DNA from: Tetradesmus obliquus
Taxonomy: Eukaryota > Chlorophyta > Chlorophyceae > Sphaeropleales > Scenedesmaceae
NCBI GenBank assembly: GCA_030272155.1
Contig: CP126191.1
Coordinates: 6,842,501 to 6,906,500, forward strand
Reading direction: 5' to 3'
DNA length: 64,000 bases
A program made the position numbers and the translations under genes. Positions within the stretch are counted from its first letter, which is position 1. Each line of letters starts with the position of its first letter. Positions 1 to 64,000 of the stretch are shown piece after piece. The notes beneath the pieces were generated by a model. The model had not been told where the DNA came from, made no database searches, and was given only the letters and a program-made list of their open reading frames with translations.

Positions 1-1579
1 TCCAGCGCCGCCCGCAGCTGCGCCTCGTGCGTGCGCCTGGCGCGTCGCTTGGCATCCAGCAGCCGCTGCCGCTTGGCCAGCTGCACACACACGCAGCATA
101 CGACGTGCAACAGACACAGTTGACTATAAGCTTATCTTGCCACAGGCTTTCGCCAATTGCTGGCAGGATGTGTGCTATGTACACTGCGCTGAGCCAGGAT
201 TGCCTGTGACACCCAGCAAGCAGGCAAATTACAGCAACAGTCAGACAAAACTTTGTGGCAATATGCCAGCAGCTAGCTCGACAGCGTCAAACCTCCTGCA
301 CTGCTGCTGCACGTGCTGCCAGCGGCTGCAGCGCGCACCTGCTTCTCCGCCCTCGCCACTGCTGCCTGCTTAGCCAGCTTGCGCGCTGCCGCCACCACTG
401 CGGCATGGTTGGGGTCCAGCGGTGCAACCAGGCCCTGCTGCATGGCTGACGAGGACAGGCCCAGCCCCCGCAGGTATGCACGGTTGGCGGCCACACGCGC
501 CTGGCCGCCAAATCATGTAGATTCACAGCAGAACAGAGCGAGCAGGAACAGCCAGCAACAAATTTGAAGCAGAACAGGGAAAGCAGGAACACGGCAGATT
601 GTGTCTTGGTGTTGACGTGCAGCAGATACGGGGCTCAACCCCAGTGGTGGCAGGTTTACTGTACAGCCCCATGTGCAACCCCTCTGTGCAGACAACTGCC
701 AGCCGTACGCCGTGCATGGCATGCAACTAAACACAACTCCTTTGCGTTGAGCTTATAAGCCACCTTTGCAGCGCCCGCTCACCTCCCTGGCCAGTGCCAG
801 TGATGACAGGTACTCCACCTCCTCCTCATCACTCTCAGCAGCAGCACCATCAGCAGCAGCTGCCGCCTCGTCTGCATTGCCGTCAGCCTCCTCAGCAGGG
901 TACAGCGGCTGCTGCTGCCGCTGCTGCTGCCAGCCGGGGCCTGCTGCAGGCCCGCTGCTGCTGCTGCCGGGCTGCCCTACCAGCCTGTCCAGTGTGTCCC
1001 AGCAGACCAGGTCGGCGCTGGGATGCTGCAAGTCAAACAGCACCTGCTCTGCTTCACTCATACCTGCAGCTTCTGTTTCACATACCGTGATCACATCCTC
1101 TGCTGCTGCCTGCTGCTGCTGCTGCTGCTGGTGGTGGTGCGCCTGCTGCCGCCGCCACACCACGCACACCTTGTGCAGCAGCGCCTGCACGGCCCGCATC
1201 AGCGCAGGCTGCTCCAGCAGCACAGCACGCAGCAGCGGGTCGGCAGTGCAGCCCAGGATGGCACCCTGGCTGAGGCAGATGGGAGCCACCCGCAGCAGCA
1301 CAGACGGCTTCACAGCAGGGGCCTGCGGCACAGCAGCTTGCTCTGCTGCAGGATCTTCTGCAGCATCCTCTGCAGCATCCTCTGCAGCATTGTCTGCAGC
1401 ATCTGGCTCATGAACATCCCCTGCAGCAGTACTTGCTCGTGAGCTGCCTGCGACACAGTCCATGCCGACTCCCCTGCTGCTGCCTGATGCGTTGTCTGCT
1501 GCACCCTGGCATGGCGACTCTGGTGTGCACCGGCTGCTGGTGTTGCCAGCAGCGTCTGGAGCATCTCTGCTCTCAGCAA

Positions 1580-1619
<40 letters not shown>

Positions 1620-2054
1620 CTTTGTGCGTTCTCTGCAGGTGCGCTTCTTCTTGCTGGCTGCCGCCTTGAATGCTGCTGGACGCTTTCTTGCACCCTGCAC
1701 TTTGGCACCACTCGCAGTTGCTGTCAATGCGGCTGCTGCTGGTGCTGCTGGTGGTGCTGCTGCTGCTGCTTGAGCTGCTGGCATGGCCACAGGCAGCGCA
1801 GCAAGCATTGCTGGGTCCTGCGGATCTACCTGTTCACCGACTGCCTGCCTGTTGTGCCACCTGGTACTGCCAGCAACAGCAGCTCTGCGCGCTGCAGCCC
1901 GGCTCAAGCAGCGCTTGGCTGCTTTGTGCTTGTGATGGGCTTGCTTCAGAGCAGCTTTGTGCGGCTGCACTTTGTACAGAAGCTGCGCGCTGCTGTTTGC
2001 TGCTGTCCCTCTGGCGCCTGCAACGGCAGGGAAGGCAAACACCGGGGCACTTGC

Positions 2055-2097
<43 letters not shown>

Positions 2098-3446
2098 AGC
2101 TCCTGTGCTCGCCGCATCAGCGCCAGCTGCAGCTGCAGCTTGTGCTGGGGCAGCAGCAGTTGATGCTGCTGCTGCTGCTGCTGCACCACAGGTGTTGCTG
2201 CCTGCGGCGGTTGCAGCACTGGCCTCACGTTGGGCCCCTGAACTTGCTGCAGCTGCTGTGCCCAGATGTGTGGCAGCAGCATGTGCTGCTGCGGGGCCGC
2301 CACCAGCTGCAGTTGCTGCACTAGCTGCTGTGGCAGACCTGCCATAAAGCCTTGGCTGGGCAGCACATGGACAAACCGCAGCACTGTACCGCCCACTGGC
2401 TGCACTGGCAGCATTGGTGCTGGTAGTACAACACTCTGCTGCTGGTGCTGGTGCTGGTGCTGGTGCTGGTGCTGGTGCTGGTGCTGGTGCTGGTGCTGGT
2501 GCTGGTGCTGGTGCTGGTGCTGGTGCTGGTGCTGCAGGGTTGACAGCTGAGGGGCAACAGTGACTTCAGCAGCAGGCAGCTGCCATGTGTCTGCAACTGT
2601 TCGTTGCAGGACTGCACTTGTCAGCTGCAGCTGCAGCGTGTGCTGCTGCTGCTGGTTGGCCTCAGCATCACCAGTAGGCTCAGCATCTGGTGCCGCTGCT
2701 GACAATTCATGCAGTGCCTCAGTCTGTGCTCGGCATGGCTGCTGACGCTGCTCTTGCTGCTGCTGCTGCGGCGGCTGCTGTCCCGGGGCAGCGCTGTCAG
2801 CACAGTGCAGCAAACCAGCAGCTCCTGTGCTAGTGCAGTCTGCAGCCGTGCCTGCTGAGTCGCCACTGCCTCCAGCACTGTCTGCATTGCCAGGTAAGAT
2901 CATAACCAATACCGCCTTGTCATCGCCACATGTACATGCCCCAGCAGCAGTGCTGCTGTCCTTGGTGATTCCTGCAGCCTCTTGCGCACCTGAAGCTGCT
3001 GCAGCAGGTGTGTTTATTGCGTCTGGTGGCAGCCGCTGTTGCTGCTGGGGCAGGTTTGGGGAATCTCTGCTCTGCTCTGTTTGCTCCTGCTGCTGCTGAT
3101 GCTGCTGCTGCTGCTCTGACGGCTGCTGCTCATGCTGCCCTGGCTGCTGCAGGGAGCTGACTGCCCACTGTTGCAGTTCTAGGCCTGTGCTGCCATCACA
3201 GCAGTGCCCAGGAACAGCAGCAACAGCATCACCCTGGCTGCCACAGCTGCCGTGTGAGGCATCAGCTGCAGGCATGTCACCTTGCTGCTCACCGCTGTGC
3301 TGCACCACGAAGCCTGGCTGCTGCTCCTGACTAGATCCAGGCTCAACTGCTGGTTCTGGTTCTGGTTCTGGTTCCTGTTTTGGTTCTTGTTCGTGTTCTT
3401 GCTTCGGTTCTGGTTGTGGTTCTGGTGGTGGTTCTGGTGGTGGGGG

Positions 3447-3479
<33 letters not shown>

Positions 3480-3550
3480 ATCTGCAGGCTGCTGCTGTGG
3501 TGGCTGCTCTGTATCATGGCTCACAGCAAGCCCCTCGCCACCATCACCTG

Positions 3551-3588
<38 letters not shown>

Positions 3589-4319
3589 TCCTGCTGCTGT
3601 CCCTGCTGCTGGTCCTGCTGCTGAACCTGCTGTTGCTCAGATACCAGCAGCACCTGCTGCTGCTGCTCCTGCAGACAAGCGTGCAATATCAGTTGCTGCC
3701 GCCGCTGCAGCAGCACAATCTGCTCCTGCACCACACGCAGCAGCCAGCCTGACAGCATCTGCTGCACAGACACAGCCAAGAAAGCCAGGCCAGGAGACTC
3801 TTCAGTGACAGCAGCTGCTGCTGTGCTCTTCTCGCCGCCTGATGCAGTTCCCACACATGCATCAGGCAGGCCGTCCTCTGCAGGCAATGCTGCTGCTGGT
3901 GCCTGTGTGCCTGCTGCTGCTCCTGCTGCTGTGCTGCTCAGCTCAGCATTGCCTCCTGCACCTGCACTCTGCTGCTGCACTTGCAGCTGCTCCCTTTTGT
4001 GCCGCTTGTGTGCTGCCATTGGTGAGTTGGGGCTGTCACTGGGGCTGCTGCCGCTGGGACTATTGCTGCTGCCCTGCTTCTTTCCTGCTGGCCGGTCACA
4101 TTGCTGCTCAGCAGGCCGCTTGTCACCCACACTGGGCGGCCGCTGCTGCTGCTGCTGCTGCCGGTGCTGCTGCTGCTGCTGTTGCTCATCAGCTTGATTG
4201 TCTGCTGGCTCCCCTTCTGCTATCAAGTGGGCTTGTCCGTTGCTGCCTTTGCCGTAGGGACCGACTGTGCCCTGCTGCTGGTCACGCTGAGCTGTTCCAA
4301 CGTCCTGCACGCCACGTTC

Positions 4320-4365
<46 letters not shown>

Positions 4366-7300
4366 ATCAATCCAGCTGCTGCACCGGTCCCTGCCCTTGT
4401 TGCATCTTCTGCAAGTGACGTTGTCTTCTGCTGCTGCAGCAGCAGCCGTGCCTCCTTGGTGCTGACCTGGCCAGCAGCTGCCTTGCACATGTACGCAACA
4501 GCCAGACCCTCACGCAGCTGAGCAGCAGCATCAGCCAGCACAGCAACAATACGGGCGGCATCTGCTGGCACAATGGGTGTTGCTGCCGCCGCCGCCGCTG
4601 CCGCAGCAACCTCTGCTGCTGCATTGGCTGCTGCTGCTGACGCCTGCTTGCTGGCCACCTTTGTGGCGTTGCTTCTGGTGCAATGGTAATGAAGATGACT
4701 GCCGACCGGATTGGCGTCACCTGCAAGTTTGGCGCCGTTTTGGGCTGCTGCTGCCAAGGCTGCTGCCTCTGCCTCTGCCACTGCTGCCTGCTGCTTCAGG
4801 GCCTGCTCCAATGCAGGCAGCAGCAGCTTAGCTCTGGGCCCCACATCTGCAGCCTTGTGCTGCTGCAGGGCCTCATGCAGCGGCATGCGAGCCTGCATCA
4901 GGCATAAAAACCAAATGGTCAGCAGCAGCGACAACAGCGCTCTGTATGCAATCTGCTGCATGGTGCACCGCTGCACTGCATGGTACAGCCAAAGCAGCTG
5001 CCTAGCTGCACATCTAGCCGCGTAATGCAGCAGCAGCAGCAGCTCACCTGCAGCTCTGCTGGGGGTGCCTCCCCTGCATCCCCCATGTCTGCGTCAGCAG
5101 CAACACCACCTCCAGCAGCAGCAGCAGCATCACCACCAGCAGCAGCAGCCGCACCAGCGCCGCCTGGGCCCTTGTGGCCGCCAGGCCCAGCCGCCAGCTC
5201 CAGGCTGGCCATGCCTGCCAGCTCCACGCGGCTCTGCGGCGTGGCGCAGCTTGTATGCGGCGGCCTGCATGCACACACACATACATATCACAACATCAAG
5301 CACTCTCAACCTGCAGCACACAGTGTGACACCCACATTGTGCATATGCAAACCTGCGCTAAAAATATGCAGTTAACAAGTACAGCCAGGTTGAACTAGCA
5401 AGTCCGTCACACACACAGCACAGCAGTCCCGGCCACGCGCACCGCAGCATGCTGCAGGTCCAGTCGCCGGCCCCTCCTTTCAGTGCGGCCAGCTGCTGCC
5501 AGCTGATGATGCGCCACAGCCCGCAGCCGCTGCACTGCACCCAGTGGTCGCGCGCGTGCTGTTCCGCATGGCGCCGCAGCCGCGCCAGCAGCTGGTAGAA
5601 GCCTGGTGATGCCATGAAGGGCTTGTCGATGGGGATGTTGGGCTCGCCCCAGGGCGCAAAGCCCTCAAAGAAGCGCTCATACAGCGCCCTGCACATGATG
5701 CACGAGGGAGGGATTGCATTAACAATGCATGGGTCAGCTGCTGTGTGCTACAAACTAGGATATGTGTCTGTTGTGCATCTGCTGCAGGTGCAGGGTGTGT
5801 GGCGCGTGCACGGCTGTGTGAGCCGAATCACGCTGCGATGGCCAACATTCCAGCTGGCCGCTGCTGCCCGCATTGTGGCCAGCCCTCCTCCATGATAACA
5901 CCTCCCTCAAGGATTGCCGCTGCTACTTTGCTGCTTGTGGTGAACAGCTGTCCCCGCACCTTGCAGGTTTTGCGAAATGCTATTCCACAAATGCCCAGGC
6001 AGCGCAGCAGCACACGCTCTACCTTCATCATCACCTGCAGTCGTGTTTTGCGATGCAGAAGACCACCACGCCAAACCCAATGGGGCTCTTGTCGTAGTCC
6101 TTGAACTTTGCAGAGCTGCGGCGCAGCAGCACGCGCGGGTAGGGCCGCAGCCGCTGGAAGTAGGCCGTGTCTGTGCTGTTGCGGCAGATGAGCAGCACCG
6201 CGGGCACGTTGCCGCTCTCCACCTCGTCAATGGCCCTGCATTGCATTGCATTGCGGCGCATGTGGTAGCGTGAGAGAGTGGTGAGGCTGATGCGCAGCAG
6301 GACTGCAGGCACTGACGTAGCAGGTAGTGTACTGCCTACTACCTTGGTAGCTTACATTACACGTTGTACACCCTGGCTGGGAGCTTGCCTCTAGAGAAGG
6401 CTAGCTCCGGTGCAGATCATGTGTCCTGCAGCCTTGCATGTTGCAGCAGGTGCATTGTAACATTCACCAAATGCAGATACAGCAGCTGGGTGGTTGATGC
6501 AGCCTGCGGTGCATGCCTGTGGCGCTCACCTGTTGACAAACTTCCACTGCACTTGAGCCCTGCAGGTACACAGCGCAACCGGCAGCACACGCAGTGCAAG
6601 GCAGTTGATTCAGCCATCTGCTGCACAATAAAAAGCAGTTGTTGCCGCAGTGCGGTGCACGGCTGAAGCCATGCGAATGCTGCCATCATCCTTAAGCAAT
6701 TCACTGCTGTCCTGCCAACGCCCATGCACACTCGTGCCAGTGACGCCGTCCAAGAACAGCTACGCAGAAACACACAGCAGTCCAAGCCGGCACAGCAACC
6801 GTGCATGTTCTTCCGTGCCGGCCGCAGGCTGTGGCAGCTGGCCGGCAGCACCCCTTGAAGCCGAGTGCTGCCAGCGCCACCGCACCTGAAGTCCGGGTTG
6901 AGTAGCACGTGGTAGCCCTTCCACGCATTGGCTGGCTTCAGGCCATCATCACGCTTGTCATACAGCACCTCCGCAGGAATGTTGGGCTCCAGCTGCAGCA
7001 TCGAAGTATCGGAGAAAAGGTGAGAAGTACACTGAGCACAGCAGTTTGCATACCACAGCACTGCACAAACAGCACCTTGCACTCACGGGTTGTCAAATAG
7101 TTGCAGCCACCCTAAACAGTAGGGTGCGGCCCCAGCGCCGCATTCACGCAACATGGCAGGTGAGGAAAACAAGCGAAAGCTGCATTCGCCGCACCGCCAT
7201 TCCTGCTGCTGTTGAGTGGCAGGCAGGGCCACACAGCGGCAGCATCCTGGTACTACCACTGTACGCAATCATAGTTCGCTACAATCACCCTGCTGTTACA

Positions 7301-7904
7301 GTTGAAGCAGACTGGCAGCTGCAGCACAGCACAACATGCGCTGTGCAACCAGCTGCCAGCTGACTGAAAGTGCTCGACGCCACACACCTTAAAGGTGCAG
7401 GCGGCGTCCACTATTTTGAAGCTGGATCACCATTACCTAAATACACGCATCGCCACACACCTTGGAGTTGCAGGCGGGGTCTAGCAGGCCGGCGATGAAG
7501 GGCTGCTCCGGAGTGGGCCGCTGCAGCACAGCCAGGCAGGGCCAGGCCGGGCAGGCAGGGCCAGGCCGGGCAGGCAGGGCAGCAGGCAGCGCGATGGCAT
7601 GCAGCTTCACTAGGAGGTGGGATACCGTACTGTTGCATATCAATATGCATGTGTCAGCAGCCAGCTCACAGGTGCAACGAGCCCGCAAGCAACCACACTG
7701 AATGCAGCGCTTGTTTACACACACATGCAAGCTGGTCCGTCCTGTGCTGTTTGTGGTGGTATGCGCGCCACGCACCGGCAGCTGGAAGACGCTGAAGGCT
7801 GCCGTGCTGATGATCCAGTCCGGGGTGAGCCCCATGCGCTCAGCAGTGGCACCCAGCCCCGCAGCCTGAGCCAGCAGCTCCTCCTCTGGCAGCACTGCCA
7901 CCTG

Positions 7905-7937
<33 letters not shown>

Positions 7938-10404
7938 GCAGGCCAGCTCAGAGGCAGTGGCCGTGCCAAGTGCTTGAGCAGGACAGCTGCAGCACATGTC
8001 GCAGCTCGCCAGGATACAGCGCGCGCAGCAGCAAGCCTCCCGTCACACGACCTATTGCGTGCTGCGCTGTATGCACACTTTGCGGCACAGCCACTAGTTG
8101 TGGTACTGGGCTGCTGCCGCCGCTGCTGCTACTACCAGCCAGCTGGTTGGCTGCTGCTGCAGCGGCTGCCGGCTCACCGTGTTTGCGGCGCTGCATGCTG
8201 GGCAGGTCCACTGCTGCATGTCTCGGGGGAACTCAGCCGGCGTCAGTGCAGGCGGGCAGCAGCACAGTGCATGCAGCCAGCGCCTGCAGCTGCTGCAGCG
8301 CATGTCAGGCACCTCCTCCCTGCACACGTCACAGCTGCCCCACACATTGCCAGCCACCACACAGCCGCTGCCTGCACTGCTGCTGCTGCTGCTACTGTCA
8401 GCTCCAGCCGACCCTGCGCCTGGTGCAGCACCAACCGCACCACCAACACCAGCTGCTGCTGCTGCTGCTGCCAGCGCAGCAGCTCCCGCGGCATGGCTGC
8501 TGCCGGCTGGCGCGTGCGGGTGCAGCAGCGCATTGAGCCGCTGCCGTGCTGCTGCCTGCAGCGCATCCAGCTGGTAAGTCTTGCCCATGCGGGCCATCCT
8601 GGAGGTCTCCTCCTTTGGGCTGTCTGCCCTGCCTTCCAGCTCATCAATGGTGGCAGTCACCAGCTTCAGCCTGCACGTGTTGTGGCAAGCAGCGCAGTGC
8701 ACAAGCGTGCGGTGGCGAGTATTGATCAAAGCTGACAGGCTGCCATACATCCTCCAGGCACCATAAGAGCTGGTCATCATGCTTTACATGGCAGTCTGGC
8801 GCATCTACTTGTTGCCATCACCAGTTGGAGCTTGGCTCTCATCACACACACCTCACACACCACTTTGTTGGCGCGCTTGCCCCACAGCTGCACAATCTAC
8901 ACAGCAAGCACCATGTTAGCCCAACGCACCACTTTGTCATCTCTCCTTCATAACAGTCAAACATAACACGTTACTTTGATCACTTGTTATCAGCGTAAGC
9001 CTCTGCCCCTCACTTGTTGGCGCGCTTGCCCCACAGCCGCAGCGCCTCCAGCTTCTCACCCTCCGCGCCAGCCTGCCAGCTGCTGAGCTGCTTGGGCGCC
9101 GCCCAGCTGCTGCTGTGCTCGCCGTAGAAGCGCACCAGCAGCTTGCCTGCGGCATGCATTCGGTGTTATGTGGATACGCAGTGCAGAGGTAAGGTGAAGG
9201 GGCTGATGCTCAATTGACCCTTGCACGCGTGCAATCAAACAAAGCAGCCGCTGCTGCTATGCCCTCTCAGTTTCAGCAGCTGCACCAGGCAGGTTGCAGC
9301 AACAAGGCTACATTTGCAGCGGCATTGTTGCGAGCTGTGCCTTGTGATTTGGGCTGCTGCAGGGCGCCCACCTGGCACATAGCTGGTGATGATGTCAGGC
9401 CAGGTGACCTTGGCACACAGCTCCAGGCTCCAGACCAGCGCCGGCCACGCGCAGTAGCCAGCAAGCTGCGGCGGCAGGTGCAGCAGCAAAGAGTCGTACG
9501 CCCACACACAACAGCAGCACTTTGGTTTTGAAAGGTCTGATCATGACGCTCTCACTACAACATCCCAGGCAGCAAGACAGAAGCAGCAAACGCCTGGCAG
9601 TATATCAGGTCAAGGCCAGGTGTATAACAGCCACATTAGTTAGGGTACCGTGCGTGTTTTAACTCAGCTGTGCGGGCCCTAGCAGGGCAGCGCTGCTGCC
9701 AGGCACACCTTGACCCACACTGCTGTGCCCACAGGCAGCGCCCTGCTGCGCACAGCACGCACCTCCGCCAGCACCGACTGCAGGTGGGCGCCTGAAGCAC
9801 AACAGGTGATGCAAACAACAGGTGAGCGCAGTGTGGGGCGCAGCGGCGTTAGAGAGGTTGTGTGTTAAAACTTGCCGCAGCAGCATATGCTCTTTTGAGG
9901 TCCAGGTGCCTGCTGTTCGCACGTGTCAAACAATTCCTTTTCCTATATACATGTCCCTTGCTGCTCTTTGCATTCACGGTCCTCTCTACATGCAGCAAAG
10001 GAGCAGCCAGGGAACTGCCGGCTCCACAAACATCAAGGCATATCTCAAGCTCACCATACAGCAGCGGTCTTGTAAGGATGGGTATCAGCGGCCGGGGTTT
10101 GGGCGGCCTGCCGCGCTTGCGCTTGGTGACCACTGCTGCCTCGCCCTCACCCGCAGCAGCAGCAGCAGGCTGAGCTGGGGCTGGCGGTTTCGGCTGCTGC
10201 TGCTGCTGCTGCTGCGCTGCTGCCTGGGGTCTGCTGCTGGTCTTGCTGCTGTGTTTGACTGCTGCTTCAAACTGGGCGTATGCAGCATCCTCCTCGTGCT
10301 GATGCTGCAGGATGCGGCTGAACGTGTGCTTGTGCGCTTGACGCTTCGAAGGAGGCCTGTGTGGTAGTGGTTGCTGCGGGTGGTGCACGCATGCCTTTGG
10401 CTTG

Positions 10405-10437
<33 letters not shown>

Positions 10438-10622
10438 GCTGGTGACAACGGTGCTGTTGCTGGCTGTGGCTGTTGCAAAGGGTCGGGCGTGCCATCCGCT
10501 GTTGCTGCTGCTGTTAGCTCTTCATCGATTACAGAAGAGTGTTCTGATGTGCCTGCTGCATCTAGCACGTGACCATTCATGATTGTGCATGCCACGGACC
10601 AGTGCAACCAGGTGACCAGCAC
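1..10622 (-). CDS. AT-hook/PWWP/PHD/Dam-like DNA adenine methyltransferase/CW-finger chromatin protein (3' end outside window)
   Basis: Predicted nuclear chromatin protein of at least about 2240 residues. Exons in coding order (approximate): 10055-10622, 9709-9791, 9372-9465, 9014-9146, 8178-8670, 7996-8061, 7776-7901, 7461-7521, 6886-6994, 6035-6235, 5443-5688, 5048-5264, 783-4892, 339-500, 1-80. Most junctions keep frame; the exon ending near 7996 uses a weak donor. Domains in order: AT-hook (KRKRGRPPKPRP), PWWP (GTAVWVK joined to LAGYCAWPALVWS, then LLVRFYGEH), PHD finger (Cys4-His-Cys3, ending WTCPAC), methyltransferase fold of the phage/bacterial Dam family (motif I LLDPACNSK, motif IV NPDF, then NSTDTAYFQRL), CW zinc finger (WVQCSGCGLW, WTCSM, CATPQ), Gln/Ala-rich tail with basic stretches, C-terminal charged helix. 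Inferred role: chromatin-targeted DNA N6-adenine methylation, or reading if inactive. First Met chosen at 10622; an upstream exon is possible. Confidence 0.8.
2437..2534 (+). repeat. (CTGGTG)n hexanucleotide repeat encoding His-Gln
   Basis: About 16 uninterrupted units lie inside the large coding exon. On the minus strand they encode alternating His and Gln. It is the longest pure repeat in the exon. Confidence 0.95.
4320..4366 (+). repeat. (CTG)n tract, poly-Gln in the minus-strand gene
   Basis: Roughly 15 CTG units code for a Gln run. Similar tracts in the same exon lie near 1580-1618, 2055-2096, 3551-3583 and 5033-5042. Confidence 0.95.
5048..5620 (-). other. CW-type zinc finger split by an intron
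   Basis: WVQCSGCGLW ends upstream coding at WTCSM, and splicing from about 5443 to 5264 supplies CATPQ. Together these give the W, C-x2-C, W-x-C and C-x-x-P arrangement of a CW domain. In other proteins CW domains bind methylated histone H3 lysine 4. The match appears only after splicing, which supports both the exon boundaries and the domain call. Confidence 0.82.
6037..7521 (-). other. Dam-like methyltransferase core of the chromatin gene
   Basis: Three exons splice to a continuous peptide with TPEQPF, LLDPACNSK (the DP-containing SAM-binding loop), DDGLKPANAW, LLNPDF and, in the next exon, LLICRNSTDTAYFQRL followed by RRSSAKFKDYDKSPIGFG. The order matches the phage Dam family (DP[AC] loop, DGL...W, NPPY, N[AT]TDT.WF, KF...G). 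The exon before it adds ERMGLTPDWIISTAAFSVF, matching the W-[ST]-TP region that opens that family. NPDF stands where NPPY or NPPF is expected. Confidence 0.72.
7377..7409 (-). repeat. Echo of the methyltransferase motif I exon end plus donor
   Basis: Matches the exon end and donor at 7451-7481 at about 27 of 31 positions, reading VDAACTFK against LDPACNSK, each followed by GTGTGTGGCG. Frame and family alignment select the upstream copy. Confidence 0.72.
7537..7578 (+). repeat. 19-bp tandem repeat in an intron
   Basis: Two complete copies of a GC-rich 19-bp unit (cagggccaggccgggcagg) and a partial third lie next to the methyltransferase exon, in the intron upstream of it on the coding strand. 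Confidence 0.85.
8178..8450 (-). other. PHD finger
   Basis: The translated segment shows CDVC, MRCSSC, WLHALC and WTCPAC with spacing of a Cys4-His-Cys3 PHD finger. It is preceded by a long Ala/Ser linker and followed directly by a splice donor. PHD fingers usually read histone H3 tails. Confidence 0.82.
8864..8887 (-). repeat. Echo of the PWWP-side exon end in the following intron
   Basis: A 23-base exact copy of the coding end LWGKRANK (real copy 9014-9037) lies about 150 bases into the intron. Splicing from 9014 to 8670 gives RANK-LKLVTATIDELEG in frame. The echo can be read only by an alternative route. Confidence 0.82.
9014..9791 (-). other. PWWP domain spread over three exons
   Basis: Spliced sequence reads VGTAVWVK, LAGYCAWPALVWSLELCAKV, then YVPGKLLVRFYGEHSSSW. 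This fits the PWWP pattern of a V-W-x-K strand, a G-Y-x-x-WPA core (here CAWP) and a V-R-F-[FY]-G strand. Phases at both internal introns agree. Confidence 0.8.
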
Positions 10623-11943
10623 AGCAACCTCTTGCTGTGCACCCGGATCCTGTTCAAACCCCAGATCACGCTACAACTCAATAACATATATCATACCAAG
10701 TGATGTATGCCCTTCAACAAGCAAGGGAGTACGCCCGGGCGGAGCACGACGACATGTCGATATGCAGCTTCCGGAACAGGGAATGAACAGGATCCTTGTA
10801 CACGTACATAAGATAGCAGCCGATATGAAGCAAGCAAGCACATTCCTGTTCTGTTGTTGCAACGCAGGTAACACGGCAGTCACTTGCCGCTCCCGTCAGC
10901 TGGTGACCAGTGCCACTGCAGGGCCTGCCACGTGGATGCGCACCAGAGGCACCAAGTCCATCATGCTACCCAATAGCTGCTTGCACTTGCTTACATTCTG
11001 AAGGTGACTCGATTGCAAGCATTTGCCAATGCTACATGGACACTGAGTGAGGCTGAAGTGTCTGTCCAACTGTATCCTCCAGCATGATGTGAGTACTTTG
11101 TTTTTGTGAATACTTTACAAGGTTGTCCAGGCCAAACTTGCAACAGCAATGCCCAACACCGCTACCAACCCTCAACCAAGAAGACAGCAACACACTGCAC
11201 TGCCGGCGCGAAGGCACCCTGTGCAGACAAGTGCAATCTGAACAGCACAAACAAACACAGTGCATGCCTGAAACAGGCAGAAGGCCCTAGCCTGCTGGCG
11301 CTAGGCTAGAATGCTTGGTGCAGTGAGATGAGTGACTGCCAAGCCTGCCCAAAGCAAAATTTATGGGCGGCCTGGAGTGCAGAACGCAGCCGCAGCTGTG
11401 TGCAACGATTGAGGAAGAACAATGCTAGGGGCGCATGAGTTTGCTCAAAGCACACAACCACACAATGTTCTGCTGCCAATGCATCCAGCACAGCTGTTTG
11501 CTCAACCACATTGCTGGATGGCAGCCAAGCCTGCCAGCACCTTGATTGTACAGCACGCCTGCACACAGCAGCATCGCCTGCCCACGGACAACCCCTCTGT
11601 AAATGCGCCTGCCAAGTATCTGCAGCCGCTGCAGCCACCACCAACTCACAAAACCCAAACAGTGGACAACTCACATGCTGAGGGCAGCACTGCGCCGCAG
11701 CTCAGCCAGTTGACCGGCCAGGCAGCAGCCCCCCTCCCTACTGGAGCCCCAGGGCTCCCTGACGCACACACAAACAGCACACCCCCGACAGACACACCAG
11801 GCAAACACAAGAGGCCACGCGTCCTTGCCGAGCTGCAGTGCTAGCGCTGCTGCTGCACAGGCAGGGCGTCAGTGCCGCTCAAACATTATGTGCACACAAG
11901 CGACTCAAGCCACAACATGCACAGCTAAACATGTTATAACGCC
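10623..11943. other. Intergenic: upstream of the chromatin gene and 3' region of the pyrophosphorylase gene
   Basis: No open frame here reads as a conserved protein. Both neighbours are on the minus strand, so this should hold the 5' region of the chromatin gene and the long 3' untranslated region of the pyrophosphorylase. TTACA on the plus strand (TGTAA on the minus, the usual green-algal poly(A) signal) occurs near 10985 and 11113. Confidence 0.6.
11111..11117 (-). terminator. Candidate TGTAA poly(A) signal for the pyrophosphorylase gene
   Basis: TGTAA on the minus strand, about 830 bases after the stop. A second copy lies near 10985. The motif is short, so this is only a candidate. Confidence 0.3.
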
Positions 11944-14900
11944 TCAAATGACGGTGCCGCTGGGGATGACGCTGTCCTTGATGACGCACACGATGCCGTC
12001 GCGGATCATGAAGCCCTCAGCCTCGCGGTTGGCCTCCTGCACGTTGTCCTTGTTCAGGATCTGCACACGCTCGCCGATGCGCGCGTTCTTGTCAATCAGC
12101 GCCTTGCGGATGTGGCTGCCGTTGCCCACACCCATGGGCAGGCAGCCTGGCCGGGGCAGCAGCAGCAGCAGCAGCAGCAGGCACAGACGGTGTCAGAGGC
12201 ACAGGTGTCACAGCCACTTGCAGGAGAGGTGAGCCTGTTGGCTGCCGGCAAGAGGAGCAGGTGCAGCAACGAAAGCAACATCTACAATCCAGCAGCATAT
12301 GCGCAGCAAGCAGCCACGCAAATCCTGTCACACCCTGAGCACTCACTTCCTGCCCTCGCCTGCCCTCCCACACCACAATCCAGTGCTGCGCACAACACCA
12401 CCGCCCAATACACACATCGCCACAGAGCAACACAAATAGCATCTCCCCTGTCCCACGCCGCGCCTCACCCGCCACTCAGGCACACTCCTCCACGGCCAGC
12501 TACATGCGCGACAGCGTACACAGAACACACCTACATACGACTCATCCCTTTCTTGCCACCCGACCACACCAAATCCACCCCCCTCCCCAGCCGCGCCACC
12601 TCACCTGGCACCCAGGCGCACTCCTCCACCGTCTCGTAGTAGTCGCTGCCCAGCATGAGCGTGTCCTCCATGACCACGTCCTCGCCGATCAAGCTGCGCA
12701 GGCCGATGATGCTGTTGGACACGCGGCTGCGCGCCTTGATGTTGGAGCCGTCGCCGATGATGGCGTTGCGCACCACCACGTCCTGCAGCACCTTGCTGGG
12801 AGGCAGGAAGCGGCTCATGGTGTAGATGGGAGCCTCCTTGTCGTAGAAGCTGCGGGGGAGGGGGGGGGGGGAAGAGATACAGGGAGGAGCAGGGGGGGAA
12901 GAGGTACAGCAGGAGGCACAGCAGGCGTTTGAGTTGAGGTGTGGTGTTGCATGTAGTGTTCCAATGGTTGAACAGCTGGGCTGGTAGGTGACAAGCGTGC
13001 ATGTGCCTGCAGAGGATTTCATAATCCAATGCAGTGATACCGGCAGCTCCATTCGTGAAAGAGAAAGTTGCCAAAGCCAGCGCTGCAACGCCCCGCGCAG
13101 CAATAGCCACCAAATGCACATCTCAGAGCGGCAAGGCACGCAGAGCCATACAGGGCAGATGCTTGCAGCGTGCTTGCTCGCGCGTGCTGCAGTGCATCAA
13201 CTGATGCGGTTGCAGCCGCTGCCGTGCGCACCTGAAGTTTGCGCTGCCGTCTGTCTTGACCAGGGCCAGGTTTGCGTTGTAGAAGGCCTCAATGGTTCCG
13301 ATGTCCTCCCAGTAGCCCTGGAAGGCGTACGCCTGCAGCAGCAGCAGCAGCAGCAGCAGCAGGCAAGACACAGAAACAATCAGGCACCACCTCCTATGGC
13401 AACACAAGCACTCAGAACACAGCCCCAGCTGCCACACACTTTGCACACAGTTGCAGAAGCTGTCTTGTCTGCTTCAAGTCACTAATCAACTGGCGCTGAA
13501 GTCAACTAGTCAGCTGGTGCTGCTGCCTGTCCTCCAAGCATTCTGAGACATTCCTTGTCCTTCCTGTACCCTTGCTTGGACCCACATGGGATGTCTGAGC
13601 ATCCTCTGCCTCAGATGTTCGAGTACAAGCCCCCTCACAGATGAACAAATAGGCCCACCACAGTTGCTGCTAACTCCACCGCCGCACCCTCTCAGCCTGC
13701 CGCATGGACGTACCACCACTGCTGCTGCCTACTCCGCCACCACTGCACCCTGCCGCCCTGCCCTGCAGCCCACCCTTGCTGCACCCCGGCCCCTCTCAAA
13801 AACGCACCTGCACCGGGTAGCCCATCTTGCGCGCCTCAGGGATGACCTCATTGCCAAAGTCGTTGGCTGTGGGCATGTGGTTCTCCAGCAGCTCCTTGAG
13901 CACATTAGCAGTCATCACATAGATGCCCATGGACGCAATGTACGGCTTCTCAGCAGCGCTGCGCAAGCAACAGAGGGCCAGCAACACAGTCAGCAGCAGG
14001 CAAAACAAGTCGTGCCCGGGGTCAGCAGACAAGCAGCAGGCGGCAGAATGCATGCAGTAGGACGAGCGCTGCAGTGCAGCATTCGCTGCCAGTCCTATTG
14101 AACCCAGGCTGATGCCAGCTGAGCCACAACCCTGCCCAGCACTGTCGACGATGGCAAAGATACACAGCATCTGCTGCCCGACCAAACTGCTGCGTAAGCA
14201 TCGCGAACAAAACAAAACAAATCATCTGCGCCAGCAGCAGCAGCCCGCTCACGTCTTTGCGTCCACGCCCAGCACGGTGGTGTCCACCTGCATCGCCTTG
14301 AGCGCGTCACCGCTCGGCTTCTCAGCAAACTCGATCACCCTGCCCTCATCGTCAATCTTCATGAGGCCGAACGCGCTGGCGCGCTTCTCGTCGCAGGGCA
14401 GTGCCGCAATGGTGATGGCTGCGCCGCTCTCGCGGTGCTTGCGCACAAACTCCTTGTAGTCCATGCGGTACAGGTGGTCGCCTGACAGCAGCAGCGCGGC
14501 CAGCAGGCAGTTGCAACAACATATGGGTGCTTGCGCACAAAATCCTTGTGATCGATGCGGTACAGGTGGTCGCCTGGTCAGGTGGTGGCGGCGGGTGCCA
14601 GCAGGCAGGTGCAACAACAAAGGTGCTCGAGTAATACGTGTGGAAAGGGCTAGCGCGCGGTATTGCAGATGGATCGACCCCCTGTGCAGTGTTCTGCTCC
14701 TGCTGGCAGGTGGTGTCCCTGCCGCTGCAGCTTCTTTCTCATGTGCCCCCTGTTGAAAACTCATCCTACGATTGCGCATGATGCTGCTGACAATGATGGA
14801 TTGCTAACAACTGTCCACCAAACGCCACACACTAGCACTCCACTGCCCAGCCCCCGCCCTGTACTGCTGCTGCTGCTGCTGCTGCACGTGCAAGATCATC

Positions 14901-16585
14901 CTGCGCCCACCCACGCACCTGACAGGATGAGGAAGTCCTGCACGCCGTCGCGCATGGCCTCCTCAAACAGCCACATGTACTGCCGCACTGCATCAGCAGT
15001 GCCCTGGAACCACTCCTTGCGCACGTTGCTCTGGCTGGCTGCCAGCACCTCAACAAAGCCGCGGCTGGTGTACGCGCCCACGCTGCTGTTCTGCGGCGCG
15101 CAAGACATGACAGGCAGGACAAGGGCACGCAGGAGGTACAAGCTCAGCAGCAGTGGCGGCATCATTGGGTGCTCAGGCCTGGCTGCTGGAGTGCCTTCAT
15201 TTGGTCAGTGGCGATGAATATTGTGCTTGTAAGAGCCTGCGACAAACGCAAGGCAGCTGCATGCAGGCCGCACAGCTGTGCTTGATTCCTCTGCCAGACC
15301 ACATCCCGCACTGTGCCCTGCAACCTGCCACAGTGCTGCTGCTGCTGCTGCTGCTGCTGCGAGGCACTCACGTATGCCTGCGACAGGTGCCTGTTGAGCG
15401 ACGCGGAGTTGAACTGCGTGAGGCAGTAGATCTTGGTCACGTTGCTGTTCACGCAGTTGGACACGGGGATGTCGATGAGGCGGTAGTTGGCGCCCAGCGG
15501 CACCGCGGGCTTGGCGCGCTTCTTGGTCAGCGGGTACAGCCGCGTGCCTGCGCCGCCACCCAGGATGATGCCCAGCACCGTCTGCATTTGCGACCAGGGA
15601 CAGCAGGCGCATCGCCATTGACGAGGCAGGCACAGCGTCAACACAGGGAAAGGATGATGCCCAGCATGGTGTTCTTCTTCATATTGCTGTTTGCGCACTG
15701 CCAGGTGATGTGCTGTGCTGCGTCTCCACCGGCAGCATGTTACATTGGCAGTGAGGTTGGCTTGCAATCAGAAAAGTTCAGAAAACCACTGCGGGGCTGG
15801 ACTTCTGCTGTTAGTGGCCACGGCCGTGGCTCCTGCTGTCTACTGCTGTGGATGGCCTAGCCGACTGCAATGCTTGCCAGCAGAGCAACGATGCAGCAGC
15901 ATACCAGGCGTCATGGCTGATAATCCCCTTGCATGGATGGGGACCAGATGCTGCAGCAGGGTGTAACTGTCAAAGTATTGCTGCTCATTGCATACAAGGC
16001 CGTGATCAGGCCCTGATTCTATCAGGCGAAGATCCCGGTTACTGCATTAGGCGCTGAACTGCAGTGCTGCACTGGCCGTAGTCCCAATTCAGGCTGATCA
16101 GATTGGCCAACGCAGCTCAATACCCATGGCTATATCGACACATACACTGCGAGCCCTCCAGCGGCCTAGATGCTTTGTCCAGAGCTGAACTCGCAGCGCA
16201 CCTTGCTCATGTCCAAATCATCCTTGCCTGCTCCCGTCAGTGCACCAACAGCAATCCCAGGCAGTGACTCAACGGATTGCAGAGGAGGAGGGATAGGCTG
16301 CTGCGTCTGCAGTGCCTGCGCCCTGCTCACGACCACCTGCGAAGAGGGGAGAGCCAGGCTCAGTGCCCGATCAAGCCAGGTGCCTGACACGCCTGGGAGC
16401 TGATTGCGCACCTTTGAACCCACACGAATGCCCTTGTGCACACCATGCCTTGGAGCCAGGCGCTGGCCAGCGATCGAGCGCACAGAGCTCAGGCCACCTG
16501 TGCAGATTGTGCAAGTACATGAGCTCCCGAACAGACCCTCGCAAGGGAAACTACCTGCAACGCTGACTATATGTATTAAACGCAC
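11944..16585 (-). CDS. STA6: Glucose-1-phosphate adenylyltransferase (ADP-glucose pyrophosphorylase) small subunit, chloroplast
   Basis: Makes ADP-glucose from glucose 1-phosphate and ATP, the committed step of starch synthesis in the plastid. Exons in coding order: 16412-16585, 16202-16336, 15372-15581, 14919-15090, 14253-14481, 13808-13958, 13232-13332, 12605-12849, 11944-12146; summed length 1620 bases, 539 residues. Motifs: [14 protein letters not shown] (nucleotide binding), [79 protein letters not shown], and the C-terminal beta-helix ending IPSGTVI. FNSASLN and the final block fit the small (catalytic) rather than the large subunit. The first two exons are basic and Ser/Ala-rich with [13 protein letters not shown], consistent with a plastid transit peptide. 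The start Met at 16585 is the least certain point; a shorter peptide or an upstream exon is possible. Confidence 0.93.
12852..12873 (+). repeat. Poly-G tract (poly-C on the coding strand) at a splice acceptor
   Basis: A nearly pure run of G follows the exon end at 12849. On the coding strand it is a C-rich pyrimidine tract leading into the acceptor of the exon starting FYDKEAP. Confidence 0.8.
14525..14573 (-). repeat. Echo of a pyrophosphorylase exon start inside the preceding intron
   Basis: A 48-base block matches the first bases of the real exon (14434-14481) at about 44 positions and is likewise preceded by an AG acceptor. It would encode [16 protein letters not shown] against [16 protein letters not shown]. 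The splice phase and the family alignment select the copy ending at 14481. Confidence 0.88.
15651..15670 (-). repeat. Echo of the exon encoding TVLGIIL in the upstream intron
   Basis: The intron carries a 16-base exact match to the start of the exon beginning at 15581 (TMLGIIL against TVLGIIL). It has no in-frame continuation into the glycine-rich loop. Confidence 0.6.
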
Positions 16586-17155
16586 CCTGAACAGACTCTT
16601 TTTGAAGGCAATGCGCCCGCATGGCTGCTGGCATTACTGATGTGCTTTCTGGCCTGTGTCTTTCAGCCAGAAGTTGCGTCGAAGGCGTGCAGGATCACAG
16701 TAAATGCCTGTAAGGTGATACGTATGCAGTGGATTCCCTGGCTTCACGCGGTATACCATGTCACTCCGACACGAGACACAGCAGCCTTGTGAGTCTTGGC
16801 TTACGCTCTTATAACTCCTTGTATACGGCAACTAAGACCATCACAAAATGCATTGGATGTTCAGCTATAACGCCAATTGGCGCGGGTTGCTGTTGACCTT
16901 GTCCTGCGTTCGATCGGCGCACAAACCCACATCAACGCCTTGCTGTGAGCAAGGAAGACCCTGCTGCCAACACTAGTAGCATCTGCTACTGCAGAGCTGC
17001 TCAGAAGCAAAAGCAGAGCGTGTCATAACAGCCCAATGCAAGACCTTGTTCAAGTCCACTGGTCCAACATTCAGCCAGCCGTGGCACTCGGCGTTTGACA
17101 ACCGTACAGCGTCATACAGCGTAACAAACAGAGTAATGCTACGTTACCGATTGGA
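16586..17155. other. Intergenic: upstream of the pyrophosphorylase and 3' of the LRR gene
   Basis: A minus-strand frame at 16634-16831 is open for 65 residues but resembles nothing known. No promoter element is clear. The stretch has fewer triplet repeats than its surroundings. Confidence 0.5.
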
Positions 17156-19665
17156 TCACCAATGCCACCGCTGAAGTTGCTGCATCCCTGCTGGCTGCAT
17201 TGGTCCTGGGCACACTGCTGACACGCCCGCATGTGCTGGCTGTTGCGGCCATGTCCCAGCAATACCTGGCACAGCCGGCCAAACAGAATGGATGGTAGCA
17301 GATGCAGGCCAACTTAATGCATGCTGCTGTACCTGCTGCTGCTGCTGCTGCTGCCAAGCAGCTCCTGCTGCTAGCTGCCGTTGCCTTGATGCAGCAGTTG
17401 CCCCTGCCTGTGCATCTGCCTCTACATTGCTCGCTTCCTGATGTGCTTTCAGCAGCTCCAAAACACCCTGTTGCACCCACTGCTGCAAGCTCCCCTGTTT
17501 CCCAACCCCTGCCGCTGCTTCTGCTTCTGCTGCAGCTGCTGCGCTGTGCGCTGACGAATCAGCGCACAGAAAAGCGTCGTGCGACACAGCTGCAGCTGCC
17601 AGAGCAGCACTGCGTGACAGCACAGCCCCCTGCACTGCGCCCAGTCTAAACTTAGCGCGCAGAGGCTGCAGCTGGTGTGCCTTCACACCGCTACCCCTCA
17701 GGTCCAAGAAGATGATGTCAGGGCAGCACAGCAGCAGCTCTGCAGCCCTGGCTGTCACGCGTGTGTGTGCCAGGTGCCACTGGCGTATGCACGTCCTGCA
17801 AGCCAAGCAGCAGCACACGCGTCAGGTGCAGAAGGACATGACCTGCACCTGTCTGAGCTGTTGCTGGCTATGCAGCTAGTGCAGTCAAAAACAACGGCTT
17901 CAGACTCCTAACATGTTGAGAATGTTGTCCTTAACACTGGCAATGTGGCGCGCGTGCACGCCCACAGTGTGCTGTGCGCCGCATCTTTTCACTGATCAGA
18001 TTGGAAGAGTCGATCACTACTGCGCTGACTGGCCCCAGCTGGCCCTCAAACTACGCACCTAGGCCAATCACCAACTGCTTGGTCCAGTTGTGCAACCGCC
18101 TGAGTCTGCTCGCAGCTGCCCCCTTGTTGCTGCTGCTGCTGCTGTTGCCGCTGCCACTCGTGCAGCCTGCTGCCGTACGTCAGCCACTCAATGGTTGCGT
18201 CGCTGCAGCTGGTGGCGCTGAGCTGCAGCACCAGCAGCTGCTTCAGCTGTACCAGGGTGGGCGCCAGGCTGTCTGACACCTGGCCCAGGCCTGACAGGTC
18301 CAGAGCCAGCAGCTGCAACACAAGCAACAGCAGCAGCAGGGGGGTGGAGGGGTGGAACTGTCAGTCGGTGTGAGTGTGTTTGAGCCACCCCTGACAGGTC
18401 CAGTGCCAGCAGCTGCAAGAAGCACCAGCAGCAGCAGGGAGAGCAGAAGCAACAGCAGCATGAGCAGTTCTGATATGGGTGCACATATAAGCCAGTTCGT
18501 TTTACATGCAAGCCTGTTGTGCGTTGACGGCTGCTGCAACGCTGAATGCTGATAGTGCACGCAGCATCCGCACTGCAGCCTCAGCACAGGCTAGCAAGAC
18601 GCTGCAGGCCAGCTGCGCACTGCTCCACGCTTCTCAACACCCTGCAATCAAATCAGCGCCATTCACACTGAATCAGTGTACTCTTATACAAGATCTGCAC
18701 TGCATCCACGGGGCTGTGCCGGCATCACCTGCGGCATTGCCGCCAGCAGCTGCTGCAGCGCCTCAGGTGTCACGCTGCTGCAGCCGCGCAGGCCCAGGCA
18801 GGTCAGCCGCCGCAGTGGGGCCAGGTCTGACAGGCTGGCTGCTGCTGGGCAGGCCAGCTGCAGGTGGGCCAGGCTGGCTGAGAAAGCAGCAAGCTCATGC
18901 AGTGCCTGGCTGGAGGTGGGTGTGGTGCCTGGCAGGCTGAGGGCCAGTGCCTGAGGCTGCCTGCAGGGCGGGTGGCAGTGTGATGCCATGGTACAGTGTG
19001 TTATTGCAGTGCGGTGATGGCCTAGGGGACGCTGCAAAGTAAAGGCACAAGCACCTGCAGGAGGTTTGCGGGAGCTGTGGCAGTGAGAATGCTAGCAGTA
19101 CCAGGGTAAGAGCAGCAGCGGCAACACTGGGCATGCACTGCAGCGTGCAGGCGCACATTGTGCTGTGACGAAAACTGCTGCTGCTGATGGAGCTGTGCAA
19201 GCTGGCTGGGCCCCACTTGTATCTTATCTAAGCGCCAGCGCTGCACGCAAGCCACGCACCAGCAGGTTGCAAACTGGCGCAGTGCTGCCAGGTGTGCAGC
19301 AGGGCTGTGGATGCCAGCAGCACGCCGTGCATTGGCGATTGCGGTGTACCAGCTGTACACGCGCTGCACAAGCTCTGGGATAGGCAGTGCCTCGCCTGCA
19401 TACGTCCAAACGAGGCTTCTAGTCAGCTAGGCTTATGTGCTTGCGTCAGCAGCATGAGCAGCTGTGCGCTTGCAAAAGCAACGTGAACAGGTGCAGCAGC
19501 AGCAAGGGCAGCAGCAGCACCACCATTTATCCTATGTGCAGCGTAGCAAGCTCATACTGCAATGAGCGTTTCACGAAGGTGATACTCACAGGTGAATGTA
19601 ACCTCGTATGGCATGCGGCGCGCAACGGTTTCGATGCAGATGTCCTGCAGTGATGGCACGGTCAT
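17156..19665 (-). CDS. Leucine-rich-repeat protein
   Basis: Exons supported by frame continuity: 19590-19665, 19260-19395, 18729-18960, 18059-18312, 17966-18024. Coding resumes around 17330-17799, but the last junctions are not settled. It starts MTVPSLQDICIETVARR, a helical N-terminus like those of LRR or F-box-like adaptors. Repeats include LRRLTCLGLRGCSSVTPEAL, LLALDLSGLGQVSDSLAP, LLVLQLSATSCSDATI and IIFLDLRGSGV, the cysteine-containing LRR type found in ubiquitin-ligase substrate adaptors. A Gln run interrupts the protein and the C-terminus is Ala-rich. The role is inferred to be protein-protein binding; no catalytic domain is visible. The start ATG faces the methyltransferase gene 264 bases away. 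Confidence 0.7.
18391..18437 (-). repeat. Echo of an LRR exon start plus acceptor in the upstream intron
   Basis: The block repeats the 5' end of the exon ending at 18312, including the acceptor and adjoining CTG-rich tract. Both copies encode LLALDLSG. The two copies are about 100 bases apart. Confidence 0.85.
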
Positions 19666-19929
19666 GCTCTCGTGCGTCACAGCATGCAGTCGTCGTCAGA
19701 TCTTTCGCTGTCAATCACCAGTAGTAAGAGCGCAATCTATGCGACTGAGTCTTGCAGCCGGCGAGCAGCTCCAGTGTCATGTGCAGTACGGGCCCGTGGA
19801 TTAGGGTTCCTACTGACAGTGGCCCAGAAGAAGGCCTTCTCTGCATGCAACCTCGCCAGCTGGTGTCGCCAACCATAGACTTCCTCTCATAGTCTGTGTG
19901 GCTTACTTGAGCAATGTGTCTGGCTGCTT
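19666..19929. promoter_or_regulatory. Divergent promoter region between LRR and rhodanese-methyltransferase genes
   Basis: Only 264 bases separate the two opposite start codons, so both promoters must lie here or in the first exons. No TATA box or other element can be named with confidence. Confidence 0.5.
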
Positions 19930-20527
19930 ATGATGGCTGATTATCTTCAGCAGCTGCAGAGCTTGTACGGTCTAACTACGGCTGCTGCAGCACCTGCTGC
20001 TGCTGCCGCTGCTGCTACCAGCACATCAACAAAGCCCCCTAAGGTCCTCGACACCCGTCCCAAAGAGCAATATCTGCATCAGCGGCTGTCACAATCTGTG
20101 AATATACAGCTGCACGGCCTGACATCCAGCTGCTACCTGCTACCAGACAAGTCGCAGCCATTTGCTGTGGTCGTGCCCAGCAGCAGCACCTATACAGTCA
20201 CACAGGAACCTTCACAGCATGGCAAAGTACTGGACAGCGGCGCAACAGTGGTCTTCCTGAAGGGCACAACTTCCCTGCAGGAGTTCTTGATCAGCAGGGG
20301 CTGGGCAGCAGCTAGCTTCCTGCAGGACTGCCCTAAGCTGTGGCAGGCAGCAGGGCAGCTGCAGCTGCTGGAGCAACAGCCGGCTGATCTGCAGCAGCTG
20401 TCCAGGCGGTGCCTGTTTGCACCGCTGCAGCTTCTGGAGGAAGAAGTTGGCAAGATTGAAACCGCACTGACAGCGCTGCGGGTGCGCCCGCAGCAACAGC
20501 ACACGCAGCAGCAGCACACGCAAGATA

Positions 20528-20571
<44 letters not shown>

Positions 20572-20747
20572 GTAGAGGCGGGCAGCAGCTTGCAGAACGG
20601 CAGCTGCTGCGTCAGCAATAGTCTTAGCGACAGTGGGAAACAGGCAGGTGCTGCTGCTGCACAGGTGCGCCTGCGTGCTCTGGATGTGGGCTGTGGCAGT
20701 GGCAGGGACGTTGCGTGGCTTGCCAGCCGGCAGCACTTGGTGCAAGT

Positions 20748-20781
<34 letters not shown>

Positions 20782-21477
20782 GATGTCGACATCCAAGCTG
20801 CAGGCGGCAGCCAGAGCAACCTGACTCAGCAACAGCAGCAGCAGCCAGCAGTTGATGTCAGGTGGCATGTCACTGGAGTGGATGAGTGGCTGGGAGCACT
20901 GGAGCGCGCAGCTGACCTGGCAGCTGCCATGCAGCTGAGTGAGCAGCAGGTGCAGCTGGTGCTGGGCAGCATATGCCCGCAGTCGGGGCGCATGCAGCTG
21001 CAGCGCCTGCCAGCCAAGAGCAGGCTGCATGCGGCACAGCATGTGTCTGTGCTGCATGCTGGATCTCCTGCAGCAGCAGCGGCAGAAGCAAATGGGCCTC
21101 AACCTGCAGCACCTGCACAGCCTAGCCCAGCAGCAGCCACCCCTGCGGCAGTGCCACATGCCGCAGCTTCAAGTATTAGCTTCACGGCGCAGCGCTACGA
21201 CCTCATCCTGTGTGTGCGCTTCCTGGAGCGGTCGCTGCTGCCGCAGCTGCGCGCCATGCTGCTGCCCGGCGGCTTCATAGTGTACTGCACCTTTGTGGAT
21301 GGGCCTGGCCTGCGTGCCTTTGGGCGGCCGAGTGGCCCCGAGCATGTGCTGCAGCCTGGTGAGCTGGCAGCGCTGTTTGGGCCGGGGCAGGGCTTCAAGG
21401 TGCTGCGTGATGAGGTGGCGCTGTCTGCTGATGGGCGCGAGCTGTCGTGGTTTGTGGCGCAGCTCAGCACCGATTGA
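19930..21477 (+). CDS. Rhodanese-like / SAM-dependent methyltransferase fusion
   Basis: Intronless frame of 515 residues. Residues 1-145 resemble a rhodanese fold (VLDTRPKEQYLHQRL...SVNIQL), but no catalytic-loop cysteine is seen, so sulfur transfer is unlikely. Residues from about 240 form a class I methyltransferase: motif I ALDVGCGSGRDVAWLA, an acidic strand end HVTGVDEW, YDLILCVRFLERSLLPQL, and LLPGGFIVYCTFV, arranged like the TehB-type family. A Gln run of about 14 joins the two domains and a Ser run sits between motif I and the next strand. The closing strands (FKVLRDEVAL, SWFVAQL) are present, so the fold seems complete. The substrate is unknown. It is convergent with the HECT ligase gene. 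Confidence 0.8.
20531..20571 (+). repeat. (CAG)n, poly-Gln between the two domains of the fusion
   Basis: Uninterrupted CAG units encode a Gln run between the rhodanese-like and methyltransferase parts. A (CAG/AGC) tract at 20752-20780 encodes the Ser run. Confidence 0.95.
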
Positions 21478-22935
21478 TGCTGACGTACTTGCTGGCGGCA
21501 GCTGCGTCTGCGCACTGCATCATGGGCTGCTTTCAAGGTTTGATTCTTTCACAGGCGGAGACAGGCTTCCTAGTAGGTGCCGGTTTGAACTGGGCAATTG
21601 CATAGCTGGGTTGAACTGGGCAGTTGCATAGCACTTTTTTTGTAAAGTATAGCGTCAGGACTGTGCTGGCACCGACTTGGTTAGGGTTGTTGTTGTTCAC
21701 CCCCAGATGCGGCGACCTCCTGCAGCCAGCATGGCGCTGGCAGCACTTACGTTACAGATAGTTGCAGGTTTGCACATGATAAATGTTGCAAGCAACACGC
21801 CCTGTGGCCGTCATGATAACGCAACTGCATCATGTCGTTCACAACGCTGTCAAGCACAAACTAGGATCAGCTCGTCGGCCGTCAACCATATGTGAAACTA
21901 CTTGTGGCCATCTGTGAAACAACTTGTTACCGTGACTACTTGCATGGGAGTCTGCTAAGACAGCGCAGCTGTGTCAACATGTTGCACAGCTGCATCCGCT
22001 GCCCATGATAATGCCACAAGCATTGCCGCGCAAGCAGCTGCTGCTAGCAAGGCGGCCTACGAAAGCATGCACAAAAGTTACTAGTGCCCTGAGCAGAGAT
22101 TGTCCCTGAAACAACCGCACAACTGCACAACATGAGTACAAAGCATTGAGGTCAAAAACATGGTCTGCTACTTCTGCACACAACACATTCGGTAGGTAAA
22201 AGCAGCACAACACTCCGCACCGCACCGCAGTGTGTGCTGCTGGCAGAGCAAATGTACACAGGTGATGATATACAGGGCCGGCGCACGAAACACAAGCGCC
22301 AGAACCGGACACGCGGCTACAGCTGCCTGGCAGGCCTTCACAGCAACACATTTGAGCTGCTGCACACGGCAATCAAGCATGCATGAGCAACCCATGCGTG
22401 CAAGCTTGCCATGCGTTAGTTGTATACATGCCCTGTGCAAAGCTGCTGCATACGAGCACAGTAGCTGCTCCAGTTGCAGCACAAGGCACAAAGCACAAGC
22501 TGCTGAAGCATCCGGCACCACGCGCCCAACCGCCTGCCTGTCGTGCATGCAACCGCACGCATAAGCATATGAATAATCTACACTCGTTGCTGCGCACACA
22601 TAGCACGGTGCACAGTATAGGTGCACACAATGCCACCCCTGCAGCAAGATGCTGCACGCACAGCTAGCACTGCACAGCAATCGCCAGCACCCTAACAGCC
22701 AGAGCACCCTGCAGCCACCTTCAATGCCCCGCCAAAGCTGCATGCCACCCTTGAAACTCACCCCTGTCCTACAGCTACCCAGCCGCTGCTGCAGCATCCA
22801 CCGGCCAACGCCAGCGACACACATCCCCGTCTCATGCGCTGCGTCCGCTACAGGAGCCCGCACTCGCCACTTTGAAACCCACAACAACTACTAGCCCACG
22901 TGCCAACTACTACTGGCTCGCGCCCGCTGCGAACC
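21478..22935. other. Convergent intergenic region
   Basis: It lies between the 3' ends of two converging genes, so it should be mostly 3' untranslated sequence. A ~24-base tandem duplication occurs at about 21587-21632 (GAACTGGGCA[A/G]TTGCATAGC twice). No further gene is supported. Confidence 0.55.
21641..21645 (+). terminator. TGTAA poly(A) signal candidate
   Basis: TGTAA follows a run of T about 165 bases after the stop codon of the fusion gene, at the position expected for a chlorophyte polyadenylation signal. Confidence 0.5.
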
Positions 22936-25900
22936 CTAAGACAGGTCGAAGGAGCCCTGGCCCTCCCGGATCGCAAACATGATGCGCTCCCTCATCACCT
23001 CCTTGCAGCTGTACGGCGGCAGCTTAATGTAATTCGCGCACGTCATCACGCTGGGCAAATCTCCGTCCGCCAGCGGCGTGCCGTTGCTCCAGTCCATGGA
23101 GGCAGCGCTGGGCGGTGTGGGGCCGTCGCTGGGCGGCAGCAGGCTGGGGTGCTTGCGCACCACGGTCAGCCGCGGCTGCAGCGCGGCGATGCCGCCGGGC
23201 GGCAGGCGCGGGCAGCCCGTGACGAAGCGCAGGAAGCGGCGCTGGTCCGCGGTGTCCAGCTCCGACAGGATCTCCAGCAGGTGCCTGCGGGAGGACACAT
23301 TGAGATGTCAACGGCAGGAGGTCCAAGACGCGGTTAAGAAGGCAGTTGTGTGTGTCACAGCAGCAGCAGGAACTGTGGCATCAGCTGGGCATCCAGTGGC
23401 AGCCCGCCAGCGACAGAACTCCGCCTAAACCCATTGGCTGCAACAACGCACTTGCTAGCAGCATGTGCACGCATGCAGCCGCAGCTGCGCAGCACCAACC
23501 AGCCTGCGCACCTGACGGGCGTGCTCTGCGCCGTGTAGCCGTGGTCGAAGCGCATGCTGTCTGCCAGCTGCTGCGGCGTCCAGTGCTCGCCCGCGCCGCA
23601 CAGCAGCACCTCCATCTCGTCGTCACGGAACACCTCCAGCGCTGACATGCTGAACACCTGCAGCAGCAGCAGCACGGCAACACAGCAGGCAACAGCACAC
23701 GTTGAGAAGACGGCAGCGTTTAGTAACCAGCAGATGCCTATTCACATGAATTTGTCGGTACATGCAGCTCTGTCTGTCCATCTAGTCATTGATCACAGTA
23801 CAGCAGCCTGAACAGTGCAAGGCCTGCCCATCCCAGCAGCGCATGCCACTGCAGAGAGTTTTGAAAACCCATCAATTCCCCCCACCGCATGCCCCAAACC
23901 GCATGCCCCAACTTCTGTCCTGCAAGCCAGCTTGCAGCCGTAGTGCATCATCATCATCAGCAGCACTAATTCAAGATAACACAAAAACCGCGCACCTCGT
24001 TGAAGCCCTCCCTGAAGGCGCCCATCTGCGCCTCAATGCCCGCGCCCAGTGAGGCGTCCACCACAGCCTGGATGTAGGCCACCAGGTTGGCGCTGTCCAC
24101 AGCCACGTCAGAGCCGCCAGCGCACAGCTCGTACGAGGGGTCGCCTGCAGGTGCAGGCATACAGCAGCAGAGGGATGAGAGCCAGCCGCAGCCACACAGG
24201 TGTGCGTGGTTGTGCAGAATCTGCCGACGCGGTATATAAATGCGGCTGGCTAATGTAGCAAACACAAAACAGCCTGCAGCACCTTCACAACCTGCATTGC
24301 TGCACGTGGCTCATCATGTTGGTGCTAAGCCACTGCAGGCATCCAAACGTGCGCAGAGCATGCAAACAGGTGCAAGCGAAAGCCTATCTAGCACGCTCTG
24401 ATGCTGCTTGCCACACCGCAGCCAGTCAGCACACCCTCCCCTACTACACCCCCAGCACACCCACCCACCCCACCCACCAGGCAGTGTGAAGCTCAGGCAC
24501 AGGTCCTCCACTGCGCAGCCGTCCACCACCACAGGCCCAGCACCCCCAGCAGCAGCATGCGCCGCTGCTGCTGCCGCCAGCCGCTCCAGGCTAGCCCCAA
24601 GCCCCGGGTCAACCTGCCCCACATCAAACAGGTCCAGCGGCCGGCCCAGCGCAGCCCTGAAGAACACAGGGTTCAGCGGAAGGTCCAGCAGCCGGTTGTC
24701 CTGCAGGGCCTTGGCCACAGCCCGCCCCAGCAGCCGGAAGTGCTCCACCACGGCCGCATGCGGGCTGCGCTTCTGCTCCGGCAGCGGCGCGGGGAACAGC
24801 CCGTGCGGCGCGTACACGTAGTCGGCCGCTGTTGATGCCGCCTGCTCGTGCGAGACCACCTCCTGGTGCAGCTGCACACCGCCTGCATCAGAGCCGCCGC
24901 GGCTGCCTGCCGCCGCACCAGGCTGCTGCTGCTGCTGCTGCCCGGCGTCGCTGCCGCCTGCCTTGCCAGCTGCTGCCGCCGCCACTGCTGCTGCATCAGC
25001 GGCGTCTGCGGGCGTCTCGTCCAGCGCGTGCTGCTGCTGCGGCTCTGGCGGCTCCTCGTGGCGCCACAGGCCCAGCGCCTTGCGCTGCAGCTCGTGGCTG
25101 AGCATGGTGTAGAACTCCAGCGTGGGGCCCAGCCCTGTGCCCACCTCGCCAAAGTACTCCAGCTCCAGCACCGCGCGGTGCTTCGCATACAGCTCCATCA
25201 CCTGGCACAGCAACGCGGCAGTGCAGGTGAGGCACGCAGGCAAAAAGTTGAGCGCAGAAACTAGAGCTGCAGCTCCAAGCGAAGGAGCACACTCTCAACA
25301 TAAAAAGCAAGCTTGCAGCAGCAGCAGCAGCACCAACACCTACCTTTCCTTTGTCATTCAGCTACTCAGTGGCTGGTGCACTGCTGCAGCACAGCAGTAC
25401 TGACAATGTTTCATTGAACCCCTGTAACTATCTGCCCCTAAACCACCTTTACCTTTGCTTGAGCATGACTTGGTGCCAGCTGAGGCTACAAAACATGCCA
25501 AAGTGTCACTGCTGTCACTGCTGCTGCTGCCACCAAGCTGCATCACCACCACCCAGCCGCTCACCTTGACCGCAGAGTCCAGGATGCGCCGCCGCGACAC
25601 GCGCACTTTCTGCCGCTGCAGCCGCCCGATGCGTAGCTCGCGCCCGTCCCGCTCCAGCGCCCCACCCAGCCCCTCAGCCGCCTGCTGCTGGTGCATGTGG
25701 TGCAGCGCGCGGCCCAGGCCAAAGGCCGTCGAATAGAAGTAGCGCCGCCGCACCTCAAAGGGGAACAGGAAGCGGCAGCTAACCACCAGCTGGTGGCACC
25801 ACGCAGGGATGCCGCCGCCGCAGATGGACAGCACGTCCTTGAGCTGCTGCGCGAGCTTGTTGCCGAGCTTGCTGCTGATGAACTCGTCACGCGGCACGTG

Positions 25901-28900
25901 CGCGAGCGCCATCTGGCCTGCTGCCGCCTGCACTGCTGCTATGCCGACTGCCTCTTCCTCTGCTGTAGCCGGCTGGCTGCTGGCTGCTGCTGCTGCTGTG
26001 TCTGGCTTGGCAGTTGCTGCTGCTGCGCCGGGCAGCAGCTGCAGCTCATGGCTTGCTAACACGCGGGGCGCTAGCCTATTGATGACCTCTAGCAGCTGCA
26101 CTAGCCGCAGAATGTCTAGGCATGACTCAGGCGCTGATAGATTGCTAGGCAGCTGCACAGACAGCAGCTCCCCTAGCGGTGACTGCCGCCAGTGGCTCAC
26201 TGCACCAGCGCCTGCTGCTGCTGCTGCTGCCTCACCCGCTGCTGCTGCTGCTGGCGGCACGCTGCCTTGCCGGCCCATGCTGCCCTGCCTGCTTGGCGCC
26301 CCCAATGCGCCGCTGCCTGCACGGCTGCTCGGCCCTGCTGCTGCTGCTGCTTGCTCCTGCGCTTCAGTCACTGCCAGGCGGTAGTGCAGCGTATACACCT
26401 GCTCCCAGAGGTGCCGCCCGCGCCTGCCGCTGCCCCCCAGCCCTGCCTCGTCCCCATTGTCATCATCCTCAGCGCCATTAGCCGCCAGCGTGCTCTGCTG
26501 GATGGCCTGGAACACTGTGCATGCTGCTGCCAGGGGCTGCTCATTCATGTAGAATACAAGCTTGGGGCCGGAGCCTGCACCAGCCACAACAGCGGCTGTG
26601 CGAGCAGCACCATTGGCTGCAGGCGGCGGCGGGGGTGCAGCACTGCTGCGGGCCCAGGGCGCACGCGCATCGCTGCTGCCGCCGCCACCTGCTGCTGCTG
26701 CTGCTGAAGCTGCAGCAGCCTCTGCAGCTCTGCCAGCAGCAGCCGCAGTGTCTGCCGCTGCCCTGCTGCTAGCTGCTGCTGCTGCCGCTGCTTGGCTGGC
26801 TGCTGCGGCGGCCGCTGCCGCTGCTGCTGCCATGCCCTCTGCCAGGTGCAAGTCATGCACCGGCATGGAGCCTATGTCTGCGTCATCCATGTCTTCATCA
26901 TCATCTTCATCGTCATCTTCATGGTCAAAGATGCCATCCTCCATGTCATGGTCCTCATCCATGCCGTCATCGTGCATGTGCTCATCATCATGATCAGACG
27001 GCATCAGCAGATCCTCATCAAACGCGCCGTCATGCTCATCCGACATGCCGTCAGTGGAGCCGGCAGCAGCAGCAGCAGCAGCAGCAGCGCCGCCAGCGCC
27101 ACGGCCGCCTGCCCGCGCCGCCCGCCGCTGGTTCACAGCCTCCTCAGCGCGCGCCTGCGCCTCTGCACGCGCACGGGCTGCCTGTGCCCGAGTCATGCGG
27201 CCGCTGCCCTCAGCATCGGGGATTGGCTGCGCCTTGCTGGCGGCAGGAGGCTGCTGCGAGCTGCCTCGCCCTGCTGCTGCTGCTGAGCCTTCCCTGCTGC
27301 TGCCACCCCCTGAGCTGCTGCGCCTGCGGGTTGTGGCACCACCAGAAGCTGCTGGCGCCGGCGTGGCTGCTGCTGCTGCTGGCTGGCTAGCTGCTGCTGC
27401 AGCTGGCTCTGCTGCCCTGCTGCCAGCAGCCGCCGGCTCTGCTGCTGCGCGCAGCCGCAGTGCCTCAAAGGTGCTGCCCCTGTTCACGCGCTGCCACAGG
27501 AAGTCCTCGATGGCAGTCATATTAGCTAGCGGCTCGATGAGCACGATGTTGGCGGGGTACTCCTTGAGGGCGGCCTCCTGCAGGCGGATGGCAAAGCGAG
27601 GGACAGTGCAATGCACCAAAAAACATACTCAATAACGCGCCGAGTGAGCGCCAGCAGGAGGATTGCAGAGTGAGGTTTGTGAGCAGCAGTAATAGAGACT
27701 GGCCCAGCACAACTTCACATAGTGCCAGCAGCCCGACACTGCACAGCTGGCTACCTCAGTCTACAGCAGCGCACACCAGGTGCACACCTCAGGACCCCTT
27801 ACAGCACCAACAGCGACACCCTCAGGGTGTGCAGCCAGCTGCGCGCAGCTGCTCACCTCGGAATGCCGCACCAGGCGCAGCTTGAAAGGCTGCGTCAGCG
27901 CCGCCAGCCCAGACGTCAGGCTGCTGCTGTTGAAACTGCCAGACATGCCGCCAGAGCGGCTCAGCGAGCGGCCCCCAGAGCCGCCAGCCAGCCCCCCACT
28001 GGGCACCAGCCTGCTGCACAGCACAGGGAAGGCCTCAGCTGATGCTAGCGCAGGCTGCAGCTTGCGCACAAGTGCAGCCAGCGGCACGCTGCTCGCTGCT
28101 GCACTCGCCACTGCAGCAGCACCAGCCGCTGCGCCCTTCGCTGCCGCTGCGCCCTTCGCTGCCGCTGCGCCTTGCGCGCTGGCGCCGTCGCTTGCGGCTT
28201 CGTCTGCGTGTGAGGCGAGTGCTGCTACGGTGAAGTTGCGCAGTCGGCGCAGCAGCTGCTCATCGCTCTGCTCAGAGGCCGCCAGGTCTGCGCCCTGCAG
28301 GTAGGCTGTCAGGCGGTTGACTGCGCTGCTGCTGATCATCTCAAACACTGACAAGCTGTTGCTGGTCAGCGCCTGCAGGAGCACAAATCACAGAGTTGAA
28401 AGCAAGCCCAGCACGGAATAATCTTGTACCCTTGCCTTGACCGCCCTCCACTGCCAGCCCTACCAGGGTTCAAATGCCAGCCCTGCCAGGGTTCAAACGT
28501 CGCAAGACAGGCAAACAAACCACAACCATGCATCTGCACTGCAACAGCAACAGAAACCACAGCTGCAATTGCACCACGCTGACTGCTGCTGCCGCTGCTG
28601 CCGCAGCTTCACCAGCCGGTTGTGAACAGCTACGCCCCCTCCCCATGCCTGGCTGTGCCCACCCACCTCCAAAAGTGCTGGCATGCACGCATCGTCGCTT
28701 GCTAGGCGGTCGCACAGCTGCCGCAGCTGTTGCAGCCCCTCACTCTCCAGCCCTGCTGCTGCGCCAGGCCCGCCGGCCTTGAAGTGCAGCTGCTTGAACG
28801 CAGCTGCGCGCCGCGCGACAGCGTCCCTCAAGCTGAGGCTGGGCGTGCGCAGCGACTCAACAGCGCTGGGCCCGGCGCGCTCTGCTGCTGCTGCTGCTGC

Positions 28901-31900
28901 TGGCTCCTTGGCATCGTCCCTAGTCTGCATGGCAGTGCACACGCGCACAAAGAGGCTACTGTTCAGCACAAGGGCACACACAGAACTTGCATGAAGAGCA
29001 GTCTCCGCTGCGCCATTCAGACAGGAGCAGACAACAGCAGTGGGAAAGGAGCTGGCCCCACAGCACAGCATACGCTGCTGCAGGCCCTCGCAGCACCATA
29101 CGCTGCAATGCTCAGCAGTAGCCAGCAGCCCACCATCACCAAACCCCAGCCCACCTGATCGGCCTTTGATGAGCGCCGCGAGCGCGTGATGGGCGGCGAC
29201 GGCGGTGGCAGGTCTGCAGATGGCCCCGCGCCGGACGAGCTGCGACAGCCGCCGCCCTCCTCGGCAGCAGCCGCCACCGCAGCAGCAGCGCGCGCGCCTG
29301 CCGCTGCAGGCAAAGATGAGGCCAGCTGCTCCAGCGCGTGCGCCACGCCCTCCTTGACGAAAAACCCCGCAAAGATCTGCGGGAGTTTGGCCATAAGGAT
29401 CTCTGCCATCTGTATTGCCGCTGCCTGCGCCTTGATGTCCCTGCCGCACAGCAGGCCTGCCACGAAGCTGCTGATGGGCAGCTCAGCCAGCACGGCCTGC
29501 AGCTGGCTAGGGGCGCCGAGTGCCAGCAGCTTCACTACGGTGGCCAGGCAGCGGCTGCGCACTGTGGGCATGACTGTGGAGGAGTACACCTGCAGGTGCA
29601 GCAGGAGAGGGAGGAACATAGGCCAACACAGCATCACATAAGGTTACTTGTGAGTTGACGTGGCCAGCAGCGTGGCTTGCAGCAGTAGACAAATGCAACT
29701 GATGGATCGCAGGCGCGCCTCAGGGCCAATGCTTACGATAGGGGTGCGCCATGCTGCTGGCTGGCATGTCAGATGCTGTGCTATTCTCACAACTGCACGG
29801 CTGGCCAGACCTGCAGACCCGCAGCGCTCACCTGCAGAGTGAGTGGCAGCAGGCTCTGACAGATGGTCATCACCATCTCAGGCTCACTGGCCAGAAACTC
29901 CGACAGCGAGTCTGAACGCCCGCCCGCTGCTGCTGCTGCTGCACCGCTGCTGCTCGCGACCGCTGCCGCAATGCCGCCGTGCGTGGGCAGGTCCCTCAGC
30001 AGCATGTCGCTTGCATCAGGCACTGCAGGCAGCAGCTCATGCGCCAGCGTCATCACCTCCGCCAGCTGGTCTGGTGTGCGCAGCACGCTGCCGCTGGCGC
30101 TGCCGCTGCTGCCCAGCATGGAGCAGTTTGCCAGCAGCTGCCGCAGCGTGTCCACCACCCCTGCCTTCAGCAGCTGCTGCGCAATGGCAGGCGAGCCGCT
30201 GGCACATGTAGACAGCAGCTTAACCATGCCAAAGTACGTGCCGACAGATGTTTGTGTGGAGCTGCCGCCCGCGCCTGCCTCATTAATGCTGATCAGCTGC
30301 AGCGCCTGGTTGATCAGGCCTGCGCTCTGCAGCTGCTCCAGCAGCGGCGCATGGTGCGCATACGCCTCTGCAATCGCCAGCAGCGCCATGCACGCATTGT
30401 CCACAACCTTTGCGTCCTGATACTGCAGCAAGTTGCACAGGATCGGCAGCGCGTCTTTGACGGCTGACACATGTGACGGCCCCAGGCCCGTGCACATGGC
30501 TGCTGCTGTCGCCACTGCGGTGCGCTGCACGCCTGTGGGGAAGAAGTCCAGAAAAGACAGCACCGCCAGCAGCCCGCCGTGCTGCAGCAGCGCCCCGGGG
30601 TGCTCATGCGAGAGCTTCTCCAGCGCCTGCAGCGACTGCTCAGCCAGGTCAATGTACTCAATGGTGAGCAGCCGCTCGCAGAAGGCTGGTACTGCGCCGT
30701 GGCGCACGATGGCGCCGCAGGAGGCCGGCAGCACGTCTGCCATGAAGGTGAGCGCGCGGGCTGCCAGCAGCATGATGTCAGGGTTGTGCTCCATGCCCAG
30801 CAGCTGCACCTGCGAGATGAAAAAAGGCAGAGTGTTTTTGTGTTGCAGGCGAGTGGTGTATGAGTGTGTGGCGGCAGGGTGTGGCTGAGCTGGGGACAAC
30901 AGGATTTATGCGTGCGTGCAAGCAAACACGTGCAACAGCGCAGGTGCCGCTGTGCCGTTGTGCGTGCAGGCAACCGTTGCTGATCCAGCACCAATGTGCT
31001 CAGGCCCGGTGGATAGGCTGCGCTGACATGAACCTGGTTGCTGCAAAGCATGCGTAGCTGCGGCTGCATGCAAGGCAGCTTCCACTGCCAGTTCCCTGCA
31101 CTGACGCTACCGCAGGTCCACTGCTGCTGCTGCTGCGCTCACCAGCAGCGGCACCACTTGCTCGATGGGGAAAGTGGTCAGCGACTCCTCTGTGGAGATG
31201 GACAGCAGCTCGCACAGCTCCGACAGCGACGACAGCTGCGCGCCCTCATCATCAAACTGCTTCATGCCAGCCATGATGCCCTGCAGGAAGGTGCCAGCCA
31301 ACAATGTGAGCAACCAATGAGCACCTTGTCCAGCTTGACTGGCACTGTGTTTGCTGCTGTGCCTGATTGCTGGCTGCTACTGCTAAAACTGCTGCAAAGC
31401 ATTGCTGTGCTCATGGCTAAGAGCTTAGGAAAGCTGTGGTGCAGGTTGTTGAAAGCACCCAGATAACACTACGCCACGCCAACTGCTGTGGCAACCCAGC
31501 TCCTGGCCAGAGGCTGCTGATAAAGCTATGCATGCAACCTGCCGGCAGATAGCATATGTTTGCATGTGCTATGGCATCCTCCCATCCTGCTGTAGGCTGA
31601 AAACAGGTCCAGCTGCCCTGCTGCACCTGGCTCCTGCTGCTGCTGCCACACACCTTGATGCGCACACCAGACATGGGCATCATGTCCTCAAAATTGGCTC
31701 CAAGCTTGCGAAGCAGGCCTTGCAGTGCACTGCAGGCAGCAGGAAACAAGTTCATAATCTACTCCCTCTGCACACCGAGCAGTACTACAACAATGTTGGC
31801 TGCTGCAACATGCTTGCAGGCTCCTGCAAAGCGGCAACGGCAACAGCAGCAGCAGTGCTGCGGCGCAAGTGCATTGCCCACCTGCCAGCTGCACCAAAGT

Positions 31901-32430
31901 TCCTGCCAAACATGTCTCCCATATCCTGCAGTGAGCAGGCAGGGCAGAACGAGGCAGCGTGAGTGTGGCTATAGTCCTGCAAGCCAGCATGGGCTGGGCC
32001 AAGGCATGCAGTCATGGCTGGCTCTGCTCACCCTTTCGTCCTCGCCCCCGCCTGAGGGGGCATCGCCGCGCGAGTTGCGCCTGCCGGATCGATCCATGGA
32101 GTCGTCTGGCTGTTGGTTGTCCTGCGCACGACCAGCTGCAGGCTCTGCTGGCCCTGGCTGTGCGAGGGCAGCAGGAGGTGCCTGTGCAGCCTGATCGGGA
32201 GCTGCCTGAGCCTCAGCAGCTGTGTCTGGCGTGCTTCTAGACCTAGGTGTGCGCTGCTGAGTTGCTCGCTTGCCGCTGCGAGTACTCCTGGGCGCCGGAG
32301 CTGCAGCAAGGCCTTGGTGCTGTGTCTGGCGCTGTGCTGCCCCGCGAGTACGCTTAGCTGGACCTTGCTGACCTGCTTTTGGCTCAGTATCTGCTTCACC
32401 CTTGCGTTTGGCAGAGTTTCTAGTTTCCAT
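22936..32430 (-). CDS. UPL3: HECT-type E3 ubiquitin ligase, UPL3/TRIP12 family
   Basis: Transfers ubiquitin from an E2 through a catalytic cysteine. Exons in coding order: 32032-32430, 31882-31925, 31654-31729, 31143-31280, 29832-30809, 29155-29589, 28667-28924, 27857-28372, 25565-27577, 24478-25201, 23996-24144, 23512-23657, 22936-23284; total 6225 bases, 2074 residues, every phase agreeing. The N-terminus begins METRNSAKRKG, like plant UPL3. It is followed by armadillo-type repeats (ALQGLLRKLGANFEDMMP, ESLTTFPIEQVVPLL, NPDIMLLAARALTFMADVLP, LTIEYIDLAEQSLQALEK), then a long Ala-rich linker with an Asp/Glu/His-rich patch near 26870-27040. The C-terminal HECT domain runs from ELYAKHRAVLELEYFGEVG to LPSVMTCANYIKLPPYS (active Cys) and EGQGSFDLS at the stop. 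In Arabidopsis this family controls endoreduplication and proteasome-linked transcription factor turnover. Confidence 0.95.
26860..27045 (-). other. Acidic Asp/His/Glu-rich patch within the HECT ligase
   Basis: The coding strand reads almost only Asp, Glu, His and Met here (for example DHDDEHMHDDGMDEDHDM). Codons are built from GAT/GAC/CAT repeats rather than CAG. It is probably disordered, possibly metal- or histone-binding; that is inference. Confidence 0.75.
28449..28497 (+). repeat. 23-bp tandem duplication in a HECT-gene intron
   Basis: Two adjacent near-identical 23-base units (ccagccct[a/g]ccagggttcaaa plus two bases) lie in the intron between the exons ending at 28924 and 28372. Confidence 0.85.
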
Positions 32431-32837
32431 CAGGGCAGGAAGCAAGCCTGCAGGCTGAGATATTGGCCATGAAGCGCACAGCAATGGTACAATAATGACT
32501 GTAAGGGCTCAAAACCAACTTAGCTCTCCACCTACTCTCTGCTGAGCCGCAGTATGAGGCCCCACAGTGGGAGAACCTTCATGGCAGCTGAACAGGCAGT
32601 AACAAGTGGTACTCCCAGGTACAATTTGCATTTTGATGTTACCCAGAGGTAAGTATGTGTCGCTTGACCTTTAGTATGTTGCATTGTTTGCAATTAGGAG
32701 ACACCCACTGTGTGCAAAGCAAGCAGTGCTGAGTGTGAGCAGTACACAATGGCACCTGACAGATGATTGCTCATCCTGCATGGTCACAGTCGCTGAAAGT
32801 AATCCCTATCTACTGATCGCACCAAAATACAGTCTTC
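32431..32837. promoter_or_regulatory. Divergent promoter region between UPL3 and NUP214 genes
   Basis: 407 bases separate opposite start codons. The stretch is poorer in triplet repeats and more A/T rich than the flanking exons. No specific element is named. Confidence 0.5.
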
Positions 32838-35800
32838 ATGATTGACGTCGCGCCTCCTGAGCGCGCTGACGAGGCGGAGAGTGCAGAGTTGGGATACTTC
32901 TTCCAGTCAGCAGGTGTAATCAAGTTCTCCGATGCTGAGAGCAAAGCACCTGGTTTTTCAGCGGCTGTCGCATGCGCAGATCGCTATGGCGTGGTGGTCT
33001 ACAGCGACATGACCTGTGAGTAGTCACTGGGCAGTCGAGCAGCAGGACTGGCAGCCAAGGCAAGGCTGTAGCAGCTATGCACACCTTAACTGCTGGCACT
33101 GCCTGCCATCACTGCTCTCAAAGTGACTGTACTGCTTGAGTGTGCGTAAAACGGGCCTGCTCTGTCTGCCTTGGTGCGGCAGCAACATGATCCTTGTCTG
33201 ACGCTTTCGTGTTCTGTTGCAGCTGTTTATGTTGCCTTCACCAATCAGCTGCTGAAGGCGGCCAGCAATGATGTGAAGAGGTAGGCGACAGGGAAGGAAG
33301 CGCGTATGGCGCTATGAATGCAACACAGCACATGGTTTCAGAGCAGCAGGAACGTTACCAGTGCACTGGAGCAGCAGCGGTCGACCGGCTGCAGCAGAGA
33401 GCTGCTGCCTCTTAGATAGCACCAGCCGCAGTACAGCAGCAGATACGGTAGCAGCAGCAGTGACAGCAGCAGCAGCAGTGTCAGTGTTTGTGGGTTTGTC
33501 CCACCAGCGCAGTTGAAATTGGGTGGCTACAGCAGCTGAATGTGCGCTACTTACAACGCTTGAGCAGCAGCGACCTGCTACCCTGTGCTGGGTCGTTTAT
33601 TGCTAGCACGCAGTTTTAACAATCAGCATTGATCAACATTGCTGCATAATGATCCTGGTGGCACGGTTGCAGCAGCGAGGCCATGGTGGCTTCTTACAGG
33701 CATTTACGCTCAAGCAGGTGCATGCCTGCACCGCTTCAACCATCAGCTCTGCTGTTGATTCTTAGCACATGCGCGCTCCGCCCACAACTCTACTCCCAAA
33801 CGTCTGCAATGTTGGCTGTGCATCTGCATCTTGCAGGAAGCCTCACTCCTGCTTTCCTGTTCGTCTGTTATTGTTTTCCGCTGCCCCGCAGCCCTGAGGT
33901 GCTGGACCCAGCCACAGTATGTGTGGCCAGCCTGCCGCTGCCAGGCGTCACCAGCCTCTCCCTATCCGCCGACCAGCTGCTGCTCGCAGCTGTCACAGGA
34001 ACCGGTGTCCAGGTGTACAGCCTGCCGCACCTGCTGCACCACCAGTCTGATGCGCCAGTGGCTAGCCTAGACCTAGGCAGGGACCTGGTGCAGTTCTCAT
34101 GGTGCCCAGATGATTCAGGCAGGGACAGTGCGGCCAGCTACCTGGCACTCACGTGTGACCGCGTGCTGCTGCATGGCAGTCTTGTGTCTGGTTCTGCGGC
34201 GCTGGCGGATGGTGTGGAGTGTGCGGCGTGGTCGCCGGATGGGCAGCACATTGCATACAGCAGCGGCAGCAGGCTGGTGGTCACTGCGCCGGATTGGAAG
34301 GACTCCGCTTTCACTGTCAACATCCCGGCGCCAGAGGGTGAAGGTGAGGGTGGCGCTGTGATCGATGGAAACTGTTGGTGCGTGCGTGCTGGTCTGCACT
34401 ATACAATTACTTCATACCATTTATGTGACTGCACACTACTACTTTTTGCACACAACTCGCTAGCCTGGATTACTTGCTCCTCTTGCATGCACCTTGTCGG
34501 CTGGCTACTGTGCAACTCCACACCTGTCAACCCATCTGCCCGCATTCCCTCCCCACCCACCCTTCACTGCAGATGGTGATGGCGAGTTCCTGCTGGACAG
34601 CATGGCCTGGCCTGCGCCGCGCAGCATCGCCGCCAGCGGGCTGTGGTATGACGTGGACAATGAGGATGAGCCGGAGTCCATGGATGCATATCTGCTGGCC
34701 ATCACCTGGCAGGCCTGGCAGGGCGAGGCTGCGGCAGCGCCAGCTGGCCTGGAGGCGCGGCTGACTAGCTACGTGACGCTGCAGGTGCGGGGCAAGGGTG
34801 CATGGTATAGCCAGTGCATAGCAGCACTGCAACGTACACGCAAAGCAACCATTCGCTGTGGGGTACCATTGGCGTGGTGGAGCGTTAGGGGTATGTTGAA
34901 AGCCTGTCGTTGAAGTTGAAGACAGCTGTAGTAGCGGCTGACACGCGCAACCACAGCTTACCGTGTCTGTAGCAGCAGCTGCAGCTTGACCCCTCCCTCT
35001 CACTCCTCCGCACCCCTCCTTGCTCACCAAGCATCAACGCATGCGTGTTCTTCTCCTTGCTGCATCTCTTCCCTCCAGAACGAGGACGAGGAGCCCGGCT
35101 GCGGCACCAACCAGTGGCCCTACCTGAAGGCCGCCTACGTGGCGCCCTGGCAGCTGCTAGTTCACGGCCACCGCAAGTCCTGCGACGACCACATCCGGCT
35201 CATGCTGCTGGGCGGGGAGCGCCCCGTGGCGCTGGACCAGGCGGAGACCAAGCTGGTGGCGCCTGTGCCTACTGTGGCTGAGGGCGAGAACTTTGTCACT
35301 GGCCTGGCTCTGGACTACAGCAACCAGGTGGGGGGCGGCAGGGGGGTGCATGGCTGTGTGTGCGGCGCTGCGCTAGCGTCGAGTGTGCTGCTGAGCCCTG
35401 TTGATTTCGTGTGGTTGAAGCGGGTCGGGGTCGTGCTGATGAGTAGCTCTGTATGTTGGTCTTTGAGACAGCAGCAGCAGCTGCACAATCGACCGGGCAT
35501 TGGACATGCAGGACTTGAGCTGTAATTTTCTCCCACTGCTGCTGCTGCTGCTGCTGCTGCTGCCGCCTCTTGCAGGAGTTGATCCCGCACCCCATGGACG
35601 AGACCAAGCCTGACGTGCCGTGCAGCGCCGTGCTGCTGGCCGCCAGCGTGGACGGCGTGCTGCGGCTGTACCGCCTGGCCAACTTCCTGCAAGATGGTGG
35701 GCTGGCGCGGGAGCCGCAGCAGATGCCGGCGGGACTGCCGCCGCAGCTGCTGATGGCGCTGGCTGCAGCGCAGCAGGCCCTGCAGGAGGAGGTGAGGTGC

Positions 35801-38800
35801 TGTGTATGATGTGGGGGCAGGCAGGGATGTTGTTAGGTGTAGCTGGTGGGATGCGGACTGGTGGACGTGGAGGCGGGCGGAAGCAAAAATTGCGCGGCTG
35901 CTGCATCATGACCCTCATCTAGCATGCTTGCGCAACGCGTGACCTTGCTGCTGCAAGCTTGCCTGTTTGCCTGAGTGTATTTAGTTGGTGGCTGTTGTTG
36001 GTTGATGCTGACCTGCACAATTTGCAGATGCATGTATAGACATGAATGAGGCAACAGCTGCAGTCATGCTAAGGCGGTCATTGGCCGCTGCGCTGTCTGC
36101 TGACTTGCAGGAGTCTGAGACATCCGTGTCCAGCCCCTCCCCGCAGGCCGCATCCTTCATGCAGCGCAGCCAAGCAGCAGCTGCAGCAGCAGCAGCAGCA
36201 CCCACCGCTGGCTCCAGCTCAGGTGCTGCTGCCAGCCAGCGGCCTGCAGCAGCAGGCAGCGCCCCAGCGTTTGGCCAGCAGCAGCAGCAGCAGGAGTCTG
36301 GCAGCGCGGCAAGCTTTGGTGCCCCTGCTGCGGAGGAGGCTGCTGCTGCTGCTGTTGCGCTGCCATCTGACGATGATGATGACGATTTTGGTGATGAGGA
36401 AGAGGAGGAGGAAGGGGTGACTGCGGGCTCTGATGCTGCTGACGGCACAGCGCAGAGCGGCTGGGGCAGCAGTGAGGAGGCGTCAGAGCAGCAGGATGGA
36501 GAGGAAGAGTCTGATGAGGAGACAAGTTCATCTGCGCCGCACAAGCCGCAGCAAGGTGCGTGGCGCTGCTCTGCTAGCTGAGCTGGGTGTGGGGCTGCGC
36601 AAATGCTGGTGGGAGTGCACAGACGCATGTTGAATCAGTTGTTTTCTGCTGGAAGCCTGTCTGTGCTGAGTTCTAACCTGTCAACACTGGCGCCCTGCTG
36701 TGCTGTGTGCACTTGCAGGAACTGCAGCAGCAGCAGGCAGCAGCAAGCCAGCTGGGGTGTTTGGCGCTAGCGCTGCAACAGGCGCTGGCACCTCAGCACC
36801 TGGCAGCAGCGGCAACCTGTTTGGCTCTGCCGGCGCCTTTGGCACACCCACCCAGCCCTTTGGAAGTGCAGCGTTTGGCGCAGCTGCTGCTGCTCAGCAG
36901 CCTGCTTTCGGCTTTGCTAAGAGCGCCAGCACTGGCGGCCTGGCAGCAGCGGCCGGCAGTGGCAGCGCTGCCGGCACAACAGCCAGCAACGCGTTTGGCG
37001 GGCTGAGCTTTGGCAGTAGCGCCTCATCAGCTGCTGCATCGGGATCTGCAGCTGCGCCTGCGTTCGGCACGTTCAGCCTGTCAGCGCCTGCCTTTGGTGC
37101 TGCTGCTTGCACGCCAGCCTTTGGCGCAGGCTCCTCAGCAGCGCCTGCGTTCGGAGCAGCAGCATCACCACCAGCTTTTGGCGGCGCAGCAGCTGCAGCC
37201 ACACCTGCAGGAGTTGCATCCACACCAGCATTTGGCTTCAGCTCTGCATTCGGCACGCCTGCAGCTACGCCAGCTGGGGCTCCCTTTGCAGGGCTGACGC
37301 TGGGGCAGGGCACTGCTGCTGCAGGTGGTGGTGGATTTGCGCCGCCAGCAGCAGGTGGTGCTGCTGCTGGGCCAGCCAAGGGCGCGTTTGCTGCTCCTGT
37401 GGCGGCTTTCCAGCAGGCTGCAGCGACTGCGGCTGTGCCAGGTGAGCTTACCGTCCCTGTAAGGAACAGGGCAATCATATAAAGCACACTGCTGCTGCTG
37501 ATGGTGATGGTGATGGTGATGATGGCAATGGTGATGGTCATGATAGCGCTTGTGTTTTAGTATCGCAGTGCCTCAATGATCCTGCTTTGCGCTGTCAGCT
37601 AATTGAAGCTTGCAGTGCTGCTGACCCTGTACTGCTGTCGCTGTCACTGCTGGTTGTTCTGCACGAGCAGCTGACCAGTTCCAGCCAAGCGCAGCCTTCC
37701 AAGGCGCGCGCCCCGGCTTTGTCTTCACGACTGGCCAGCATGGCACAGGCTACTACAAGGATGCAGCGCCACAGGCAGCAGCAGCAGCACCTGCACCGGC
37801 AGCACAGCATCCTGCAGCAGCCAAGCAGCCCGCAGCCAAGCCAGCCCCAGCAGCAGCAGCAGCAGCAGCTGCTGCCACACAGCCAGCCGCTGCAGCAGCA
37901 AAGCAGCGTCCCGCGGCAGCAACATCAGCAGCAGGTGGCAGCAGCGCGTCAGCTGCAGCAAGTCAAGCGCGGCAGCCGCCTGCAGCTGCTGCTGCTGCCG
38001 GTGCAGCAGCACGGAGGGCGGCTGCGGCTGCGGCTGCAGCAGCAGTGCAGCGCAAGGTTCCCCACAAGGTGGAGCTGCAGCTGCCAGCTGTCAAGGTGGC
38101 GCCACCTAAGCCGCAGCTGGTCGGCCAAGGCCAGGAGGTGTGTGCACCATCTGCAGGAATCGGCAGCCGCTGTGCCTGCAGCAGCTTTGTGCCTTGCTCA
38201 CCAATATGTTGCTGCATATTGTATCATGGAGGGATGCGTGAGCTTGAGAGCCAGGGAAAAGGATCACTGTGCAACTTATTACCTGCTGCTGCTTCCCCTG
38301 GTGAAAGCTGCTGTTGTTCTCCTGCCTGCTGCTGCTGCTGCTGCTGCTGCTGCGCAGGTTGCTGAGGCTGAGGCTGCCTTCCTGAGCTCGCTGCACCAGG
38401 TGGCGCAGCTGTCTGCGCAGATGCAGCAGCTGGTGGCGGCAGTGGTGCCCAAGGACGCTGCAAGCTGGCAGGTCACGCAGCAGACGCAGGCGCTGCGCAA
38501 GGAGGCGGCAGGCCTCACCGCCAGCCACAAGCAGCAGAAGCAGGTGCGCTGGCGGGCGCAAGCGATACGTTGATGCGCACTGTGTTCCACAGCTGAGCTG
38601 TGTTCTGTGCTTGCTGCTGTAGCTGATGTGCGGCAAGCAGCTGTGGCAGGCATGGTTTGGTATCGCAATCCCGCTGCGGTTAGTGACAGCAGGCAACTTT
38701 GCGCTTCCGCGCAGCGCTCCACCTGCCTGTGATTGGTGATTGCAGGCAGCTCCACCTGCCTGTTTTCAGCATGTAGCTGCATGTATGCATTGCCTGTCCA

Positions 38801-41800
38801 GCCTTTGTCCCCACTTCCAGCACTACCAACTTCATACCTCCTTTCCCCCAACCACCACCCTCCTGCAATCCCTTTGCAGGCCGCAGCGCGCCTGCTGGAC
38901 AGCTGGGATGAGGTCAACCGCCAGCAGGCAGCGCTGGTCATGTTCCACCCTGACACAGCAGGCACCGCAGCCATCCAGGCGCAGCTGCCACTGGAGCCTG
39001 CCCTGGCCAGCCTGCAGGACGGCATCCAGGGCTCCTTTGCAGCCATCAGCAGCAACATGGAGGACCTGGAGCAGCAGCTGGAGCGCTGGCAGCAGCAGGT
39101 GGGGCCGCCAGCAGCAGCAGCAGCAGCAGCGCAGCAGGGGAGCGGCTTGAAGGCTGGCGGGCTGCGGCAGGCAGCAGCAACGCCTGGCGGGCTGTTTGGC
39201 GGCAGGGCCGCCGGTGGTTTTGGCGCTGCGGGCGGGGCATTTGGGGGCTTAGGGTTGAAGGCGAGCCCCTGGGGTTTGGGATCTGCGGGCGGCAAGAGCA
39301 GCAGCAGGGTTGTGGGCATGGCAGCCGCCTCTCCTTCAGCGTCAGGGCGAGCAGGAGGCATGTCGCCGGCGCTGCAGCAGCAGGACGGCAGCGCGCAGCT
39401 GGAGCTGCTGTACCAGGTGCTGGCAGCGCAGCAGGACACCGCTTCGAACCTCACCATGCGCATTGACAGCTTGGCGCAGCAGCTGGAGCTGCTGGGGGTG
39501 ATCAAGACAGACACCGAGCACCAGGGCGGCAGGACGCTGGGGAGGTGGGGCGAGGAGCTGAGCGGTGACGGCTCAGATGATGATGGCGGCTACGGTAGTG
39601 AGGCGGAAGGGGATGAGAACGAGTACGAGCGCGCAGGGCCCTCCTCGCTGAATGCAGCAGCAGCAGCAGCAGCAGCAGGGGATGCGGCGACAGGGTCCCC
39701 CGCCAAGTTCAGCCTGCGCACACCGAGCACTACTACTGCTGCTGGCTCCAAGACAGGCGGCTCGTTTGCTAGCACCTGGACAGGCGGCGCTGCCGCTGCT
39801 GCTGCTGCTGGCTCTGCTCTGAAGACACCCAGCAGCCAGCAGCAGCAGCAGCAGCAGCGATCCGGCCAGGCTAGAGGCAGCCACCTGGACAGCGTAGGCA
39901 AGCTGCACTGGGTGACGCCCGGCTCCTCACCTGCCAAGTCGGGGCAGCGCAGCCGGCTGACACCTGGCGGCTCAGGCGCGCGCGTGCTTGGGGGCTCAGC
40001 GGTCAAGGGCAGCAGCAGCGCAAGCAGCAACGCGGCGTGGCGCCAGCTTGCCTCGGAACTCAGCAACAGCGCCAGCAGGGGCTCTGCATCAGCAGCAGCG
40101 TCAGGCAGTGGGGCCAAGCCGCGCGTGCGCACCACAGTTGCAACGCCGCTGCCGTCAAGCACCCGCAGCAGCAGCAGGTCAGCTGCACGAGCAGCAGCGG
40201 CAGCGGCAGCTGAGGTGGTGTCTCCGCCTCGGCCGCCATCACCGCTGCAGATCTCTGCTGCTGCTGGCACGGCAGGCACTGCAGCAGCAGCAACTGCTAA
40301 TCCTTCAGCCCGCTTCAGCTTCCCTGGCCAGCCAGCCGGCACTCCAGCAGCAGCAGCAGCCGGCAACGCAGCACCAGCCGCACCAGGGTTCAGCACACCT
40401 GCTGCTGCGGCAAGGCTGCCAGGCAAGCTCAGCTTCTCACCGGCAGCAGCAGCAGCAGCGTCACCCGCTACACCGCCAAACCCCTCCCCAGCCGGCAACA
40501 TGTTTGGTGCAACACCTAGCCCTGCAGCTTCAGGCAAGGAGACCCCGGCAGCAGCAGGTGGCGGCAGCAGCGGCTTTGGTTTCTTCTCGCACGCAAACCC
40601 TCTGTACGACGTCAAAACCCCGATGGGAAGTGCTGGTGCACCCTCACCCATTGCAGCAGTGCCCTCACCTGCACTGCAGTTTGGCAGCACGCCAGGCTCC
40701 AGCTCAGGCGCAGCAGCCAGTCAATCAGGCAGCGCTGCAGCCCCAGCACCTGCTGCTGCTGCTGCCAAGCCTCCTGCAGGCCGGCCTGCTGCTGCTGCCA
40801 AGCCCAAGTCTAGCCAGCCGCCAGAGCCACCAATGGCTGCACTGCAGCAGGCTGCTGCATTCCAGCGGCAGGTGCTGCGGCAGGACTCTGTTGGCTCCAC
40901 CGGCAGCAGCCCACCACCACAGGCTGCTGCCGCTGCTGCTGCCAAGCCGGCAGCAGCCAAGCCAGCAGCAGCTAAGCCCGCAGAGCCAGCACCAGCAGCC
41001 GCTCCAGCAGCAGCAGCGGCAGCAGCACAGAAGCCTGCAGGCCCCAATGCCGCAATGCTGGCGGCAGCAGCAGCTGCCGCCAACCGCGTGCTTGCCAGCC
41101 AGGCACAGGACGAGCAGCGCGCAGCAGCAGCAGCAGCAGCAGCCAAGCCCAAGGCGGCATCTAGCCAGCCTCCCGAGCCGCTTGCTGCACTGACACGCGA
41201 GGCTGGGGCAGCGCTGCAGCGCCTAAGTGCTGCTGGAGGCTCAGCAGCAGCAGCAGCAGCCAAGCCCAAGGCTAGCAGCCAGCCTCCCGAGCCGCCCAGC
41301 ACCATGCTGCAGGCAGCTGCACAGGCTGGCAGCAAGCTACTAGCGCAAGCTGCAGCAGCAGGCGGCGGCAGCAAGCCTGCTGCTGCCTCTGCCTCATCAG
41401 CTGCTGCAGCAGGCGGTGGCAGCACTGCAGCTCCTTTTGGGTCCAGCAGTAGCGCAGGAGCATTCGGCACCAGCAGCACTGCCGGGCTGTTTGGCAGCAG
41501 CAGCGCTGCGGGCGGCTTCGGCAGCAGCACCGCAGGCAGCGGCGGTGGGTTTGGGTCATTTGGGTTTGGGTCTGCAGCAGCACCCACCAGCTCTCCTCTG
41601 TTTGGTGGCGCCAGCGGTGCTGCTAGCGGCAGCCAGGCCAGCAGCAGCGCAGCAGCCGTCAGCAGCAATGCAGCTGATGCGCTGAATGCAATGCTGGGCG
41701 CTCAGGAGGGTGGTGGTGCATCATTTGGTGGCTTTGGCGCACTGGGCTTAGGTGGAGAGGCCTCTCCTCGCGCTGGTGGCGCCCCAGCCAGCAGCGCAGC

Positions 41801-43136
41801 AGCATCTGCGCCTGCATTTGGGTTTGGGGCAGCCAGCTCAGGGCCAGCTGCTGGTGGTGCATTTGGCGCCTTTGGCGGCAGCGCAAGCAGCGCAGCAGCA
41901 TCAGGTGGAGCATCTGCCCCGGCATTTGGCACAGGTGGTGCATTCGGCGCTGCCAGCAGTGGCGCCAGCACAGGATTTGCCGGCGGTGCCTTTGGCTTCA
42001 GTGGAAGCGCCAGCAGCGCAGCAGCAGGCAGCAGCGGCGCCGCAGGTGGCGTTTTTGGTAGCAACGCCTTTGGCGGCGCGAGCAGTGCAGCTGCTAGCGG
42101 CGGCGGCTTATTTGGTGCTCTTGGTACTGGCAGCAGCAGCGGGGCGGCAGGCACCACATCAGTGTTTGGCGGCGCCAGCAGCAGCGCTGGTGGTGCCAGC
42201 AGCCCATTCGGTGCTCTGCTATCCGGTAGCAGTGCGGCTTCAACAGGGTTGTCTGTGTTTGGCTCTGCCACGCCTGCTGCTGCTGCTCCAAGCTCACCTT
42301 TTGGCGCGCCTGCTTCCCCAGCAACTGGCGGGGTGTTCGGCGGTGCCAGCAACGCAACAGGATCAGCAGGCTTTGGCCAAGCTTCGCCGTTTGGTACACC
42401 AGCAGCAGCACCAGCCTCGCCCTTTGGTGGCAGTGCAGCAGCAGCAGGCAGCCCTTTTGGCACTCCAGCTGCCACGAGCACGCCAGCGTTTGGTGCGCAG
42501 AGCAGCACGCCAGCTTTTGGCACGCCATCAAGCACGCCTGCATTCGGCACACCCAGCAGTGCAGCCGGCACAGGCACTGGTGTGTTTGGTGGCTTCGGCA
42601 GTCCCGCACCTTTTGGACAGCAGCAGCAGCAGCAGCAGTCTGGCGGTAGCACTGCGTCATCGCCATTCGGCGCTGCATTTGGCCAGCCTGCACAGCCCGG
42701 TGGTGCATTTGGACAGCCTGCTGCCTTTGGACAGCAGCAGCAGCAGCCGGCAGGCGGCTTTGGGCAGCCCTCTGCCTTCGGGCAGCAGGCAGCGCCTGCA
42801 GCGGCGTTTGGCCAGGCAGCTGCGTTTGGGCAGGCGTCGACGCCAGCAGCAGCATTTGGCCAGGCCAGTGCATTTGGCGCTGCTGCCAGCAGCCCTCCCA
42901 GCGGAGGCTTTGCTGCATTCGCTGCTCCTGCCAGCCAGGCGCCTGGCTCGGGTGGCAGCGGCTTTGCTGCATTTGCTGCTCCAGGCGGCACAGGGTTTGG
43001 CGCACTGGCTGGGGGTGGGGCCGGCGGCAGCACGCCTTTCGGGGCTGGTACGTTTGGGGGTGCGCCTGCTGGTGGCGCGTTTGGCTCGACTGCATCAACG
43101 CAGCAGTCCAGCATGTGGGGCGGTCCGAGGCGCTAA
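32838..43136 (+). CDS. NUP214: FG nucleoporin, NUP214/Nup159 type
   Basis: Cytoplasmic-side nuclear pore component that anchors mRNA export factors. Exons: 32838-33015, 33223-33280, 33892-34343, 34573-34784, 35079-35327, 35576-35791, 36111-36555, 36719-37441, 37671-38137, 38358-38543, 38880-43136; total 7443 bases, 2480 residues, all phases agreeing. The N-terminal ~420 residues look like a beta-propeller (VCVASLPLPGVTSLSLS, AAWSPDGQHIAYSS, VAPWQLLVHGHRKS, AVLLAASVDGVLRLYRL). Next come an acidic linker, FG repeats, and an exon without Met carrying PGFVFTTGQHGTGYYKDAAP, the GF...GYY motif seen at the same place in relatives. Coiled-coil segments (FLSSLHQVAQLSAQMQQL, ISSNMEDLEQQLERW) are followed by a very long Ala/Ser/Gly FG-repeat tail. 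The last exon is 4.3 kb. It would be under-annotated by ATG-only gene finding. Confidence 0.88.
39170..43136 (+). other. Low-complexity FG-repeat tail
   Basis: Many FG, GxFG and PxFG units sit in Ala/Ser/Gly-rich sequence, densest after 41430. Clusters such as PAFG[TA] recur with regular spacing. This composition is expected of the disordered permeability-barrier part of a nucleoporin. The repeat composition leaves long open frames on both strands; these are not genes. Confidence 0.9.
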
Positions 43137-43758
43137 TTGCTGTGCTGTGTTGCCGTCGACGGTTAGGTGGCAGCTTGCAATGAGCAGTATGGCTTGCGAA
43201 TGCCAGGCAGGGGTGGGTTCCTGTCTGCACTAGATGCCTGCAGCAAGATGTGGCACAGCTGTGCAGTAAGGCGGGAAAGTGATGTGTCCAGCGTTGGTTG
43301 CGGTCATGCAGGGTCGCCATTTGTAGGTTGTGACTGTTTTGCTTAGACGTTTTCTATTACCACGACTGTTCAAGGCGCGGCGGTTATGGGCGTGTCTCCC
43401 GATCAACCGAAGGGCGCCGGGCTCTCCGGGTGACACCCTGGATCCGCCACGTGACATCTACTGCTTGACGAGTACCAAAGGTCGCAGCAAAGTACATGCG
43501 TATATGTGCAGCGGTCATTTATACTCTCGTATCTTGTGTTCCCTCGTTTCGGCAACGCGCGCGGCAGTACACAACACCAGCCATTGCAAACGCGCTCTAT
43601 TCAGCTGTGAAAGTAAAATAATCACTTATTACATACTATTCACCAATTTAGCTTTACAGGGTGCGTAAGGGGAGACACTGCAGTGCTGTTGCGAGATGGT
43701 GGAGCAGAAGTATCGGCCATGAGGCATATACGCCTACAGGAGGAGTTGTGAGCTTTAC
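43137..43758. other. Intergenic between nucleoporin and glycosyltransferase genes
   Basis: Composition changes here from CAG-rich to mixed, with an AT-rich stretch at 43610-43670. A block beginning TGTAGG near 43322 and ending CCTACA near 43738 could be an old inserted element, but no target duplication was found. The glycosyltransferase promoter must lie at its right end. Confidence 0.45.
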
Positions 43759-44884
43759 ATGGCGTGCCACGAGCGGCTAAAACGCACACAAAGCTTCAAA
43801 AGCAGAAGCAGGAGCCGTACCAGCACTGCAGCAGCACCATGGCTGCTCTGTTGCCTGCTGGCTTCAATGGTAGCACTGAGTGCTGCCACCAGCAGGCACA
43901 TCCCAGCAGTTGCAGCTCGGCCGTACAACTGGTCATTCTTCAACATCCACCCCTTCTCATTCACGGGTGTGTGGAACAACCAGACGTACCATGCAGAGGC
44001 ATGGCTGCGCCTCATCTGCGTCAACCAGACCACCAGCCTAGCTCGCATGGTGGTATCGCTGCACTCAGCGCCCTTCATAACAGTCAGCCCGGAAGGCGTG
44101 CACTCCCTGGTGCCTCCAGAACTCTTTGACAACAGCAGCAGCCTGCCACAGCTCTGGTTCCAGAGCATTGACGATGACGTCAGCGTCACCGCTGGCCAGC
44201 TGACAAACTACGATGAGCTCATAAAGCGCCATGAGGATGCAGCACAGCTCATTTATGGCGCACTACTGCCAGCAGAGCTGCCTTTCACGCTCAGGATGCA
44301 GGGCAGCGAGCGGGTGCACATGGTGCAGCGGCAGTGCGGGCCGGCGAAGCATCCCCTCTTTGCTGACAAGTCGGCGTGGCTGGGCATGATGGACGCTACC
44401 ACAGTAACAGGTGCGCCAAACTTCAAGGTGCATGAGCGGTATCAGGCGCAGCGGCCGCCGCCCGCGCCAGTCACTAACCCCGCGCAAGATGCTTTGAAGC
44501 AAGCACTGCTGAAAGCACTTGGTGGCGGCAGCAGCAGCACGGGTGCAGCAAGTGGCAGTGGTGACAGCGCAGATGAATCCGTGATTGCGCAGCTGCTAGC
44601 TGCAAGCCAGGAGATGGAAGCTGAAAAGCAGGGGCTTGCCAGCAACAGTGTTGCAGCAGAAGCCATGGCAGACAACATGCAGCTCATGCAGATGCTGGCA
44701 CAGCAGCAGCTAGCGCAGGCAATTGCTCAGCCCGGCAGCAGTGCAGCAGCACTGACAGCCGATCCTGCTGTGGCAGAGCTCCTGCAGCAGCTGGCGCGGC
44801 AGCAGGGGAGTGCAGACAGTGTCAGCAGTGGCGATGCAGCAAAGATGCTGGAGTTGATAACTGGCAAGTTTGCCAGCAAGCAGG

Positions 44885-44918
<34 letters not shown>

Positions 44919-45113
44919 GGCAAGTCCCAATGACACCTCCAGCAGCAGTGCTGCACTGCCGCAACGCACGCTCCTGGGCAGAGGCTGGATGCCTGACAGC
45001 TTGAGCAGCGGCCTCAGCAGCAGCAGCAGCAGCGGCGGCGGCGGCGGCGGCGGCAGCATTGGTGATACCACAGCAAACACCATGCAGACGGCTGCTTCAG
45101 GCAGTGCCAGCAC

Positions 45114-45160
<47 letters not shown>

Positions 45161-45236
45161 ATAACACCAGTGAAGTAACAGCCCCTGGCAAGCAAGATGC
45201 TGCCTACTTCCCATTCACGCCTGCTAGTAACAGCAG

Positions 45237-45272
<36 letters not shown>

Positions 45273-46660
45273 CCTATCTAGCGTTGTGGATCCGGCTGTT
45301 CCGCTGCCGCCCTCACCTCCTGGTGCATCTCCAGCTTATGGCGACTACACAGATGCCTGGGCAACACACAACAGCGGCAGCAGCGGCACAGCTGCCGCCC
45401 TCAACTCAAGCAGCCTCAACAGCAGCAGCAGCAGCAGCGGCCAGCAGATGGACTTCAGGCGGCGCGGCGAGGTGCTGCGCTTCCTCACGCTGCAGCACCT
45501 GCAGCACCACCGCGCGCTGGGCTTTGCTGGCAGCCTCATGGTTGTTACACGCCACACAGCCGAAGCAATCATGGCCAGCCGCCCGCTGCGGCGCGCCATG
45601 CAGCGGCAGCGCCTCGTGTTGGTTCTGTGGGACCTGGGGCTCGAACCGCGCGCCTCTCACTTCATGCAAGTGCCAGCCTACAACTTGATGCGGCTGGCGG
45701 CGTGGGGCTCTGAGGTGCATTTGGGGTTCTGGGACCTGGATGAGTACCTGGTGCTGCCTTCACACAAGTCAATCAGTGAAGAGATCCACAACGGCTGCCT
45801 GAGCAGGACGCTTGGAAGGGAGCCTGAAGCGATCGTGCCCACCATGTGGGTGAGCAGCAACAGCTGGAATGCCACACCAGAGCTTGAGGGCTGGATGCGT
45901 GCCGGCTACTGGTCGCGGGCGGTGCAAGATATGGACTATGCCATGTGGCCGTACACCTTCTGCGATGGTGCCTGCAAGTCGCTGGTGGACCCTACCACAG
46001 ACCTCATGTTCCAGGTGGGGCTGCGGGGCCGTTGCAGCCGCACCTGACTTTGTACTGCGCTGCTGTGCTGGGATGATCCCGTTGGTGTTGAAGGGCACTG
46101 CACGGCGAAGAGTGTGGCTGCAGGCAGCAGCAGCTGCGGTGAGGCAGTTGGCGGGTGTAAGCAGCTTCTGGCACGCCATAGCTGCAGGGTACCCGTCCCA
46201 CCTAATGCTGTCATAGGCCAAGCTATCCTGAACTCGCATCCGTCCTGAGCATATGCTGCGTTTAGCCGGCCGGCACATGCTGCGCTCCCTCTCCTGCATC
46301 AAACACTTGCTCACGCCGCAATGACTCTGTGTGCCTCAAACAACGCAGGTGCACCAGCATGCGCGGCCGCCGCCGCGCCGCAGCCTGCTGCCGATCAGCT
46401 GGCGCTGCGGCTACCTGCTGCACTTCTACCAGCTGTGGAGCCGCCGCATGCCCGGCCTCATGGCAGGCATGGGATACAAGGACCCGCCGGCCATCCCTGG
46501 CATCCCGCTTATCATGGAGGATATTCTGCCGCAGTCTGCACTGCAGCGGCTGGCGAGTATGGCCAAGCTGTATAAGGAGATCATCGCGAGCAACCCCTCG
46601 CTGCAGCTGGCGGCAGAGGCGGCGGCTCCTGCAGAGGTGGCGGTGCAGCAGCGGCGGTGA
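43759..46660 (+). CDS. GT92-like glycosyltransferase, type II membrane protein
   Basis: Two exons, 43759-46017 and 46349-46660. A basic cytoplasmic start (MACHERLKRTQSFKSRSRSR) precedes one hydrophobic segment (WLLCCLLASMVALSA), typical of a Golgi signal anchor. The luminal part starts with a conserved-looking region (HPFSFTGVWNNQTYHAEAW). Several Ser runs follow, then the catalytic region: FLTLQHLQHHRALGF, LVLVLWDLG, LGFWDLDEYLVLPSH (the D-x-D acidic motif) and, across the intron, DLMFQVHQHARPP. The order agrees with the GT92/DUF23 family. The sugar donor and acceptor cannot be told. Two further ORF-length Ser/Gly runs near 45020-45280 are probably disordered linkers. The intron of about 330 bases is the only one found. 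Confidence 0.72.
45108..45159 (+). repeat. (AGC)n encoding poly-Ser
   Basis: AGC/AGT units code for a Ser run of about 16 in the glycosyltransferase. Similar runs lie near 44889-44917, 45015-45035 and 45236-45270. Confidence 0.95.
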
Positions 46661-48705
46661 TGCATGGAGGGAGTTTTGGGGGTTAGCCTTGCTGAGGGTA
46701 TGCTGGCGGAGAGTGCAATGGGGGACATGAGATGGACGGCTTGAGGTGGTTATTCCTGGGGCATGTTGGCGTTGTTACGCATGGAGCATCACTTGTGCAG
46801 CATTGTTGGTGTTGAAAGGTTGGTTGGGAGCGTTATCCATCACAAAAGGCAATCCTTGTTTTGTCAATCGTGTGATCAGCCAGACGTGGGGCTTGCTTGT
46901 CGGGTTGGCGGGTTGTAGGGGTTTGAGGTGGCAGGCCTGATGCAGTTGGGCAATCCGATTGAGAGTCTTCAGGTAGCTCTCAAAGGTTTGCTGCTGCAGC
47001 CTTGTGTGCAATACCCCAGTCCCTGCAACAGGACTTTCAATGATCTGCAGCGCCAGCATACCACTGCTGTGTGCAGGAGGATGCTGTTTTGCTGCTGCAC
47101 ACTATCAACGAATGAATCATTACTGGGCTCCACTGAAGCTCAGGGCTTCCAGTCGGCCCCATGGGGCTCTGAAATATATTGCAAGGGCACACGCTGTACA
47201 CCGTGTGCCCAGGTTGAGACGATCTGCACGTATGAACACATTGTACGCTGCCTGGGCTTGATCAACATGGTGGCCACCATCGGCACTGCTGACTAGGCGC
47301 CCCGGCAGTATGTTCTTACTCCCTGTTACCGCTAGAACAGGCGGCCGTGCAGCGTATGTGGTGGCCCAATGTCTGCGCTGAGGCGTCTGCATCAGCTGAT
47401 GCCGCCGGCGGCATCCACTGGCTGGGAGCGCACCCATGCATGCATGTATACACACTGCGGCGTTACTTGTACGCATGTAGCGCGTATGCACAGCGCTGAC
47501 AGACGGCGGTAATGCGTCTTGGATTCGGGTACATGTAACACTGGTACCTGACCGATCCTGAGGCCGGCGCAATGTGATCGTGCACATGAGCTGGTGTAAT
47601 ACGCCTAGGCATCAAGTTGACAAGAGTCATCATTATGTTTCAATGTAAGCCGCAGCTTACAAGATGGGATGCACTTCTTTCTACCACACTCCAGAGTTGC
47701 ACTTCAGGGCTGCAAGTGACACGACGTAACAGCCATCTGCTGCTCCTGCCTTATAAACTACACCGGCACACTGCAAAAGGACGACTGTATCAAGGTGATG
47801 GGTTCTAAACCACCAAGGCCAATCATACCTGCCCACCTTCAAACAACGTCGCGCCACGGCAGCTATCCCAGCTGCGAGTTGCGGTGTAGCACACCAGTAG
47901 CACACCAACTGATTCCCACAGTACAATATGACAGCTGCCACAGCTGCCTCATGCCCGGAGGTGCACCTAGGTGCCACGTGGCAGACTACCATCCGACAGG
48001 CGTCCCAGCATGCAGCCAAAATAATGTGATCTGGTGTACATGACGTGCTCCGCTTCCTTGCTGTCACTATACCTTGTCATGCAGGCAGACACCAGCGCAA
48101 GTCAACCATGCCGTGACACCTGCGGCATCCAACCGCATCCCCTAGGTGAAGCCGTCCTGCACAGCCGCTGTGCATGGGCAATGTGCCAATGCCAGCCACG
48201 AGAGTGCTCATCCAGGAAGTAAATCGCTGTGCTGATCATGAACATGACGCTGCCACACTCGGCGTCAGTATTTGTACATGCACCACTTGGCCCGTACTTG
48301 CTCCAACACTATCTATCATCCACACAAGCCACCACAGGCACGCACACCATTCGTCATCACCAGAACCATCAAGCAGAAACGCTCAGCCTGAGTCTGTGCA
48401 TGTGCTGTGTATAACAGAGGACGCCCAGGTGTATATACATGTTTGACATATGATCTGATACGATTGTAGTTTACTACCTACATGTGAAGATGGACATGTG
48501 TTGAGCAAAAGCTGCATGATCTGTGAAAGCCTTGTCAGCTGCTTCATGAAGGCTGCGCGCTGCAGTCATGGCCACGTGTGCCAGCAAAGCTCGTGCAAGG
48601 CCAACACGAGCATGGCAGCCAGCATGCCAGTCCATCTACAGTAAAAATAGTCGTCCAGCCAAGCCATGACCCCAGCACAGCCAAGCACCTCTCAATGAAT
48701 GGTCA
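46661..48705. other. Two-kilobase stretch without a recognisable gene
   Basis: No frame shows splice-consistent coding sequence. It lies between the 3' ends of two converging genes, so part must be 3' untranslated. TGTAA occurs near 47535 and 47644 on the plus strand and TTACA near 47655. CAG repeats are almost absent, unlike the coding regions. Confidence 0.5.
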
Positions 48706-50598
48706 AGGCGCCTTCTCTTTGATGCTTTTTGGCTCAGCGCCGTAGTGCAACCAGCGCCTAGCCTGTGCGGCAGGGGAGGCAAGTTGCACAACAACACATG
48801 CTGGCTTAGTATGCTGCACTAGGCGACAATGCAAAGGTCACTGCAGGCGGGCAAAACAGTGTGGCAGTAGCCCCAGCTGCGGCCAGCTAGGTGCTTCACT
48901 GCAAGCGTCTGAACTAAACAGAGGCATGTACTATGTGCCAGCAATGCTGCGGCGTCTACTCACAAAGCCCTCCAGCCACATATCAAAGCCGGACTTGGGA
49001 TACGGCAGCCCAGGCACTAGCCAAGGCCGCTCCTTTGTCCCAACCACCTCTGCACAGCGGAGCAGCATGAACACAGCCCACATTTAAAATGCGTGAGGTT
49101 CATGTAGCGTGCCGCGGTGTAGAATGGCTGCAGCCAAGCCTTCATGCTGTGATCACAATAACATGCCTCGCTAACAAAAGCATTAGCAGCTAGCACGCCT
49201 CAGCTGCTGGTGCACATGGTGCGCCTGACAGCCAGCTCTGCAGCTGCACAGGGCCGCTGCCGGCTGCCTCCTATGACTGCCAGCAGGCGCAGGCTGGGCA
49301 GCCTTGCCATGACCGCCGCTGCAAGCACATGCAGACCTCACCTTCTGCTTCCCATGCTGTGGGAGGAGTAGTTTCTGTGGGAGGCACACGAGTGCAAGCA
49401 AGGACATACAGGCAGGGCGCGCAGCAAATGAATGGAAATCGCTTTGGGATGACAATTTACAGCTGCACACAGCACACAGGAGCATGATTTATGGTGATGT
49501 TAGGGCTGCCTGTTGTTGACGTGACAGTGTTCCAGGACACTTCAAGCATACTGCAAGTGCGCCTAGCAAAGCGCTGCCTGCAAGGACAGCCCAGCTTGCG
49601 TACCAGATGAGTTGAAATTGACGGGCACTAAATCAGAATACAATGTCTGAAAAAATGAACTGCGATGCGACATCACCACGCCGTAGTTTGTTGCTGGTCT
49701 GTGGCTGCACCGTTCACACTCTGATGCCAGGTCGCAGGCTGCGCCAGCTGCATATGCAGACCTCCTGGCGCATATAAAAATTTTCTTGTCGGGTACCTCG
49801 CCTGTTGCAGAGGCTGTTATGCACTTGACCCAGCACCCTGCCTGCTGTCTGCCGTCCCGCCGCACTTGCTTGCATCAGCCGCTCTTCCTTCTGCTTCAGC
49901 TCTGCTAGCTGCTGGATGCATGACAGCTCAAGGGCGCTGCCTTCAGCAGAAGTTCGCAACAGCGAAACCACCTTCCATTTCAACCAGCACTTCCTCAAGG
50001 GTTTCTGGTGCCTCAGCCTGCGGGCCTGCTGCTGCTGCCCCTTCCATCCGCGCTCCTGCGGCATAACACAGGGTCGTGCACTCAGTCAAAAGCAGCAGCT
50101 CATGGTTTAAATTCGGAGAACATGTTGCTGAAGTCAAGTTGCTGCGGAGCAACAAAGACCACCGGAATCACCTCGATGGTGCCCTGAGTGGATATGTGCA
50201 GATGCTTCGAATCGCCCAAAGAAACATACAGCTGTAAGAGATCTGAAACAATTTATATCTCCTGAACGGCCCACTGCTTGTGCTGCAGGCTAGATGCCAG
50301 CCAGTTGCTGCGAAGCAACAAAAACATAACACATCAACGTTACACCGGCCCGGTGTGGTGGCCTCTTGGCCACATGGCCACGTGTGTATACTCGACACAC
50401 AGAGGTAGCTATGGCAGTGCACCGTGATCGTTTCTATTTAGACCATGACAAGTGCTGGGTTTCACTAGCACTGAGACTCACCTGAGGTTTGCTGTGATGG
50501 TGGAGGCAAAGGTGATGCTGAAGGTGACACAGGTAGTGCAGGTGATGGTGAAGGTGATCGTGACACACATGACCCGTCTGTCAACATGAAAGTCGCCG
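48706..50598 (-). CDS. Unidentified multi-exon gene with phase-1 introns (5' end not found)
   Basis: Exons in coding order: 50482-50598, 50172-50231, 49972-50055, 49825-49940, 49604-49801, 49342-49374, 49216-49318, 49082-49146, then about 48964-49053 and 48706-48775. The first six junctions are all phase 1 and keep one open frame. Peptide landmarks: a Pro/Ser linker (RSPSPSPALPVSPSASP), LAELKQKEERLMQASAAGR (helical), KKIFICARRSAYAAGAACD, MSHRSSFFQTLYSDLVPV, PFYTAARYMNLTHFK, PWLVPGLPYPKSGFDMW, and ending HYGAEPKSIKEKAP. No family was recognised. Between 49054 and 49081 the frame shifts by one base with no room for an intron; reading straight on stops near 49018 instead. Upstream exons probably exist. 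Confidence 0.5.
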
Positions 50599-50687
50599 CT
50601 GTGCAGGTGCTGACTGTAACAAGGTGGTTCATTTACTAACACCACATCAATGGGGTACCGTACCCCGGCATGCAGAGTGAACACTGC

Positions 50688-50742
50688 AGAATCCTGCAGG
50701 ATAAGAGTAAGTGCAGAATCCTGCAGGACATTGAGCACTGGA
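50688..50742 (-). repeat. 27-bp tandem duplication with acceptor-like sequence
   Basis: Two copies of a block containing GCAGAATCCTGCAGGA lie 27 bases apart. On the minus strand each has CTGCAG followed by GATTCTGCA, so each could act as a splice acceptor with the same downstream residues (DSA). Confidence 0.75.
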
Positions 50743-50745
50743 AGT

Positions 50746-52515
50746 CGACAAGAGTCTTGTCAAATGAACAATAAGTTGCCTGGCTTGCAAGGCCTGGGAT
50801 GCACCGATACACTGCTACGGCATAACAGGTGGCGTGCCTACAACAAGCATAGCTGCATCCCAAAGCCACAGCAGCTCAGCTCAAGGCTTACATGCACCAT
50901 CATCATCACCTGCTCCACCTGTTCACCTGCAGTGACAGCAGGTGCACCAGCATGACAGAGCCATATTGCCTAGCGATGTCTTCCAAAACAAATGCGTGTG
51001 TTCCGGTGAACGCAAAGGACCTCAGCATACAGTTAGACATGGTTCAACAAACCACCTGAAGCATACCCTGCCGGAAGCTCTCGTTGGCTGCGCAAGTAGC
51101 TGCTGCTGTTGAGCTGGTAAGCAGCACCGCAATGCAGCTGCAGGCGCGCTGGCTGTGCCACTGACAGCCCAGCGCGAGCGCAACATCGTCGGCAGCCACC
51201 AAAACGGCATATGTACAGGCGCACACACACACACAGCTCGCCCCTGCATGCGCTCTTCCAATAACCAACACACCATTTAAACACGCGCACATACACACAC
51301 CAGCCACTCGGCTGTGAGCCAGTTGCTACCAACCTGCATGGTGCACACTGCAGTCGCCCATGAGTCTGCATATCGCACAAAGCACCCAGTACCACACACT
51401 GCTCTCAGTGGGCCACAGCCCACATCATCTTTGCAAAGGGCGCCAGGTGTGGCAAGACTTGCAGGGACCCAAGGTAAACTGCCAACATGCAGCAGGTCCA
51501 CAACACATGTAGTACAGGCCAGCGGTGGCAACTTCATCACAGGAGCTGTCAGCTGCTCGCGGACTCAACTGCATATAACAACAGAGTGCACACACGCACA
51601 GTATGTGCCCACGAGCTGCACAAACAGAACAGCTCCTGCGGGACAGGAGCTGTCAGATCAGGGCCAAGTTCAAATATCAGCAGCAGTAGATGTACATGCC
51701 TTGCAACAGGCTGCTAGAATGTTTCAGACCAGGTTGTCAAGCTTCAAAATGCATGCGCAGACTGCAAGAATACTCGGCATGTGTAGCAGCATGCCATGCT
51801 ATCTACCTATCTGGCAAGCCACAACACCCATGCACACAGATGAAGATGACACCCGTACTGCATGGCATACGCTCTTTGCCATTCTTCAAAGCATTGCGCA
51901 AACGCTGCAACTCCAGTGCCGCCCATGCTCTAGCTGTACAACCCAGCACTCGATGCACTCGCCGCTAGCTATCTCTCTCCCAGCGCTACTGTCAAACATC
52001 ACACCTCAGTTTTGCGATGTCCAATCATGCAGATCTGTCTGCACTGCAAATCCACTGGTTTGCAACAAGGATGGGCATTATCCCTTACGCACATCAAACC
52101 AACACAGTTCGGCACCGAAAATCACCATAGTTCATGGAGGCGTCTGTGCAGAGCACTGTCAAACTGCAGCCGCACATGCCAGCCGCCTTGCCTGCTGGCA
52201 AAGAGCACTCTCATCACACAGACAGCACACAGCAAGCGGAGAACAGCTGCTCACCCTCCAAAACCAAAACCAAAACATGGGTAGAACCCTGCGCAGCTAG
52301 GCTGGTTCCTGCCAACATGCATTCACTGCCTGCACGCAGCTGGACAACCACATAGGATTCCACTTCTCTCTCAGGCAGCCAGACAACAGTCTGCCTTGCA
52401 AATATATTCTGGCTGCACAATTATGATGCTGCACCAACACTGGAAGGCTGTTGCCACAAGCTGTTATACACACCGCCAAGCACAGTCATGCTGGCGATTC
52501 AAGTACCCGGCAGTC
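50746..52515. other. Stretch with no recognised gene
   Basis: Between the unidentified gene and the 3' end of the carrier gene, both on the minus strand. It may hold more 5' exons of the former. A 328-residue plus-strand frame at 51314-52300 has no domain and mixed composition, and was not accepted. A short (AC)n tract lies near 51224-51234. Confidence 0.45.
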
Positions 52516-54387
52516 TCACATCGCAGCGGGCGAGCTCCCCTGCTCCTTGCCTTGCAGCTTGGCCATGAACTCGTCAACGCTGTCCTCTGACTCGGCAATC
52601 AGCTCCCGCGTGCCCTCAACTGCCAGGAAGATGGCTGCGTTCACGGGGATGGCGCGCCACAGCGCAGCGGTCACGCCGCGCCACAGGCCTGCAGCAGCAA
52701 GCACAGATACACACAATGGCAGTCGATCAGCAATTCATGTTGTTATTGCAAAACGAGGGATGACACATGTGAGGCACACAAAGCAGGCACGGTGCTGGTG
52801 ACGCGCGCCGGAGTGTTTTATCAGCGCTATCAAGTCACCGTGCAGCGCACTTGCTGTATACTTGCACCTCATACTTGCACCTCCTCTTCAGATGCACATG
52901 CAAGCGCAGCTAGCAACTCCGGTAGCGCAGCACACTGGGCTGGCAGCAGCAGCTGTGCAGCGCATGCACAACCGTCCCAGGCCCCTGGCGGCAGCAGGTT
53001 CCCACCTGCATGCCCCTCCACGGACAGTGAGCGGCTGAGGCAGTCCAGGGTGCCCTTGAACTCTGGCTTGCTGAGGGAGTCTGCCTGGATCTTGGACTTG
53101 ATGGTGTCGATGGGGAACATGCTTCCCCACAGGCCAAAGCCAGCCATCACACCAGCAATCATCACCTGCGCAGCACATGCGCAACAGCAAGCGTTGCAAC
53201 AAAGTCGCACTGCAGCGAATAGCATTGCACAGTACACCAGCACACCTTGCCCACACCCCACATGTGTCTGAAAGCACCACCACAGGTGCCTCTCACTCAA
53301 ACAGCGCAGCAGGCCATGCATGTCTTGTCCTTCACCTGCATGTAGTCCAGGTCAGCCTTGGTCTTGCCTGGCCCAGCCAGGTAGTGCACGGTGGCCTCGT
53401 AACCGAAGAAGAACCAGGCGTAGCCCTGCATGTCGCGCAGCAGCGTGGCCAGGTAGCCGGAGTAGATGCCGCGCAGGCCGTGGTTGCGCAGGATCTTCTT
53501 GGCGCAGTCCCAGTTGCCCTGCAAGGTAAGGCAGGGCAGAAGACACGGCAGTAGGCAGGGACAGCAGGAACAGCGGCGTGGTGAGCAGGGTTGTGTGGGT
53601 AGGCGGTCTAACTCAGCCATGAGGCATGCTTGCCCTGGTGCTTACGTAAGAGTGCGGGCCGCACTTCATCCGCAGGTATTGACCGCTGTTTGACTGATGT
53701 CCCGCTATCAATATGCACGCCTGCAGCGCGCACCTTGTAGTTCTCCTCTGGGTTGAGCCCGCCGACTGCAGCGCCCTTCATCTGCGCCAGGATGTTGTTC
53801 TTGCGCACCATCTGCATCTTGGTGCGGATGAGCTCGGTGGGCGTGGACACCACAGAGCCGGCAGCGCCAGCAGCAGCACCAGCCAGCAGGATGCTGGAGG
53901 GAGAAAAGCTGCCTGGGGCCAAGTCCCTCTCCAGGAATGCGCGCGTCTTGGTGAAGGTGGGGAAGTGAATGCCCAGCAGCACCATGTTGCCCAGCAGCGG
54001 CGCCACTGTGCCCCTGTAAAGGGAGGTAGGGCCCTCAGACTTCATCTGGGGGTGGTGGATAGTGAGGAGGGTTGTGGGCGCAGCAGCACAGCAGGTTCAG
54101 TGGGCCACGACGGGCAACAACTGCAACGGCTAGACCCGTACTGCAGCATCCACAAAAAAGAGGGTAATGCATGGCGAGTTGACAGCTTGTGCAGCAGCTC
54201 CGTAAGCAACCATCACAACGCCGTTTGCCCTGCTGTCGCTGCTGCGATAAGGTGCACGGCTGTTGCAAGTCGTGCCAGTGTGTGCTGGCTGCGGCGCTCA
54301 CCATCTTCCTCACGCAGTCCACCCCGCTGCTGTACACCATCTCTGGCGGCATGCCTGCAGCGCCAATGGTGCCCCTGCCCAGCACCT

Positions 54388-54440
<53 letters not shown>

Positions 54441-55099
54441 TGGTCAGAAGTAGCTGCATGTCACAAACAGCTCAGCAGATACATGCCTATACTGTGCGAG
54501 CAGCAGCTGATGCACACCTGACAGCATTGCAGCAACCTGGCCTGGCGTCCCTTGACGGCACTGCTCCATCAGTGACAGCTGTTGCTTTTCTATGCTGCTA
54601 CTAAGTGGCCCGCCAGCGGCAACACCAGCACCAGCCGACTGCATACAATGCTGGGTAAGCGCTGCCGCCTGGTGCTGGCGCTCTGGCTGCAGCTGCAGCC
54701 AGCTGTGTGTGGCGCCTGCCGCACCTGCAGCCGCGTCTTGATGGTGTCGAAGGGCTGCCCCACCATAATGCGCGCCACGCCGCCAGACACGCCAGGCAGG
54801 ATGTCCAGCACGCGCTTGTGCACCGGCGGCGTGTGCTCCACCTGCGGCACGCGATGTGCAGTGTGGCGAACATCATTGCTTGGTTGGCTGCTGCTGTGTC
54901 GGCAGCTGCTGCAGCTGTGCATGCGCCAACACGTGACCTGGGGGCTGTAGGTGCAGCGTGTGCGCTGAATTGATGACGGAGTTGCATGTGGGTGAATGTG
55001 CTGGGAGAGCGCAGTTGCTATTGAGATCCAGGTCATATAGCTTCCTGCAAAGCTAGGGGCGCTTTCAGCTGTACGCACCTCCATGAGGGTGTCGTTCAT
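52516..55099 (-). CDS. Mitochondrial carrier family transporter
   Basis: Inner-membrane solute exchanger with the threefold carrier repeat. Exons: 55079-55099, 54725-54841, 54302-54385, 53734-54045, 53336-53518, 53006-53165, 52516-52688; about 349 residues, all phases agreeing. The first exon codes for only seven residues (MNDTLME). Signature motifs of each repeat are present: QPFDTIKTRLQ, TPTELIRTKMQ and FPIDTIKSKIQ. Following segments include SLYRGTVAPLLG, GIYSGYLATLLRD and GLWRGVTAALWRAIPVNAAIFLAVE. The IPVNAA ending resembles carnitine/acylcarnitine and ornithine-type carriers, so a basic amino acid or acyl-carnitine substrate is a guess. The C-terminus has an acidic extension (ELIAESEDSVDEFMAKLQ). 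A (CTG)n tract abuts the third exon's acceptor. Confidence 0.92.
54387..54441 (+). repeat. (CAG)n in a carrier-gene intron, (CTG)n on the coding strand
   Basis: About 17 uninterrupted units immediately precede the acceptor of the exon ending at 54385. The repeat occupies the place of the polypyrimidine tract. Confidence 0.95.
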
Positions 55100-55324
55100 G
55101 ACCTGCGCGGTTGCAGGCATGGCTGCACACTGACCGCACACAGTGTGTAGGCTGGGCTACTGCCTGCAAGCAGAGGGCCACATATCGAGGACAATATGTG
55201 AATCGATTGCATTCTTGCCCCATTGCAACACGTGGATGCTGCTTCTGCTGCAGGTGCCTGAGGGGGTGTGCTGCAGCACAGCCTAGAACCATGGCTTGCA
55301 TACCAGCAGTCTGCGCAGATGGCC

Positions 55325-55355
<31 letters not shown>

Positions 55356-56787
55356 GAGGAACTTCAGTCAAAGACAGCTGCTGCTGGTGAATGCATTTGC
55401 CTGTCGAGCACCATGTGCCGTAGTAGGGCTCCTGCCGCGTCAACAGTAGCAACTACAGCTGATCATCGATCCATGCGCTATCACAAGCACTAGTTTTTGA
55501 AATGCTTATCCTTACTCTCGTGATAGGAGACAGCGAGGCACAGCGAGCAACTCGAAAGTACGGTTGCTGGAGTGGTCTTGTTTTTCAGAAGGTGATACTG
55601 CAGCTTTATCGTGTGCATAATACATAAGTCGCTAACAGTCATATGCCACGAAGCGGGGGTGGGGCATGTCTACGTGCGCGCCAAGTAGGACTGCAGGAAG
55701 TGTGTCTCCTATGGGCTTGTCACACGGTTAAGTTGATGGAATGAACGGCAGAACCCTTTAAAAAGGCATTTATTGTTCATTCAAAATATGTGGCACTCAG
55801 GTGAAACCGACGGCCCTAGGTGCTTGAGCTGCATGGAGGGCTGTCACTGCTGGGCCACTGGTGGCACCACTGCATAGCCTGCACTTGGCAAGCCTGGACC
55901 ACCTGACTACAAGACTGCTGCTGCAGTGCCTCCACATAACAACTCATCCTTCTGGTGCAAATCTGCGGGTTTCAAAACGCTGGCACCCAGCAAGGCAGGT
56001 TTGCGGAAAGGGCAATAAAGGTGTTCAGAAGCCTTCAGTGGCCCAGAGCGTGTCAGCCCGCATGGTAGCCCAAACCAACTTCACAGGCTAGGCTAGTTAC
56101 ATTTAGTGGGTTCATCGGCCGATAATGTCGGTTCGAGCCAATGGCAGGCCAACTTGCAGATTGGTTGTGGTGCAGCACCAAGAGAGTGGCATCATGCTTG
56201 ATGATCAATTTGGGACAGCACAACCGTTGCGTCTATGCTAGCCTGATGCGTGCAGCTCAAAATAGCATAAACGGATGAAGCGCATCAATGTACGTAGCAT
56301 GGGAGTCGCACGGGCCAAGCAGCTATGATTCTCCTGCATATGAAGATGCCACAAGGTCAAAGTAGGAGACCACCGTTGACCTCGTTCTTTCTCTGATCGC
56401 AGTCCGAGGTATACAGACAGAAACGGAAACACGTATCAAAGCCAATGCGTGGGTGTTCCCGCTCTCAAGCCGGAGGTAGGGGGCGTTCCCTGGGGCACCT
56501 ACTCGTTGAGCACGCGGTTGAAATGGACGGGCCTCGATTGCGCCCCACAAAACAAAAAATATGCTTTGTTTTTACTGTAAGAGGTTTTCTGCCTCGGGAT
56601 TTACGTGTATGTTAAACTAGGGAACCACCAACCAGGAACTCTCATACGACAATCTACAACACGCCCTGCAGGACAGTGGAGAGTACTTATTGCCCGCGCT
56701 TCATTTCCTGCTTCAGTACTGCGCTCCTAAGTCATTTCAGGGACCGCTGCACTCCTACGCTACTCGACTCTCCTTGCACATATCACC
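55100..56787. other. Divergent intergenic region upstream of the carrier and the carbonic anhydrase genes
   Basis: 1.7 kb between opposite start codons. CTG repeats occur only near 55325-55350; the rest is mixed or AT-rich, as at 55740-55790 and 56550-56590. It must contain both promoters. LCIB-type genes are usually induced by low CO2, but no motif could be assigned by eye. Confidence 0.5.
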
Positions 56788-59416
56788 ATGCCTCGCGGAG
56801 CAGCAAGGAGGCTGATCGCCCAGGGCCTGAGCGCCCTGGCCAAGGCCGAGGCCGCTGAGGCTTCCGCTCTGACCAAGAGCGCACGCACCTTCTCTTCCCT
56901 GGCAAAGGCAGCAGGCCAGACCACCGCACGTGCTGGTGGTAGCCTGGCTGGCCAGTGCAAGTGCAGCTGCGGCAAGGCCTTCTGCATGGGCAAGCACTTC
57001 ACTACCTCAGTGGGCGCTGGCCAGGCTCAGGCTGCAATGGCTGACGAGGCCCCCCACGCACCTTCCCTGACCGCTCGCCACGTGGAGGTAGGTTCACCAA
57101 CACCAATTCGCGCAATTGCCACCAACGTGCAGCTTCGGGGCCTCGGAGGCAGCTGCAATTCAGACCCTACCATGCTCACGTGCCTCTCGCCGGAGTTCGC
57201 ACATGAACATCCGCACCTAGCCCTCGCACCAGCATCAGCAGCAACAGCAGCAGAGCACAGTGCCCAGAATATGCTTGCAGGCTCTGGTCGATGTTACATT
57301 GCGCAGCAGTGCATGCTGATTGGGCACCTGCCAACAGCAGTTGAATTAGCACTGACCTGCCCCGCCTGCTTGCTGCTGCTGCAGGTCACGAAGCACTTCC
57401 CCCTGTCCCTGGGCGTGGATGACTTCATGGCCCGCCTGGAGATGGCACTGGCTGCCTATGGCTTCACCGGTGACAACGCCATCGGTGAGCAACACAGCCT
57501 GCTGCTGCTGACATGCTGCCCACGCTGCTGGTGTGAACTATCTACTTGCCTGCTTCATCAACAGCGGGTGTAGCGCAACATGCCCAGCCTGCCCAGCGTT
57601 GCTTATGGCTCGCCTTGCTAGGTTGTTCACCAGCACAAGCATCTCTGCCTGCATTGGCCTACGCACATTTGAGTGGTCCCTCACAGCCAGCTGACTCTCT
57701 GCTGCTGCTGCTGCTGCCTCTGCCTGCCTGCCTCGTCCCTGCAGCCATGTCCAACCTGTGCCGTGACGAGTCCTGCATGATCCTGGAGGACAAGATTGAG
57801 TCCTGCTTCGGCTCCTGCTTCTCCACCCACGGCCTGGGCGGCGTGCTCACCTGCGGTGTCATCGGCATGGGCGCAGGCCTGTCCCACTCCCCAGTGGAGA
57901 ATGTGAGTGACTGCTCAGAGTTTGCTGCTGCCTTTTTGCATTCATATCTGCGTGCTATAGTGCTGCTGTATGACGCGCTGCTGTTGGTTGCAGTCAGGCT
58001 ACAGCCTGCATCTGCCTGTCTCATTGCCCAGTTTTGCTGCACGCCTCCTGCACTGCCAGCCACCTGCTGCATCCTGCGCTGCAGCTGTGACCCAACGGCA
58101 CCCCATCCAGCACCACTCACCACCCTCCTGCCCTTCTCTTTTCCGTCTCCCCTCCCCGCCTGCAGGGCAAGGAGCGCTACGTGTTCTTCTCCTTCCCCCA
58201 CATTGCCATCGACTCCGAGGGCAAGATCGGCGCCATTGCGCGCCCCAACCGCCCCGGCGCCTCCGCCGCGTGCGGTGCGCTGATCAAGACCATGCTGGAC
58301 CTCAAGGAGCAGGGCGTGGACGTCAACGTGAGCAGCCCAGGCAGCCACGACCCACTGGAGCCCGAGTACTCCATCCTCAAGAGCCGCATCGCCCGCCGCA
58401 TCAAGTACGAGAAGCTGGACGTGCAGGACATGAGCCTTGTGGACGTGACCAAGGTGGCAGAGCGCGTCATCACCACTGTGAGTTGACAAGCTGGCTGCTG
58501 CTGCTGGATGGTTTGCTGTTTGCTTTGTGTACTGTGGCTCCTGTTTGATGACAGTAATAGCAATGTTTTTGTTTGCATGGGCTGCCATGGTTGATAGCCT
58601 TGCCTGGCTCCTGCAGCTCAGCTCTGCCTGCACGCCCTGCTCTTCACACAGCCAGCCCTGGTGCTTACCCCTGCTGTCCTTCTCTCCACCCGCAGGACCT
58701 GGAGTACCTCATCTCCAAGGCCGTGAACCCCAAGACCGCCGACTACGCCGTGGTGACCGGCGTGCAGATCCACAACTGGGCCAGCGACCTGGATGACCCC
58801 AAGATCCCCTCCATGGAGTTTGTGGCGCCTGCCCGTGCCTACGTGGTGGTCAACGGCGAGAAGATCGACCTGGACCTGCAGCAGGTGAGGCCTGGTTGCT
58901 GCTGCGGCTGTGGTGTGGTGTACCTTGCTATGTGTTGCTGCTGGTTTTGCAGCTTGCTGCGCGATGGCTGCTGCTGAATGTCCTGCTGTGCCTTTGTTTC
59001 AAAAGCACTGCTGTTGTTGCTGTCGACTTGGTGCAACAGCTCTGCATAGTCCTCTTCACAGCTATCCCAGCTTCCACCTGGCAGCATCCCCAGCCTGCTG
59101 CTGACCCTTGTTCCCCTCGCCCGCTGCCGCCCCGCAGGTGCCCGCCCTGTCTCCCCGCCAGCTGCAGCTGCTGGCCGCGCAGTCAACGCAGGTGGTGGAG
59201 GCCAGCAAGAGCCTGACCACCGGCACACCCAACTCCATGCTCCAGGAGATCCCCCGCGACTACCTGCTCACCCGCCTGGGTGGCGTGAACACCACCATCC
59301 ACCTGGACGTGGAGCACCAGGGCCCCAGCTGGAGGGAGTACATCACGACAACCTACCACGATGCACACCACAACGCACCCAAGATGGACGAGCACTTCTT
59401 CGAGGACAAGCACTAA
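56788..59416 (+). CDS. LCIB: LCIB/LCIC-type theta carbonic anhydrase, chloroplast
   Basis: Low-CO2-inducible protein of the algal CO2-concentrating mechanism, which recaptures CO2 as bicarbonate in the stroma near the pyrenoid. Exons: 56788-57087, 57385-57484, 57745-57902, 58166-58477, 58696-58884, 59138-59416; 1338 bases, 445 residues. Family blocks: HFPLSLGVDDFMARLEMALA, MSNLCRDESC, GLGGVLTCGVIGMGAGLSHS, RYVFFSFPHIAID, ASAACGALIK, TGVQIHNWASDL, RAYVVVNGEK. Zinc ligands expected in this family are the Cys of NLCRDE, the His of SFPHIA and the Cys of AACGAL; all are present, as is the CRDE Asp-Arg pair. The first ~100 residues are Ala/Ser/Lys-rich and fit a plastid transit peptide, with an odd CKCSCGKAFC cluster. 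LCIB and LCIC cannot be separated here. Confidence 0.95.
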
Positions 59417-60594
59417 GCGGTGTGCTGCCTTGATGCTGAGGCTGTGCGGGCCTGAGGGCATGGCCTGAAGGGCAGTTGCGGTCTGCGCCTCAGGTGCAGC
59501 TGCACTGCGCGTGTACGCAAGTATTGTGTTTGTTTGGCTGAGTGTTATGACGCTGCACTGTGTGTGGCTTTTTGCACGAGCAAAGTGACTGGGGCGGCAA
59601 TCTGATGCCTGCAACTGTGTGCAGCTTGCAAGACCATGGAGAGTCAATTGTGCGCAGGCAGCGGTGTCAGCAACGCATGTGGCTGGCCGCTTGGGCATGG
59701 GTTTTGACACGAGCAAGTTGGGAGAGTGCGCATATTCTGTAGCCACTGCCGTTGATGCCAGTGGATTGTATAGCCCAGTTTTGGTTCATTCTCCTCTTTT
59801 GACCCCTGCCAAACATGCTTTGGCGCTCAGTTGGTCGCTGCACTGAGACAAGAGCTGCAGAGCGTGTGGAGATCCCTGTACAGAGCGATGCATGCTGTAC
59901 ATTAAGCTTGTCATGGGGAAATGGTTTGGGAGTGCCCTTGGTACTGCACTAATAAGGCTGCGTTGCTGCCACCCTATGGGGGTGGTGCCTTGTGTTGAGT
60001 GCAGCACGATGAGATGCATCAGCCCCGCAACTTGTGCGGCTTGATGGCACTGGCCATGTTGGCACACTCTTAGCAGGGTAACGCTCCTTGACAAATGGCT
60101 GTCGACTTTTTCAGTGTGCACTACAGCTAACTGGCCTTCCTGCTTCAAATCCACACCAGAACTGCTAGTAAGCAGCTGATAGCTGCAGCAGCGACACACT
60201 TGCATGCAAAGTACAGTAGGCACTAAAGCTAACTGGCCTCCCGGCTTCCGAAGCGTTTCTGAGAAACACACTAGTACTAGCTGCAGCAGTGACACAGTAA
60301 GAAGCTTGCATTGACACACTTTCATGCAAAGTACACGAAGCTGCACAGGTAATATTTGGTACAGTTCTGCAGCCTGTGGCAACAGTTGCTTTTTGCCCTT
60401 GCAGGTGTGCTTTCTGCAATTCCCACACAGTTGCTGAATCCATGCAAAATATTTTGAACTGACATTGTGACCGTCACATGTCAAAACATCTTCACGCCTG
60501 CTTGACTCGACAACATATGCATACACCAGTTATGTTCATTTACCGTCAATTGTTGCACTGGTGACTGGCTGTCCTACACAAACAAGCTGCTCGT
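59417..60594. other. Intergenic between carbonic anhydrase and TrmH genes
   Basis: Holds the 3' end of the carbonic anhydrase gene and the promoter of the next. A ~105-bp tandem repeat lies at about 60118-60335. No other gene is supported. Confidence 0.55.
60118..60335 (+). repeat. Diverged ~105-bp tandem repeat
   Basis: Two units share GCTAACTGGCCT, GCTGCAGCAG[CT]GACACA and CATGCAAAGTACA in the same order, with substitutions and a small insertion between. Confidence 0.8.
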
Positions 60595-63500
60595 GTGTTC
60601 ACAGTAGGTGCAGTGCATGCCAGACTGTACATGTTGTCAAGGACCACTAGAATGGCACAGCACATGCATCTACCTTGCAGCATGCCACTCCGTATAAGAG
60701 TCAAAGATATTTGCAGTAGTTTCACGTCACCGCAGAGGCACACCACAACAACAGTGGCAGCAGCAGCAGCACCAGCAGCAGCTCCAGCAGCAGCCAGTGA
60801 AGTAGTGTTTCCACACAGCGACACCATCAGCGTGGACGGCAGAGAGGTCGATTACAGGCAAATAATTGATATGTTGGCCCCTGCCGTGACCCCAGAACGG
60901 CTAGAGAAGATGCAGCAGGTCGGCATTGATTTCGGGCGGGTCGCCAACAGCAATCGAGAGCACAGCTTAGCAGCATGTGATGTCGCATGCAGGTGATTGC
61001 CGCCAGGTCTTATGGAGTGCTCCCTGTGGTAGAAGGTGAGTGCGCTGAGCAACAGCAGCAGCAGCAGCAACAGCAGTGTGCAGCAGGCCACGTGTGTCTT
61101 GCCAGTGCTGACAGCAATCCGTTCAACCTGACACAACAGCTGGCTCGAGCCAGTTACATATCCTGCTGCTTTGCGCTGCCTGCAGGCCTGTATGACATGG
61201 GCAACCTGGCAGCTGTGTGCAGATCAGCTGATGGTGAGCCACACTGCTGCTGCCTGTGCATGCATAAGCAGCAGCTGCAGCGTGCATGCACTTCAAGACT
61301 GTTTTGCAGGCCACTGCAAGGCCTGATGCCCAAGGGCCCGACGCTCCACAGTTCAAGATTGTCCCTTTGCAGAGCTTCCTCTGACTTGCCGCAGAAACAG
61401 AAATGCACCATAGCAGTGAGCTACAGCTTGCAGGAAAGCAGCAGCATGCACACCAGCATGTACGTCACAGCCATGGCAATTGCAGCACCTTGGCAGCTGT
61501 GTGAACGCCGGGCCGGAGCAGTCGACTCACGGCAGCTGCCAACCCACTGCTGCATGCTGTGTGCCTGTTGCTGTGCAGCGATGGGCTTCGGCGCTGTGCA
61601 CTGCATCATGAACCCATCAGGTGGGCTGGCAGCGCTGCTGCTGCTTGATGTTCATGAGCTGACGCTGCTGCTTGATGCTCATGTGCATTGACCTGCGTCT
61701 CCACTGACATTGTGAGGTGCCAGCTTGTGCATGACAAACGCTTTGCCAGCAGTGCAGCAGCTGGGCAGCTCAGGGCAGCTGGCCTCACGGCTGTGTGGGT
61801 GTGCTGCGTGTACTGCCTGCACAGCCCCAGCTTAGCCACAGCATGCAATCATACACCCCACCCAGCACTGCTTTAGCAACACTGGTTGCTGCTGCGGAGT
61901 CTCTGCAGTGGTTGCGGCTGTTGCCTGCTGTGCGTGCTTGCACACGTGCTGCGTCAAAAGCACCGAAAGTTTCAGCAGGATCCTGCTGTTGCTTTTCTTC
62001 AGCAGCGTGCATCCCACTGCGTGCCGGCCCTGCTGCAATGCCCAGCACATACACCTGGCATGCCTCACTGTGAGCCTGGCTTACCAGGCAGGCCCAGGCA
62101 TCCCGCTGCTAGCTCCCTCTGCTGCAAACCCCCGCACGGTGTGACATACACCTGGCATGCCTCGCTGTGAGCCGTGCTAAACCCGCATGGCACTGCCAGT
62201 GCCCGCCACTCTGCTGGGCCTCACCACCTTGCTGCCTGGCTGCAACACACACCTCCCGCTGCACACATTCCTCACTTCAGACAAATACAAGAAGTCGCAG
62301 CGCACCGCTGCGGGCGCTGACAAGTGGCTGGACACGCGGCTGTGGGGCAGCACCGCAGACTGCCTGGGCGGGCTCAAGGCGGCAGGCTACCAGATCATCA
62401 CCACACACCTGTCAGCGAGCTCCATCACCATACAGGTGACGCTGGGGAGGAACATGTTGCTGGCAGCAGCCGCGCAGTTTGAGCGCGTGCGGCAGGGTGT
62501 TGCACGTGCAGGCGCGATGGGTTGCAGCAACAGAGTGTTAGCCTGCCTTCCTGCATTCTATGGTAAAGAAAGCAGCCTGATGCTACTACCTGAGTTCAAA
62601 TCCACCTGCTGACATCAGTATGTGGTGTGGTGCTCCCCCCCAGGAGGTTGACTTCACCCGGCCGACTGCATTCGTGCTGGGCAACGAGCGCGCCGGTGTG
62701 TCTGATGCAGCAGTGGCCATGGCAGACCACACAGCCATCATACCCATGGTGCGGCGCACTTGCTGCGTGATGCGGCATCGTAGCTACTGCTGCTGCGTGC
62801 ATGCTTTGGATCCTGTTGAAAGCACTGCATACAAGCCCTGCCTCTGTTGCCAGTGAGCAGCGCAGGGCTGGTGATGTGTTTGTCAGTGCTTGTGTGGTAA
62901 CAAACAATCAATCGACGTTTGCACCAATACAGCCACAGCGAATCATCCATCATGTTGGCAAAGACACCCCGCTGCGCGACTGCACCATCTGCGCTGCATT
63001 GCTTGGCTGCTGTCGCCAAACTGTTGTGCACACTGCACCTGCCGCCACCCGCCTGCCCCGCCAGGCTGGCTTTGTGGAGAGCTTCAACATCTCAGTGGCA
63101 GCAGCACTCATCCTGTATGAGGCGCAGCAGCAGCGGCTGCGGCGGCTGGGCACGCAAGGGGACCTGAGCGGCGCGCAGCAGCAGCGGCTGCTGGCGGAGT
63201 TCCTGCTGCGCAGCGTGGTAGGGCGGGACGCAGGCCACAGTACAAAGAGTTGCAGGGAATACCGTTGACAGTAGCAATGCAACATATTGCGCAGTCGCAC
63301 TGCTACATGACAGCGCTGACTGCTTGCCGATGCTGAGCAAGCATACATGTGTGTCGGGTGGAAGTACTGTTACATACACCAGCCAGCTGGTGTGGTGCAG
63401 CGTGCATGTTGCTATGTTGCTTGTGCACATGTAGTCTTTGTGGGTTTTTTCTCACAGCTTCAATGAGTGCCATGCGAAAGCTGCTGGTAGCAACCAAACT

Positions 63501-63842
63501 GGTGATGGCTGTCGTTGGGAAGGCGTTGCAGGGCAGTTGATGGTCAGGCAGTCTCACGCCTCAGGCTGCAGGTGTTGAACAAGGTACTTGCTCAAGAATG
63601 CTGTGCCTGCCTGCTTGTTGAGTGTGCATCTGGTGCGCCTGCCTGCAGTCATAGCTCACCTCTGCTGCTGCTGCCGCATGTATGCTGCGCGGCCTCGCAG
63701 AAGCACAGCAAGCTGATGGTGGGCCAGCTGCTGGACAGGCCGCCGCCGCCACACCAGAAGCGCTTCTTCAAGTCAAGCAGCAGCAGCAGCACAGCAGCGC
63801 ACGAAGACGCCGCGGGAGCAGCAGCAGCAGCTGGGGATGCAC

Positions 63843-63891
<49 letters not shown>

Positions 63892-63988
63892 CGATGCTAC
63901 AAGCGCAGCAGAGCAAATGCCACAACCTGGGGGTGCAAGCTCGCAACCGCAGCAGCAGCAGCAGGACACAGCAGCCAGTGCTGCGTGA
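60595..63988 (+). CDS. trmH: TrmH/SpoU-family RNA 2'-O-methyltransferase
   Basis: Methylates ribose 2'-hydroxyls of RNA, in bacteria guanosine 18 of tRNA. Exons (approximate): 60595-60919, 60992-61037, 61187-61237, 61580-61620, 62280-62434, 62644-62749, 63063-63219, 63700-63988. The order follows bacterial TrmH: MLAPAVTPERLEKMQQVIAA, LYDMGNLAAVCRSADAMGFG, WLDTRLWGSTADCL, IITTHLSASSI, DFTRPTAFVLGNERAGVS (SpoU motif 2), IIPMAGFVESFNISVAAALI (motif 3, across an intron). The knot-forming residues N-E and the final F-N-[IV]-S-V-A are present. An N-terminal extension of about 75 residues may target an organelle. The C-terminus carries an Ala run and Gln tail. Start codons at 60595 and 60652 are both possible. 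Confidence 0.88.
62044..62173 (+). repeat. 30-bp duplication about 100 bases apart in a TrmH intron
   Basis: Two copies of ACACCTGGCATGCCTC[A/G]CTG plus TGAGCC occur within one intron. They do not touch exon ends. Confidence 0.85.
63843..63891 (+). repeat. (GCA)n encoding poly-Ala near the TrmH C-terminus
   Basis: About 15 units code for an Ala run between charged, Ser-rich linkers. The tract is not part of the methyltransferase fold. Confidence 0.95.
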
Positions 63989-64000
63989 CCAGCAGCCACT

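Follow-up and report, generated by a model that had tools for sequence, protein, structure and literature searches.

Copies of exon ends in introns of Tetradesmus obliquus suggest intron growth by local duplication across splice junctions

Exon-end copies at the locus

The window, a stretch of 64,000 nucleotides (64 kb) from the Tetradesmus obliquus genome, carries an ADP-glucose pyrophosphorylase gene (AGPase; PF00483, E 3e-62) and other predicted exons whose ends recur as imperfect copies in neighbouring introns. We use the term echo for an intronic copy of the end of a flanking exon. Echoes were sought by gapped alignment of exons against introns and by an ungapped scan, where introns and exons are those of our own gene predictions. 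The sites in the window are as follows.

7378..7408, minus strand: donor-type echo of 7451-7481 at distance 73, identical at 27 of 31 bases; donor GTGTGT kept
7451..7481, minus strand: source of the preceding echo, the end of predicted exon 7461-7520 with its donor
8865..8892, minus strand: echo of the end of predicted exon 9014-9146; 27 of 28 bases, distance 149
9014..9041, minus strand: source of the preceding echo (ungapped scan)
12463..12493, minus strand: donor-type echo at distance 136, identical at 27 of 31 bases; it retains the donor GTGAGG
12599..12629, minus strand: source of the preceding echo, the end of predicted exon 12605-12849
14434..14484, minus strand: source, the start of AGPase exon 14253-14481 with its acceptor (the PF00483 match)
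14499..14521, minus strand: first copy of the intronic portion of the AGPase unit, repeated at 14597-14619, distance 98
14526..14576, minus strand: acceptor-type echo of the AGPase exon start; 47 of 51 bases, distance 92
14597..14619, minus strand: second copy of this intronic portion
15562..15577, minus strand: 16 bases near the start of AGPase exon 15303-15581, matched exactly at 15651-15666
15651..15666, minus strand: weak echo; 16-base exact match
18290..18316, minus strand: source, the start of predicted exon 18059-18312 with its acceptor (ungapped scan)
18390..18416, minus strand: acceptor-type echo; 26 of 27 bases, distance 100, TTGCAG kept
50685..50728, no strand assigned: plain repeat, 17 bases exact, distance 27

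A preliminary description of this DNA had flagged five echoes and a further candidate, each copy being said to duplicate a splice site together with coding sequence. At five of these six places the end of a neighbouring exon is indeed repeated locally and in direct orientation, but the splice dinucleotide is copied in only three of the six. Those placed at 7377-7409 and 18391-18437 stand as described, with the donor and the acceptor, respectively, retained. The copy at 8864-8887 lacks GT where the donor would be, and that at 14525-14573, the longest of those flagged, retains AG but has a weak acceptor score; it translates to 15 residues, compared with 15 of the source exon. The match at 15651-15670 fails to reach the predicted junction by 4 bases and includes no acceptor, whereas the candidate at 50688-50742 is the plain repeat listed above, in a place where the gene models show no exon. 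The echo at 12463-12493 is an extra site, absent from that earlier list.

Frequency, spacing and intron length

Alignment of introns against their flanking exons was run on 264 kb, comprising the window and four 50-kb blocks of the same genome. Echoes were found in 52 of 456 predicted introns, as against one when the intron was reverse-complemented and one when foreign introns were used. Similarly, 42 of 442 comparisons of an exon end with its own adjoining intron yielded an echo, but only 1 of 442 did so when the intron beyond the opposite end of the exon was used. The 59 echo matches comprise 29 on the donor side and 30 on the acceptor side. About one in nine introns carries an extra copy of the neighbouring exon end, usually with the splice site. 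The window is the poorest of the five blocks (4 of 103 introns, as against 48 of 353 in the others; Fisher p 0.0045), which contradicts the suggestion of unusually high activity at this locus.

Direct pairs were also scanned for in CAG-masked sequence at spacings of 15-600 bases and scores of at least 17, with far distances and inverted orientation as controls. Counted as raw matches, the window holds 30 direct pairs versus 1 far-distance and 1 inverted pair, and the 264 kb hold 252 versus 3 and 7, respectively (208 direct pairs with overlaps collapsed), an excess of adjacent direct copies far above both controls. Although the genome is full of CAG runs, with 134,639 forward and 137,421 reverse matches to (CAG)6, these masked controls and the intron controls refute chance matching from CAG-rich composition in this sample, and we give that explanation almost no credence.

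Copies lie at a median distance of 120 bases, with 47 of 59 echoes at 80-160, and 47 of 59 extend to within 3 bases of the junction. Distances peak at 90-150 in pairs with a junction (57 of 107) and in pairs without one (20 of 35), many of the latter sharing arrays. Distances modulo three (34, 43, 30) show no preference for multiples of three. Tandem units require homologous spacers. Of 66 pairs, 43 have spacers that are similar at p<0.05, 35 of them also at p<0.01, with no similarity detectable in the rest of the 66; the idea that exon pieces were inserted without intron sequence was dropped on this ground. At the AGPase site, the adjacent intron segment was duplicated along with the exon start.

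Three or more copies are present in 20 of 68 families. A ClpP array consists of near-identical full units (distance 118, 98% over 422 bases), and at least four distinct spacers occur among the six copies of a RAD54 array; the homologues of both, in chains of known structure, have one copy each. In several arrays, echoes were predicted as exons by the gene finder used here. All 17 exon-internal repeats have distances that are multiples of three, but these repeats are not used as evidence because the gene finder partly builds the frame in.

Introner elements also act on introns genome-wide, and their insertions at different loci belong to one family. Echoes are similar in their genome-wide action and differ in that no spacer family was seen across loci in 231 comparisons covering a subset of spacers. 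Direct scores (mean 17.4, maximum 40) only slightly exceed those of reverse-complemented (15.8, maximum 32) and shuffled (15.9, maximum 32) controls, leaving an introner family unsupported.

Echo introns have a median length of 333.5 bases versus 213 and are longer by about one unit, as the median falls to 212 once the repeat distance is subtracted. Both the duplication of splice-site-bearing segments and the growth of introns through it, as proposed earlier, are supported. Intron lengths also give a weak hint of ~120-base steps.

Intron gain is not supported. Tandem duplication of AGGT-bearing exon pieces is an established model for such gain, but the repeat distance equals intron length in only 2 of 59 echoes, both next to spurious exon predictions, 3 and 9 bases long, and the matched donor and acceptor lie mainly at the existing junction, seldom within the copied exon. 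No convincing gain was seen among the 59 echoes of the 264 kb, and we consider this origin very improbable. The passages of PMC4974935 on a potato RdRp gene describe one tandem duplicate that crosses an intron-exon boundary and a second, 83-base tandem duplication within the first intron; that case concerns one gene and a new intron, whereas here ~11% of sampled introns are involved and no convincing new one was seen. The Drosophila cases, as presented in parts of PMC2891723, are alike in that the duplicated piece bears splice signals, but in that model exon sequence is duplicated and intron length equals repeat distance, whereas here the duplication takes in an existing junction and extends an intron that was already there.

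Divergence between copies and candidate origins

In the 16 pairs whose exon halves are at least 97% identical, intron-side identity has a median of 0.71 against a control mean of 0.57, and spacers are often unalignable beside exon halves that are 97-100% identical. Simulated neutral echoes retained 12-34 matching bases on the intron side versus 6-7 observed, acquired 1.2-2.8 exon gaps per 100 versus 0.67, and placed 0.40-0.53 of differences at third positions versus 0.62; simulated pure constraint on echoes does not fit either. In a unit-sized random-placement test, 50 clusters touch a junction and 4 are intron-only, whereas junction-touching clusters are expected at 57-60% under neutrality and 62-80% with constrained echoes. 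Thus, simple duplication with neutral decay is insufficient, because intron halves are far more diverged than exon halves, too large a share of the exon differences is synonymous, and duplications fall on junctions too often and wholly within introns too rarely. Short-tract gene conversion was set aside by argument, as it predicts no synonymous excess.

Judged by sequence, echoes may act as decoy splice sites: 39 of the 48 sites in donor-type echoes, and 25 of the 33 in acceptor-type ones, reach at least the tenth percentile of predicted real sites. The splice dinucleotide is kept in 51 of 58 donor pairs and 36 of 37 acceptor pairs. Echoes could also be functional alternative exon ends that are under selection and at times spliced in, a reading consistent with this retention, with the few gaps in the exon half, with a synonymous share of differences of 0.558 (0.479-0.634) versus 0.39-0.41 for a free echo, with an omega of about 0.54 and with echo-echo differences of 27, 39 and 72 by codon position. 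However, the 240 differences include 5 in-frame stops, as against 8.7 expected for a free echo, the repeat distances do not favour multiples of three, and the homologous RAD54 and ClpP proteins have one copy. A partner site completing an exon is little more frequent than in controls (0.65 versus 0.54 for donor type, 0.49 versus 0.42 for acceptor type), which disfavours complete cassette exons, although single loci may differ. Moreover, protein selection cannot explain unalignable spacers beside exon halves nearly free of synonymous change. We therefore regard functional exon ends as unlikely.

An assembly fault, with the assembler stuttering at exon-intron boundaries beyond which two haplotypes cease to match, would account for exon halves that differ like alleles beside diverged spacers and for the scarcity of wholly intronic copies. 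The 208-Mb assembly of strain DOE0152z, almost twice that of UTEX393 (PMC5552973), and a relative called likely diploid with separated alleles in a passage of PMC7955037 point the same way. Against this stand the near-identical full units of ClpP, the different spacers among the six RAD54 copies, stops and unusual residues in echoes that are unlike a working allele, and the absence of N from the 264 kb. On balance such a fault seems improbable; if real, it would have consequences for the reference genome.

Junction duplication as a proposed route to longer introns

The best reading, to which we assign a probability of roughly 0.65, is that recurrent tandem duplication of ~90-150 bases across splice junctions lengthens introns. 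As a tentative addition, we favour the view that many of the duplications join haplotypes. Short direct duplications of this size (mode near 120), presumably set by repair or replication, would arise at many places in the genome. One that spans a single splice junction would not stop the gene from being read, since the original splice site remains functional. Left in the intron would be the exon-end copy, its splice site and some tens of intron bases, probably outside the main mRNA. Each event would add about one unit, and some loci would repeat it. If many duplications join two diverged haplotypes, copies may differ at birth as alleles do.

The failure of the neutral simulation, the excess of junction-touching clusters over both the neutral and the constrained expectation, and intron-side identity often near the unrelated level all count against this reading, and arrays with several different spacers would imply either repeated events or at least three haplotypes. 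A tentative alternative, possible although doubtful, holds that junctions are hot spots at which a ~120-base ruler acts between diverged haplotypes, with stepwise intron growth and partly selected splice-site arrays; intron lengths would then cluster in ~120-base steps.

No report of exon-end echoes in introns of green algae was found in the open-access literature, and the main text of the Scenedesmus obliquus genome paper (PMC7590803) does not contain the word intron. Chlamydomonas relatives have long introns whose cause PMC8226300 leaves open, with a driver described as likely ancient; its relevant passages give median lengths of 198-343, compared with 223 bases for the predicted introns here, and name no duplication process.

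Our results suggest that small duplications, arising locally across splice junctions, make introns longer. If true, frequent duplication of ~120 bases at junctions would give intron growth in green algae a concrete cause, one that can be counted. Scaled simply from 52 per 264 kb, 104.66 Mb would hold roughly 20,000 echo introns. Gene finders may mistake echoes for exons, and echo introns would constitute natural experiments on how the spliceosome chooses between near-identical neighbouring sites.

Excess of exon-end copies over chance

Extra copies of an exon end inside the adjoining intron, often with its splice site (echoes), were sought in 264 kb of the Tetradesmus obliquus genome, made up of the window and four 50-kb blocks. 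After masking of short-period repeats (3–7% of bases), ungapped self-matches comprised 252 direct pairs 15–600 bases apart with a score of at least 17, 30 of them in the window, versus 3 pairs at 3000–3585 bases and 7 inverted pairs. Once pairs scoring at least 15 were collapsed, their distances were concentrated at 90–150 bases, with a second hump at 220–290 and a separate short-repeat group at 10–40.

Gene models came from a small gene finder trained on the 264 kb, the third iteration of which called 495 exons and 462 introns with a donor near CAG/GTGAG and an acceptor TGCAG/ (slash, exon–intron edge); because it takes some echoes for exons, counts of introns and echoes are approximate. Each of the 456 predicted introns flanked on both sides was aligned with as many as 70 bases of its neighbouring exon ends; 403 donor sides and 410 acceptor sides were long enough for this. 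Fifty-two introns score at least 30, compared with one when the intron is reverse-complemented and one with foreign introns. Likewise, substituting the intron at the same exon's other end reduces the count from 42 of 442 to 1 of 442. Matches in this sample are thus commoner than composition predicts. The preliminary description had proposed unusual activity in the window, but no local hot spot is present there: 4 of its 103 introns carry echoes, versus 17/90, 9/80, 8/78 and 14/105 in the other blocks. Echoes are a real, dense feature of all five sampled blocks, and one that the window represents poorly.

The genome comprises 17 contigs and 104,662,953 bases, and the window spans positions 6842501–6906500 of one contig, with a GC content of 59.9% (56.7–58.4% in the other blocks). 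A table in PMC12571836 lists GCA_030272155.1 with 17 contigs, 104.70 Mb and 56.5% GC, and a second T. obliquus assembly with 17 contigs and 100.30 Mb. Across the whole genome, (CAG)6 has 134,639 forward and 137,421 reverse matches, and the backwards pattern 6 and 1.

Echoes and other repeats in the window

Each of six places previously described as exon echoes or candidate echoes was examined by alignment and in the scan for ungapped pairs. Four are clear echoes, and the splice-site dinucleotide, said to be copied at every place, travels in three of the six.

7377: clear echo, dinucleotide copied
8864: clear echo, dinucleotide not copied
12463–12493: echo additional to the six
14525–14573: clearest of the six, 47/51 bases identical to the start of an ADP-glucose pyrophosphorylase exon (PF00483, E 3e-62), adjoining intron piece duplicated too, with indels; dinucleotide copied
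15651: 16-base match only, without splice site
18391: clear echo, dinucleotide copied
50688: short repeat without exon, dinucleotide not copied

Other repeats were also observed. A 19-base unit repeated perfectly in tandem for 2.5 copies (7533–7580) lies near predicted exon 7461–7520 and the echo at 7378–7408, and three overlapping repeats at distances of 98–120 occupy DNA called non-coding (60112–60335). Dense in-frame repeats with many TTTGG motifs (41463–42982) lie inside a long predicted exon (38880–43136, + strand) that may encode an FG-repeat nucleoporin.

Anatomy, constraint and possible origin

Among 59 echoes, 47 come to within 3 bases of the junction, and the offset between source and echo has a median of 120 (quartiles 108.5–137). 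On the exon side, matches extend a median of 44 (donor) or 54 (acceptor) bases, but on the intron side just 6 and 7; these medians come from 107 and 87 non-independent rows. Close to the junction, exon-side identity averages about 0.9, and it drops at the splice-signal edge (44 donors, 31 acceptors); even so, 43 of the 66 pairs show similarity (p<0.05) between the spacers that follow the two copies. At least three copies occur in 20 of 68 families. As read from the repeats and gene models, one RAD54 exon end is present six times in steps of 131–143 bases, and ClpP carries five copies spaced 118 bases. Chains of known structure carry the segment once (1z3i for RAD54; 7eko_L, which we take to be from Chlamydomonas and which the ClpP gene matches very closely).

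Two repeats outside the window were noted separately. The final 50 bases of a predicted CDS, up to the TAG stop exactly, recur 125 bases downstream at 98% identity (L025:8925–8974 and 9050–9099), and 35 bases recur exactly, 131 bases apart, where no gene is predicted (L017:6872–6906 and 7003–7037), a spacing in the same class as that of the echoes.

Differences between exon and echo at 62 junctions number 52, 39 and 150 by codon position; in five homology-checked genes they number 31, 34 and 109, with 4 stops (42 pairs, several with common copies). The synonymous share of exon–echo differences, 0.558 (0.479–0.634), is above the 0.39–0.41 expected from the spacer substitution spectrum for a free echo and a constrained exon; it reaches 0.657 in close pairs (35 differences; identity at least 0.94), compared with 0.541 in distant pairs. 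Per 100 bases, exon halves show 8.9 mismatches and 0.67 gaps, and alignable spacers (25/47) 16.2 and 6.7, with gap costs differing between the two. Simulated neutral echoes do not jointly reproduce the short intron-side match, scarce exon gaps and third-position share; simulated constrained echoes give too high a third-position share (0.73–0.75 versus 0.62 observed) and too few gaps. Of 66 clusters, 50 touch a junction, 8 are exon-only, 4 intron-only and 4 intergenic. The junction share among junction and intron-only clusters is 93%, versus 57–60% expected under neutrality (p below 1e-7) and 62–80% if echoes are constrained (p 7e-7 to 0.025). Protein constraint cannot account for the hardly alignable spacers of some pairs that have almost no synonymous change.

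Many duplications may instead bring together two haplotypes with introns that were strongly diverged beforehand. This would account jointly for the excess of synonymous differences between close copies, the divergence of spacers and the absence of detectable intron-only duplications. Repair that invades the homologous chromosome within an exon and finishes by joining within the intron would yield such duplicates; one-sided invasion is a repair route from plant work, and unprocessed Okazaki flaps and staggered nicks are candidate sources of a duplication size ruler. Assembler stutter would give the same outcome, but arrays with several different spacers strain it, as they also strain haplotype-joining repair. 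Diverged haplotypes are plausible in this algal group, because DOE0152z gave an assembly nearly double that of UTEX393 in size (PMC5552973) and a related strain is described as likely diploid, with alleles separated (PMC7955037).

Intron length

Echo-free predicted introns of the window and the other blocks show a weak length periodicity. In 365 of them the best period is 130 bases, with phase near 85 (p 0.017 when every period tested is taken into account). Among 212 more confident ones, the best period is 68 (p 0.0075), and period 120 gives p 0.031.

Single cases of local duplication spanning a splice junction are already known; the literature searched yielded no report of such a density of echoes, of their preferred distance or of the lengthening of introns. 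Introns with an echo have a median length of 333.5 versus 213 without (Mann–Whitney p 2e-6), or 212 once the repeat distance is subtracted. Because longer introns give more room for matching, this extra length supports, rather than proves, intron growth by duplication.
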